NCBI GenBank assembly: GCA_021018815.1
Contig: JAITYX010000010.1
Location: forward strand, 744,001-808,000
DNA: 64,000 nucleotides
From: Talinum fruticosum
Taxonomy: Eukaryota; Streptophyta; Magnoliopsida; Caryophyllales; Talinaceae
Direction of reading: 5' to 3'
Below, piece by piece: positions 1 to 64,000 of the stretch (its first letter is position 1; each line of letters opens with the position of its first letter). Below the pieces are notes generated by a model. It searched no databases. It saw nothing but the letters and a program-made list of their open reading frames with translations, and was not told the DNA's origin. Position numbers and translations under genes: made by a program.

Positions 1-1510
1 TTTCCTAGGCTCAAAAGTTTCCTTATCCGATTTAGTACTTCCTGACCGAAGTAACCTTTACAATCGGGGACAACCGAGCTGAGTTAATCCTTGCGAGATG
101 AGTCAAGGGACCTTACTTAGAAAGTAAGAGAAGATAGTGACTGATTAAAAGACTTTATAACTCGGAGAATATTAAATACACACTCGGAGTTGTAAGTCAA
201 AGATTGAGTGAGTAATGCACTACGAGAGTTAGGCAATGTATTGATCAATAATTTCAGCAATCTTCAAGTCTTGTGAAACGACTTCTATTTATAGGTAACC
301 AAGCAAAGTTGAAGGATTGTTCTTGGAGAGTCTAAGTCACCCTAGAGGGGGTCAATAGGGTGATGAGGAAATTTAAAAGAACTTAGACACTTTTTTTCTT
401 GGAAAGTAATAAACAGTGAGTCTAAGTCCATATTGGACTTAGAAAAGCAAACACTAAAAATACGTTGAAACACTCCTAGCAGAAAACTGCAGTTAGTGCT
501 AATCCAAGCACTAAGTGAATTTCACTATTTTGAATCCACAAAATACAACGGACTAACCGTATCGGAATTGCTCCATTAGACGATTCCTTACGGTGTTTTT
601 CTAGACTCGAAGTTACCTTATTTGATCTAGAGTACTTCCTGACCGAGGTAAGCTTTACAATCATGGACAACTGAGCTAGGTTAACCCTTACAGCTCAGTC
701 CAGGGACCTTACTCCGAAAGTAAGACAAGATAGTGACTGATTACAAGACTTTACAACTCGAGAATATTAAATACAGACTTGGAGTTGTAAGTACAAGATT
801 GAGTGAGTGATGCACTAAAAGAGTTACACAATGTATTGATCAATAATTTCATCAATCTTCAAGTCTTGTGAAGTGGCTTCTATTTATACGTAACCAAGCA
901 GAGTTGAAGGTTTGCTCTTGGAGAGTCTAAGTCACCCTAGAAGGGGGTGAATAGGTTGATGAGGAAATTTAAAAGAACTTACACACTTTTTCTTGGAAAG
1001 TAATAAACAGCTGAGTCTAAGTCTAGATTGGACTTAGAAAAGCAAACACTCAAAAATACATGGAAACCCTCCCGTAGCGAGAAAACCATGGACAATGCTA
1101 ATCCAAACACTAAGTTAAATCAACTATTTTGAATCCACAAAAACAACGGATCGACTCAACTTGAATTGCTCTATTAGATAATTCCTTACAATGTTTTCCT
1201 AGACTTAGAAGTTCCCTTATCCGATCTAATACATCATAACCGAGATAACCTTTACAGACTAGGGACAACCGAACCGAGTTTAACCCTTACAGCTCGGTGA
1301 AGGGACCTTACTCGAAAGTAAGAGAAGTATTTAATTGATTACAAGACTTTACTACTCGAAAAGTATTAATTACAAGTTGAGAGTTGTAAATTTAAGATTG
1401 AATATGTAAACAATGACTTTTGCTTAAGTAATGTGTTTCAACGATAATTCCACCAATCTTCTAGTCTTGTGAAGTGGCTTCTATTTATACATGACTAAGC
1501 AGAGTGACCG
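1..1510. repeat. Tandem array, about 597-bp unit, 2.5 copies
   Basis: The same landmark (rapid succession of TCCTAGACT..., CCTTATCCGATCTAGTACTTC, then the ACTCGGAGAATATTAAATAC segment) recurs near 1, 596 and 1193, giving a period of about 597 bp. Copies are visibly diverged, with many substitutions and small indels. The third copy runs on into the rest of the copia LTR, so the array is an expansion inside the outer end of that LTR. It contains no credible gene; the small open frame at 476-670 lies across a repeat and has no family features. Confidence 0.8.
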
Positions 1511-2378
1511 TTGTGTCTTGGTTTGAATAAAAGTCTTTTCTAGCAGTTATAACGGCTCTTCCGAGTCTCTCGAAAAGATCCGTTTGGATATGAACCTTGT
1601 CCAACGGCTCTTGGCTCCTAGAAGTGCTCCAGTCAACTCGTGATATCTAAAAGCAAGGTGGAAACCACCATGGAGCTTAGTGTTGGAAATTTCTAGTTTT
1701 GGAAACAAACAACCCTAACATGGTGTTTGAGCCCTGTCCGAAGTAGATAAAACTTGTCTGCGGGTGATTGACGAGCTTGAAGCCGGTTACTTTTGTATTT
1801 CAAAAATGACATAACCCCATTCGGATAACCTACAAAAGTCAACCACTTTCGTTCTCAAAGTATAAAATACTTTGGTCCAAGATTAGGCAAAGATAATACT
1901 TTAATTAAGATAATTAAGTGCAAAATTATCTAAGGCCTTGAAAACTAGAATGTTCTAAGTCTAATATTGAATATACTCAAATTCCGTCAGCGTTATTCCT
2001 AAGAGAGATCAACTTCGAAAGAGTAAAATCATCAAAGTATAAAGACTTGATCCGGACAAATAATTCTCAAAGAAACAATCTAATCGAGAGAGAGGAATTA
2101 ACATTGTAATTCATTTAGCTTTGAAATATGCAGTTAGAACTCGGGATAAAAGTGTTAGAGAAATTATTTGAACATGCGATTGATCCGAGTCGATTAGAAA
2201 CATTAATGCTGAACATCCACAAGAATGTGTTTTCCGAGTCGATCGAAACACATGAAAACTTATACAGGAGTTTCTATAACACTTAGAATGACCTGTAGTG
2301 CAAACTTAGGAGGGATGAAGTTTATACCGAGTCTTCATATAGTACTCGAATGTCTTAAAGTTAGAGTCCGAGTTTTCA
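913..2378 (-). mobile_element. 3' LTR of copia element C1 (SIRE-type)
   Basis: In element sense (minus strand) the LTR begins TGAAAACTCGG at 2378. It is directly followed on the high-coordinate side, once G1 is removed, by the copia polypurine tract AAAAAGGGGAGATT (12144-12131). The same sequence in the same orientation occurs at 49288-50730. The low-coordinate end is set at about 913, where the second copy starts sharing sequence, and may be wrong because the LTR is tandemly duplicated at that side. The SIRE assignment comes from the gag and pol remnants at 14.7-18.4 kb. Inference: this is the 3' LTR of C1, displaced 9.75 kb by G1. Confidence 0.7.
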
Positions 2379-2382
2379 ATCT
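2378..2382. repeat. Left target-site duplication of G1 (AATCT)
   Basis: AATCT here and at 12131-12135 flank G1 exactly. Joining the flanks restores the copia LTR start next to its polypurine tract. Confidence 0.9.
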
Positions 2383-5300
2383 TCTAATACCCGAATTTTA
2401 AAGAAAAGTAACCGGGAAGCATAAAATTATCGAGTATTATTCCCTGCAGCTAGGGGTTGAGTGACCGAGTTTATTTACGGCCGGACATATTACATGAGTA
2501 TGCCGTTGGAGGCTGATATTGAATAAATTAAATCAAGGAAATTGCCTCCCTTCTCATTTGAGGTGAACCTCGGTGCGGCTAGGTAGTGTCATAATTGGTG
2601 CATCGAAATCAATTAGGAGACAAAACGCAAGATGACGGAGGAAGGAAGAGGCATGGATTGTTTTATAAAGGAGGAGGTTACTTGGGCCATAAAGCGATAA
2701 AAGAGACAAATCGGGGTCCAATAGAAGGGGAGGTGATTTTTGTTTAGCGGTGGTGAGAGCAACGCCAAAAATAAAAAAGGAAAGAACCGAAGGGAGGCGG
2801 GACACGGGAAGAACAAAGATAGAAGGAGCAGAACGAGGCGGAACAAGGGAGGGGGAGAGGAGCACCGAACGAAGAGAGAGAGAGAGAGAAGAGGTGAGCG
2901 CGCGGTGAAGGAGACCAAAGGGGATGATCGACGACCACGGCGGCGCGAGTGGGCGCGAGCGAAGAGGAAAAGAGAGCGAGAGGCCGAAGGCGGAAGCAGG
3001 ACCCGAGGCGAGGATAAACGCGAGGGGACCGAGAGACCGGACACCGGGAAAGGCGGCGGCGAGAAGGGAAGAGGACAAGCGGCGAGCGCGCAAGGGCCCG
3101 GTCGAGATATAGCCGAGGCCAAGAACAACGAACCGAAACAGGGAAGTGAGGAATGGGAACCGGAGGCAACCGGGGACGCGGGACCGCAACGAGACGACGA
3201 CGACGTACGCCGAGAAAGACGGCAGAACCGTGATTAGCAGCAGGGAAGAGAGAGGAAGATAGAAACCGATCCGGGAAACCCGAACCTCAACAAACTGTCA
3301 GTCCCCGAATCAAGGTTGGTAGTCTTATACTCTAAACTATTAGTAATTTCGAAACCCAAATGGATTTGTTGTGAATGTTGAATGTGTTACGTGAATATAG
3401 AATTTGTGGTGAACGTTGAATATCTATATTGCAGGACGGACTTAATCATTGTGTAAGATTGAAATAAGAGCTTAGAATGGATTTAAGGAATTGAGAGGGC
3501 TGAATTGCGAAGTGAAAGGAATTACTTGGGTTAAATAGTAGAATTAAATTGGGAACTTCAAAGAGATTTAATAGTTACTTAAGGTTGAATTGGAACTCGC
3601 TGATTCTGAAGAGGTTAGATTGCATAGGTCAAAGGAGTAGTATTGAAGTTTCGATTAGTATTAAGGATGAAGAGTTAGGACATGGATATGAATTATGAGT
3701 TAATTAAGTTTTAGAGATCCTTGAACCTGCGGTATTAAGAGCTAGTTACGAACATTGGGGAACGGTAGGTCGAAGTATAAAGAGAAGTATGAATTCATAT
3801 TGAGTAATGCGCAATTGGGACAAGTGAGAAATGGGTGATTGTGAGATTAATTACGTTCGAAATTTATTTAATTCCTCGAGGTTGAATTGAGCATGAAAAT
3901 AAGCAAAGCTAACGGAAACTGAATAATGAAAAGTGATTAAGAATTACATAACTAAGGATGGACGAGCAAGAGTTAAATAATGAGTTAGAGACATACAACG
4001 AGAATTTGAGGCGGGGAATGGTAATGTTAAGTTGAGGAATTGGAGTAAAGGCAGGGAGTTGAGGAAAGTTGAGACGTGAGCAAACAAAGTGGATTCACAG
4101 AGTAGAGACATAAAGTGAGGAATCGAGGTGAAGAGAATGAATTGTGACGAATTGAAACGTTAACTTAAGTGATATATGGTCGTGGTTACTGTGACTCAGG
4201 AAATGGAGATTAATCATACTAAAGTGATGGATTGAGAAAGATATAGTTGGAAAAGAGTTGAGAATGATTGCTTGCGTGGTGATTATTCGTGCTATGTGAT
4301 TGATTTACGTGATACTCAAAAATAGTTTCGAAAGGAGTTTTGTATTTTACGTGAATGATTCTTGAATGCAATTTCTTGAGAACCGCCTTTCGAACGTGAT
4401 TATGTTTTAAAGAAGCGAGACTTGCTTGAGAAAATGAATCAGATTTGAGAAAGTGAATTTATAAGGGTGACACGTGATGTCATGCCTTCCTTCATACCAA
4501 ATCGATTGAGAAAGTTGTGAAGTGAATGTGATGAATGAGTATGTGCAAAAAGTTTTGAATCGACAGAGCTACGGATTGTTTAGCATACCGAAGGGTTCGA
4601 ACCGGGGACGCCCAGCTACAAACTTCAAGGGAAGGGTTCTAATAGGGGTCCTGCAGAGGCGGGATGCCCGCCCGAGACTTCACGAAGATAGGTCCCGGGA
4701 GCCTTTTGTCGGGGTCGCGCCCGAATTAAAGAAGTGTCGGTTCGAGTCCTCGGAAGGCCCGGAAAAGTTGATTCAACACCAAAAGTATATTCATCAATTT
4801 GAAACTGTGTTTTTAAGTGATTGAAGAGTCTTGATCTTTTTCATTGCAAGAGATTTCGGTGAAAAGTATATAGATTTCTATTACACTATTATGCTTTCGC
4901 AGATTTCATTATTATGAGTATTATGTGTAAAGAATTTCCTTTTAAAGGGTGTAAGACTCCGGTGAGCCCGTGGATTACTCGCTCACCCCCACAAATTCCC
5001 CCTTTCCCTCCCCAGTGTTGCAGGTACACTTTCGGAGGCTTAATCGACGCTTACCATACTCCGGACTCTAGCCGACTACCGACGGTTGACTCAAGTGACT
5101 CAAGTGGCTGGCTTGCATTCTTATGTACTTAAATGTTGTATTTGTAATTTGGTTCATATAGTTGTTCCCGATGTATCGTAAACCATTTAGATTGTTTTAA
5201 GTTTTATAGCATGATTGGTTGGACTCCGCGTGTGGCCGTTGAGTTGTATACTCCAAGCGTGTGGCTCGTTGAGTTATATTATGCTTTTATGTAGGGTTTT

Positions 5301-5499
5301 AAGGCTTTAAGCCTATGGGTTGGTCCACATTACAAACGAGAACTTTGCCGAAATTTTTAGGAAATCTCATATCCTTTTGGAAAACCATCTTTATTATCCT
5401 TTGGTCTAGACAGACCAAATCGACACCAGAAAGAGCCTTAGGAGCTCCTTTAAGGAACTCGGCGATGTAATACTCCTGGGGATGTTTTGGGGCATTACA
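2383..5499 (+). repeat. G1 5' LTR
   Basis: Pairs with 7706-12130 along its whole length after removing the nested solo LTR. Its first dinucleotide is TC instead of TG. Segment 2740-3240 is extremely purine-rich on the plus strand and opens several overlapping frames on both strands; these are composition effects, not genes. Near 5222-5280 the phrase CGTGTGGC(CGTTG/TCGTTG)AGTT is duplicated, while the 3' LTR has it once. Confidence 0.92.
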
Positions 5500-5504
5500 T
5501 TTTA

Positions 5505-5516
5505 TGGTATCGAGCA
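5505..5516 (+). other. G1 primer-binding site (initiator Met tRNA)
   Basis: TGGTATCGAGCA lies 5 bp after the LTR end ATTACA. It matches the plant initiator-Met site TGGTATCAGAGC except for one missing A. Confidence 0.85.
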
Positions 5517-5786
5517 TAGATTTTGGTGACCTTAAGTTTGCATTGCATATAGCCGTCTAGGATCCTTATTACGTGATTATGTGCCTTGTCTGTGACGATT
5601 ACGTGTACGGTTTTAGGTGTAACTTCTAATTCAGGAGGGGTTACTTAGTTGACTCAGTTTAGTTAACCAATTGGTGGTTGATCTTTTAGATGAGAATGTG
5701 CATTGATTAACGGTCTTACTCTTTGGCTAAGATACTTATTATGTGTGCCCTAAGTATAAGGAAGTAACACAGCTTGAATGTCGTAG

Positions 5787-6080
5787 GTGACCGAGCAAAT
5801 GACATTTTCTTGGGAGGATTATACTTATATGCCTTTTTGGTACGCGGCCTGCAACGCTGTATTCTTTTGGAGAGTTATGGAGTTGAGTAACGAATGGAAT
5901 ATCGTCTACACAACTTCGGACTTTTGGACAAAGAATTTTATTCGGAATCGCCCTTGGATGGCCCATAGGCGGAAATCACAGTCCGCCTACGGGCTACCAT
6001 ACCCTTTAGGGGTTGGTGTCCCGTCTCTTACTCGGCAATCTGGTCATGTTCTTATGGAACGTGGGACCATCGCTTCATGA
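5787..6080 (+). CDS. Orphan open frame in G1 internal region
   Basis: A 97-codon open frame rich in Trp, Tyr and Phe (starts MTEQMTFSWEDYTYMPFW). It overlaps the next frame by about 68 bp. I see no zinc knuckle, protease DTG/DSG, or RT/integrase motif. Downstream in the same frame 6264-6551 is also open, ending in a short degenerate KTERRRKTMEWR repeat. It may be a decayed gag of a divergent lineage or a captured host fragment; function unknown. Confidence 0.35.
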   Translation: MTEQMTFSWEDYTYMPFWYAACNAVFFWRVMELSNEWNIVYTTSDFWTKNFIRNRPWMAHRRKSQSAYGLPYPLGVGVPSLTRQSGHVLMERGTIAS

Positions 6081-6468
6081 GATGGAAGGGCTAACATTGA
6101 GGGCTAGAGAGGCCGCTGCGGATCATCTCATTCAACATCATTTGATCGAGCCCAGCAGAACGCGAGATTTTAGAGTGGGTAGGGCTTCATATGAACGGCA
6201 CAAGATGGCCACCTTGCTCCATAGTACGCCCTACTTCCAAACCTACCAAAGGGTGGCGACTATGTGGGCCAGATGGGCGGACTCCATGCCAGGAGACGGA
6301 GTGTACTACCCCGAGGGTTGGATAACCACCATGAACCGAATGCACGACTTGGTGATGAACATGGTGGGCATCGAGTGGGCACCCATCGAAGAGATAGGAA
6401 ACCGTCGGCGCCCGCACCACCCTCCAATTCTAGCAACCCTACGGGACGGGAGGGGCTGGCTCAAATGA
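6013..6468 (+). CDS. Orphan open frame in G1 internal region, 151 codons
   Basis: The longest frame between the G1 primer site and polypurine tract. The product has a helical, charged middle (LTLRAREAAADHLIQHHL...) and a segment TMWARWADSMPGDGVYYPEG followed by TTMNRMHDLVMNMVGIEWAP. No retroelement motif is visible. It overlaps the preceding frame in a different reading frame, so either a frameshift joined or split one ancestral protein, or this is a captured gene fragment. No function is proposed. Confidence 0.4.
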   Translation: MVSRLLLGNLVMFLWNVGPSLHEMEGLTLRAREAAADHLIQHHLIEPSRTRDFRVGRASYERHKMATLLHSTPYFQTYQRVATMWARWADSMPGDGVYYPEGWITTMNRMHDLVMNMVGIEWAPIEEIGNRRRPHHPPILATLRDGRGWLK

Positions 6469-6551
6469 AGATGGAATGGAGACGGAAGACGGAACGGAGA
6501 CGGAAGACGATGGAATGGAGATGGGAGATTCTTCGGACGAGTAATGTATAG

Positions 6552-7689
6552 AAGGAGTTATTGGGGACAAGTGAATAATGTAAATTTCCCCTTTAGATAT
6601 AGTGTTGTAGTCATTCGATGGTTTATGTACATATGTGTAACTAGGATAGAAATAGGAAGATACCGATACTACACCTTGAGCAATTTTCAGTATAAGGTTG
6701 TATAAAAGAATGTTTGTACAATGTGTATAAGGCCGTACAAAGAATAATGCATGTTATTGATTGGAGTATTGGCATGGACATATCGTTAAAGAATGGAGCC
6801 CTTCTATTAATCTCGCTTGAGGATAAAGTAAATAGAGATTATACGTTCGTATATGGACGGAGAGGTGTTTTGTTGTCCGAAGTATGGCCTCGATCGCAAA
6901 TGGAGTTGATTCTATTATCCCACTTAGAAGTGTTGGGAGTTGAGGAATAGGCGATCTGATCCTTATGAAGAAATAGCGGAGATGAACGAGGGAATATTGA
7001 GACTTACTGGCTATCATAGGTGCCACTGAGTTATTTAGTGATCTCCTTGTCCGAAATATTTAGTTATTTGAAGTCTTGATACCACTTCGCTATGCGCATT
7101 AATCCTACTTCGGACCCCATCCACTTCCTTTAACAAAGCTAACCCCGACCTACGTATCATGTTGCCAATAGACACCGAATGCAGCTATGGACAAGCCATT
7201 GAGGTAGTTAGCCCAAACTAGCTCAACTAGGGAGTTGACTGGCCATATGGGAACAAGGAACAAGGAAGTAGCGTGGCCATATGAAATTGATCACTCTTGC
7301 GTTAGCATCATCATAGTTGGGGTATCGAAATTGTGGAGTACGAATTCTTCGATACCAAGAATACCCATGCAACATTTAAAAGCTAATGTACGGATTGCAT
7401 CGGTGGCAGTGGAGGCATTAGGGATCCGGCGTAAATAAGTGACGGGATCACAACCTCCAAGCCAACTATTTGCCCTTCCGAGTGCGATTTGCTCCTCGGG
7501 CCCAAAATAGAGTGAGTAGACGCACAAGATAGCGGTAGAAAGGAAGCTGGAACTCATTGATCCCGAGTAAAACTAATTGCCTTTGTGAATCGGAATTCGA
7601 GCTCCGTAGCACTTGTATGAGCGGCCTGTACTTATGTGAATGTTCGTAGCCCGGATGCTACTACTGCGAATTTCGAGGACGAAATTCTT
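6552..7689 (+). other. G1 internal region without supported gene
   Basis: Only short discordant frames (for example 6714-6950, 7235-7438). No conserved retroelement domain could be seen; it ends at the polypurine tract. Confidence 0.6.
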
Positions 7690-7705
7690 GTAAGGAGGGG
7701 AGAAA
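7690..7705 (+). other. G1 polypurine tract
   Basis: GTAAGGAGGGGAGAAA directly precedes the 3' LTR start TGTAATACCC at 7706. The upstream CGAGGACGAAATTCTT is the usual Tekay/Del context. Confidence 0.9.
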
Positions 7706-9683
7706 TGTAATACCCGGAATTTTAAAGAAAAGTAACTAGGAAGCATAGAATTATGGAGTATTATTCCCGCAGACTAGTTGGCGTTGAGTGACCGAGTTTA
7801 TTTACGGTCGGACATATTACATGAGTATCCCGTTGGAGGCCGATATTGAATAAATTAAATCAAGGAAATTGCCTCCCTTCTCATTTGTGGTGAACCTCGA
7901 TGCGGCTAGGCAATGTCATAATTGGTGCATCGAAATCAATTAGGAGACAAAATGCAAGAGGACGGAGGAAGGAAGAGGCATGGATTGTTTTATAAAGGAG
8001 GAGGTTACTTGGGCCATAAAGGGATAAAAGAGACAAATCGGGGTCCAATAGAAGGGGAGGTGATTTTTGTTTAACGGTGGTGAGAGCAACGCCAAAAATA
8101 AAAGAAGGAAAGAACCGAAGGGAGGCGGGACACGGGAAGAATAAAGATAGAAGGAGCAGAACGAGCAGAACAGGGGAGGGGAGAGGAGCACCGAACGAAG
8201 AGAGAGAGAGAGAGAGAAGAGGTGAGCGCTTGGCGAAGGAGACCGAAGGGGAGGACCAGCGACCACCTTAGAACCGAAGGTAGCGGTCGGTGGCGCGAGT
8301 GGGTGCGAGTGAAGAGTAAAAGAGAGCAAGAGGCCGGGCGAGAGAGAAGGCGGAAGCGGGACCCGAGGCGAGGATAGACGCTAGGGGGACCGAGAGGCCG
8401 GACACCGGGAAACGCGGCGGCGAGAAGGGAAGAGGACCGGCAGCAAGCGCGCGAGGCCCGGTCGAGAGATAGCCGAGGCCAAGAACAACGAACCAAAAAT
8501 AGGGGAAGTGAGGAACGGGAACCAGGGGCAATTGGGGACGCGGGACTGCAATCGACGACGACGGCAGACGCCGAGGAAGACGGCAGAACCATGATTAGCA
8601 GCGAGGAAGAAAGAGGAAGATAGAAACCGATCCGGGAAAGCTAAACCTCAACAAACCGTCAGTCCCTGAATCGAGGAGGGTAGTCTTATACTCTAAACTA
8701 TTAGTAATTTCGAAACCCAAATGGATTTGTTGTGAATGTTGAATGTGTTATGTAAATATGGAATTTGTGGTTAACGTTGAATATCTCGTATTGCAGGACA
8801 AACTTAATCGTTGTGTAAGATTGAAATAAGAGCTTAGAATGGATTTAAGGAATTGAGAGGGCTGAATCACGAAGTGAAAGGAATTACTTGGGTTAAATAG
8901 TAGAATTAAATTGGGAACTTCAAAGAGATTTAATAGTTACTTAAGGTTGAATTGGAACTTGCTGATTCCGGAGAGGTTAGATTGCATAGGTCAAAGGAGT
9001 AGTATTGAAGTTTTAATTAGTATTAAGGATGAAGAGTTGGGACATGGATATGAATTATGAAATAATTAAGTTTTAGAGATCCTTGAACCTGCGGTGTTAA
9101 GAGCTAGTTACGAACATTGGGGAACGGTAGGTCGAAGTATAAAGAGAAGTATGAATTCGTATTGAGTAATGCGCAATTCGGACAAGTAAGTGAGAAATGG
9201 GTGATTATGAGATTAATTACGTTCGAAATTTATTTAATTCCTCGACGTTGAACTAAGCGTGAAAATAAGCAAAGCTAATGGAAACTGAATAATGAAAAGT
9301 GATTAAGAATTACATAACTAAGGATGGACGAGCAAGAGTTAAATAATGAGTTAGAGACATACAACGAGAATTTGAGGCGGGAATGGTAATGTTAAGTTGA
9401 GGAATTGGAGTAAAGGCAGGGAGTTGAGGAAAGTTGAGACGTGAGCAAACAAAGTGGATTCACAGAGTAGAGACATAAAGTGAGGAATCGAGGTGAAGAG
9501 AATGAATTGTGACGAATTGAAACGTTAACTTAAGTGATATATGGTCGTGGTTACTGCGACTCGAGAAATGGAGATTAATCATACTAAAGTGATGGATTGA
9601 GAAAGATATAGTTGGAAAAGAGTTGAGAATGATTGCTTGTGTTGAATGGTGATTATTCGTGCTATGTGATTGCTTTACGTGAT

Positions 9684-10967
9684 TGATGTGTAGTGGGAGG
9701 CGGAAGCAAAAAGGAAGCAAGACCGTGAACAAGCAACCTGGCCAGAACAGGACCTGCAGGCGCGGCTCTGGGGAAAAGGGTGAAAAGAGGGGCAAATGAT
9801 CTTGGATTTGGACGAAATTTGGTGGAGGGTGAGCTAACTGGTTGGGGAAGGTTGTGGTAAAATTTGGGAATTTTTGGATAAGGGGAACACCCTGATCAAC
9901 AAGCCTGAAGTTGACAGTACCCGGCTGGATGAACAGATTGATACCCTTTGTTTGGTTTTAATGTGGAGGACGGAGAAGTTCTTGGATTCAGCTGAAATTT
10001 GGAGGAATGGAAGTAGATGGACTGGAAAGAAGGTGGTTAAAATTTGGATAAAAATGGCTGAGGGAATTGTGAGTTATGGGGCGGAAAAGTGAAGGGATAG
10101 AACCTTGACCCGGGCTCGCATACAGCAACACCACCGAGTGAATCAAGGGGCGCACCTAAGCGATCCGGATACAGCAACACCACCGGGACTTAAGTGACTC
10201 AAAGAACACCACCGTGAGGCCAAGCACGGATACAGATTTGAGGATTCAAAAGCGAGCAATCCAGCTCAAGAGTATTAACTCAAATATATTCATCAAAAAG
10301 TATTTTACAATGAAGCATATGAGCTGAATTTATAATGCCTTATCTTGGCATTTTACATAACCGAAAACCAAGCTGAAAATAATGCAAAATGAAAATAAAA
10401 CTAATTAGATTCTTTTCCCTTCCTCCAAGCTCAGCTATAGTGAATTCTAGCCAAGTATTCCAAAATTGGGAACATGTGGCCATTGTTTGATTTCCCTTTG
10501 GGCAAGCATCTAGCAACCACCTTCCTCCACTATAGTTAGTGGTTCTAGAATGCTCTTCATTTAGGCTACTCTTGGTCTTTTATTATGCACATGATCATAA
10601 GTCTTGGTCCCTTGATCCACCTTGATTTATTTATATGCAAGGGAAATAAAATGTAGCACTTGAAACATTCCACACGTCTTGACATGGCCGAGTTCAACAT
10701 AGCTTTAACAAGGAAGATTTTAGGCATGGCTGAATAAGCTCTTCTTGACTAACCTTCTTTAAACACTTATTTATGCACATAAGATCATAAGGATGACATT
10801 CTCAGCCTTTTAGCCTCCGGGCTCAATTTACACCAAGCGGTTAAACCTTAAGCATCTTCGGTTGCTCATAGAATAGTCAAGCTCTTCCAGTTGAACTTTA
10901 AGCACACATGACTTTTCAGGATGAACATTTATTCAGCTCAAGTCACAAGGCCGGCCACTTTCCATCG
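9684..10967 (-). mobile_element. Solo LTR, family T (T1)
   Basis: Sequence from TGATGTGTAGTGG to CTTTCCATCG, flanked by a perfect 5-bp duplication GTGAT at 9679-9683 and 10968-10972. The empty site is seen in the G1 5' LTR (TTTACGTGATACTC near 4308). The terminal A of CATCA is mutated to G. Element sense is minus, judged from the complete T element at 30165-35189. A solo LTR with intact TSD indicates LTR-LTR recombination after insertion. Confidence 0.95.
10103..10235 (-). other. Triple-hairpin leader domain, T1
   Basis: Plus-strand order H3-H2-H1. H3: CTCG/CGAG (10115, 10135) with outer CCTTGA/TCAAGG. H2: CCGG/CCGG inside CACCTAAG/CTTAAGTG (10153, 10189). H1: CCGTG/CACGG (10212, 10225) around a GCCA loop. 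The loops are the constant motif. Confidence 0.75.
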
Positions 10968-12130
10968 GTGATACTCAAAAATAGTTTCGAAAGGAGTTTT
11001 GTATTTTACGTGAATGATTCTTGAATGCAATTTCTTGAGAACCGCCTTTCGAACGTGATTATGTTTTAAAGAAGCGAGACTTGCTTGAGAAAATGAATCG
11101 GATTTGAGAAAGTGAATTTATAAGGGTGACACGTGATGTCATGCCTTCCTTCATACCAAATCGATTGAGAAAGTTGTGAAGTGAATGTGATGAATGAGTA
11201 TGTGCAAAGAGTTTTGAATCGACAGAGCTACGGATTGTTTAGCATACCGAAGGGTTCGAACCGGGGACGCCCAGCTACAAACTTCAAGGGAAGGGTTCTA
11301 ATAGGGGTCCCGCACAGGCAGGATGCCCGCCCGAGACTTCCTGAAGATAGGTCCCGGAGCCTTTTGTCGTGGTCGCGCCCGAATTAAAGAAGTTTTAGTT
11401 CGAGTCCTCGAAGGCCCGAAAAGTTGATTCAACACCAAAAGTATATTCATCAATTTGAAACTGTGTTTTTAAGTGATTGAAGAGTCTTGATCTTTTTCAT
11501 TGCAAGAGATTTCGGTGAAAAGTATATAGATTTCTATTACACTATTATGCTTTCGCAGATTTCATTATTATGAGTATTATGTGTAAAGAACTTCCTTTTT
11601 AAAGGTGTAAGACTCCGGTGAGCCCGTGGATTACTCGCTCACCCCCACAAATTCCCCTTTCCCTCCCCAGTGTTGCAGGTACACTTTCGGAGGCTTAATC
11701 GACGCTTACCATACTCCGGACTCTAGCCGACTACCGATGGTTGACTCAAGTGACTCAAGTGGCTGGCTTGCATTCTTATGTGTTTAAATGTTATATTTGT
11801 AATTTAGTTCATATAGTTGTACCCGATGTATCGTAAACCATTTAGATTGTTTTAAGTTTTATAGCATGATTGGTTGGACTCCGGCATGTGGCTCGTTGAG
11901 TTATATTATGCTTTTATGTAGGGTTTTAAGGCTTTAAGCCTATGGGTTGGTCCACATTACAAACAGAACTCTGCTGAAATTTTTAGGAAATCTCGGATCA
12001 TTTTGGAAAGCCATCTTTATTATCCTTTGATTGAGTCTAGACAACTAAACCGACACCGGAAGGAGCCTTAGGAGCTCCTTTAAGGAACTCTGGCGATGTA
12101 ATACTCCCGGGGGTGTTTTGGGGTGTTACA

Positions 12131-12144
12131 AATCTCCCCTTTTT
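12131..12144 (-). other. C1 polypurine tract
   Basis: Minus-strand AAAAAGGGGAGATT, the classic copia tract (CATCAAAAAGGGGGAGATT type), now abutting G1 rather than its own LTR. Its last five bases form the right TSD of G1. Confidence 0.9.
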
Positions 12145-12559
12145 GATGAGAGGCATTCCACACTCGGACGTAAACTTGTTAGTGTAAAATATGAGTTTTC
12201 ATTCCTTAAGTAGAACATATCGAGTAATAAGTAATGAGTGCGAAATATTTCATACATAGAAAATGCATTACGGATAAAATGATTTCTTATAATCGATTAT
12301 GCAGATAAAATATAAACAAATATATCGGAGCAAAAAATATAAGAGATCGAACTCGGAAAGAGTTAACTCGAAATGAGTCTCGCTCAAAGAAAGAAAATTC
12401 ATTCATATACAAGAAAATATAAAAAGAGGGTGAGCTCCCCTAAACATAACAACATCAATTTTCCTATCTTTCTCCCCTCGCATTTCATCAAAAATAGGGA
12501 AAAACATCAAAAAGATACACTTGATGTTGGACAAAAAAATTAGAAATAAAGAAAAGAAA

Positions 12560-14149
12560 CTAAAACGGGGTGTTGGTGGTGCCGGGGTGGAGGAGCGAGC
12601 AGTGCGTCAACGCCGGGAAGCTTGCGACGACATTAATGAACGAGGCGGTGGCAGCACAGGGATGTCCGGCAGTGGCTCGGTTCGAAGACAGCGAGAGGAG
12701 GTGCTTCGACTTGACCACTCGGACCGACCAACATCCGCAGGTCTTCGACCCACTCGGACTATCATCCGAGCCGATCGGTTTCGGTTCGGGGACTATAACA
12801 CTTTGTCCCTCTAGCTGAGATGCTTCTTCTTTCTCCTTTTCTTCTTCTTCCTTCTCCTCTTCCTTCTCTTCCTCCTTCTCCTTAGGTTGAGCTACTTGAG
12901 CTGCAGCTTCATCTTCTTCGCCTCTACGGAGGGGGACTTGGCAGCGCTCGAGGACTCCTCAAAAGTGTCCGAGCTTTCTAGGTCCTAAGCAGCCTTAGAT
13001 CTCCTTTCTTGGAGGAGCAGAAGTTGTTCGTTCTCCTTCTTGATGAGTCCCTTCATCTCGATGAGTCCCTTCATCTCGATGAGCGAGATCCTGGTGCTTC
13101 CAGATCCGAGACTAAGCTGTCTTCCGGTTGATGACCGGACTCGAAGGACATTTTTGAGAGAATTGAGAGTGTTCGGAAATTCTTCGGTCATCGAGAAGAG
13201 TTTGTCTACCAAGATTGTAGACAAAGCAGCGAGCTTGCTGTAGAAGGGGTGCAGAGGTGGATGCACCACCCGGTGGAGGAGGGAGAGATAAGGGAGTCGA
13301 GTCAAAGTCTTAGTGGGAGGAGGTGAAGGGTGCTTCAACTCATACCCATAGACCCGCACACCGTGCATGATTTCCTGGTACCCGTAGCACGTGAAGCTCC
13401 TTCCTCCTACTATTATGGTAGCCTCGGACACTCGTGTTTGGGTCCGAGGGAAGGGGAACCTTAAACTGTTTAAAGACCACGATTAGAAGGGCTCCGAAGG
13501 GAAAAGGAGAGGATTTTTAGATTGAGCTGGCATAGAAGCCATTTGCTCAAGGATGGTTGGGAAGAGGTCTACATCGTAGCCCTTAAGAATATCAAACAGA
13601 GCTTTAAGAATTTTTGAATTGGGATTCTCCTTGCTCGAGTGATGAGAGAAGAAGGTTCTTGTCGAAGAAAACAAAGTAGTCCGGCCTCAGTCCTCATCTA
13701 AGTCACCAAGAAGTTTTTGCTTGACTCGGGGACCTCCTTGGCATATTTCTCGAAGAACTCATCTGCAATCTCATTGAAAGGGATGGGATTGCAATTCAAG
13801 AAGAGAGAGGAGACTTTGAAAATTCGGTGGAGGAAGGAGAGGTTGATACGAATAACTATGTTTGAATTCGTGAGGTAATGACTCCTTCGAGTAAGACATA
13901 TGAGAGTAGAACTCAGCAACGAGTTTTAGATATATGAACTCACTCGAAGCACAAAAAGTTGTAGACTCCAATGGTTTTGATGTGCTGCAACCACGAAAAC
14001 GATATGGTTAGGAAAATTTTGTCATCTAACGTGAGGTGTTGGGTGACGAACACTTTTGAGGGGTTAGAGGTACCCTCTTGAGTTTGTTTGGTGCGAGGTT
14101 TCTTGGTTGTAGACCCTAGAAAATCTTGGGTTGGACGTCATTTAGGCAT
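12560..14149 (-). pseudogene. C1 third ORF (env-like position), decayed
   Basis: Starts at ATG 14149 (MPK, then TGA probably from CGA) with a basic N-terminus. About 13771-13971 encodes a stretch with KLVAEFYSHM, resembling the LVREFY motif of the plant transposon-protein domain found in third ORFs of plant LTR elements. 12985-13431 is open for 148 codons. The C-terminal part is a Glu/Lys-rich tract (near 12830-12890). Many frameshifts and stops are present. A membrane or envelope role cannot be supported; no clear signal peptide or transmembrane span is seen. Confidence 0.5.
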
Positions 14150-14420
14150 GGCTGAAGATTAGAGAGAGAGAGAGAGAGCACTTCGAAAGAGAGAAAGAGA
14201 GAACTTCGAAAGAGAGAGAGAGAGAGAGAATGAGAGAGTGAGCACCGAGAATTTTAAGAGTGAGAGCGAATAAGCTTAGAGAGTAAGTAAGCAGAGAGTA
14301 AAGAAGTGAAATGAAGGCAAAGAGATGTTATTTATAGCGAAAAGGAATATGCTTCAACTTTCGGTCTAACTCGAACCTCCAACGGTCACCTCGGACACGT
14401 GTGGCGTTTACGCTCTCAAA
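14150..14420 (-). promoter_or_regulatory. Promoter-like segment before the C1 third ORF
   Basis: Minus strand: a G-box-like core ACACGTGT (near 14397), a TATA-like CTATAAATAA (about 14328-14338), then about 170 nt of CT-rich leader with (CT)n microsatellites, ending at ATG 14149. This is the layout of a plant promoter with a pyrimidine-rich 5' UTR, sitting between pol and the third ORF. Motifs are read directly; promoter activity is inference. Confidence 0.45.
14163..14240. repeat. (AG)n microsatellite blocks
   Basis: Repeated runs of GAGAGAGA separated by CTTCGAAAGAG units; forms the CT-rich leader on the minus strand. Confidence 0.8.
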
Positions 14421-14736
14421 CGGTTAGAATTCCAGTGACTTTCTTCCAACGGTTAGTTCTCTTATCGTTGCGTAAGGTAGAGAGAGAAAAAGAGAGATTT
14501 GAAAAAGAGATTCTTGAAATTCTCCAGTTGTGTAGAGATGATTTCGGAAGATTGATGCCCATTTTGCTCAAAAACAGAGTGGGACTCAATATGGTTTATG
14601 AGTGAGTCAGAATACTCAAACACAGAATAACTCCTAGCTCGGTTTCACTCGGTCAACTGAACCAATTGTTATTAAGGAAAAGAAAAACATACAACACATA
14701 ATCATGCAAGACTATTTCACTTAGAAAAATACATAA

Positions 14737-15230
14737 TCATGCATTAATCATGCCAAGCTCATTCCTAATAAAGTAAAACCGATCCTCACTAAGTGGCTTA
14801 GTGAAAATATCAGCTAACTAAAATTTTGTAGGAATGAACTCAAGCTCAATATCACCTTTCTCGGAATGGTCTCTCGGAAAATGATACATGACCTCAATAT
14901 GCTTTGTCTTTGAGTGCTGAACTGGATTCTTAATGATGATGATTGCACTCGATTAACACACTTGATTGGGATAGATTTGAATGAAAGCCCAAGATCCTTC
15001 AAGTGTTGCTTGATCCATAAAATTTAAGTACAACACGCTCCACCTGTAATGTACTCAGCTTCAGCAGTTGATAGAGCAACCGAATTGTACTTCTTTGAGT
15101 GCCAAGATATAAGGGATTGACCCGAAACCGGCATGCTCCTGATTTGGTCTCTTGAAAACCATACACCAAGATTCTAGTGAGGGTCAATTCTTAGTCTCTT
15201 GAAAACCATAGACCAAGATTCTACGTCCCT
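14737..15230 (-). pseudogene. C1 RNase H remnant
   Basis: Readable copia RNase H motifs: SVALSTAEAEYI (near 15060-15100) and the C-terminal LADIFTKPLSEDRFYFIRNELG ending at stop 14737-14739. The frame shifts several times. The segment near 15185 (LVYGFQET) is directly duplicated at about 15150-15215 and part of the N-terminal half is missing. This domain would degrade the RNA strand during reverse transcription; it cannot do so here. Confidence 0.75.
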
Positions 15231-15860
15231 GCAAGATATCTAAAAATCCTCTTTGCCGCAGTTAGATGTGATTCTTTTGGATTAGCTTGAAATCTTCCAC
15301 ACAAAAACACACTAAACATAATGTCGGGCCTACTAGATGTGAGATATAGTAGAGAACCTATCATACGTCGATAGAGTTTCGATCTACTCGCTTTACCTTT
15401 TTGTCTTAGTCAAGTTTCATGCTACTACTCATGGGGGTTGCTGCATGTTTCACATCTTAAAGCTTGTACTTCTTCGATAATTCCTTGGTATACTTAGATT
15501 CAAATTAATTAAGCTCTTCTTGCATGGCCTCTACCCATTCAGGTTCATTTAGGGCCTCTAGTGCATTTCGGGTTCCGTTAATGATATGAATGTAACGAAA
15601 GCACATAGATTTTGTAAAGAAGAACGAGTTCTTACCCCACTATTAATGTCGGACAGAATGTTCTCGAGTGGGTGGCTCAAAGCATATTTGAATGCTCTAC
15701 CTGTTCTCTGGTTCACCAAGTTCGTTGGTTGAACTAGCTGATCTTCATTAATTTGAGCTTGCTGAGTCTCCTCATTTGCTTGTCCTTTAGCATTCTGAGC
15801 TGGCTCTTGAGCTGGTTCGGCTTGAGTCACGTCTGTTATGAGCTGTCTCATTCCGAGTTG
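15231..15860 (-). pseudogene. C1 reverse transcriptase remnant with core deleted
   Basis: The linker preceding RT is clear (HPLENILSDINSGVRTRSSL near 15610-15690), followed by AMQEEL at about 15530. The sequence then jumps directly to the region just before RNase H (KYTKELSKKY...ATPMSS, RPDIMFSV near 15320). The YVDD-containing palm and fingers are missing, a deletion of most of the domain. Stops are scattered through the remainder. Confidence 0.75.
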
Positions 15861-16029
15861 CTTTCTTCGACTCTTCCCGAGCTCGGCTTCATTAAGATCA
15901 TCTTCATCTTGACTAAGTTTCAGATCCGAGAAGGTCGACTCACTTGTTTTTCCCTAATCAATCTCATCAAACACAACGTGGATACTTTATTCCACTTTGT
16001 TCGTTCTTTTGTTAAAAGCACGATAAGCT

Positions 16030-16842
16030 TTACTTGTGAGATGAGTAACCCGTAAATATACCTTCATTTGACCTAACATCAAACTTGGTCAGGTGATCCT
16101 TACCATTATTGTGAACAAAGCACTTACATCCAAGTGGTCTTAAATATGAGATGTTGCGCTTCTTTCCCTTATAAAGCTCGTAGGGAGTTTTATTTAAGAT
16201 GGGTCCGATGAGGCATTTGTTCAGTATGTAGTTTGCTTGTGTTGATTGCCTCAGCCCGAAATAGTAAGGTAGATCATTTTCAATCATCATTTTCCTTCCT
16301 ATTTCTTCAAGAGTTCGGTCCTTTCTCTCCACTATTCCGTTCTGTTGAGGAGTTCTGGGTGCTGAAAAGTTGTGAGAGATACCGTTCTTGTCACGGAACT
16401 CTGCAAATTCCGAGTAGTCGAACTCCCTTCCATGGTCGGTTCGAATTCTTCTAATATGAGTCCGAGACTCCATTTGAATTTTCCTGTAGAGCTTGCTGAA
16501 CTCTTTGAAAGCTTCATTTTTGTTCTTGAGAAAACAAACCCGGGTAAATCATGAAAAGTCATCAACAATCACAAATACATATGATTTACCTCTAAGGCTT
16601 TTCACAGAGATTTCACCACATAAATCTATATGAAGCAATTCAAACACTTTGGATGTGGAAACAGTTTTGAGAGGTTTGAAGGATGATCCGACTTGTTTCC
16701 CTTTTGTGCATGTTTCATAGATTTTATCTTTCTTAAATGCACAGTTAGGTAAACCCCTAACTAAACCATGAGATGCAAGCTTTTTGATAGTATGCATGCT
16801 AACATGACCTAGTCTCGCGATGCCACGTCCAAGAATCATCAT
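16030..16842 (-). pseudogene. C1 copia integrase
   Basis: Starts with the GAG-pre-integrase segment (ARLGHVSMHTIKKL, then ETCTKGKQ; the first Cys of the expected CxxC is Tyr). Catalytic triad positions are visible: HIDLCG (D), RTDHGREF (D) and PQQNGIVERK (E). A single TGA (16549-16551) replaces the Trp normally found after DDFS; otherwise the frame is open to 16030. Integrase would join the cDNA to host DNA. C-terminal sequence continues after a shift below 16030. Confidence 0.88.
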
Positions 16843-16870
16843 GCAATGATGCTTTCAAACAAGATAAATT

Positions 16871-17206
16871 CTAACTTGGATTAGAAAGAGGAATAGTACA
16901 GGTATTACTTGACCTCTTACCCGAGAGCTTAGTCTCTTCGGTAGTTGCACCAGAAATATAGCGGTTAGTCCGAGTGAATCTTACCTCTTGACCTTTTTCA
17001 CATAATTGAAAGATGCTGATCGGATTGTACTTTAGTCCCTTGACAAGATAAACTGGATCGACCAGGTTGTCTCCTTTCCCAATCTTGCCAATTCCAACTA
17101 TCTTGCCCTTATTGTCATCTCCAAAAGTGACTTTGCCTCCTTTAAAATCTTCTAACTCATAAAAGAGTCTTAAGTCTCCCGACATGCGGCATGAGCATCC
17201 ACTGTC
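16871..17206 (-). pseudogene. C1 aspartic protease
   Basis: The active-site motif LDSGCS is encoded at 17206-17192, followed by MSGDLRLFYEL and GDDNKGKIVGIGKIGKGD, then YNPISIFQLCEKG, the usual copia protease layout. The protease cleaves the gag-pol precursor. The frame runs to about 16871 and then shifts before the integrase start. Confidence 0.85.
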
Positions 17207-17559
17207 TAAGTACCGATGACCTTTCGTCCTTTTCTAAGTTACCCGTAAGTCAAAAATACACTAACCTTTCTCACTCTTACGAACCCAGTAACTCCCTTTA
17301 CTGTGGTTCTTTTCGAGGAAGAAGACTCTTGGGAACCCAGATTTGATTGACTTTGGGTTTGGTCCGATTCTGAGTCTTCTTTCTAGAGACCCGAGTCTAT
17401 GTCTCTTTCTTTTAAAAATCTTTTCTTTTGTAAACAGATGGGGAAGGTTTTCTCCTATAAACTGGTCTAGGCTCGGTCCTCCTTTCATTCTTATAAATGG
17501 GACCATGCTCAACCTTCCTGAACTTCACAGTTCTAGAATCCTTTTGAAAAGATTTGAGT

Positions 17560-18382
17560 AGGTATTAGATTCCTCCTCTTCGTTAAAACCAAGTCCTTTC
17601 TTGAAGGGGACACACTGAGAGCCTAAAAGCATGTCAAGGTTTTTCTGACCTTGAGTAAATTTCAAAACAAGCTCTTAAGACTCATTGAGCTTTCTCTTTA
17701 GATGCTCATTTTCTCTTCCGAGTGACTCGGACTCGGTCTCATTATTTTGAGTACTAGTCTTGAGTTCCTTCGGAGTTAGTCTCAGTTTCTAAAATTCATT
17801 TTTCAAATAATTGCTCTCGAAGTAAGAGACTCAAGTTGTTATCCGAACCGAGAAGAATGAAAATTGAACTTTTCTTCCAAAGTGTAAATATATTTAGCCA
17901 AATCAACTTTGGGAACTTGAGAAAGTATTCAATTACTTCCTGACGACTTGTCTCCTTAGTGTCCGAGTTGTCATCATCCGACTCGGATTCAGCTTCCGAG
18001 TCCGTTAGTGCCATTAGACACTTTGAGTCATCGGAATCATCATCTTCTTCGATGAGTCGTCATCACTCCTTGTGGCCATCATAGCCTTCTTCTCTCTGTC
18101 CTTCTTTCTCTTCGGACAGTCCTTGACTATGTGATCTTTGCTACTACATTCAAAACAGCCAGAGTTCTTAGTTAAAGATAACTTTGAAGGGGAAGAATAT
18201 TTACCTTTTCTGTCCTTCTTATCCTTCTTGTAGAACTCTTCCTTTGGCCTCTTTTCCCACTTCTTATCCTTCATCATTCATTTGAAGCCTCGGGCAATGA
18301 GTGCCATTGGATCCTCTTCTAAGTCTGAGGAACTCGGACTTTACTCTCTACTTTCTAAGGCCTTCAGCGCAATGTTCCTTTT
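17560..18382 (-). pseudogene. C1 gag, C-terminal part
   Basis: Zinc knuckle CFECSSKDHIVKDC (CX2CX4HX4C) at 18157-18116 preceded by a Lys-rich stretch, followed by SDSEAESESDDD and, near 17580-17680, LVLKFTQGQKNLDMLLGSQ, a segment typical of SIRE-type gag. Frame interruptions occur near 18014 and 17800. The N-terminal half is missing because V begins at 18383. Confidence 0.8.
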
Positions 18383-20059
18383 TGATGTATCCTTGGAGTA
18401 AGAGGGAAAAGAGGGCAAAGAAGGGTTAAAGTACAAAGACACACACCGGGCAGTAATGGGTGTTTCGTGCGTAGTTCCGGGAAGTGGATGGATGGGGATG
18501 ATTTCGGTGGATTTTGGGCTTGATTTTTGAGAGGGGAAGGCTTAAGGGGATGAGGAAGACGTGGTAAAAGAGGGAATTAATGGAGGTCTGGAGCACCCTG
18601 AACTGAAGGCATACGATCAGCTCTATGCGTCCGGAATTCCAGGATGATACACCTTGATGGTTTTGGAGGAGGAGGCCAGGATAGAGCTTAGATTGAGCTG
18701 AAACTTGGCACACATCCACTTAACACTTGATAATGAAGTAGTAAAAAGATGGATAGCAAACGAGCTATATTGTGATAGAGGGGAATTTGTAAGTTGAGCA
18801 ACCGGATAGAGTTAAAACTGGATTAGGATAAGAAACACCACCTAATCTGATTTTAGGGCACCAAAGCAAGAATGAGATAAGAAACACTACTCACACTCAC
18901 TATGCACTTGTAAGATCACCACTCAGCTTGCCAAAGCTAAGATAAGCATACAAGAATTTGGGGTGAAGAGCACACAACTCACTCGGTTTTCATTCATAAA
19001 CATAAGCTTCTCTTTTACAAGCGTGAAGCCACTAGTATATATAATGCTTCAAAGTAGGATAGCTATGTACAGTCTAATGGCTATTAGAGCCTTACAATAT
19101 CAAGGGTGGGGATTACACAAGGAATAACCAAAAGAGGACAAAAAGAAAAGACTCCAGCTAGGGAACATGTGGTTCTTAATCTTGGAGCATTTCCGGCCAA
19201 GTATTTGTTTCCCCTTCCTCAAGCTCGCACTTTGATTGGCTGTAACTTTTGATTCCCTTCTCCAAATTGGACATGTAAGATATGCATGGAAATCTTGTAG
19301 AATAATCTTTTTAACCATATGTAGTTCAACCCATTTGAAGTTGTGAGCAAAAAGTTAAGACCGAATAATCAGCATAGGTCGGACTAGGTCAGCAAAAATA
19401 CCCGGTTTGAAACTTGGACCATTTTCTTTATTATCTCTGGCCTAAAAGACAATGCCCATAATTTTATATTAATTTAGACATGTCTAGGAATACCCTTGTG
19501 AAAATTGGAGACCAAAAGCTAATCCAAGGTTGATCGAAGACCCTTTTGAACTTGACTTTTAAGCGCCATTTTGAGTCTCGTAACTTCCAGTTTCGAGTCA
19601 ACTTCAAATGCTCATAACATGATATCCCCAACTCCAATTTAGCTATTCTTGTTATTGTTAGAAATCTTAGAATGTTATCTTTCCATCCATATATCATGAG
19701 TTATCTTTGGAGCTCTGGATCAGAAGATATGATCAAAACAATGTGTAGGTGTCATCCCGGATGCGTAAACTGCCAGTTTTAACAAAGGTCCTCCTCATTT
19801 ATTATCTCTGCCAAATACTGAGCTGCTCATAGTTGTCCTAGATAGAGGACATCTTTAGGTGCTTCCATGCAAAGTTTGAGGTTCAAACTCCAAGACATGA
19901 GTGACTAATTAGCGAAAAATTCAGCCTTTGAAATACCGGGCATGCCCGAAACATTCTAGCGCTTACAATAAGGCTCAAAACGAGTCTTGCCCAACTCATT
20001 CTTGTCTAGGATGGATTTGGGTTTATAGTATGTTGTCACCTCTGGGCACATCTCCATTA
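18383..20059 (-). repeat. V 3' LTR, 1677 bp
   Basis: TGATGTATCC...CTCCATTA (canonical CATCA with one change). The half near 19.5-20.0 kb matches, reversed, the LTR at 61357-63026. Confidence 0.8.
18821..18945 (-). other. Triple-hairpin leader domain, V
   Basis: H3 GATTAGG/CCTAATC (18821, 18841), a perfect 7-bp stem found in no other copy. H2 TGAG/CTCA (18873, 18890). H1 AGCTT/AAGCT (18925, 18934) closing GCCA. Confidence 0.75.
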
Positions 20060-20254
20060 TCCTCCCCTTGTTGGGAAAAATTTGTCCTTAAATTTGCAGC
20101 ATGCCCAAGGATACAACAAAGACCTCCAGGATCAAATACTTGTGTTTGCTCACTAAGCAACAAAGGATGGCTCTGTGTGATGTTAATTTCAGGAGATAAA
20201 AAATCTTTTTTGGGCTGCATGACTCAAGGAAAAGAACTTAAGGTAAAGGAGGTT

Positions 20255-20851
20255 TAAGTGGAGGGGGAGAATGGGGTTCAAATCAGCCAAGGGAAGACTT
20301 TAGGGAGGGCTGAATTTGCTGCACCTTTTTGAGTAGAAAGTTGACTTGCGGTTTGAACATTCTTCACTCCAAGACTTTGAGGGGGTAGGGGTGGGCTGTT
20401 TGAGGACCTCGGTCAAGACAAGATCAATTTCTTCGTGTTCCTTATACAAACTCATAGTCCTAGGGTAAAACACATCAAAATCTTCTTGTCTTAAGGTGGG
20501 GACAAGAGGGAATAGGGTACTCTTTTGGTCACCTTTGTGAAAAGAGTGAGTGTTTCTAATCCCATCATGAGCTATCCTCTAATCAAACAACCAAGGCCAT
20601 CTCAACAAGTCATAACAAACATCCATTAACTTGGCATCATACCATGCCTCAACAATGCTTAGCTTTCTAAGATTAAAAGAAACCAAGCAATGAGGGTAAG
20701 CTAAGATGCTTATACCTTTGCTTAACCATTGGATTACACATGAGTGGAGGTAGACCAAGGCTTGAAGCTCCAAGCTCTCTACCATGATCAAGCTCTCCTT
20801 GTGCTCCTCTTCAAGCTCTCGTTTTGGTCGCTTCACACAATCTGGATACAA
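20255..20851 (-). pseudogene. V protease-like remnant
   Basis: Residues QWLSKGISI...YPHCLVSFN and MDVCYDLLRWPWLFD align with the protease C-terminal part of T (QWLSQGKGL...NSRCLLSFS; MDACHILLGRPWLYD). The catalytic DGGS/DSGS segment is absent. The N-terminus reads YPDCVKRPKREL, a motif that reappears near 23300 in U1. A TAG follows LFD. Non-functional. Confidence 0.6.
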
Positions 20852-20872
20852 CCTCGGAGATAAGGCACCCTT

Positions 20873-22079
20873 TAATGTATAGCTCTACGTTCTGATGCCA
20901 AAGTTGATGTATAGCTAGGGTAGTTGGCAAAATAGGAGGCAAAACGCAAAGATGGGTGGCTGGGCAGAATGGGTCCTTTAGGTGCAGTCTTGGGAGATTG
21001 AGGTGATGGAGGGGTAAATGGTGGAGTTTGGAGGTGAAATTTGAGGGGGCAGCTCTTGGGAAGGTTAGGAAGGGCTGGTAAAAAGTGGGGGATCATTCGG
21101 GGTCGGGATCACCTCGAACTAATGGCTAAAACTATGTCTCGCTGAGCAAGCATCTAGGTTGACAGGCTTTGGGTATTTTGGTGGAGACGGGTGCTTGGAT
21201 TGAGCTCGGATTTGAGAGGGGATGACTCAAACTCGTCCGAGAGAAGTGTAGATGAAATTTGGGGTGCAGGTGATTTTTGGAATGGGAGATATGGATTTTT
21301 GAAGTTAAGTAACCGGATAGTACCAAGGTTCTCAAGGATACGAAACACCACCTTGAAAAGTCTTGAGGCACCTTTCACTTGGCTAGATACGAAACATCAC
21401 TAGCTAAGCTCAAGGACTCAAAAGATCACCACCAAGTTGCCAAACTTGAATACAGCATTTGAGGATTCAAAGGGGGAACGAGCACACAGCTCAAATTCTC
21501 ATTTCATATTCATCAAAAGTTGTTTTTCAAAGCTGAATACATTGAGTATTTATAGGCAATAAAAGCTTGCTGAAAATAAACTAAAGCTTAAAGCAAAAAG
21601 ATAATCAAAGGCCTAAATTAAGCTTCCCTTTCTCCAAGCCAAGATTGATCCAACACATGCTCTCTTCCACTAAGGATAGTGCTTGGGAATTCCTCTAGAG
21701 TCTTCTTTGGGGCAGCCACGAATTTCCAGCCTTGGTGACTGATTTTGAGGGACCGAACATGGTCATTTTTGTTCGGGCAGATTTGCGCATTGATGTTCGG
21801 TTTTAAACCGAATTGGACTCTTTGATAATTTTGGACTTCCCTTTGTGGCGTATAATGCTTCACTCCTTAAGCAACATTTATTTATGTACCAATTGTCATA
21901 GAATGATAATTTTCATGGCCCTTAAAATCTCTTCAAACTTTGGCTCGGTTTACACTACTTTGGCTAGCATAGGAGTTTTTTGTGAAAAATTGATTTTCAA
22001 ATAAGCTTGACTCCTCTTGTGCCTTTGCTTGAGAACCCCTGGACTCTTGGACGTTTGACTTGGATGGAAATATCCATCA
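20873..22079 (-). repeat. U1 3' LTR
   Basis: TAATGTATAGC...ATATCCATCA, 1207 bp. The first 32 bp contain a fossil primer site (GTTCTGATGCCA, 20889-20900) followed by a second LTR-like start at 20905. Confidence 0.85.
21324..21455 (-). other. Triple-hairpin leader domain, U1 3' LTR
   Basis: H3 CAAGG/CCTTG (21333, 21351). H2 CTAG/CTAG (21383, 21400). H1 CAAGT/ACTTG (21433, 21444) around TGCCAA. Confidence 0.75.
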
Positions 22080-22203
22080 TTGTCCCCTTGTTGAAAAGAA
22101 TTTGTCCTCAAATTAGCATGGACAATATCTTCCAAGTGAGGAAAAATCAAGATCAATATAGCACAACTCTTGTCATCATAGGTGTATTGCCTCTAATTTT
22201 TGG

Positions 22204-23217
22204 TTAAGGGAGATATGCCTTGTATGAGCATGAAACCAATTGTTCACCATAAGATCCTAGCAAGTGCTCTCCATGTGATTCTTCAAGTTGAGACAAGCAT
22301 GACCAATGGAGCCTAGGATCATAGTGAGGCTCACATTGCTTCTTTCTCCTTCAATGCTTAATACAATGCACATCTCCAACTTGAGTAAAGATATTATGTG
22401 GATGCATGTCATAAAAAGCTCTTAGGGATTTAACCCTTTTGACTTGGCCAAAATCTTGTGGGATTGATTTGTGAAGGACACCATCACCTTCGGACAGCAT
22501 GTAGTAGTAAGAGCGCCAAGAAAATTCTCCATGGTTAAGCTCACAATAATGGCACAACTTCAATGGTATAAGTAGGAGCTTGCTCTCCACATTCTTGGCA
22601 TAAACACATAGAAATGCTAATTGCTCCAAATCAACTTTACAAGCGGCCAATGGAGAATAAATGGAGTACCTCCTCTTGGAATCACACCATTCCAAGTGCT
22701 CACTCATTGCATGCATTAGACCATCAATATTCTCAACTCCAAACGCTTCACAATCGGCCACAAAATCAGCTCTTTGGGCAGATTCGGTGCAGCTGAAAAA
22801 CGTGGTCTCATGGCTGGAAGGTAGGCATTTTAGGAGGTTAAGAATTTCCTCCTTGAGCTTCAACAAGACCTTTTGCTCCTTAAAACAAGTAGCAAGGCAG
22901 CCATGGTGTGTAGATTGGAAGAACGACTCACTAGCACCACCATTAGATGCACAAAATTGTGCTTCCTTGAACAAATTCTCCTCATGAACTAGTGGCTCTC
23001 CAAAGTCATGATCAACACCATACAAGCGCATTAGATGATCAAAATGGAAAACAAGATTTTCCAATGGAGTAAATAAGATATACCTCCTTGCCAACTCATG
23101 GGCTTTTTTATTGCACCTCACGGTTTGCCACTTGGTTGGAAAAGGAAATATCCATGAAAGTTCAACTCCTTTGCCATAATAAAAACTCAATAGTTGTTGG
23201 CCTTGGAAACTCATCAA
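22204..23217 (-). CDS. U1 orphan ORF, replaces pol
   Basis: A 288-codon frame (23217 to 22351) that resumes after one TGA and continues in the same frame to TAA at 22204. Recognisable only by its paralogue in U3: both share SKLLL(I/L)PLKLCHY and a C-terminal HWSCLS-LEESHG-HLLG-YGEQ block ending at the same stop. Cys, His and Trp are frequent, but no zinc finger spacing or enzyme motif is clear. It sits between the protease-like region and the polypurine tract, where RT and integrase would be. Possible origin: captured host sequence or a strongly diverged retroelement domain. No function proposed. Confidence 0.5.
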
Positions 23218-23613
23218 ATACCATCAGATCCTTTGAACCACAAAGTAGAGGCTCCAATATGTAGGTGAAAACAAAATAGAAAAAACTCCTTTTGGACGTT
23301 TCACACATTCCGGATACAACCGTTGAAGGCCTCTTTCAATAACAAACGACCCAAGTAAATTGTTCAAAAACAATTTCACAATCCTCCAAATACAAAGGAA
23401 AAGAACACATCATAGAAAATGCACCATTAAATTTTTGGGGCTCTCCTTTTCTACTACTTTGATTTTCAATTCAAGCTTCTCCATAAGGTAAAACTTATGC
23501 TCAAATTTATTCACCTTGGCCTGCCACACACGGCCAGAATAGCCATTCCTCGGTTTGGAAATTTTGATGCAAAATGCTCAACTCCTTGAGTCCTAAAACA
23601 CCTTCGGTTTGAG

Positions 23614-24980
23614 CTAGGGACATGGCATATTTTGGGAGGAGGAGTTGGGATTTTTGTCGGAGAAATAGGGCTGGACAGAATGGGGATAAGGATGAAACAT
23701 GGGCTGGGCAGAATGTGTTTGGGGGTGAAATGGGTTTTCGATTTTGGCTTTTGGTTTGTGGACTTGGGTTCTTTTGATTAGGGTAAAAATGGGAGGGATT
23801 ATGGGCAATTTGTGGACATTTTTGGGAGAGGTATGAGAGAATCTCTTGTCAAACAATAAAGGCTATTCCCAAAAAGCAAAGCAAGCACTCACAAGCATAG
23901 CAACATTCCACATCTCAATAATGCTTAACTTCACAAAGCCAAAAGAGATTAAGCTAGGATGAACAAAGTGGCTTATACCTTCATAAGGCCATGGGATGTC
24001 ACCTTGAGGGAAGTGGTTTGTGGCTTGAATTTCCAAACTCTCATTGCTAGTAGGCTCTTCTACCTCACTAGACAATGAATGGAAGATAATACCTCCATAC
24101 TTCTCAACTTCAAGAAATTCTTGGCCACAATCATCAAAGATGGGAAGTAGTTCATCTTGGCGTGAGTCTTCCTCATTGTTTGTAAGAGTTAGACTCACAA
24201 CTTGCTCCTCTTGAGGTGGGTTGGACATACCCAAGATTTCTTGCTCAACCACAACTTCACATGAAAAATGGTCATTGATTTCTTCCTCATTAGTAGATAA
24301 AGAAGTTTCTTCCGAAACATCTCCATCATGCTCATCAAACTTAGGAGGCAAATCAAAATCATTTGTTGGTTGGCAAATATCCTCCAATGCACTTTCAACA
24401 TACTCATCAAACTTTGGAAGCAAACCAAAGTTGGGCTCAATTTCCTCTTGAGTAGGAAAAAGAGGGCGGCCATTGATTTTGGTGAGGGAAGTGGGGGTTC
24501 ATTTTGTGGCACATTGGGACATTTTGTGGAGGTAAAGAGGGCTGGACAGTAGAGGTAAGTGGGAGAGGTTTTTTGGTGGTGGAGGGGTGGAGAAAAAGAA
24601 ATGGCCGAAGGTTTGGAGGGAAGGGAAGAATGACTCCCCTTATTGATTGGTTTGTTCTTGGTTGGAGGAGATTTGTAATTAAGTGGACCAAACTTTTTCA
24701 ACAATTTTCCTCTCAACTTTCTCCATATGTTCACCTTCTTCTTGCCTTTCTTCTTCCTTCTCATCTTATAGGCATTCCACCAAGTGAGGCCATGACTCCT
24801 CAACTTAGACACAACAATCTCAACCTTCTCATACTCTTTTAAGCTCAAATTTGCAAAGACTTCTTCAACCTTGACAAACCAACTAGAAAATCGATCTTGT
24901 TGGCCATAAAATTTGGGCACAAGTAGACTAACCAACTCAAAATTAGAAGCAGCCATTTCAGCATTCAAATCCAAATGCAA
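23614..24980 (-). pseudogene. U1 gag and protease-like region
   Basis: Starts at 24980. Residues about 15-100 match gag of T and W: PKFYGQQDRFSSWFVKVEEV, EKVEIVVSKLR, TWWNAYKMRRKK, WRKLRGKLLKKFGPL. A Pro/Ser/Lys-rich stretch follows, then an acidic region (PKFDEYVESALEDICQ, DDCGQEFLEVEKYGG), then LSIIEMWNVAML...FWE and PLLFDKR, the decayed counterpart of the protease C-terminus. TAG replaces Trp in FWEWPLLFDK (U4 keeps it). A frameshift separates the gag and acidic parts near 24200-24420. No zinc knuckle or catalytic Asp is visible. Confidence 0.65.
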
Positions 24981-25119
24981 AGTGATGCTTAAGAATGGTG
25001 AAAGAAAATGGGCAGAAATGGTTTTTTTGTGGTTTTGGTTTTTTTGTGGACGAATGTGTTTGGGCTAAAAGGGTTGTGTATGGGGTTAGGGAAGCAACTC
25101 ACCCAAGGAATCAAAACTT

Positions 25120-25131
25120 GCTCTGCTAGCA
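25120..25131 (-). other. U1 primer-binding site, decayed
   Basis: GCTCTGCTAGCA on plus; the intact form in U3 is GCTCTGATACCA. Lies 4 bp from the LTR start at 25136. Confidence 0.7.
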
Positions 25132-25135
25132 AAGT

Positions 25136-25672
25136 TGATGTATAGCTCTATGTTCTGATGTCAAAGTTAATGTATAGCTAGGGTAATTGTCAAAATAGGA
25201 GGCAAAACGCAAAGATGGGTGGCTGGGCAGAATGGATCCTTTAGGTGCGGTCTTGGGAGATTGAGGTGATGGAGGGATAAATGGTGGAGTTTGGAGGTGA
25301 AATTTGAGGGGGTACTCTTGGGAAGGTTAGAAAGGGCGGGTAAAAGTGGGGGATCATTCGAGGTCGGGATCACCTCGAACTAAGGGTAAATAGAACTTCT
25401 CTCTGGGTGGAAGTCCGAGGTTGACAGGTCTTGGTTGTTGTGGAGGAGGGGGTCAGAATACGGCTTGGATGGAGCTGAAATTTGGAGGGGGAACTCTTGA
25501 GGGAGCTGGAAAAAGGAGGTAAAAAGTAGAGGTTCATTCGAGGTTGGGATCACCTCAAACTAATGGCTAAAAGTCTATCTCGCTGAGCAAGGCGTCCGAG
25601 GTTGACAAGCTTTGGGTGTTTTGGTGGGGGTCAGACGGCTGCTTGGATTGAGCTGAGATTTGAGGGGGAATG
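25136..25672 (-). repeat. U1 5' LTR, truncated
   Basis: Aligns with 20873-21410. Contains a tandem repeat of about 181 bp (GGGATCACCTCGAAC at 25367, GGGATCACCTCAAAC near 25548). Fossil primer site at 25152-25163. Ends abruptly at the U3 LTR start. Confidence 0.8.
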
Positions 25673-26096
25673 TGATGTATAGTGGCATGCTCTAATACCA
25701 AGTTGGTGTTTAGCTAGGGTAGATGGAAAAGTGGGTAGAAAAGTGGTTAAGGTGCAAAGAAGAAAAACCGGGCGGAATGGCCTTCTTTAGTGCAGTCTTG
25801 GGAGATCGAGTGATGGAAGGGTAAACGGTGGAATTTGGAGATGCAATTTGGAGGGGGTCATTCTTGGGGAGGTTAGGAAGGTCTGGTAAAATGTTGGAGT
25901 TCATTCAAGGTCGGGATCACCTTGAACTAAAGGCAAACAGAAAGTCTCGCTGGGCTGCTGTCCAAAATGAGGCTCTTTGTTTTTTTGGAGGTGTTAGTCG
26001 ATGGAGTGCTTGGATGGAGTTGAAATTTGGAGGGGAGGTACTGGAGGGAGTTGGGAAGAGGTGGTAAAAATTGGGGCTTCATTCGATGTCGGGGCA

Positions 26097-27380
26097 TGAT
26101 GGAAAGTGGACAGCCTTCTGTTTTGAGCTGAATATTATTCATGATGAAAAGCTTTGTTTGCTTAATGGTCAACCGAAAATGTTTGCTTATTTTATGACCA
26201 AGGGGAAAAGCTCAAAGAACAAGCGCATGGTGCTAATGGATCCCGGAGGATGATGAGTCCGGATTATTAAGTTCTTATGATTTTGTTCATAAATAAGTAA
26301 TTACCAATTTAGTTGAGAAGGTTAGTGAAAGTAGCCACCTAAAATCTCCATGGTCAAGCAAGAAGGTTTGTTCTAGTCAAGACCGGAAATGTTGCTATGT
26401 TATGCTCAAGGTACATAAATAAGTTGGTGCTTACTATGGTCGGTCCATATTTGCTAATGGGAGACCTTGGCCGAATGATGGACAACAAAGGAAGATGATG
26501 ACAAAAGCATTTTAGAAGCATCAAGAATCAAGGAGCTTGGAGAAGGGGAAAACAAGCCTTAGCCACATGTTCCCAATTTTGGAATACTTGGCTAGAATTC
26601 ACCCTAGCTTGGCTTGGAGAAAGGGAAAGGAATATTGTTAGTTAGTATTTTATTTTTGCATTTTTTTCAGCTTGAATTCTGCTTACATTCGGTTATGTAA
26701 ATGCCATAGCAAGGCATTATAAATTCAGCTCTTGTGCTTCCTTGTAAATAACTTTTTGATGAATATACAAACCTTGAGTGTTACACTCTTTTTCGGGATG
26801 GATTTCTCGAGCCTCTAAATCCTCAAAGCTGTATCCTAGATTGGCATCTAGGTGGTGTCCTTTGAGTCTCCCAAACCCCGGTGGTGTTTCTGTATCCGGA
26901 CCGTTTGAGAGCGCCCCTTGATTCAGCTTGGTGGTGTTTCCGTATCCAAGCCAGAATCCAGGTTCTATCCAGCGACTTCCATCAACCATATCTCCCAATC
27001 CACGAATCATCTCTTTCCCAAATTTCACACACTTCATCTTACATGAGTTGAGTCCATTCCCTCCAAATCTCAGCTCAATCCAAGAAGAACTCCATCCCCA
27101 GCACCAAAAACAAACAAAGAACCTCATTCTGGACAGCCACCCAGTGAGGCTTTCTGTTTGCATTTGGCTCAAGGTGATCCCGACCTTGGATGCTGCCCAA
27201 ATTTTACCACAACCTTCCCCAACCAGTTAACTAACCTTCCACCAAATTTCGTCCAAAAACTCCATCATTTACCCCTCCTTTCACCCTTTTCCCCAGAACC
27301 GCACCTGCAGGTCCTGTTCTGCCCGGTTGTGTGTTTTGCGGTTTTTCCATCTTTTTCTTTGCTTCCACCACTACACATCA
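26097..27380 (+). mobile_element. Solo LTR, family T (T2)
   Basis: TGATGGAAAGTGG...CACTACACATCA, 1284 bp, TSD GGGCA at 26092-26096 and 27381-27385. Inverted relative to T1. Confidence 0.95.
26831..26962 (+). other. Triple-hairpin leader domain, T2
   Basis: H1 CCTAGAT/ATCTAGG (26835, 26846) with loop TGGC. H2 CCGG/CCGG inside CTCCCAAAC/GTTTGAGAG. H3 GCTTGG/CCAAGC (26926, 26946), outer CCTTGATTC/GAATCCAGG. Confidence 0.8.
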
Positions 27381-27599
27381 GGGCACCTCGAACTGATGGC
27401 TCAAAGTCTGTCTCGCTGGGTTGGAGTCCAGAATGACAGGCTTTGGGTGTTTTGATGGAGGGGTCAGACGGGTGCTTGGATTGAGCTGAGATTTGAGGGG
27501 GGTGACTCAACTCATGTTGAGAGGTGTGGGTGAAATTTTCAATGAAGGGGTTTATATTTTTGGAGTTTTGGATTTTTGAAGTTGGGTAACTGGATAGTA

Positions 27600-27732
27600 C
27601 CAAGGTTCTCAAGGATACGAAACACCACCTTGAAAAGTCTTGGGGCACCTCTCGCTTGGCTAGATACAAAAACACCACTAGCTAGCTTAAGGACTCAAAA
27701 GGACACCACCAAGTTGCCAAACTTGGACACAA
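27600..27732 (-). other. Triple-hairpin leader domain, U3 3' LTR
   Basis: H3 CAAGG/CCTTG (27610, 27628). H2 CTAG/CTAG around 27659-27682. H1 CCAAGT/ACTTGG (27709, 27721) closing TGCCAA. Confidence 0.75.
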
Positions 27733-28623
27733 CATTTGAAAATTCAAAGGGGAACGAGTGGTCCAACTCGTATGAGCAATCCAGCTCAATGTTCATATAT
27801 TCATCATCAAAAGTTGTTATTTACAAAGTGGAATACAAGGGCTATTTATAGAAAATAAAAAGCATGCTGAAAATAAAATAAAGCTTAATCAAAATAATTA
27901 ATCAAAGGCTTGAATTAAGCTTCCTCTTCTTCAAGCAAGGATGGAGGGCCGGATGTGGAGGAGCATTCTTGGCCAAGTTTTGAAACTCTAGGGAACATGT
28001 GGTGGAAAACGCATGGTGCATTTTCAGCCATCTTCCTTCCCCTTGTGCAAGCAAGCTTGTTATTGGTCCAACACATGCTCTCTTCCACTAAAATTAGTGC
28101 TTAAGAATTCTCCTTGATTCTCCTTTGTTTCAATGCACATTTTCAGCTTGTTAATTCATTGGGATGGTCCGGCCATTGACTCTTGACCGAGCATGAAACT
28201 TTCGGCCATAAAATTCAACTTGGACAATGCACCTAAAATACCCTTTAGGTATTTTTGGACCGTCCTTGATGCATACTTTGCCTTAGCTCTTAAACATGAA
28301 TTATTTATATACTAATTGTCATAGAAAGACAATTTCCACATCCTTCCCTTGCAAGTTCTAGTTCCACTTGCTTAAATCCGAACCATAATAGGCATTTTGG
28401 AGGCCAAAATGATCTTCAAATTAAGCTTGACTCCTCTTATGCCTTAGCTTGAGAACCCCATGACTCTTGGAAATTAAGTTTGGATAGAAATATCCATCAT
28501 TCTGCCCTTATTGAAAAGAATTTGTCCTCAAATTTGCATGGACAATATCTTCCAAGTGAGGAAAAATCAAGATCAATATTGCACGACTCTTGTCATCATA
28601 GAGGTATTGCCTCTTATTTTCGG

Positions 28624-29106
28624 TTAAGGAAGATGTGCCTTGCATGGGCATAAAACCGATTGTTCACCATAAGTCCCCAACAAGTGATCTCCATGGGATT
28701 CTTCAAGTCGAGATAAGCATGACCAATGAAGCTGGGGGTCATAGGGATGTTCATGTTGCTTCTTCCCTTCAGCTAGATCACAATGCTCACTAAGCAAATC
28801 TCCAACTTGATTAACACACAAGTGCCATAGATGCTCTTGGTTACAACAACCTTTTAATTGGAAATATTGGTACCAAGCATTCTCTCCATAATCACGCTCA
28901 TAAGTATAATGGCACAATTTCAATGGTAGAAGTAAAAGCTTGCTTTCGGCCAGAATAGTATCAAGCACTCGGTTTGGAAATTTTGATGGAAAATGCTCAA
29001 CTCCTTGGCTCCTAAAACATCTTTGGCTTGAGTTAGGGACATAGCACATTTTGGGAGGAGTTGGGATTTTTGTGGGAAAAATAGGGGCTGGACAGATTGG
29101 AAACAA
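28624..29106 (-). CDS. U3 orphan ORF, shortened copy
   Basis: A 160-codon frame ending at the same TAA as U1. The N-terminal 50 codons are the Pro-rich end of the preceding PR-like region, so a deletion has fused the two. The rest matches the U1 orphan product: SKLLLLPLKLCHY, then HWSCLSRLEESHG and YGEQ. About nine of 39 residues differ in the C-terminal block, so the two copies are clearly diverged. Function unknown; see the U1 entry. Confidence 0.45.
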   Translation of the reverse strand: MFPICPAPIFPTKIPTPPKMCYVPNSSQRCFRSQGVEHFPSKFPNRVLDTILAESKLLLLPLKLCHYTYERDYGENAWYQYFQLKGCCNQEHLWHLCVNQVGDLLSEHCDLAEGKKQHEHPYDPQLHWSCLSRLEESHGDHLLGTYGEQSVLCPCKAHLP

Positions 29107-29141
29107 GGCTGGACAGAATGTGTTTGTGGGCGAAATGGGGT

Positions 29142-30159
29142 TCAGTTTTTTGCTTTTGGTTTGTGGACTTGGCTTCTTTTGAGTAAGGTAAAAGTGGGAG
29201 GGTCTAAGGACAATTTGTGGGCATTTTTAGGAGAGGTATGAGAGTCTCCATCATGGGCTAATCTCTTGTCAAACAATAAAGGCCATTCCCAAAAATCAAA
29301 GCAAATGCTCACAAGCATAGCAACATTCCACATTTCAATAATGCTCAACTTCACAAAGCCAAAAGAATTTAAGCAAGTATGAATAAAGTGGCTTGTACCT
29401 CCATAAGGTCGTGGGATGTCACATTGAGGGAAGTGATTTGTGGCTTAAATCTCCAAACTCTCATTGCTAGTAGGCTCGTCTACCTCACTAGACAATGAAT
29501 GAAAGATAACACTTCCATACTCCTCAACTTCTAAACATTTTTTGCCATAGTCATCAAAGACGGGAAGTACTTCATCATGGCTCACAATTTGCTCTTCTTG
29601 AGGTGGGTTAGACAAACCCAATATTTCTTGCTCAACCAAAACTTCACATGAAAAATGGTTATTGATTTCTTCCTCATTAGTAGATGAAGAAATTTCTTCC
29701 AAAACATCTCCATCATGCTCATCAAACTTAGGAGGCAAATCAAAATCATTTGTTGGCTGGCAAATATCCTCCAATGCACTTTCAACATATTCATCAAATT
29801 TTTGGAGCAAACCAAAGTTGGGCTCAATTTCCTTTTGAGTAGGAAAAAGTGGAGCGGCTATGGGTTTAGGTGGGGGAGGTGGTGGTTTTTGTGGGGGTAG
29901 AGAGGGTTGGGCCGAGAGCTTTTGTGGAGGGTGACTCTTTTTGTGGTGGGGTGTGGATTTTTGTGGAGGTAAAGAAGGCCAGCTGGTGGGTTTTGGTGGT
30001 GGAGAAAAAAGATGGTTGAAGCCTTGGAAGGAAGGGAAGAATGACTCCCCTTGTTTAAGGGTTTGGTCTTGCTTGGAGGAATTTTGTAAATAAGGGGGCC
30101 AAATTTTTTAACAATTTTCCTCTCAACTTTCTCCATGTGCTCACCTTCTTCTTGCCTTT
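29142..30159 (-). pseudogene. U3 PR-like region and gag C-terminal part
   Basis: Same order as U1: WRKLRGKLLKNL remnant near 30080-30140, Pro/Lys-rich middle, acidic PKFDEHDGDV segment (29690-29740), then LSIIEMWNVAML...FWEWPLLFDKR (about 29270-29350). A stop or shift separates 29445 from 29354. The gag reading frame is interrupted by T insertion at 30160-35194. Confidence 0.65.
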
Positions 30160-30164
30160 CTTCT

Positions 30165-31445
30165 TGATGTGTAGTGGCGGAAGCAAAGAAAATGGATAGA
30201 AAACCGCAAGGTACACAACCGGGCAGAATGCAGCCTGACTGCGCAGTCTTGGGGAATCAGGTGAAAGGTGGGGCAAAAGTGCTTGGTCTTGGCTGAAATT
30301 TGGTGGGGAGAAAGGTAACTGGTAAATGAAGATCGTGACCGAGTTTCGTTGAATTTGGGTAAGGGGAACTCCCTGAACAGATAGCCTGAAGTTGATGTAA
30401 CCGGCTGGCTGTACAGACAGACACCCTTTGTTTGGTTTCGGTGTGGAGGATGGAGATGTTCTTGGATGGAGCTGAAAATTGGAGGAATGGAAGTAGATGG
30501 ACAGGAAGGATTGTGGTTAAAATTTGGAGTAAAATGGCTGGGTAGATTGTGAGATATGAATTGGTGAAGTGAGGGGATAAAACCAAGGTCCTAGCTCGGA
30601 TACGTAAACACCACCGAGTAAGAACCGAGGGGCACCTTCAATCTGTCCGGATACAGAAACACCACCGGGAGATTGGAAGGACTCAAAGGACACCACCTAG
30701 CTGCCACACTAGGATACAGCAATGAGAATTCCAAAGGGTGAGCAAATCCAGCTCGAGTATAAACTCATATATTTCATCAAAGGTGTATTACAATGAAGCA
30801 CATGAGCTGATTATATAATGCCTAGCTATGGCATTTTACATAACCGAATGCAAGCTGAAAGTATAACAGAATTCAAGCTGAAAATAATGCAAAAACAAAA
30901 TGCTAACTAACAATATTCCTTTCCCTCCCTCCAAGCCAAGCTAGGGTGAATTCTAGCCAAGCATTTCAAAATTGGGAACATGTGGCTATGGCTTGTTTTC
31001 CCCTTCTCCAAGCTCTTTGATTCTTGATGCTTCTAGAATGCTTAGTCATCATCTTCTTTTGTAGCTCATCATTCGGCTAAGGCATCCTCATGGACCGAGC
31101 ATGTTTTAAGCATCAACTTATTTATGTGCCATGAGCATAACATAGCAACATTCCCGGCCTTGATTAGAACAAACCTTCTTGCTTGACCATGGAGGCTTTA
31201 GGTGGCTACTTTCACTAATCTTCTCAACTAAATTGGTAATCAATTATTTATAAACAAAATCATAAGAACTTTAATGATTTTGAAACCCATCATCCCCCGG
31301 GATCCACTAACATCAAGCGCTTGTATTTTGAGCCCTTCCCTTGATCATGGAGTAAGCAAACATTTCCGGCTGAACACTAAACATACAAAGCTTCTTAACA
31401 TGAATATCATTCAGCTCAAAATAGAAGGCTGCCCACTTTCCATCA
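30165..31445 (-). repeat. T 3' LTR
   Basis: TGATGTGTAGTGG...CTTTCCATCA; adjoins the polypurine tract at 31446. Confidence 0.96.
30583..30718 (-). other. Triple-hairpin leader domain, T 3' LTR
   Basis: H3 CTCGG/CCGAG (30595, 30614) with outer CCAAGGTCCT/AGAACCGAGG. H2 CCGG/CCGG inside CCTTCAATCT/AGATTGGAAGG (30635, 30670). H1 CCTAG/CTAGG (30696, 30709). A TATA-like TATATAAT lies upstream in element sense, near 30814-30822. Confidence 0.85.
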
Positions 31446-31462
31446 TTCTCCCCTTGTAGGAG
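31446..31462 (-). other. T polypurine tract
   Basis: Element sense CTACAAGGGGAGAA, then LTR start TGATGG. The same tract form follows the LTRs of U1, U3, V and W. Confidence 0.9.
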
Positions 31463-31473
31463 AGAATTTGCCC

Positions 31474-32892
31474 TCAAATTCGCATACATAGCATGCTCCG
31501 TGTGTGAAAAAATCTGATCATGTTGGAGCTTATGTTGAGAACAAAATTGGAGTTTCCTTGTATGCCCAGGCAGACGGTTAATTGTGGAAGCAGGTCTCGT
31601 TCATGCAGCCAGCCCGGATGTTCTCCGAGTATGCTCATGATGTAGGGGCTGCCTCGGTCCTCATTAGGCACATCAAACCGCAAACATTGAGGAAGATACA
31701 CAACTTCCTTTGGTACCATGAAAGTTGGCACAACAAACTCCACAACTCCATGTTCAATGTTTGGACAGAAGTGATTTGGCCTTAAAATACCATCAAAATC
31801 AATCAAACTTACATTGTCCTTCCATTGAACAACAGATTCGGACAGGCCATAATGTGGACTTAACAACCAATTACCAATGACAAGGAAGTCACCCTTCTGT
31901 GGTATGGAAAAAATGGAGGCTGTCCATGGAATTTTTTGCTGCTCTTCTCGGTCATCTGCCCATGTTTCAGCACCATTGGCCTTTAAATCACATTCTGGCC
32001 ATGTGAGAAAAATAGCTCCGGGATGGGGTCCTTTTGGAGATATGGTTTTTTTGTGGTGGTGAGTGAAAAGGATTGTTGTGTAGAGGGTCAAGGACAATTT
32101 TGGCTTGTGGAGTGATGGTGAGGGGATGGACATTTTGTGGAGGGTTCTCGGTTTTGTGGAAAGACGGGGAAATTTGTGTTTGGTAAGAAAAAACTCTTGT
32201 TGCTTATCCTTGAAGAGAGGTTCTCCAAGTGTAAGCAATAGGTCATTTTGGGAAGTAGAGTTTTGTGGCTTCGGTTTACATTGGCTAGGAGGCAAAGGAG
32301 CTAAGGTGATTTTCTTTCCATCCTTGGTGAAGGTGTAGGTGTTCTTGAAGCCATCATGTGTCACCCTTCGGTCATATAGCCAAGGTCTCCCAAGTAATAT
32401 ATGGCAAGCATCCATAGGAATCACATCACACCACAACTCGTCATGGTAGTGCTTACCAATACTAAATGAAAGAAGACAACGAGAATTAACTTGAAGTCCT
32501 TTACCTTGACTAAGCCATTGGACATTATAGGGGTGAGGGTGGACCGAAGCATGAAGTCCTAGCTTGTCTACCATTGTAGAGGCAGCCACGTTAGCACAAC
32601 TACCTCCATCAATGATAATGGAACACACCTTGTCTTGGACCGTACCCCTTGTGTGAAAAATATGTTCACGTTGCTCCTCATTCGGATCCTTGAATCCGCT
32701 CAAGGTCCTTCTTATCACCAACATTTCTCCTTCATCCGCCTCTTCTACCACTTCCTGTACCTCATCTAGCAAGAGTAGCTCCTTCTCGGTTTCATGCTCA
32801 TCCATCAAGGGCTCTTGGTATTCAACCAAGGCCATCACCCTACGGTTTGGACATTCCGCGGCAATATGTCCAAAACCATGGCATTTAAAACA
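31474..32892 (-). CDS. T zinc knuckle, protease and orphan C-terminal domain
   Basis: Zinc knuckle CFKCHGFGHIAAEC (CX2CX4HX4C) at 32892-32851 continues in frame into a 454-codon stretch. Protease active site IIDGGSCANVAA is at about residues 75-86, followed by NVQWLSQGKGLQ, MDACHILLGRPWLYD and HDGFKNTYTF. After a Pro/Lys-rich linker, roughly residues 275-454 form a domain with no motif I recognise (TWPECDLKANGAETWADD; VSLIDFDGILRPNH; EFVVPTFMVPKEV). It ends just before the polypurine tract and stays open, so it is recent or tolerated. It occupies the place of RT and integrase. Confidence 0.7.
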   Translation of the reverse strand, partial: CFKCHGFGHIAAECPNRRVMALVEYQEPLMDEHETEKELLLLDEVQEVVEEADEGEMLVIRRTLSGFKDPNEEQREHIFHTRGTVQDKVCSIIIDGGSCANVAASTMVDKLGLHASVHPHPYNVQWLSQGKGLQVNSRCLLSFSIGKHYHDELWCDVIPMDACHILLGRPWLYDRRVTHDGFKNTYTFTKDGKKITLAPLPPSQCKPKPQNSTSQNDLLLTLGEPLFKDKQQEFFLTKHKFPRLSTKPRTLHKMSIPSPSLHKPKLSLTLYTTILFTHHHKKTISPKGPHPGAIFLTWPECDLKANGAETWADDREEQQKIPWTASIFSIPQKGDFLVIGNWLLSPHYGLSESVVQWKDNVSLIDFDGILRPNHFCPNIEHGVVEFVVPTFMVPKEVVYLPQCLRFDVPNEDRGSPYIMSILGEHPGWLHERDLLPQLTVCLGIQGNSNFVLNISSNMIRFFHTRSMLCMRI

Positions 32893-32919
32893 CCTTCGCG
32901 GGTCACTTGGAGTTGGTAA

Positions 32920-33808
32920 AGCTTTGGGGGGTTTGGAGGTTGGACGGGCTGTTTTGTGGGGTTTGGAGTTGTTTGAGGAAGGGATTGGGGACTCCCCTTG
33001 TAGAAGGGTTGGCTTCTTTGAGAGGGAAAAGTTTTAGGCACTTCCTTTTTGGCAAACCGATTTTTCTTTTGTTGCTCCACCTTGTGTGCCAAGTGACACA
33101 CCTCATCAAATGTGGTAAAATGTTGTAGCTCCACAATTTGAGCATACTTAGCATCCAAACCGCCTAAGTACCTCACAATTATTTGGTCCTCATTCTCTTG
33201 CAAATCACATTTGATCAACAATTTCTCAAACTCTCTAGTGTATTCTTCTACACTCATATTGCCTTGTTGTAGAGTATAGAGTTGGAGAAAACTATCTTGG
33301 ACATAAGTAGGTGGTAGAAAACGAGCTTTGAGCTTAGCTCTCATTTTCTCCCAACTTTTGATTTTAGGCTTCTTGTCCCTTACTCTTTTGTGCTTCAAAT
33401 TTTCCCACCAAGTGGAAGCAAAGCCTCTAAGCTTGAGTGCAACAAGCTTCACCTTCTTCTCGTTTGGTACTTCTTTGTAATCAAAAATTCTTTCCACGGT
33501 CCTCATCCAATCAAGGAACTCATCCGGATGCAATCTCCCTTCAAATTCCGGAATCTCAACTTTGAAGTCTTGGTAGTGTGATTTGGACCGCCTAGAACTT
33601 CTTTTGATTGCCTTTCACTATCCGTGGAGGCAAAAGGATTGCTCTCCTCATCATCTCCATGTAGGCTAGGATTAGAGCGAATAGGAGGTGATTCACTCCT
33701 TAGCTGGTCACGCCTTGCCTTCATGTCACGCCCAAGCTGTTTTCGGAGGTACTCATTCTCCTTCATTAACATTTCAAACCTCTCTTCCAAAGTCATGCTT
33801 GCACTCAT
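32920..33808 (-). pseudogene. T gag, frameshifted
   Basis: ATG at 33808: SASMTLEERFEMLMKENEYL starts a coiled-coil-like region. The capsid part reads IPEFEGRLHPDEFLDWMRTV, KLVALKLRGFASTWW, KIKSWEKMRAKLKARFLPP and GNMSVEEYTREFEKLL, matching W. A 1-nt shift near 33604 (AAAA run) and another in a G6 run near 32925 break the frame, so the full gag cannot be made from this copy without frameshifting. Role: capsid assembly and RNA packaging. Confidence 0.85.
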
Positions 33809-33892
33809 GGCTGGGAAGTTTTTGTGGCTGGCTATTTTTGTGGTTTTTAATTTTTTGGGGAAATGGACACAATCACCCTAGGTTCAGAACTT

Positions 33893-33904
33893 GCTCTGAT
33901 ACCA
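33893..33904 (-). other. T primer-binding site (initiator Met tRNA)
   Basis: Element sense TGGTATCAGAGC, a perfect match, 4 bp from the 5' LTR. Confidence 0.95.
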
Positions 33905-33908
33905 AAAA

Positions 33909-35189
33909 TGATGTGTAGTGGCGGAAGCAAAGAAAATGGATAGAAAACCGCAAGGTACACAACCGGGCAGAATGCAGCCTGACTGCGCAGTCTTGGGGAA
34001 TCAGGTGAAAGGTGGGGCAAAAGTGCTTGGTCTTGGCTGAAATTTGGTGGGGAGAAAGGTAACTGGTAAATGAAGATCGTGACCGAGTTTCGTTGAATTT
34101 GGGTAAGGGGAACTCCCTGAACAGATAGCCTGAAGTTGATGTAACCGGCTGGCTGTACAGACAGACACCCTTTGTTTGGTTTCGGTGTGGAGGATGGAGA
34201 TGTTCTTGGATGGAGCTGAAAATTGGAGGAATGGAAGTAGATGGACAGGAAGGATTGTGGTTAAAATTTGGAGTAAAATGGCTGGGTAGATTGTGAGATA
34301 TGAATTGGTGAAGTGAGGGGATAAAACCAAGGTCCTAGCTCGGATACGTAAACACCACCGAGTAAGAACCGAGGGGCACCTTCAATCTGTCCGGATACAG
34401 AAACACCACCGGGAGATTGGAAGGACTCAAAGGACACCACCTAGCTGCCACACTAGGATACAGCAATGAGAATTCCAAAGGGTGAGCAAATCCAGCTCGA
34501 GTATAAACTCATATATTTCATCAAAGGTGTATTACAATGAAGCACATGAGCTGATTATATAATGCCTAGCTATGGCATTTTACATAACCGAATGCAAGCT
34601 GAAAGTATAACAGAATTCAAGCTGAAAATAATGCAAAAACAAAATGCTAACTAACAATATTCCTTTCCCTCCCTCCAAGCCAAGCTAGGGTGAATTCTAG
34701 CCAAGCATTTCAAAATTGGGAACATGTGGCTACGGCTTGTTTTCCCCTTCTCCAAGCTCTTTGATTCTTGATGCTTCTAGAATGCTTAGTCATCATCTTC
34801 TTTTGTAGCTCATCATTCGGCTAAGGCATCCTCATGGACCGAGCATGTTTTAAGCATCAACTTATTTATGTGCCATGAGCATAACATAGCAACATTCCCG
34901 GCCTTGATTAGAACAAACCTTCTTGCTTGACCATGGAGGCTTTAGGTGGCTACTTTCACTAATCTTCTCAACTAAATTGGTAATCAATTATTTATAAACA
35001 AAATCATAAGAACTTTAATGATTTTGAAACCCATCATCCCCGGGATCCACTAACATCAAGCGCTTGTATTTTGAGCCCTTCCCCTTGATCATGGAGTAAG
35101 CAAACATTTCCGGCTGAACACTAAACATACAAAGCTTCTTAACATGAATATCATTCAGCTCAAAACAGAAGGCTGCCCACTTTCCATCA
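33909..35189 (-). repeat. T 5' LTR
   Basis: Matches 30165-31445 almost base for base. Confidence 0.96.
34327..34462 (-). other. Triple-hairpin leader domain, T 5' LTR
   Basis: Identical to the T 3' LTR copy. Confidence 0.85.
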
Positions 35190-35194
35190 CTTCT

Positions 35195-35408
35195 TCCTTC
35201 TCATCTTATAGGCATTCCACCAAGTGAGGGCATGACTCATCAACTTAGACTTAACAATCTCAACCTTCTCATGCTCTTCTAATCTCAAATTTTCAAAGGC
35301 TTCTTCAACCTTGATGAACCAACTAGAAAAGAGATCTTGTTGGCCATAAAATTTAGGCACAAATAGATTAGCCAACTCAAAATTAGAAGGAGCCATTTCA
35401 TCTCTCAA
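35195..35408 (-). pseudogene. U3 gag N-terminal part
   Basis: Begins at 35408; FELANLFVPKFYGQQDLFSSWF and TWWNAYKMRRKK. Its continuation is on the other side of T at 30159 and below. Homologous to the first 85 residues of U1 gag. Confidence 0.75.
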
Positions 35409-35530
35409 AACCCAAATGCCAAGTGGTGTTCACAGTTGTGAAAGAAAAATGGGCAGAAAATGTTTTGTGGTTTTGGTTTTTGTGGATGGATATGGTTAGG
35501 GAAGCTATTCACCCAAGGAAATCAGAACTT

Positions 35531-35542
35531 GCTCTGATACCA
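35531..35542 (-). other. U3 primer-binding site (initiator Met tRNA)
   Basis: GCTCTGATACCA on plus, TGGTATCAGAGC in element sense; 4 bp from the LTR start at 35547. Confidence 0.95.
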
Positions 35543-36185
35543 AAGTTGATGTATAGTGGCACGCTGTAATACCATGTTGGTGTTTAGCTAGGGTAGATGG
35601 AAAAGTGGGTAGAAAAGTGGTTAAAGTGCAAAGAAGAAAAACCGAGCGGAATGGCCTTCTTCGATGCGGTCTTAGGAGATCAGAGTGATGGAAGGGTAAA
35701 TGGTGGAATTTGGACATGAACTTTGGAAGGGGAGTTCTTGCGGAGGTTAGGAAGGGCTTGTAAAAGTTGGAGTTCATTCAAGGTCGGGATCACCTTGAAC
35801 TAAAGGCAAACAGAAAGTCTCGCTGGGCTGCTGTCCAGAATGAGGCTCTTTGTTTCTTTTGGAGGTGGGGGTCGGTAGAGTGCTTAGATAGAGTTGAAAT
35901 TTGGAGGGGAAGCACTGGAGGGAGTTGGGAAGAGGTGGTAAAAATTGGGGCTTCATTCGAGGTTAGGGTCACCTCAAACTTATGGCTCAAAGTTTGTCTC
36001 GCTGGGCTGGAGTCCGAATGACGAGCTCTAGGTGTTTTGATGGAGGGGGTCGGACGGGTGCTTGGATTGAGCTGAGATTTGAGGGGGTGACGCAACTCAT
36101 CCAGAGAGGTATGGGTGAAATTTGGAATGAAGGGGTTTATATTTTTGGAGTTTTGGATTTTTGAAGTTCGGTAACCGAGATAGTA

Positions 36186-36317
36186 CCAAGGTTCTCAAGG
36201 ATACAGACAACACCACCTTGAAAAGTCTTGGGGCACCTCTCGCTTGGCTAGATACGAAACACCACTAGCTAGCTTAAGGACTCAAAGGACACCACCAAGT
36301 TGCCAAACTTGGATACA
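36186..36317 (-). other. Triple-hairpin leader domain, U3 5' LTR
   Basis: H3 CAAGG/CCTTG (36196, 36215). H2 CTAG/CTAG near 36248-36268. H1 CCAAGT/ACTTGG (36295, 36307). Confidence 0.75.
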
Positions 36318-37173
36318 GCATTTGAGAATTCAAAGGGGAACGAGTAATCCAACTCGTACGAGCAATCCAACTCAAGGTTCATATATTCATCATCAAAGTT
36401 GTTTTACATGGCTGAATGGTAGTGCTATTTATAGGAAATAAAACATGTTAAAAATTAATAAAGCTAAAACATAATCTAAGGCCTAAAAGAGAGATTACAA
36501 GATCAATGGTATAAAATGTATTAGCCCCTTTTCCAAGCCAACTTTTAGGAACATGTGGCTAGAATGAGAGTTAACTCTAGCCAAGTATTTTCCTTCCCCT
36601 TGTGCAAGCAAGCTTGTCATAGGTCTAACACATGCTTCCTTCCACTAGAGATGATGCTTGGAAATCTTCTAGAAGCTCCCTTGTGCCAACCACGCCTCTC
36701 ACTCTTAGGTTGTCCATTCGGATGGTCTGAACATGGTTCATTCGGCCCTTGAAGAAAAATGACATCCGAACATGGCTCAGCTTACATGGTATTTATAATG
36801 CATCAAAATAAAGCATTTGACAAAGCTAAAACAAAACCAAAAATCTAAAAATAAGCTTTCCCCTTTTCCAAGCTAGAGGAGGATGTGTTGGATGATTTTT
36901 GGCCAAGCATTTGTGAAGCTAGGAACATGTAGACGTGAGCTTCTTTCCCCTTGTGCAAGCTTATTTCTCATTTGTCCAACAAGCAATATTCCCTCCACTA
37001 TTGGTAGTGCTCCAAGATATTTCTAGAATGCTTCTATTTTCGGCCAAAGCTTCATGGTGTAGAAAATATAAACCGTCCTCTTGTGCACCGAATAACATGA
37101 AACATGTCTTAACATGCTTGGATGTCATATTGCACCAAGTGAGCTAGAATGGAGATTTTAGGTGTTCAACTTA

Positions 37174-38400
37174 TGATGTGTAGTGGCGGAAGCAAAGAAA
37201 AGGAGAGAAAACCGCAAGGTACACAACCGGGCAGAATGCAGCCTGATTGCGCAGTCTTGGGAGATCGGGTGAAAGGTGGGGCAAAAGTTCTTGGTCTTGG
37301 CTGAAATTTGGTGGGGAAGTAGGTAACTGGTGAAGGAAGATTGTGACCAACTTTCGTTAAATTTGGATAAGGGAAACTCCCTGAACAGATAGCCTGAAGT
37401 TGATGCAACCGGCTGGCTGTACGACAGGACACCCTTTGTTTGGTTTCGATGTGGAGGATGGAGATGTTCTTGGATGGAGCTGAAAATTGGAGGAATGGAA
37501 GTAGATGGACGGGAAGGATTGTGGTTAAAATTTGGAGTGAAATGGATGGGCAGATTGTGAGATATGAGGCGGCAAAGTGAGGGATAGAACATTGACTCGG
37601 GCTCGGATACAGCAACACCACCGAGTGAATCAAGGGGCGCTCCTAAGCGATCCGGATACAGCAACACCACCGGGACTTGGGAGACTCAAAGGACACCACC
37701 GTGATGCCAAGCACGGATACAGCTTTGAGAATTTAGAAACGAGCAATCCAGCTCAAGAGTTTAAACTCATATATATTCATCAAAAGGTGTATTACAATGG
37801 AGCATAGGTGCTGAATATATAATGCTTCATGTGAGCATTTACATAACCGAATCCAAGCTGAAAAATAAAGCAAAACAAAATGCTAACTAATTAGATGCTT
37901 TCCTCCTCTCCAAGTTAAGCTTGAAGAATTTCTAGCCAAGTATTGTTTGATAGGGAACATGTGGCCAAGATTTGTTGCCCCTTCTCCAAGCTCTCTTCTA
38001 ACCACCTTCCACTAGTGGTAGTGCCTTCTAGAATGCTCTAGCTTAGTGTTCTTGGCAGCTCCATGTGATGCATGACCATAAACCCTTCGGCCCTCCCTTG
38101 GACCGACCCTCATGACATGAATTTATTTATGTTCAAAGCACTTAAGATAATAATATTTGTATCATTGCTTGTTTGTACTTGGCCGATCATTCCTAGCTTA
38201 ACCATGGAAATTTGGTGAGCTTGATTTCTCAACTATCTCCCTTAACACCTTGATTTATTTATGAACAAATAATCAATGATCATCCTCCCGGCTCGATCGA
38301 CATTATGCGCATGAGAAATAACAGCATTCCCGGTTGTTTTGCATTCATGTTGAGCTGAACATTTTCTGTCTTCTTACCCATGGCTGGCCACTTTCCATCA
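37174..38400 (-). mobile_element. Solo LTR, family T (T3)
   Basis: TGATGTGTAGTGG...CTTTCCATCA, 1227 bp, TSD ACTTA at 37169-37173 and 38401-38405. Confidence 0.95.
37590..37722 (-). other. Triple-hairpin leader domain, T3
   Basis: H3 CTCGG/CCGAG. H2 CTCCTAAG/CTTGGGAG (37640, 37676): compared with T1 and T5, paired positions differ in both arms. H1 CCGTG/CACGG (37699, 37712). Confidence 0.8.
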
Positions 38401-38637
38401 ACTTAGTTCTTCTTGTAGCAGCGCTAGTAGTTCTCTTTTATGACTCATTTATTTATGTACTAATAGACATTAAAAGATAATACTCGTGGCTCTTCAATCC
38501 TCGGTTTCAACGCGTATCATGAGGATTATCATAGGAAATTCAAGTGCCCAAAATTGATTCCCGCGTATGCTTTTCTCTCCTTATAGTTTAGCTTTCAACC
38601 CATGGCCCTTGGCAGCCCACTCTCCATCATGATCATA

Positions 38638-39060
38638 AAGCTCCCTATATGAGCTATGTTGGTGGGGCAACCCGCTCCCATGTGAACATCAACTACGGAA
38701 AATGGGCTAACATCCCTGATTCCATTAAGGAGAAACCTTTGGAATGATATTAAGGTAAATGAACTACATCTCAACTTAGTATTGCAACTTATATTATAAA
38801 TGGTTAATATATATGTACTAATGCATATTATTCTTGTGTTTTAGAGAACGTTCAACTTGAATGTTAATGAATCTAAGATCCCCTCCATGAAACACAAGAC
38901 CCTCATGTCGACTGACAGTAAAAGTTTAGAGGCTTCAAATATTGCATTGCCGCTATATGGGTCTACAAAACAAAGGAGATAAAACAAGAAGGTAGACCCT
39001 AAGAGGTCTACAATTGTATCACCAAGGAGGACTAGAGATCGTTTCAATCACTTGTCACCT
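38638..39060 (+). pseudogene. CACTA1 5' exons (transposase-associated protein)
   Basis: Exon-like segment with GGATRSHVNINYGKWANIPD before a GT donor near 38754, then a second segment (FNLNVNESKIPSM) near 38847. This resembles the N-terminal part of plant Ptta/En/Spm-type proteins. Stops interrupt the second segment; the true start is lost. Confidence 0.45.
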
Positions 39061-39419
39061 CTCGGGAATACATAGTAATTTCATTACTTTGATACTTTTT
39101 TGATACTACATCATAAATGATTGTATAAGAAATTAATGGGTAGCTCTAAGGAGAAAATAGAGGGTTTGAATAGTATGCAACTTCATTCAATATTCGATCT
39201 CATATAAAAATAACATGATGTTGGTTTTTTATAAATATAAGTGGTGAGATATACTTGAGAAGGGCAGATCTAGAGGACAATGAGAGGGGAATTGTCTTAT
39301 GCACTGATATTTTCGGTGTCGAATTGATATAAAAAGGAAGAAATTTTCAGTGATATATACAATTATTTTTGATTTAAGTGTTATGCACTCGATATTTTCG
39401 TTGTCTTAATTACTTGCAC

Positions 39420-40205
39420 GAGCAATAGGTGAAGCCAACCGGAAGAGGATTACGAGCAATGCGTACCCTTACGTGATGTCATGTGGGGATACGCCAAATT
39501 GGAGGAGAGGTTGCACAAGCAAAAGCCCGAAAAACTTCAAACCACATCCGGTGAAGGTTCCACCATAGACACTTCACAACTCGTTGTCGATAGGGACGAG
39601 CTATGGGTTAAAGGAAGAAAGAAGAAAGATAGAACCTTCACTACGACCAATGTAGATTCTATTGCATGCAGTGACTCGTGAGTTTTTAACTATTTCCTTT
39701 ATTATTTTGAGAACTTCTCGGTTTTAATATTTATGAATTGTCAAATGATAATTTTATTTTTCTTCTTACAGGAGTCTTTCTCAAAGACATTGACTTCGAA
39801 GTCGCTAACACCACCGGGAGGAGGGACAAGCTAGTCATGGCCCTTCAAAGAGATGAGCATCTCGGTCGTGTTTAAGCCGTCGTTGGCGGGGTGAGGATAG
39901 TTAAGCACTTTGGGGATAGGAAGAAGTGCCCCGTCTCTTCCAGCCAAGCACATATCGAGTCCCAAATGGCCCAAATGAGGTCCCAAATGCCGTCCCAAAT
40001 GTAGTCCCAAATGTCCCAAATGGTGGCTGCACAAATGGAAGAGATGAGGGCGTAGATGTGGGCAGAGATGCAGGCCCGGATGCATGCCTAAATGCAGGCC
40101 CGGATGAGGGCATACATCGCTAATATGGGTATGCCGGTACCTAGAACTTCGATGATTTACGTTCATTTTTACCCCAAACACCGGCGAGCGTGAACACGAG
40201 CTCAC
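39420..40205 (+). pseudogene. CACTA1 middle exons with Met-Gln repeat
   Basis: 39481-39681 encodes YAKLEERLHKQKPEKLQTTS and DELWVKGRKKKDRTF, typical of the plant transposase-associated (Transposase_24-type) protein, ending at a GTGAGT donor near 39678. After an acceptor near 39770 comes a run of short Q-M units (QMAQMRSQM..., 39958-40110), the Met-rich coiled region common in these proteins, here broken by several TAG codons. Confidence 0.6.
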
Positions 40206-40639
40206 CCATAGACCAATTTGAAGTTCTAGCCAAGGTAATTCAGATTTTGCAACCTAATTATATTTACATGCATGTTTATATTTTGATTAATTGTTGTATA
40301 ATCTTGTTGAATAATTACTTATAGTATGTTATTGTTGTTTCGATTGATAGTGTCGTTATTTACATGTATGTTTATATTTTGACTAATTAGTGTATAATAT
40401 TATTGAATGAATGGTGTACATTGTGTGGTTGTTGCATAACTCCGGCGTGTGGCCGTTGAGTAATTACTTATTTAGTATGTTTTTATTGTTTCGGATGAGG
40501 GTCATTATCCCAAGAAAATGTTTACTTTTAAGGGAAACACTGTCCGTTTACTTTCAGGATTTTTAGGTTTAACTTATATGTCAAAGGTTATACCATGATT
40601 GTAATTATTATACTTATTCTTATGCAACCAAAAAGTGCA

Positions 40640-42290
40640 AGCTAGCTTCTCATCACCCTCCCCGAGAGCATGTTGTGGCATTGGGTGTTGTTTTCCTGTG
40701 GACGACAGATATTTTCGTTCACGGGACACCCTTGCAACTAATGAGGTGAGGGTGAGTGTGAAAGAGGTCATGCACGGGAAAGGCGAGTGTGAGTTGCCGA
40801 TCCGAGGATCGAACCCCCACGCTATTGACGACGCAGATCAACACTTTTCTTCGTTGGCGTAAGAGTTTGGTTATCCTCACTATGGTAATTCATTTTTATT
40901 AAAAATATTTTTTTCATCTGTTGTTAATATCACATGTATATATTTCTCATTTTTTTCTTAATTATTCACTAAGATATCGGGGACAAATCCGAGAGTGGGA
41001 TGAAGGGCGCCAGTGACACAAGCAAATGTTCAATAGCGCCCGTTCGTCCTTTGAAGAAGTCTTCTCTCAAGTCCATTAAGGAATCCGGCACGAATTGGTG
41101 TACTACTCTAGAAAGTTATGTGAAGACTCTGTCACCGGAGGAACCATTCATCCGTAGCACGCCGAGCAACGTGTTTGGGTAACGTGAAGGGGATACGCTA
41201 GTCTATGTCTTCCCGGATGACATACTGCAATTTTTGCACATGGAGAATACTGGCATATCCACTATTATGCTTCGCATGATGTGAGTTAATATATTCATAA
41301 TCAGTTTTTTTAATATTAATTTCAATTTCTAACCGCATACAGTTAATAGGTAAGGTGGCTACACGAGATTGAGAAGGACTTCGTTCGGTTTCTAAATCCT
41401 AATTCCATTATTCAAGGAGTTGGGAGAATCATGAAGAATGAGTGACCTATATCTTCGACGTCATGAAACATACTGCGGAGGATAAAACATGGTACATGGC
41501 GGCATTCAATGAGAGGTGAGTGTACAAATAATGAACTAATTAACCGACATTTTTATATGGTATTAGACATACTTATATAAAAATGTGTTAATCGTGGTTA
41601 TTTAGCCACCATTTGATGCTTGCTACCCTATATCCAAGGGCTAATATCATCTACTGGTTTGATCCTTTGGGTTGTGATGTGAGGGAAGATATCAAGGACG
41701 TCGTTAAGTCGTGAGTTCATACATTTAATCATTTTATGCTGTTTTGTTAATTAGTAATCGTTCAATGGTATGTCTAACTTGAATTTTATTTTTCCGATTG
41801 AAAAATAGTGCTCTAATGCATTTTTATTATGGCGGAGGTGTCAAAGACAAACGAGTGAAATCAATGCCACTAATTATCCCCATCAAGGTGAGGTTCTTTT
41901 GGTTATTAGAATCTACATTAATTGTTTTTCATTTCATATTACTTGGTAGCTATATAAGGTACTAATTAATTCTCTATGTGTTGGCAATCTATTTTATTAT
42001 TGTAGTGCCATATACAGCCGAGGAACGTGAAGCGCGACTTCTACATTCTCAAGTACATGAAAGAAATTGTGACCGAACTCGATTTAAATTCTAGTCCCAA
42101 AGAGGTATACTTGCACTTGTAATTGATTATATTTTCAGCTTGAAAAACACTTGCACTTGACCTAATTAATATGACTTTTACAACATTGGTTACAATATAT
42201 CCCGCGAAAGAAGCCACCCACTCCCTATACAGATGAAGTGCTTAACAAGTTAATAACAAGTTTGGGCAGAGTTTGTATATAACCGTATAA
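40640..42290 (+). pseudogene. CACTA1 Ulp1-type protease exons
   Basis: Exons with matching splice sites (donors near 41516, 41710, 41889 and 42104; acceptors near 41605, 41808 and 42003). Product pieces: FLNPNSIIQGVGRIM, MLATLYPRANIIYWFDPLG (His and Asp region), MHFYYGGGVKDKRVKS, QPRNVKRDFYILKYMKEIV and PRKKPPTPYTDEVLNKL. This is the C48 (Ulp1) fold seen in many CACTA elements. The expected catalytic Cys in the ECGFY context reads KRDFY here, so the protease is dead. Confidence 0.65.
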
Positions 42291-42411
42291 AGAAATATGT
42301 ATATATTTACAGTTATTCTTCATTATTTGATTGGTCAAGTTTGTAATTTTAATTCTCATACAATTATAAGTATATATGTACACAGGTATATATATTTTTA
42401 CATTGTCTTGT

Positions 42412-42416
<5 letters not shown>

Positions 42417-42484
<68 letters not shown>
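42417..42484. repeat. (TA)n microsatellite
   Basis: About 68 bp of nearly pure TA with isolated TACA and TGTA variants. It opens spurious Tyr-Ile frames on both strands. Confidence 0.95.
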
Positions 42485-42637
42485 AAATGTGATGAGTATG
42501 TTGTTTTGTATATATTCTCATTAAGAGTGTATTAGATTTGTGGTTTGTATTATAAAAGGTTATATATGATTTGTACTTGTACATAGGGAAAGCAACACAT
42601 GAGAAAAATTATTTTTTAAAAAAAACCAGACCTATTA

Positions 42638-43842
42638 TGATGGACATTTCCATACAAGTCAAATGACCAAGAGTCAAGGGGTTTCTCAAGTTGAAGCATA
42701 AAAGGAGTCAAGCTTATTTTTACACCAAAAACTCCTATGCTAGTCCAAAAGTGCAAGCCAAGCCAAGGATGGAAGAGATTGTTAAAGGCCTTGAGAATTG
42801 TCATTCAAAGACAATTAACACATAAATAAATGTTGCCAAACGAGTAGAGCAAGATATGCATCAAAGACGGTCCAAAAATACCTAAAGGGTATTTTAGGCA
42901 GATTTTGTTCATGCTGAATTTTATGGCCGAAAATGTCATGCTTGGTCAAGAGTCAATGGCCAAACCTTCAAGGCTCAAGGAGAATTCTAGAAGCATCAAG
43001 AATTGAGAAGCTTGGGAAAGGGGAAAACAAGCCACATCCACATGTTCCCAATTTTGCAAATACTTGGCTAGAATTCCTCCTAGCTTAACTTGGAGGAGGG
43101 GAAAGAATCTTGTTAGTTTTATTATCTTTTTACTTTATTTTCCAGCTTAGTTTCAGCTTTGTAAATGCCATTATGAGGCATTATATATTCAGCTAGTTAG
43201 CTATGTAAAAGAAGACTTGATGAATATATGAATTTTGAGCTTTGCTCTTTTGAGAGTGATTTCTCAACCCCTTGAATTCTCATTGCTGTATCCGAGCCTT
43301 GGCAAGCTTGGTGGTGTCCTTTGAGTCTTTACAATCCCCGGTGGTGTTTCTGTATCTGGCCAGATTGCAAAGTGCCCCTTGATTCAGCTTGGTGGTGTTT
43401 CTGTATCCAAGCCAGAATCCAGGTTCTATCCAGCGACTTCCATCAACCATATCTCCCAATCCACGAATCATCTTTTTCCCAAATTTCACACACACCATCC
43501 TACATGGGTTGAGTCCAGTTCCACCAAATTTCAGCTCAATCCAAGAAGTATCCCGTCCTCGGCACCAAAAACAAACAAAGGACCTCATCCTGGACAGCCG
43601 CCCAGCGTGACTTTCTGTTTGGCTTTGGTTCAAGGTGATCCCGACCTTGGATGCTTCCCATATTTTTACCAGCCCTTCCTAACATCCCAAATAACCTTCC
43701 CTCCAATTTTTAGCCAAAACCAAGAACATTTGACCCTCTTTTCACCCTTTTCCCCAGACCCGCACTTGCAGACCCTATTCTGTCCGGTTGCATTTTCTTG
43801 GGTTTTTCCTTCTTCTTTTGCTTCCGCTCCCACTACACATCA
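42638..43842 (+). mobile_element. Solo LTR, family T (T4)
   Basis: TGATGGACATTTCC...CACTACACATCA, 1205 bp, TSD TATTA at 42633-42637 and 43843-43847. Removing it restores a CACTA subterminal repeat CCTATTACTACG. Confidence 0.95.
43288..43424 (+). other. Triple-hairpin leader domain, T4
   Basis: H1 CCGAGC/GCTTGG (43292, 43306). H2 outer CTTTACAATC/GATTGCAAAG (43327, 43363). H3 GCTTGG/CCAAGC (43387, 43407), outer GATTC/GAATC. Confidence 0.8.
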
Positions 43843-44224
43843 TATTACTACGATTCTTAAGGCATAACTGTAGTAAAAGGTCCGATTGGAGGCATATGAC
43901 TACAGTTCTTCACCTGAATCGTAGTCATATGCTTATCTATGACGACAGTTCTTCATCTCAATCATCGTCATAGGTTCTCTATAATAAATTATTTCAACTA
44001 CGAGAGGAAGGCCTATTACGATGGTTTAGATTAAGAAACCGTCGTCATAGATAAGCATATGACTACGGTTTTTCCATCTGCACCGTCGTCATATAGTGAC
44101 CTATTACTACAGTTTTGAACCGTAGTCAAAGGTGTTACATATAACGACACCCACATGCACAACGCTGGTTAACTGTAGTTAAATGTCGTTTTAACCGTAG
44201 TTGAAAGTGGTTCCTGTAGTAGTG
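43843..44224 (-). repeat. CACTA1 right subterminal and terminal repeats
   Basis: Many direct and inverted copies of TAnTACTACGGTTC / GAACCGTAGT, ending in the terminal repeat GTAGTAGTG at 44224. These are the usual transposase-binding arrays. Confidence 0.85.
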
Positions 44225-46492
44225 CATGTTTAAACTCCCAACGTAGTTCTGCACTACAACCAGCCTCCAAACCTATAAAACGTGGACCTTTTCACATTTT
44301 CTAGCGCCCGAGTCTTGTAAGCATCCCCAGACCATGAAATATGGTTGTTTTTTCATACTTTCTTCTATCCGTATTTTCCACCCGACTTATCCTTTTAGCC
44401 AGAAGCTTGGGGGGTAGGTTTAGCTTTTTCAAAACCTAATTTTGTTTTCTATAATTAGAGGGGCCCTCCCATTTAAGACACCAATTTAGGTGCAAACTTG
44501 CCCTCATTCTACTTAAATGTTTCCCTCTTTTCTCTTTAATCTCTCTGACAAACACTTATACTTTGTTTGTCAAACCTCTCTCAAAAAAGCCCTTATTCTC
44601 AGCTTCATGTAACAAGCCCAAACTAATACGATCTAGTTAGCCAACTAAAGGAGATCAAGCCAGCAGAAGATTTTTTGATTTGGGAACATTATCGCCACTC
44701 CCTAAAAAGCAAGTAATGCTAGCAATAACAAAACCAAAAGCATTTAAGCATAAAATTTGCCGATCAAATTAAAACCAACAATGTTTTACAACTGATAAAA
44801 TTCACAAATCTGTAATCCAGTTTGGGGAACAACAACTAAAGAGCTTATAATGCAATATGCCTTTCCCTTTCTCTTTTCCATAATCTTCTTTAACCTATTC
44901 CATTTTTACTTTTAAAAACAAAACGGTTACAAAATAGATAAATACTAAATTAACAAAAGTTAAGCATGATACCCTTGCACGTGTAATATTCATTTCATAT
45001 ATAAACCATTGGAAATTCATTTATAAAACAACTCACACCAAAAGTGTTAGCTAACCATGTCATCATTTCACATATTAATCAAGCGATAATTGTACTGTAC
45101 TGTACGCATGCATCATATATCAATAATTACATATATTTTCGGTGCACTATTGTTGTATACGTGTAAAGCATTCATGTGTGATCGTCTTATACATGACAAT
45201 CATATGATCCACATCAACCACGTGACACATATAAATCATGTCTTCATATAACATATGCACTTTGAATAATAGTAAAAGAGACTGGCTAGCATAAAACATT
45301 AATATTGAAAACACTAACATAATTTAGAAAGGGTACAAGCAATATATGTACCTCTAGCTTCTTGTATTAAATGAATGTGTAAAATAATTTAGATACTTTT
45401 AGCATCATAAATATTTCTTATATATTTTTAGCTCCTTATTTAGGAACCCTAAACAACTTATGATCAAACTCTCCAGCTAATGACAATACAAGTCACAAAA
45501 ACCTCTACAAATCATGACCAAAAATCCCTTGATACTCATGTATAGTCTCAACTTGTTGCTGAAGATCAATCGCATGTTGTCACATAAATCCTTATATTAT
45601 CTTATCATATAATTTCCAACAGTATCTCAAGCTTGCCGAGACATATATCCATCTTTTAGAGCATAATTCAACTAGTAATTTCCTTTAGTCAACACTTCAC
45701 AAGCAAAGCAAAAGCAGTCCATCAATTTGTCCAATTTAATGCATATAGCTCTCGGTTTCATGCTTAATAAACATATCCCATTAACTTATAATTATTCCTT
45801 TAATCATCTTTTAATCATATATACTTGTATGAAATGGAACATACCTAAATTCCTTGATTATGTACTAAATCATGCTTAATTAAAGAGATAAACACAATTA
45901 AAACTCACGTAAGGTTGGGAGGTAAGCGCTTGTAACTGGATTAAGCCTCCAATTCTCGTGAGTTCTTCCCTCTCTCTCTCTCTACTTTGATTGCTTTGAA
46001 ATTTTAGTAGACATTGAAAGCAAACACATGCCTTATAAACTCCCATGATCATAATTACTTTGCTCCTATTTCATATACTGAAAACTGTGGGAGTGTAGGA
46101 GCCACAACTTGCGCCGAGTTTCCCCACAAATGTGGGCTTCACACAAGGTGTTATTATCAAGAGAACGATAACACTTTTGAAAGAGATTTTAAAGAAGGGT
46201 TGATCGACAATTTTTAGACATTGTTTCATTTTCCAAATTAGGTTTTAGAATTCCCGAGATCTATTTTTAAATAGATAAGATCAAAACAGGAATAATACCA
46301 CAAATCTCAACTGGGCTAGGCATTCAAAACTGCCTAGACTAAGAGTTGAGCCTAGATGGCGGCTTAGGGATAGGGAGCCAACCTACCGAAGTAGCTGACT
46401 AGTGCCAACCATCCGGACTGGACTATCGAGGTAGTCTTGATTAGATGGCTTGGACTGTTAGGGACTTTACCTTGTTTTATAAGTCTCGGTGT
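44225..46492. other. AT-rich interval, no supported gene
   Basis: No frame longer than about 70 codons has family features. There is a CT microsatellite (45970-45986) and possible splice-like signals, but no protein motif. It could be low-copy host DNA or old repeat. Confidence 0.5.
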
Positions 46493-47391
46493 AAGAAAAA
46501 CTGTGATGCAATTTAGGATTAAAAAAGATTAAAAGAGGAGTCGCCAGTCAGTCTTCGAATAAAAACTAACAAAATATAAAAAGCACTTTTCTAATTCTGA
46601 GTTTACCGGAGGGACAAGCGAAGGGACCATAACAAAAAATTAGAAATTTTTTTAAAAAGGACCAAAATCAATGATCCAGGTGTTCAGGGGCATTGGTACG
46701 AAATGAAGATGGATGCTCCACATTTCGCCCGTCAAAAGATTGCCTCTACTAATTGAAAAGGGAGTTTAAATCACTTTAAGAAAGACAAGCAATCAACATG
46801 CAAAAGGCGAAAACTAAAGCAATCAAAACATGATATAAAAGCGATAAATAAAAGCAATCAAGAAAGTGATAAATGAAAGCGATAAATAAAAGTTTACCAT
46901 ATGTTTTCAGTTTATGTTTAAGAAAAACTAAGATGCAATTTAGGATTAAAAACATTAAAAAGGGAGTCGTCAATCAGTCGACAAATAAAAACATAACAAA
47001 ACAAAAAGAAGCACTTTTTAATTATGAGTTTACGGAAGGGAAAGAGAAGGGACAAAACCTCCAAATTAGAAAAGGTTTTTTATAAAAGGACTTCATTGAC
47101 AAAAACCAATGATTTGGTGTTCGAGTGCGATGAAACGAAATGAGGAGGGACACTCCTCATGCTAAACTTCAAAAGATGGCCTCTACTAATTGAAAATCGA
47201 GTTTAAATCGAGATAAGAAAGACAGGGAATCAACATGCAAAAGGCGAAAACTAAAGCAATCAAAATAAGATGTAAAGCGATAAATAAAGGCAATAAAGAA
47301 AGAAATAAAGGAAAGTGATCAATATAATTACGTTAGGCAAGGTGAAAAAAAGATTACATCTTTAACCACAATACGGAAAGCAATAAGTAAT
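46493..47391. repeat. Tandem duplication, about 424-bp unit
   Basis: AAGAAAAACT(G/A)(T/A)GATGCAATTTAGG at 46496 and again near 46920, each followed by GGAGTCG(C/T)C and a GTTTAC(C)GGA(G/A)GG block. Two diverged copies; the second is followed by T5. Confidence 0.7.
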
Positions 47392-47396
47392 GGTAA

Positions 47397-48661
47397 TGAT
47401 GGAAAGTGGACAGCCCTAGACTATGGACCGAAGGCAAGTCATCGAATGAGATCAAGCACACATGAAAATCAACTAGCCACACTTGAATTTCCTTTGTTTA
47501 TTTTTGAACTCGGAGGATAAAATGTCAAGAGTTTGGTCTTTCATGAATTCATGCTCATAAATAAAAGCTCATCCGAGGAGCTAAGTAAGATAGCCCAAAA
47601 GAATCAAGCTAGCCAAATTCTCCACGTTGAAGCAAGATGAGATTAGCCTTGTCAAAACCGTGAAGTGTCATTTGAACATAAATAATTTGATGCATGTTCG
47701 GCCGGTCCAAGGGATAATTTGCTGCATGTTCTAGGCGGTCCAAAGGTCCAAAAGAGCATAAGGTCACACGCCTAAGGAGAGCACTCAAGGGAGCCTAAAG
47801 GGGAGCATTCTAGAAGCACTCACCATGGTGGAAGATGGTTTGTTAGAAGCTTGCAAAAGGGGAAAACAAACCATGGCCACATGTTCCCAATTCACTAAAT
47901 GCTTGGCTAGAATTCATCCTACCTTAACTTGGAGAGGAGGAAAGCATCTTTATTATTTTTAGATTTCATTTTCAGCTTAGCTAAATGTTATTTTGTTGCT
48001 TATAAATTCAGCTCATATGCTTCATTGTAAAAACACTTTTTGATGAATATACAAACCTTGAGTGTTATACTCTTTTCGGGATGGATTTCTCGAGCCTCTA
48101 AATCCTCAAAGCTGTATCCTAGATTGGCATCTAGGTGGTGTCCTTTGAGTCACTTAAGTCCCGGTGGTGTTTCTGTATCCGGATCGCTTAGGTGCGCCCC
48201 TTGATTCACTCGGTGGTGTTTACGTATCCGAGCCGGGTCAAGGTTCTATCCAGCGACTTTACCATCCCATATCTCACAAACCACCCAGCCATTTCACTCC
48301 AAATTTTAACCACAATCCTTCCAGTCCATCTACTTCCATTCCTCCAAATTTCAGCCCCATCCAAGAACTCCTCCGTCCTCCACATCAAAACCAAACAAAG
48401 GGTATCAATCTGTACATCCAGCCAGCAGCGTCAACTTCTGGCTATCTGTTCAGGTAGTTCCCCTTATCCAAAATTCACGAAACTTGGTCACAACCTTCCT
48501 TCATCAGTTACCTCACTCCCCTCCAAGTTTCGTCCAAATGCAAGCACATTTACCCCTCCTTTCACCCTTTTCCCCAGAACCGCACCTGCAGGTCCTATTC
48601 TGCCCGGTTGTGTGTTTTGCGGTTTTTCCATCTTTTTCTTTGCTTCCGCCACTACACATCA
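47397..48661 (+). mobile_element. Solo LTR, family T (T5)
   Basis: TGATGGAAAGTGG...CACTACACATCA, 1265 bp, TSD GGTAA at 47392-47396 and 48662-48666. Confidence 0.95.
48114..48246 (+). other. Triple-hairpin leader domain, T5
   Basis: H1 CCTAGAT/ATCTAGG (48118, 48129). H2 CCGG/CCGG in CACTTAAG/CTTAGGTG (48151, 48187), all eight pairs formed. H3 CTCGG/CCGAG (48209, 48228), outer CCTTGA/TCAAGG. Confidence 0.8.
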
Positions 48662-48666
48662 GGTAA

Positions 48667-49287
48667 CTAAATAAAACAAAAAAATCTGAAGGTGGAACAT
48701 TGCCCTTAGGTAAACCCACCTACTAGGATAGGATCTTGACCATACTTCAACAGAGTAACAATAGAGCGAGGTGAAGAAAACACGATAAAAAGGCTATTTT
48801 GTGTAGTTTTAGAAAAAGAATTTTATGTGTGAGTGAGAGTGAGTAAAGAGAGAAGTGAGGGAGAAATTTAGCAGCTTGGGAGTGTAGAAATACAGCTAAA
48901 TAGTTTGTCAAAGGTGTGTTAAATAGGGGGAGACCTTTTATTTGTAGAAAATTTTAGGTTTTAGAAACCTTAAAATCATCCTTTAGCCATCGGTTAAGAG
49001 ATAAATCAGGCATAAATTTTTGAAAATGGATAGACGAGAATCTGAGAAAGCTAAATTGGTCATAACAATATTAGGGGACCGGTACCAATTAGGGGACCGG
49101 TGCTGGTTCGGGGCTAGGTGTAGAAGCCCGAACGTGGTTGGACCATCCGAAAAATGAATATGAACTGGATCCAGCCTAGGGAAAACTAAATTGGGTTGTG
49201 TTGTGGTTATGGCTGACCTTTTCTGGGTTAAATTGGCTCTTCGCCTCTCTACTTTAGTCCAATCTCAACTAGAGCTTTCAAACGATG
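48667..49287. other. No supported gene
   Basis: Continuation of the repeat interrupted by T5; AT-rich, with a short duplicated phrase TTAGGGGACCGGT (49070-49105). Confidence 0.5.
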
Positions 49288-50730
49288 AACGTTTGCTCTT
49301 GAAGAGAGGCTATGTCACTTTAGAGAGAGTGTGAATTGGGTGATGGAAGATTTTTCTTGAAATTAGGAACTGTTTTGCACAAAACAGACTTAGAAAATAA
49401 TTATGAGTCTAGAATGAACTCGAAAGTGCAGTACACGAGAAATACGTGGAAACCCTCCTAGGGCAGAAAACCGTGGAAAGTGCTAGTTCAAGCACCAAAT
49501 CAAATCCACTATTTTGAATCCACAAAATACAAGGACTGACTCTTTACTGAAATTTCTCCCTTAAACAATTCAATTACAAATTTTCCTAGACTTAGAAATT
49601 CCCTTATCCGATCTAGTACTTCGTGACTAAGATAGCCTTTACAACTAAGCTGAGTTAACCTTTACAGCTCAGTCAAGGGACTTAGAAGAAAGTAGAAAGA
49701 GTAGAAGTGATTACAAGATATTCCTTTACAACTCGGAAAGTAAGAATTACAGAATTGAAGTTGTGAGTTGAAGATTAAGTAAGCACTAAGTAAGTGTTAA
49801 GCAATCTTTAACTCTTGTAGAGTGGCTTCTATTTATATATAGCTAGGCGGATTAACCGTTGAGACTTGTTCTGAATTGGTGAGCTTCAATAGTCGTTGTA
49901 ACGGCTAGTCCGAGTCACTCGAAAAGGATCCATTGTAATATGAACATTGAATGGTGGTCCTTGGCTCAAAAAATGGTCCATCCCTCTGGTTGAGACTGAA
50001 TTCGGAGTGGAAACAACTGTTGGACACAAAGTTAAAGTTTACCGGAATTGGAAACAAACAACCCCGACACGATGTTCGAGCCATGTCCATAAATGGCTTA
50101 TTTCTATCTCGTTGGTATTTAACGACTAAAAACTGGTTGCCTTTTATTTTCAAATTCAGATTAAACTTCTTTAATTAACCTACAAAAGAAAATCAAAACG
50201 GTAGTCAAAGTATAAAAATACTTTGGTCTAAGATTAGGCAAAGATAATAATTAATTCAAAGTTATTAAGCACTTAATTGTCATCAGCCTAAAAGAATTGA
50301 ATTTTTGAGTCTAATATTCATTAGGTTCAAATTCCATCTTGAGTCAATCCTTAAAATGACCAAGTTAGTAAGAATAAAGAATCATAATACCTAAACTTGA
50401 TCAAGTAAACAATTTCATTAAATAAGCTAACTTAGAAGGTAGAACTAACGTTGTAATTTATTTTCAGTTTAAAAACTAAGTCGAGTACTCGGAATTTAAG
50501 GTGTTTGTGAAATCATTTACTCATGACATTGTTCTGAGTTATTTATGAGTGAGTCGAAACCCCGTTAAGAGTGTTATGCTTGACAAATGGTTTATGAGTG
50601 AGTCGGAAAATAATGAAAACTTAGATAGAAGTTTCTTAAAAGCTTAGAATGATTTAGAATCAAAACTGCAGAGAGATAGAGAGTTATACCCGAGTCTTCG
50701 GATGAAACTGGGTTTTTATCATCGGGCTAA
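49288..50730 (-). mobile_element. SIRE-like copia LTR, second copy
   Basis: Co-linear with 913-2378 (for example AACTCGGAAAGTAAGAATTAC, AACGGCTAGTCCGAGTC, ATACTTTGGTCTAAGATTAG), same orientation. No copia internal region adjoins on either side, so it is solo or truncated. Ends are approximate. Confidence 0.7.
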
Positions 50731-52163
50731 CAGAAGTAAATAAAATAAATAAATAGATAAGAATGACACTTTTTAGGTGTCTACGGTTAGCCCCCACTTT
50801 GACGAAATCTTGAAAGACGATCAAATTTGCTAGTGTCTCTTCGGATGCCGATCGAATTGACGAGCATTTGGAATTGGTCATCTTATGACATGAACTTCGA
50901 CAATGTTCGTAGACTTATAAGGTTCCTATGCTTTTCTTGATCAATGTCTTAAATCTTAGTCACATGTCTGAAGCTTGATCATTTCCCAATCTAAAAGCTT
51001 GGCTAAAACTTTTTTGTACTAACCATTCTTTTAGTTGATAATAAAATGTACGAAAGTCTAGTTTTTACCTCAATATGTCTACAAAAAAGGATCTAATGGA
51101 GATCATTGTCAGATGTAGTGAGAGTGTGTCGAGGATTTGAACCCCGACGGTTGGCACTGAACTTGACTAAAGGAGTCCGAAGTCCGACTGCTAGATTCCT
51201 AAACTTGGGTAATTAAAGTCCTGAAGTCTAGATTGGTGTGCCTAAACTTCATTGTTCTTAGTTTGAAGCTTGGCAATGGGCCTAAACTAACTCCGGCAGG
51301 TGAAGTGTGAACTTCGATAGAGTGATTCCTGAGCTTGGCTTGATAAACGTCTTGAAGCTCGGATGTGGGGCTTACCCTTGACCGTTTCTTGGTCCGAAGC
51401 TTGGCTGTGCAATTTTGTGCATTAAAATTTTTGTTAGCCAATAATTAAATGCAACTAAGTTTGAATTTACAAGAGTCCGGTTACTCAACGATCTATAGCC
51501 AGATCACATTTCAAATTTTTGCCTTGACTTGGCCATTAGAAGACTTGAAGCCTTTTACTAGGTGTCTAAATTTTAACCATGCTTGGGATTAGAGCTGGGC
51601 TTCTTATGTATCCGCTATAGCGAAAATCAGGCTTTAGTAGTTCGAAAACTTATCTAGTTGTTTTGTTTTTGGAAAAGGAAAAAAAAACCTAGGATGGATC
51701 TAAAATAAGGAAGTGCACATTTTATTGGTATCCTTAATAAGTGATGGGCTCATTGGATGATGCGAGTGTAGTGCTTCACAAGGAAGTTGCCCGGATCCAC
51801 ATACAACTTTTAGTTGATTGTGCATTTTGTGGAAAATTTTTGGGGAGATGGGGCTATAGTGCTCGACCCGTGAAGACACCATACCTCTAAGATAAGAGAA
51901 TGACATGTCTACTTTATTTCTTGGGTGCACAAAAATGCAAACCAACAAAATGCAAAAAGATGATCCTTAATTGAGATGATGTCTTTTGGGCTAACGCAAA
52001 AACAAATGTAATGAATGGACTCACCTTAAAAGATTTGAATTTTTAGGCAATGCAAAAATAGAATAAATGAAGTCACCTTAATTGAGATGATTTTCTTTTG
52101 GCTATGCAAAACAAATGAAATGAATGGGCTCACCTTAAATGAGATGACTTTTTGCTGCATAAT
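50731..52163. other. Unassigned repetitive interval
   Basis: Contains recurrent GAAGCTTGG/GAAGTC phrases (51170-51420). From 51950 onward there is a three-fold repeat of ATGAAATGAATGGGCTCACCTTAA...GAGATGA. The latter type of sequence resumes at 55618, so it is the host of the CACTA2/U4 block. Confidence 0.5.
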
Positions 52164-53750
52164 CACTAATACAGGAACCACTTTAACTACGGTTCCGAAA
52201 GACTTCTAATAACGGTTATCGGACATCGTGTATGTGCTCGTAATGGTAGATGGGCATCTTTTACTATGGTTCAAAACCGTAGTAAAGAAAACCCATTACT
52301 ACAGTTCATTTAGGAGATCGTAGTAAAAGACAATTTATTACTACGATTCTAGATAAACAACCATAGTAATAGGTCTGTCTTTTACTACGGTTCTTTATCC
52401 GAAGCTGTAGTAATAGGTCTGGGCCCAAAAGCCCATTTTGGCCAAAATTTTAGGATGCTCCACTTTTTACTAAGGTTCTTACTTAAGAACCGTAGTCATA
52501 GGTTGTTTTCATACTTATTACTACGGTTTTGGGTTAGAACCGTAGTTGAAGGTTTGAATTTTTTAGAGTAATTTTTTTGTTTTCTTACTCCCTATATAAT
52601 TATACAAATTTAATAAATATACACTACCATTTACACAAACTATTTCAGAATATATATAAACCAGATTCCAACAGTCTTGACCATAATAGATACAAACCAG
52701 ATTCCCGACACAAACTAATATGGGACACAATTTAAAAAATCACAAAATTTGAGCAATCGAATAATGAAGAATAAGTGTAATTATATACATAGGTAACTAT
52801 CTTTATATGGTTATATACAAACTCGCCCAACCTTGTCTTATCTCATCGAGCATAGCATCTGTATAGGGAGTGGGGGCTTCTTTCCAGGAAATATTGTGAC
52901 CAATGCTATAAAAGACATATTCATTACGTCAAGTGCAAGTATTATTAAGTTGAAAAGAACATTAAAAAATTTAAATTTTTCATAATTAAATACAGATTCA
53001 AGTGCAAGTACCTCTTTGGGATTAGATGTGTGACTATTGAAATCGAGCTAGGTCACAATCTCCGTCATGTACTTGGAGAATGTAGAAGCCCCACTCCAAG
53101 TTCCTCTTTTGTTTGTGGCACTAAAATTATAATTCTCAACACATGGACAATTCATTAGTACTTACGTAGGTAGCAAGTAATATGAAATGAAAAATTAAAT
53201 TTAACACTAAGCAAGAGAACCTCACTTTTACAGGGACAATAATCAGGTTTGATTTCACAAGTGAGCCTCTCACACCTCCCACATAATAATATATTACAAG
53301 AGCACTATTTTTTGAATGAAAAAATAAAATTCAAATTAATATACAATTGAATAGAATACTTAACAAAAAAGCATAAAATGATTAAGATACTCACGAGCCG
53401 AGTACGGTCTTAATATCTTTCATCACGGGATGACCCAAAGGTTCGAGCCAAGTACGTGACATTGCTCCTTAGAAATATGAAGGCAAGCATCCAATGTTGG
53501 CTACACCGACACAAATAACATGTTTATAAATATGAAACACCATTAAAACTGGATTTAAGTTTATTTGTACACTTACCCCTCAATGAACGACGTCAAGTAA
53601 CATTTTTCTGCACATTAATTTTCATGAATCTCAAGATATAATCGGATCGGTCCTGAGTTCCTTGCCCTATTTCTTGAATGGCATGAGGGTTGATAAACTG
53701 AATTGACTTGTTTCCTATCTCGTTGAGCCACCTATTACATATTAATTGTA
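52164..53750 (-). mobile_element. CACTA2: CACTA transposon fragment
   Basis: Left terminus CACTAATACAGGAACCACTT matches the CACTA1 right terminus, followed by subterminal CTACGGTT repeats to about 52560. The gene remnant runs on the minus strand. It is cut at about 53750 by U4; the other end is not found. Confidence 0.85.
52800..53745 (-). pseudogene. CACTA2 Ulp1-type protease exons
   Basis: Minus-strand counterparts of CACTA1: KEAPTPY near 52870, RNLEWGFYIL near 53070-53110, and the GGV...RLTCEIKP exon near 53240-53300. In the catalytic context ECGFY the Cys is Trp (EWGFY). Stops and a shift after FYIL. Inactive. Confidence 0.6.
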
Positions 53751-55617
53751 CATATTCGGTTTGAGCTAGGGACATGGCATATTTTGGGAGGAGTTGGGAT
53801 TTTTTTGGGAAAAATAGGGGCTGGACAGAATAGGGATAGGGCTGAAACATGGGTTGGGCAGAGTGTGTTTAGGGGTGAAATGGGTTTCGGGTTTTGACTT
53901 TTGGTTTGTGGACTTGGGTTCTTTTGAGTAAGGTAAAAGTGGGAGGGATTATGGGCAATTTGTGGACATTTTTTGAGAGGTATGAGAGTCTCCATCATGG
54001 GCTAATCTCTTGTCAAACAATAATGGCCATTCCCAAAAAGCAAAGCAAGCACTCACAAGCATAGCAACATTCCACATCTCAATAATGCTTAACTTCACAA
54101 AGCCAAAAGAGATTAAGCTAGGATGAACAAAGTGGCTTATACCTTCATAAGGTCGTGGGATGTCACCTTGAGAGAAGTGGTTTGTGGCTTGAATCTCCAA
54201 ACTCCCATTGCTAGTAGGCTCTTCTACCTCACTAGACAATGAATGGAAGATAATACCTCCATACTTCTCAACTTCAAGAAATTCTTGGCCACAATCATCA
54301 AAGATGGGAAGTAGTTCATCTTGGCTTGAGTCTTCCTCATTGTTTGTAAGACTTAGACTCACAACTTGCTCCTCTTGAGGTGGGTTGGATATACCCAAGA
54401 TTTCTTACTCAACCACAACTTCACATGAAAAATGGTCATTGATTTCTTCCTCATTAGTAGATAAAGAAGTTTCTTCCAAAACATCTCCATCATGCTATCA
54501 AACTTAGGAGGCAAATCAAAATCATTTGTTGGTTGGCAAATATCCTCCAATGCACTTTCAACATACTCATCAAACTTTGGAGGCAAACCAAAGTTGGGCT
54601 CAAGTTTCTCTTGAGTAGGAAAAAGAGGGGCGGCCATGGGTTTTGGTGAGGGAAGTGGGGGTTCTTTTTGAGAGAGGGTGTTGGTTTTTGTGGAGGTTGA
54701 GAGGGCTGGGCCGAGGGCTTTGGTGGAGGAGAGAACGAGAGGGTTGAAGGCTTAGAAGGAGGGGAAGAATGACTCCCCTTGTTGATCAATTTGTCCTTGG
54801 TTGGAGGAAATTTGTAATGAAGTGGACCAAAATGTTTCAACAATTTTCCTCTCAACTTTCTCCATGTGTTCACCTTCTTTTTGCCTTTCTTCTTCCTTCT
54901 CATCTTGTAGGTTGTCCAGCAAGTGAAGGCATGACTCCTCAACTTAGACACAACAATCTCAACCTTCTCATACTCTTTTAAGCTCAAATTTGCAAAGGCT
55001 TCACCAACCCCGACAAACCAACTAGAAAATCGATCTTGTTGGCCATAAAATTTAGGGACAAGTAGACTAACCAACTTGAAGTTAGAATAGGCCATTTCAG
55101 CACTCAAATCCAAATGCAAAGTGGTGATCAAAGTGGTGAAAACGCAAAGATGGGTGGCTGGGCAGAATGGGTCCTTCGAGTGCGGTCTTGGGAGATTAAG
55201 GTGATTGGGGGTAAATGGTGGAGTTTAGAGGTGAAATTTTAAGGGGGGCTCTTGGGAAGGTTAGGAAGGGCTGGTAAGAAGTAGGGGATCATTCGAGGTC
55301 GGGATCACCTCGAACTAAGGGTAAACAGAATGTCTTGCTAGGTGGCATTCCAGGTTGATAGGTCTTGGTTGTTGTGGAGGAGGGGGTTAGAATACGGCTT
55401 GGATGGAGCTGAAATTTGGAGGGGGAACTCTTGAGGGAGTTGAGAAGAGGTGGTAAAAGTGGAGGTTCATTCAAGGTCAAACTAATGGCTAAAAGTCTGT
55501 CTCAGCGAGCAGAGCGTCCGAGTTGATAGGCTTTGGGTGTTTTGGTGGAGGGGGTCAGATGGGTGCTTGGATTGAGTTGAGATTTGAGGGGGATTACTCA
55601 ACTCGTCCAGAGAGATG
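53751..55617 (-). mobile_element. U4: truncated U-family element
   Basis: Closely follows U1 23610-24990 (gag and PR-like), then skips the primer site and LTR start and continues in LTR sequence from about 55139 (AAAACGCAAAGATGGG) to 55617. Both ends are truncated and no TSD is seen. It joins CACTA2 to unrelated AT-rich repeat. Confidence 0.75.
53755..55131 (-). pseudogene. U4 gag and PR-like region
   Basis: gag: PKFYGQQDRFSSWFVGVGEA, EKVEIVVSKLRSHAF, WRKLRGKLLKHFGPL. The acidic region shows a 1-nt loss near 54495 and TAG near 54405. The PR-like end FWEWPLLFDKRLAHDG is intact, including the Trp lost in U1. Non-coding now; useful for reconstructing family history. Confidence 0.65.
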
Positions 55618-55805
55618 TGCTTGCTTATTTGGATGCACATAAAGGGATGCAAAACAAATGAAATGGAATGTATGCATCGATGCTCATGACTTAATTTGGG
55701 GTGATTTTATGATTTGGCTAGTGCATAACTCGAAATGCATAGATAATTGATCCTAATGGAAGATGAATTTGTTTTGGCTAAATGAGAAATGAAAATGTAA
55801 AGTAG

Positions 55806-56738
55806 TGATGTATGCAAGCACAAACTGGCCAGAATAGAGGCGGCAAAGCTAATCAAAATGCGCACAAAATCGAAGAACGCAACGGGGTAGAAATCAAGCT
55901 TTCAATGGATAAGAAATCACCACCATTGTCAACTTGAGGCACCAAGGTATGGGTTGGATAAAAAACACCACCAGCTTGCTCCAAGGACTTGAAAGGTCAC
56001 CACTTAGTTTGCCACACTAAGATAAGCAATCAAGAGTTTTGAGGGTGAAGAGCACTTAGCTCATTCGATTTTCATTCATCAAAATTCAATGCTTACAATC
56101 GGGTATGGGGCGTATATGTAGTGCTTACAATGGGTGAAAGCAAAGCATCATCTAATGGCCATTAGGGGCCTTACATGATCAAGGGATGAGATTACATTAA
56201 GCATAGAGAATAATCCAAAGAGATGCTTCCACTAAGAGGGAACATGTGGACACAATTCATGGAGCAATTCTAGCTAAGTATTAGATTTCTTCTCCTCCAA
56301 GCTTCACTTTGATTGGCACTAGAATTTGATTCCCTCCACCAAATGAGGTGTTTTTAGATTCTTTAGAATGTTCCACACGTCTAATTTGCACCCATGTAGC
56401 TTGACTTTGCATTTGACCCTTCGAGCATTAACTTTTTGACCCTCAAAGACTGTTGCGCAGAATTGGCCCAAATTTGACTCGGTTTGCTTGTTTTGCCCAT
56501 TCTAGCCTCTTCCACTCTTATTCTTGGTTCAACTCCTAGGGACTTTTTATTGATATCAACATGGTCTTCATGATGGGAGTTTTAAGGCTCTCCTAACCCA
56601 TTGCTAGCTTGCTCAACTCGAATTATAATAGGTGACTTAACAACCGAAAGTTGATCTTCACTCCAAAGTAGCTCTTCTTGCACCTTTGCTAGTCAGCCAT
56701 GACTCTTAGTAGCTTTATTAGTTAGGAGGTCTCCATCA
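55806..56738 (-). repeat. W 3' LTR, 933 bp
   Basis: TGATGTATGC...GGTCTCCATCA, adjoining the polypurine tract. Left flank AGTAG is the expected TSD; its partner is outside the window. Confidence 0.88.
55894..56025 (-). other. Triple-hairpin leader domain, W
   Basis: H3 CAATGG/CCATTG (55903, 55923) with outer TCAAG/CTTGA. H2 GTTGG/CCAGC (55953, 55971). H1 CTTAGT/ACTAAG (56003, 56016). Stem sequences differ from all T and U copies, yet all pair. Confidence 0.8.
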
Positions 56739-56756
56739 TCCTCCCCTTATAGAGAA
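56739..56756 (-). other. W polypurine tract
   Basis: Element sense TCTATAAGGGGAGGA then LTR start TGATGG. Confidence 0.88.
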
Positions 56757-56775
56757 GAATTTGCCCTCAAATTCT

Positions 56776-57624
56776 CTAAGGTGTCATCTTCAAAGTAAGG
56801 TGATAGGTCAGCCACGTTGAAGCTCGCCGAGACTCCAAATTCTCCGGGAGATCAATCTTATAAGCATTGTCATTTATCCTTTCAACTATCTCGAATGGAC
56901 CTTCAGCCCTTGGCATCAACTTGCTCTTTCTCTTAGAAGGAAAGCGCTCCTTCCTTAGGTGCACCCACACTAGATCTCCGGGTTGAAAAATCTTCTTCTT
57001 TCTTCCCTTGTCAACTCGTTGCTTATGTGCAAGATTGGTGTGCTCAATTTTGGCCCTTACTTTCTCATGCCTTTTCTGTATTTCTTGCACCCTTTTGGCA
57101 GCCTCCATGTTAGGCTTTCCATCCATGCTTCTCGGTGCTAAGTCTAGAGGAGTAAGTGGTTCAACTCCATAGACTATCTTGAAGGGACTCATACCCATGG
57201 CCATGCTCGGAGCTCCATTGTATGCAAATTCAGCATGAGCAAGTAGTTGATCCCAAGCTTTCACATTGGTCTTGATCAAGGCCCTCAAAAGCACTCCCAA
57301 CATTTGATTTATGACCTCGGTTTGTCCATCCGTTTGAGGAAGACAAGTAGTGCTAAATTGTAGCTTTGTTCCCAATTTCTTCCAAAGAGTAATCCAAAAG
57401 TGGCTTAAGAACTTGCTATCTCGATCTGAAACCATGGATCTAGGAATACCATGGAGTTTAACAATCTCCTTGAAATATAAATCTGCGACATAAGTTGTAT
57501 CATTTGTTTTGTTGCATGGGATAAAATGAGCCATCTTGGAAAACCAATCCACAACAACCAGAATTGAGTCCTTGTTCCTTTGTGTCCTTGGCAAGCCTAG
57601 TATGAAGTCTAGACTCACATCTTC
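56776..57624 (-). pseudogene. W integrase core and C-terminal domain
   Basis: Catalytic positions are readable: VVVDWFSKMAHF (D), VSDRDSKFLSHF (D) and TDGQTEVINQ (E). The C-terminal part has FQPGDLVWVHLRKERFP and GPFEIVERINDNAYKIDLP, the usual gypsy GPY/F-like module, ending about 15 residues later without a chromodomain. The frame is open for 280 codons but is separated from the upstream half by TAG 57625-57627, where Trp stands in related proteins (QPWEDVSLDF). Confidence 0.88.
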
Positions 57625-58773
57625 CTATGGCTGTTTGGGGGTAGGAAGAGGTGTGTAGAGCCCTTGAGGAAAATAGTGACTCTTAGCCGATTGGCACACC
57701 AAATACCTTTTCAAGATGTCTTGCACGTCCTTATCCATATTGGGCCAAAAATAATGCTCTCTAAGCATGCTTACTATTTTGTTGACACCGAAATGGCCAG
57801 CCAAAGCTCCACCATGTACCTCTCGGATCAAGAGTTCCCTTGTACCACATTGTGGAATGCGCAACCAAGTGCCCTTAAAAAGAAAGCCATTTTGCACTAG
57901 GAACTCTCCTTTTGGATGATTTTGGCAAGCTTGATGCAGTTCTCCTAAGTCTTTATCACCAATGTACAAAGAATTTAAATGCTCAAAACCAAGAACATAA
58001 GACTCCAATTGAAACAAAAGAAGATACCTCCTTGACAAGGCATCTGCTCCCTTGTTCATCTTTCTAGATTTATGCTCGATAATGAAATGAAATGTTTGGA
58101 AGTATTCTACCCATTTGCCATGCCTTGGATTCAACTTATGCTGCCCTTGTATGTACTTGAGAGCCTCGTGGTTGAAATGGAGAATAAACTCACTAGCCAC
58201 TAAGTAATGGCTCCAATGCTCAAGCGATCGAATAATGGCATAAAATTCCTTGTCATAAGTTGAGTATTTTCTCCTTGAATCACAAAGCTTCTCACTAAAG
58301 AACGCTAGGGGTCGACCTTCTTGAGAAAGAACTCCTCCAATGCCTAATCCGGAGGCATCACATTCAACTTCAAAGACCTTATCAAAGCTTAGTAGGGCTA
58401 GAACCGGAGCTTGAGTAAGTTTGAGCTTGATTGTCTCAAAGGCCTCTTGAGCCTTAGCATTCCATTTGAACGAACTCCCTTTTAGCACTTCGGTCATAGG
58501 GGATGTGATAGTGCTAAAATCCTTAATGAACCTTCGGTAGAAGGAGGCCAAACCATGGAAACTTCGAACATCATGAATACTTGTGGGGATAGGCCAAGAT
58601 CTTATAGCTTCCACCTTACTTTCATCCACCTTTACATCTTGAGCCGTGACTATGTAGCCAAGAAAAGTGACTTCCGAGGCAAAGAAAGTACACTTTTGAA
58701 AATTGCCATAGAGCTTCTCTTCTTCCAACAATTTATGAACTTGTGTAAGGTGAGTTAGATGTTCCTCCTCACT
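57625..58773 (-). pseudogene. W RT connection, RNase H and integrase zinc domain
   Basis: After the RT thumb (LEEEKLYGNFQKCTFFASEV) comes RNase H: ECDASGLGIGGVLSQ, YDKEFYAIIRSLEHW, LHFNHEALKYIQ (usual SDHEAL, so the Asp is Asn) and KGADALSRR. The zinc domain then reads EVHGGALAGHFG and RYLVCQSAKS, with Tyr in place of the first Cys of CxxC. Open for about 380 codons. The start is at the X solo LTR boundary; codons shown above 58773 in this frame belong to that LTR. Confidence 0.85.
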
Positions 58774-60038
58774 TGATGTATAGTGAGGGTGAAAACAAAA
58801 AGAAGGGCAAAACCGCAAAGGGTTTGCTTGGATAGAAGGGGCCTGGAGGTGCGATCTTGGGAGAATGGGTAAATGAGGGGGCAAATGATGGAGTTTTGAG
58901 TGGAAATTTGGTGGAGGGCTTCTTAGATGATCCAAGAAGACCTGGTAAAAATTAAGGAATTTTTGGAAGTCGGGAACACCTTGATCCGGAAGCTGAAAGT
59001 CAGCGAGTTCTAGACCGGCCGCCCGAATGACACTCTCTGTATGGATCAAAGGTGGAGGTCGGAGGAGTTCTTGGATGGAGCTGATTTTTGGGAGGGGGAT
59101 AACTAGACAAGCGGGAATGGAGATGGACAAAATTTGGGGTGAAGTACATGAGTGAGCTGGGAGATATGGGATTACGAAAACAAAGTAACCGATAGGCCAA
59201 GGATCTCACGGATACGTAAACACCACCATGAAATGCCTTGGGGCACCTCTCGCTTGGCTAGATACGAAACACCACTAGCTAGCTTGAGGACTCAAAAGAA
59301 CACCACCAAGTTGCCACACTTGGATACGAAATTGAGGATTTTAAAGGGGCGAGCAATCCAGCTCAAAGTTCATTCATATATTCATCAAAAGTGGGTTCTA
59401 CATGGCTCATACAAGCTGAATTTATAATGCATCAAAATAGCACTTGACAAAGCTAAAAATAAAACCAAAAATAAAAAATGAGCTTTCCCCTTTTGCAAGC
59501 TAGAGGAGGATGATTTTCGGCCAAGCATTTGTGGAGCTAGGAACATGTGGATGAGAGGCTCTTTGCCCTTGTGCAAGCTTCCTTCTCATTTGTCCAACAC
59601 ATAATATTCCCTCCACTAATGGTAGTGCTCCAAGATGCTTCTAGAATGCTTGCATTCCTCTTCTTTTGTTGCTTCATTTTCGGCCAAGGCTTCATTTATG
59701 GACCGCCCTCCTTATTCATGTACTACATGACATGCTCGGATGTTGTAATGCACCAAACGAGCTAGAATGGACATTTTAGGTGTCCACTTGGTCCTTCTTG
59801 TAATAGCGCTAATAGCTCACTTTCATGCCTCTAACAACTATCCTTCACAGCTCTTCAAGTAACATTTATTTATGAACATAAAAAGATGATAATCTCGGTC
59901 CTTCAATCCCCGGCTATAACTTACATCATGAGGATTTTCATAGGAAATTCAAGTGCCCAAAATGGTTTCCCATGCATGTTTTTCCTTCCATGATGTTTAT
60001 CATTCGGCCCATAATCCTTGGCAGCCCACTCTCCATCA
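58774..60038 (-). mobile_element. Solo LTR, family X
   Basis: TGATGTATAGTGAGGG...ACTCTCCATCA, 1265 bp, TSD TCACT at 58769-58773 and 60039-60043. It splits W RT just after the catalytic YFDD box. Its distal third matches the end of the U3 5' LTR. Confidence 0.93.
59197..59328 (-). other. Triple-hairpin leader domain, X
   Basis: H3 TCACGG/CCATGA (59206, 59226; one mismatch) in outer CCAAGG/CCTTGG (59197, 59236). H2 CTAG/CTAG. H1 CCAAG/CTTGG (59306, 59319). Confidence 0.75.
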
Positions 60039-60660
60039 TCACTCTTACTATACACCAAGACGTCATCAAAGTATACCATCACGAACTTCCCAAGAAAAGG
60101 CCTAAACACTTGGTTCATAAGCGTCATGAACGTGCTGAATGCGGCTTTCCACTCATCTCCTTCACGGATCCGGATTTGATAATATCCGCTCGTTAAGTCC
60201 ACCTTGGAAAACACTTGTGACCCATGGAGATCATCAATCATATTTTCAAGTCTAGGAATGGGATGCCTATACTTGATGGTTATTTTGTTTATAGCTCGGC
60301 TGTCCACACACATTCTCATGGTGCCATCCTTCTTTGGAACTAAAAGAGTTAGGACCGCACATGGACTTCTACTTTCTCTCACAAGCCCTTTAGCCATCAA
60401 CTCATCCACATGTCTTTGAATCTCCATAGCATCCTTGGGGTTCATTCGGTATGCAGGTTTGTTGGGGAGGATGGACCCGGGATTAGGTCAATGTGGTGTT
60501 GGATGGTTCTTTATGGAGGTAGGCCGAGGGGTATTTCTTCCGGAAAGACATGAGCAAAGCAGGACAACAAGGTCCGGGCAAGGGGCTGCAGGATTAGGGA
60601 TGGAGTTTCGGCCTCATTTGGAGCTAAAAGAATCAACTCTTGCATAGGCCTAAACTCATG
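60039..60660 (-). pseudogene. W reverse transcriptase, N-terminal two thirds
   Basis: Palm and fingers motifs: [55 protein letters not shown] and [15 protein letters not shown] (catalytic YFDD). Between GDEWKAAF and TLMNQVF about 20 residues that normally contain the LVMPFGLSNAP-type motif are missing, an in-frame deletion that would inactivate the enzyme. The X LTR then interrupts the frame. Confidence 0.88.
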
Positions 60661-61356
60661 GTGTTTTGATTTGAGGAAAGACTCTCCTAAAGTAAGAAGG
60701 AGGTCGCTTTGGTTGGCAATTTTTGTAGCTTTGTTTTTCTGAGTTGGCTTGGGGTCAAGGGGGCTAAGGTGATCTTTTTCCCATCGTTGGTGAAAGTATA
60801 AGTGTTCATGAACCCATCATGTATAACTCTTCTATCAAATAGCCAAGGTCTCTCAAGCAACAAATGACAAGCATCCATAGGAATAATATCACACCATAAC
60901 TCATCATGATAATTCTTGCCAATACTAAATGAAATAAGACATCTAGAATTGACTTGAAGTCCTTTACCTTGGTTTAGCCATTGATGTTGTATGGGAGAGG
61001 ATGAACCGAAGCTATGAGTCCAAGATTTTCCACCATGCTTGAAGCGGCCACATTAGAACAACTCCCACTATCCATAATGATAGAATAAACTTTGCCTTGC
61101 GCCGTGCCTCTAGTATGAAAAATGTTATCTCGTTGCTCTTTCTTGGGTTCTTTGAATCCGCTCAAAGCCCTTCTCAAAACCAAAAGCTCTCCTTCATCCG
61201 CTTCCTCCCTACTTCCTCCATGTCCTCTATAAAGTAAAGCTCCTTTTCTGGTTCTTCTTCCTCCATTGGCAACTCTTGGTACTCGGCTAAAGTGATTGCT
61301 CTACGGTTTAGACATTCCGAAGAAATGTGTCCCAAGATTTGGCATTTGTAGCACCT
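60661..61356 (-). pseudogene. W zinc knuckle (3' part) and protease
   Basis: Zinc knuckle CYKCQILGHISSEC at about 61350-61309. The protease has IIMDSGSCSNVAASSMVENL (61060-61090 region), MDACHLLLERPWLFD and HDGFMNTYTFTNDGKK. Unlike T (DGGS) the active site is DSGS. Frameshifts near 61190 and 60980-60880 break it. The T protease is clearly related. Confidence 0.82.
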
Positions 61357-63026
61357 TGATGGAAAGTAGCCCAGCAATGATCACATACTACAAACCCAAA
61401 TCCATCCTAGACAAGAATGAGTTGGGAGAGACCCGTTTTGAGCCTCATTGCAAGTGCTAGAATATTTCAGCCCAGCCCGGTGTTTCTAAGGCTGAATGTT
61501 TTAGCTAATTATTCACTCATGTCTTGGCATTTGGACCTCAAACTTTGCATGGAAGCACCTAAAGATGTCCTCTAACTAGTCCAATAATGGGCATCTTAGT
61601 ATTTGGCGGAAATAATAAATGAGGAAGGTTTTTATTGAAACTGGCAGATTGCTCATTCAGGATGACACCTGCACTTTGTTTTGATCATATCTGCTGATCC
61701 AGAGCTCCAACGATACCTCATGATACATGGTTGGAAAGCTAACATCCTAAGCTTTCTATCCATACCAAGAAGAGCTAAAACGGAGCTGTGAATCAAAAGT
61801 TATGAGCATTTGAATTTGACTTAGAAAACTGGAAATCACAATTCCAGAATGGCGCATGAAGGCCAAATTCAAATGGATGATCAGTCAACTTTGGATAAGT
61901 TTTTGGTCTCCAAATTTAACAAGAATATTCCTGGACATGTCTATATTAATTATGGGCAATGTCTTTTAGAGCCAAGAAGAATAAATCAAGCTAGACATCA
62001 AAGTTCCCCAAGTTAAAGGATGAAGCTACGACCGGACATGTTAAGGCATGGAATATTATTTTCTTTCACACATAAATAAGTTGATGCACATTTTGGTCGG
62101 TCCAAGGCTTTGATGCAATGTGTTTAGACATCCCAAAATGATGCAACAACGGAAAGGAAGAAAGACCCTCTAGAAGCATCTTGGAATATTATGTGTTGGA
62201 GCAATGAGAGCAAAGCTTGCCAAAGGGAAACAAGCCACGGCCACATGTTCCCAATTTTGCAAATACTTGGCTAGAATTCCTCCTAGCTTAACTTGGAGGA
62301 GAGGAAAGAATCTTTGTAATTTTTGTTTTATTTTTCAGCTTTGTAAAGTGCCATTTTTAGGCACTATAAATTCAGCATGCACACATGATGTAAAAACAAC
62401 TTTGATGAATTTATAAACTTTGAGTATTATACTTTTTCGAGATGGATTTCTCGGCCCCTTGAATCCTCATTGCTGTATCCTAGTTGGCTACTAGGTGGTG
62501 TCCTTTGAGTCCTTCCAATCTTCCGGTGGTGTTTCCGTATCCGGCCAGATTGAAGGTGCCCCTTGGTTCCCTCGGTGGTGTTTCAGTATCCGAGCTAGGA
62601 CCTTGGTTCTATCCAGCGACTTTCCATACTCATATCTCCCAATCCACCAATCATTTCCTCACCAAATTCACCCACACCAACATACATGAGTTGAGTCCAT
62701 TCCCTCCAAATTTCAGCTCAATCCAAGAAGAATTCCGTCCCCACCTCTCGATCCAAACAAAGGTTATCGGTATGGACATCCAGCCCAGTACTTGCTCACT
62801 TCAGGCATGCAGATCAAGGTGTTCCCGACCTCCAAAAATTTCCATATTTTTACACGACCTTCTTGGACCAGTTAATAACCTTCCCACCAAATTTCAGCCA
62901 CAAACTCTTCCATTTGCCCCTCCTTTCACCCTTTTCCCCAAGATTGCGCCTGCAGACCCCAATCTGCCCGGGTAGTCTTTTTGGGTTTTTCCCTTCTTCT
63001 TTTGCTTCTGCTCCCACTATACATCA
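61357..63026 (+). mobile_element. Solo LTR, family V-like
   Basis: TGATGGAAAGTAGCC...CACTATACATCA, 1670 bp, TSD CACCT at 61352-61356 and 63027-63031. The first about 640 bp match the V LTR (reverse), the rest is T-like, so the LTR is mosaic. It splits W gag at the zinc knuckle. Confidence 0.93.
62473..62605 (+). other. Triple-hairpin leader domain, V-like solo
   Basis: H1 CCTAGT/ACTAGG (62479, 62490). H2 CCGG/CCGG in CCTTCCAATC/GATTGAAGG (62511, 62548). H3 CTCGG/CCGAG (62571, 62590). Confidence 0.8.
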
Positions 63027-63967
63027 CACCTCCTTGTGGAATTGGAGTTGGAAGGGGTTTTAGGTACATTCGGGATTGATTGGGGAAGGTCCTGTTTTGT
63101 GGGGATTGGGTTTTTTGTGGAGTTGGTTCGGGGCTCCCCTTGTAAAGGAGTGGGTTCTTTTGTGGGGTGAATTTTGGTGGTTCTCTCCGGCCAAACGAGT
63201 CTTCTTTTGTTGGTCAACCTTATGAGCTAAATGACACACTTCATCAAAAGTCGAGTATTGTTGCAACTCTACTACTTGAGCATACCTTGGATCAAGGCCA
63301 CCAAGATAGTGCACTATAGTTTGATCCTCACTCTCTTAAATGTCACACTTGATCAAAAGTCTCTCAAACTCACGAGTGTATTCCTCTACACTCATATTGC
63401 CTTGGTGTAAGTTGTGAAGTTGAGAATAGCTATCTTGAATATAAGTTGGGGGCAAGAAACGTGCCTTGAGTTTTGTCCTTATTTTCTCCCAACTTTTGAT
63501 TTTGGACTTCCTCTTGCACACTCTACTATGCACTAGATTATCCCACCAAGTAGAGGCAAATCCTCTAAGCTTGAGAGCAACAAGCTTAACTTTCTTTTCA
63601 TCGGGCACATCTTTGTAATCAAAGATCCTCTCCACAGTTCTTACCCAATATAAGAAATCATCCGGGTTTAGGCGACCTTCAAACTCTGGAATTTCCACCT
63701 TGAAGTCATGTGAATGATGTTTTGCACGCCTAGAACCTCTCCTTGATCTCCTCTCACTAGGATTATCCGACGAAGCAAACAGATTATCCTCTTCATCCTC
63801 GAGCTATGGGTATGCCATGAGGGAGGAGATGTACTCCTTAGTTGATCACGCCTATCCTTCATGGATTTGCCAAGTTGTTTTCGTAGATAGTCATTTTAAG
63901 CTCTTAGCTCACCATTATCCCTTATAAGCATGTCAAACCGCTCTTCTAAAGTCATGCTAGCACTCAT
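63027..63967 (-). pseudogene. W gag, N-terminal and capsid part
   Basis: ATG at 63967 (SASMTLEERFDML). Capsid region: IPEFEGRLNPDDFLYWVRTV, KLVALKLRGFASTWWDNL, KIKSWEKIRTKLKARFLPP, GNMSVEEYTREFERLLIKCD. Stops: TAA near 63898 (ELRA), TAA near 63337 (CDI), and a frameshift around 63700-63800. The zinc knuckle is beyond the solo LTR. The T gag is a close relative, consistent with T being a derivative of a W-like element. Confidence 0.85.
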
Positions 63968-64000
63968 TAGTAACCGGGTTTTTGGTGGGTTTTTGGTTGT

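Follow-up and report, generated by a model that had tools for sequence, protein, structure and literature searches.

Little is known, to our knowledge, about how plant LTR retrotransposons select their RNA for packaging and how elements that lack enzymes make use of those of other elements. The 64,000-nt stretch of DNA analysed here (the window) raises this question in a concrete form: it contains 14 leader domains (13 distinct sequences), each of about 150 bases and inside an LTR, and we ask what these domains do.

Fourteen leader domains in the window

The first-pass annotation had described three hairpins in each of 14 LTR domains. All were found in place, and a covariance model built from the 14 domains recovered exactly the same 14 within the window, all full-length and with scores of 110-169 bits. 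In addition, the loop pattern TGGTGTTT-n-GTAT had 18 exact matches in the window compared to a chance expectation of 0.08. The model matches on the forward strand are d26k (26816-26973), j43k (43273-43434), k48k (48099-48254; 168.8 bits) and n62k (62460-62617); those on the reverse strand are a10k (10092-10248; 152.1 bits), b18k (18801-18960; 110 bits), c21k (21312-21469), e27k (27589-27746), f30k (30573-30732), g34k (34317-34476), h36k (36174-36332), i37k (37579-37735), l55k (55881-56040) and m59k (59186-59342). Family U holds c21k, e27k and h36k, family V holds b18k and l55k, and the identical domains f30k and g34k lie in the 3′ and 5′ LTRs, respectively, of one element, T. The host LTRs appear to represent several related, likely plant, retrotransposon families.

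Three two-tier hairpins around one motif

Every hairpin is built of two stems, inner and outer, that enclose a single two-strand motif, GUAU/UGGUGU. In H1, this motif is a circular permutation of its form in H2 and H3, so that it flanks the stem instead of making the loop. The three hairpins are adjacent, as in a10k (H1 ~10240-10197, H2 ~10196-10153, H3 ~10147-10103), b18k (H1 ~18952-18907, H2 ~18903-18861, H3 ~18854-18811) and g34k (H1 ~34468-34425, H2 ~34422-34379, H3 ~34371-34327). In a fixed register anchored on the conserved motif, the inner stems were paired at 194/196 positions across the 14 domains (13 distinct), with 70/70 in H1, 55/56 in H2 and 69/70 in H3; together with many two-sided changes, this bears out the original observation that both stem arms change yet still pair. 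The H1 register hinges on which TGGTG in TGGTGGTG is anchored, and anchoring the wrong one in some rows lowers the count to 45/70; an anchor-free MAFFT alignment agrees with the motif-anchored register. The outer stems had been absent from the first list of stems, and the H1 outer stem is the weakest of them (70.1% of cells paired).

TGGTG is present in H1 and H3 of all 14 domains and in H2 of 12/14. The loops, first described as fixed, are nearly but not strictly so: a10k and i37k have TGGTGTTGCTGTAT in both H2 and H3, TAGTG or TGATG occurs in H2 of one copy each, and TTAT replaces GTAT in family V. In three dimensions, the motif may form a UG bulge together with the pairs G-U, U-A, G-U and U-G. 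A GGC in the H1 loop and a GCC in the H2-H3 linker, both invariant (14/14), could make contact. More small hairpins with varying stems lie directly upstream of the domain (in l55k, seen by eye only); in the 5′ LTR of T, two of them, TGAGT...ACTCG and GAGC...GCTC, lie at 34484-34511 (reverse strand) upstream of H1 and share bases. A 6-base palindrome (TACGTA) occurs in the loops of just 4/14 domains, so that dimerisation through a conserved loop-loop contact is not favoured. Rfam had no match in the window at gathering score, and one T domain searched at a lax threshold gave three matches, the best with E=0.21 and 14.7 bits compared to a gathering score of 40.

Pairing beyond phylogenetic expectation

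Two-sided changes were seen in 75 cells, compared to 31.6 in shuffles, and this count was reached in 0/500 of them. Against phylogeny-aware nulls, the inner stems were paired in 180/182 cells, while the null maximum was 166 with the domain tree and 159 with the flank tree; none of 3000 simulations reached the observed pairing with either tree. The H2 and H3 outer stems jointly were paired in 178/234 cells, again reached in 0/2000 simulations under each null. In an R-scape-like test per pair, E was below 0.05 in only 3/49 pairs (13 distinct sequences). The check for covariation beyond phylogeny proposed in the first-pass annotation was therefore positive in aggregate under two nulls and mostly negative for single pairs. 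As a held-out test, a model trained without family V scored l55k at 79.4 bits and b18k at 66.4 bits, compared to 44.9 and 22.9 bits with a sequence-only model, a gain of 34-44 bits on both copies. Taken together, these results indicate that the domain likely folds as RNA.

Folding energies are unremarkable (z from +1.05 to -2.86 in the 10 of 14 domains folded). With mononucleotide shuffles, the mean z was -2.0 for the antisense strand and -0.43 for the sense strand, and the folding energy was lower on the sense strand in 10/13 copies. The wobble counts (GU:AC) were 5:1 on inner stems, a small count, and 47:49 and 14:10 in two further counts. Neither these counts nor the z-scores settle which strand acts; it is mainly the position of the domain that points to sense RNA. 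The two further wobble counts are also compatible with DNA-level dyads in centromere-type LTRs, in which cruciforms or nucleosome positioning matter and the arms are kept by palindrome-templated repair, and in wheat CENH3 associates with the LTRs of Cereba and Quinta, according to parts of the report on these elements (PMC11302176). However, the inner stems favour GU over AC, if in small numbers, and a folded single strand better suits long conserved loops on stems of arbitrary sequence, the permutation of the motif and the constant position behind the TATA-like box; we consider a DNA-level element highly improbable.

Position in the LTR

In all 14 domains, a TATA-like box lies 87-114 nt before the approximate start of H1, with that start set 11 nt ahead of the inner stem; in the 5′ LTR of T, the box is at 34555-34561 (reverse strand), ~94 nt before H1. 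The downstream position reported earlier thus holds, and the distance is slightly shorter than the 100-150 nt given at first. With a transcription start presumed from this TATA-like box, the domain probably lies in the 5′ leader of element transcripts.

In 13/13 copies, the 200 nt downstream of the domain contain little G (10-15%) and mostly much C (23-36%). This scarcity of G probably accounts for open frames of ~150-180 codons that start within the domain or close to it, and they were not considered further. A structured domain followed by such a stretch might recruit export or initiation factors and serve translation or nuclear export, like the cauliflower mosaic virus leader in export; structured leaders of plant pararetroviruses recruit TREX, as stated in sections of a review (PMC12786077). 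Such a role would not call for three copies of one motif, and the number of ATGs in the downstream 200 nt varies from 0 to 3 among copies, which argues against a common upstream-frame layout. We therefore regard this role as unlikely.

CRM-type features of the elements

The LTRs of T and five solo LTRs have the termini TGATG...CATCA, the l55k LTR begins with TGATGG, and the a10k LTR starts with CGATGG, whose first base differs from the TGATG terminus. Exact 5-bp target duplications flank T (CTTCT on both sides) and the solo LTRs of d26k (26097-27380; GGGCA), i37k (37174-38400; TAAGT), j43k (42638-43842; TATTA), k48k (47397-48661; GGTAA), m59k (58774-60038; AGTGA), which interrupts a reverse transcriptase gene, and a10k (9684-10967; GTGAT), for which a related copy has the empty site at 4309-4313; n62k has at best 4/5 matching bases. 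The LTRs are 1205-1284 bp long in seven elements, and six exceed 1225 bp. The primer site TGGTATCAGAG, which we take to be complementary to initiator tRNA-Met, adjoins the LTR ends of T and of h36k. Ty3-type reverse transcriptase, RNase H and integrase are also present in the window.

The same termini, 5-bp duplications and tRNA-Met primer site characterise the CRM clade of plant chromoviruses (Neumann 2011; PMC3059260), whose LTRs are given as 299-1225 bp; most LTRs here are slightly longer than this, which is a survey range and not a strict rule. The passages of that survey on termini, duplications and primer site describe no leader structure. Unlike the polyprotein of CRM group A, which runs into the 3′ LTR, the integrase frame in the window stops at 56776, before the l55k LTR start at 56738. 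By termini, duplications and primer site, the elements would thus be CRM-type, and they are not proven CRM members.

A gag-only element and an LTR behind an integrase gene

Element T (30165-35189, reverse strand) has LTRs at 30165-31445 and 33909-35189 that are 99.6% identical, and its primer binding site at 33894-33904. Its gag open frame (32838-33614) matches Retrotrans_gag and Ty3_capsid, and a second open frame (31477-33033) carries a CCHC zinc knuckle that scores below the Pfam cut-off and a stretch that looks, by eye, like a protease. No reverse transcriptase, RNase H or integrase match was found in this second frame, and no reverse transcriptase or integrase elsewhere in T; at its C-terminal end the frame has a single relative in the database, over 18% of the query. 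TR-GAG elements are likewise gag-only plant elements, and we know of no leader RNA described for them.

The l55k LTR of family V begins at 56738, after a purine tract and the integrase stop of an element whose reverse transcriptase end, RNase H and integrase lie at 56776-58779 (reverse strand). Behind this LTR lies an LTR tail resembling that of U, and then a gag-like frame, so that the LTR may belong to two elements and not be a plain 3′ LTR. The evidence on V covers its reverse transcriptase, RNase H and integrase and not a gag of its own, so that V is a candidate and not a proven gag-pol element. The proposed sharing by autonomous and non-autonomous families accordingly stands for the gag-only T and for an LTR behind an integrase gene, and not for a proven gag-pol V.

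The view that V LTRs have no match to other families held only in a coarse search near the domain. In a finer search, the tails of both V copies matched U-type tails, and l55k, compared to the U and W copies over 55620-56760, matched only at 55895-56084, i.e. the domain plus ~45 nt before it, with 69-75% identity in the alignable part; b18k matched only l55k there.

Mosaic LTRs

Among the 11 LTRs compared, adjacent segments have different nearest relatives. The f30k LTR is nearest to d26k in U3 (0.92-0.93), to n62k in H1-H3 (0.90-0.93) and to i37k downstream (0.89-0.92), while k48k is the same as d26k in H1 and nearest to a10k in H2 (0.98). Co-packaging of RNAs from different families, which may be the case here, would be expected to give such mosaics. 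In grasses, CRM recombinants were read as possible co-packaging, and recombination between nested DNA copies was noted as well, in portions of the study concerned (PMC4079200).

Because the LTRs are mosaic, the 14 copies represent fewer independent histories than their number. Shared descent with recent exchange of modules between LTRs, and little present function, would account for this, for the few individually significant pairs and for l55k still being alignable to U and W copies. Against it, the likeness of l55k to other families is confined, in this part of the LTR, to the domain and the short stretch before it, b18k has no such likeness beyond l55k, the motif and the pairing persist, and the structural model gains on held-out copies; we therefore hold this explanation to be very unlikely.

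The nearest relative also appears to switch near hairpin borders, between H1 and H2 in k48k and after H3 in f30k, and the antisense strand folds well compared to shuffles, as if the hairpins were reverse transcriptase pausing or strand-transfer sites, in RNA or minus-strand cDNA, kept for efficient template switching. However, pausing needs no fixed UGGUGU motif, and other breakpoints fall outside the domain, which makes a strand-transfer function distinctly unlikely.

A shared packaging-type leader as the best reading

We favour a shared packaging-type leader RNA over dimerisation, translation and strand transfer, and give it about an even chance. Lying after the TATA-like box, the domain would enter the 5′ leader of element transcripts and fold into three adjacent two-tier hairpins, each of which would offer one GUAU/UGGUGU motif for binding by the Gag zinc knuckle. 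Through Gag binding, elements that have reverse transcriptase and integrase and elements that lack them could then have their RNAs packaged together, and template switching between co-packaged RNAs would produce the LTR mosaics. Besides the pairing statistics, the held-out test, the confined likeness of l55k to other families, the place after the TATA-like box and the mosaics, this reading is based on the occurrence of the domain both in T, with its gag and knuckle, and in an LTR behind an integrase gene, and on the analogy of the retained TGGTG to HIV-1 SL2, where nucleocapsid knuckles bind guanosines in a GGUG loop, as described in part of a published account (PMC7599994). Like SL2 and other retroviral packaging hairpins (PMC7599994), the hairpins here are adjacent, in what is predicted to be a 5′ leader, and would expose a GGUG-type loop. 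T encodes a CCHC knuckle. Unlike in SL2, there are three motif copies, one of them permuted, with a loop of 13-15 nt instead of a tetraloop, inside an LTR; no sequence relation is claimed, and knuckle binding is predicted by analogy. Counted against packaging were the low number of significant single pairs, ordinary folding energies, the wobble counts, a DNA-recombination route to mosaics, the lack of a conserved loop palindrome and an l55k LTR possibly shared by two elements.

The proposed sharing between enzyme-bearing and gag-only elements resembles, on published description, that of wheat Cereba and Quinta, a CRM-type pair, one autonomous and one non-autonomous and gag-encoding, with common termini, primer site and an LTR half starting near a TATA box (PMC11302176). 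Promoter and terminator signals are named there, and its main text uses neither "packaging" nor "secondary structure" (PMC11302176). In the barley pair BARE1/BARE2, RNA of the partner unable to make Gag enters particles; these elements are copia-type, and the passages concerned tie packaging to one class of transcripts and mention no hairpin for it (PMC3735527).

Elsewhere, the core pattern (17 specified bases) matched 7 times in viral contigs and 61 times in genomes of prokaryotes, with one site each, and no homologous domain outside the window was obtained from these; 40 of the 68 were scored, with a maximum of 22.3 bits compared to 110-169 bits for the 14 domains. The double-motif pattern and a reverse transcriptase/RNase H query found nothing in viral contigs. 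Four motif strings and two reverse complements were absent from the open-access papers searched, and that literature yielded no published description of such a domain, in agreement with the initial statement that no described plant LTR element of this kind was known to the annotator.

Significance

More tentatively, and we think with less than even chances, the domains may represent a new RNA family: a packaging tag made of three copies of one protein-binding module, one circularly permuted, with which enzyme-bearing and gag-only families of CRM type would mutually package their RNAs and so exchange single LTR modules by recombination. The compact module and the covariance model make this testable by searching plant genomes, by predicting which families cross-mobilise and by binding assays with small RNAs. 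If true, it could explain at the level of RNA why elements of the centromere type retain one LTR half in common and recombine.

A conserved, putative leader domain in 14 LTRs

One domain of ~150-160 bases lies in element sense in 14 LTRs of the window (domains are lettered in order, with their approximate kb position). At a cut-off of E = 10, a covariance model built from the 14 matched exactly these in the 64 kb, each over its full length and at 110-169 bits, so that the 14 copies claimed in the first-pass annotation were recovered and none besides. Since f30k and g34k, from the two LTRs of element T, are identical in sequence, there are 13 distinct domain sequences.

From 5′ to 3′, the conserved region contains a TATA-like box, TGATGAAT, one or two small hairpins (H0), the adjacent hairpins H1, H2 and H3, and a G-poor stretch, with a G content of 10-15% over the 200 nt after H3 in 13/13 copies. 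The TATA-like box, a weaker CATATAC in l55k, lies ~87-114 nt before the start of H1 in 14/14. By eye, TGATGAAT is exact in 11/14 copies and differs at one base in b18k, f30k and g34k. The H0 stems, upstream of H1, vary between copies (e.g. GAGC/GCTC, GAGT/ACTC, GAGA/TCTC) around a loop that is mostly TGGATT; hairpins of the GAGC-TGGATT-GCTC type occur at 34484-34511 and at the same place in other LTRs, with the H0 of l55k seen by eye only.

H2 and H3 each have two stems, outer and inner, and a UGGUGU-UUC-n-GUAU-type loop. In H1, both of these motif strands sit between the inner and outer stems, with GUAU immediately 5′ of the inner one (exact in 11/14) and UGGUG immediately 3′ of it (14/14), and the apical loop contains GGC in 14/14. 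Since in all three hairpins the variable stem is attached to UGGUGU on its 5′ side and to GUAU on its 3′ side, H1 is circularly permuted relative to H2 and H3. In principle, the motif strands could make four pairs (G-U, U-A, G-U, U-G) together with a UG bulge; of the 151 cells that hold letters, 149 are standard pairs, including 107 wobbles, and we keep this pairing as a proposal because most of those columns hardly vary. The H1-loop GGC and the GCC of the H2-H3 linker, both invariant in 14/14 (34371-34468 in T, and the other 13), could also pair; these columns are without variation among the 14 domains.

Covariation of the stems

With the register fixed, pairing in the inner stems was seen at 70/70 (H1), 55/56 (H2) and 69/70 (H3) positions, and dealing the distinct 3′ arms among the distinct 5′ arms gave p = 0.0025, 0.016 and 0.00025, respectively. 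In a MAFFT alignment built without structure, 87.1% of 644 cells were paired compared to 76.7% in shuffles, and 75 cells had two-sided changes compared to 31.6, each reached by 0/500 shuffles, with a bias in favour of the structure in the pairing counts because it was drawn from the same sequences; further pair types, one of five measures, were reached by 36/500.

Since the sequences are related, columns were simulated on the domain tree and on a tree of flanking LTR sequence. The inner stems have 180/182 paired cells and 37 two-sided changes, and in 3000 simulations per tree the maxima were 166 and 30 with the domain tree, compared to 159 and 22 with the flank tree. The outer-stem simulations covered H2 and H3; jointly these two stems exceeded all 2000 simulations on both trees. 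Taken singly on the domain tree, the H2 inner stem was weaker (p = 0.016 for pairing), and the H3 outer stem was marginal both in pairing (p = 0.04) and in two-sided changes (p = 0.06). Thus, the covariation reported by the first-pass annotation goes beyond phylogeny for the inner stems in aggregate (0/3000 on both trees); for base pairs singly, our own implementation of an R-scape-like null gave E<0.05 for 3/49 pairs, at the low power of a pairwise test on 13 sequences.

A structural model was also trained on 11 sequences, with their RNAalifold structure, omitting family V (b18k and l55k) and g34k as a duplicate. This model scored l55k at 79.4 bits and b18k at 66.4 bits, compared to 44.9 and 22.9 bits without structure, at somewhat unequal effective sequence numbers (1.54 and 1.83). 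These higher scores show that V pairing is predictable from structure learnt on the other families.

Single-sequence folding covered 10/14 domains (e27k, g34k, h36k and i37k were left out); the minimum-energy folds, read by eye, contain the inner stem in 10/10 for H1, 8/10 for H2 and 9/10 for H3. Folding energies were mostly unremarkable (z +1.05 to -2.86, 10 domains). Energy was lower on the sense strand in 10/13, and with mononucleotide shuffles the antisense z was better (mean -2.0 vs -0.43 for sense). Inner-stem wobble was GU 5 and AC 1, and the strand-symmetric GU:AC count was 47:49 (14:10 when flanked by Watson-Crick pairs). From position and motif we infer that the sense strand acts, short of proof because of the z-scores and wobble counts.

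Local conservation and mosaic LTRs

Over 55620-56760, the l55k LTR matches U (c21k, e27k, h36k) and W copies only at 55895-56084 (69-75% identity), which is the domain and ~45 nt before it; b18k matches only l55k over that LTR part. Among 11 LTRs compared with V left out, the nearest relative switches by segment (LTRs around 10.1k, 26.8k, 30.6k, 37.6k, 43.3k, 48.1k and 62.5k), by inspection sometimes at or near hairpin borders. For f30k it is d26k upstream (0.92-0.93), n62k in H1-H3 (0.90-0.93) and i37k downstream (0.89-0.92); k48k equals d26k in H1, is nearest to a10k in H2 (0.98) and, at the far end, once more to d26k (0.89). The flank and domain trees disagree. Read from sequence, these mosaics suggest that RNAs from different families had shared a particle, with recombination among copies in the DNA as the alternative; passages of PMC4079200 raise both for grass CRM elements.

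Host elements

Element T (30165-35189, minus strand) has 1281-bp LTRs with termini TGATG...CATCA, is flanked on both sides by the duplication CTTCT, and is young, its LTRs being 99.6% identical. TGGTATCAGAG follows its 5′ LTR. T encodes gag and, in a different frame, a CCHC knuckle that falls short of Pfam's cut-off (E = 0.0036); a protease stretch was seen by eye. Reverse transcriptase, RNase H and integrase were neither matched in its two long frames nor seen in three-frame translation, and a single weak database relative was found for its C-terminal 290 residues. Of 257 Gag relatives, 120 were listed, and those with an organism name among them are from Cuscuta campestris and Artemisia annua, which makes a plant the likely host. 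An open reading stretch at 35015-35194 crosses the T LTR start and ends ...DDGFQNH, reminiscent of CRM group A elements, in which the frame runs on into the LTR.

Several solo LTRs of one clade are nested within the 64 kb. Those of d26k, i37k, j43k, k48k and m59k share the termini of T, and each has an exact 5-bp duplication. The a10k solo LTR (9684-10967) differs in the first base of the LTR and has the duplication GTGAT, and its empty site is preserved in a related repeat copy at 4309-4313. The m59k solo LTR (58774-60038, duplication AGTGA) splits a reverse transcriptase gene that is followed by RNase H and integrase. This integrase stops at 56776, followed by a purine tract and then the LTR holding l55k (55139-56738, starting TGATGG at 56738), which has a V-type first part and a U-like tail (55139-55619). 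Since a gag-like frame adjoins this tail, the LTR may be common to two elements.

The U LTR of h36k ends in CATCA, followed by TGGTATCAGAGC. The termini, 5-bp duplications and primer-site features seen here are CRM clade hallmarks in the portions of PMC3059260 concerned, whose length range is exceeded by 6/7 measured LTRs; judged by LTR features, the elements are CRM-type. Elsewhere, a plus-strand LTR (n62k) lies beside a minus-strand relative of the T gag frame at 62183-63803, a rearranged or nested junction; two adjacent ~400-base copies at 46489-47324 are 80% alike; and an open frame at 16033-16548 matches integrase core and SH3_retrovirus, its integrase being different from the one in the other element.

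Proposed role of the domain

Structured retroelement leaders are already known as a kind. The domain matched no Rfam family, and neither its motif strings nor such an element was found in the open-access literature searched (the latter by topic); a repeated and permuted module in plant-type element LTRs appears to be new. To judge from its sequence, the domain, with three tandem motif copies on changeable stems, looks like a protein-binding array, which Gag would read in trans as a packaging tag. In function, the motif is most like the GGUG loop of SL2 in HIV-1; the guanosines of this loop occupy the nucleocapsid knuckles according to the relevant part of PMC7599994. The domain occurs both in an element without reverse transcriptase or integrase and in an LTR behind an integrase gene, as a packaging tag would look; it may instead have a role in translation or export, in strand transfer, or at the DNA level. 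In wheat, as described in parts of PMC11302176, the non-autonomous Quinta and the autonomous Cereba have common termini, primer site and LTR half after the TATA box, and this half was interpreted there as promoter and terminator. By analogy with a packaging tag, an RNA-level reason for the common LTR half is possible besides promoter and terminator function.
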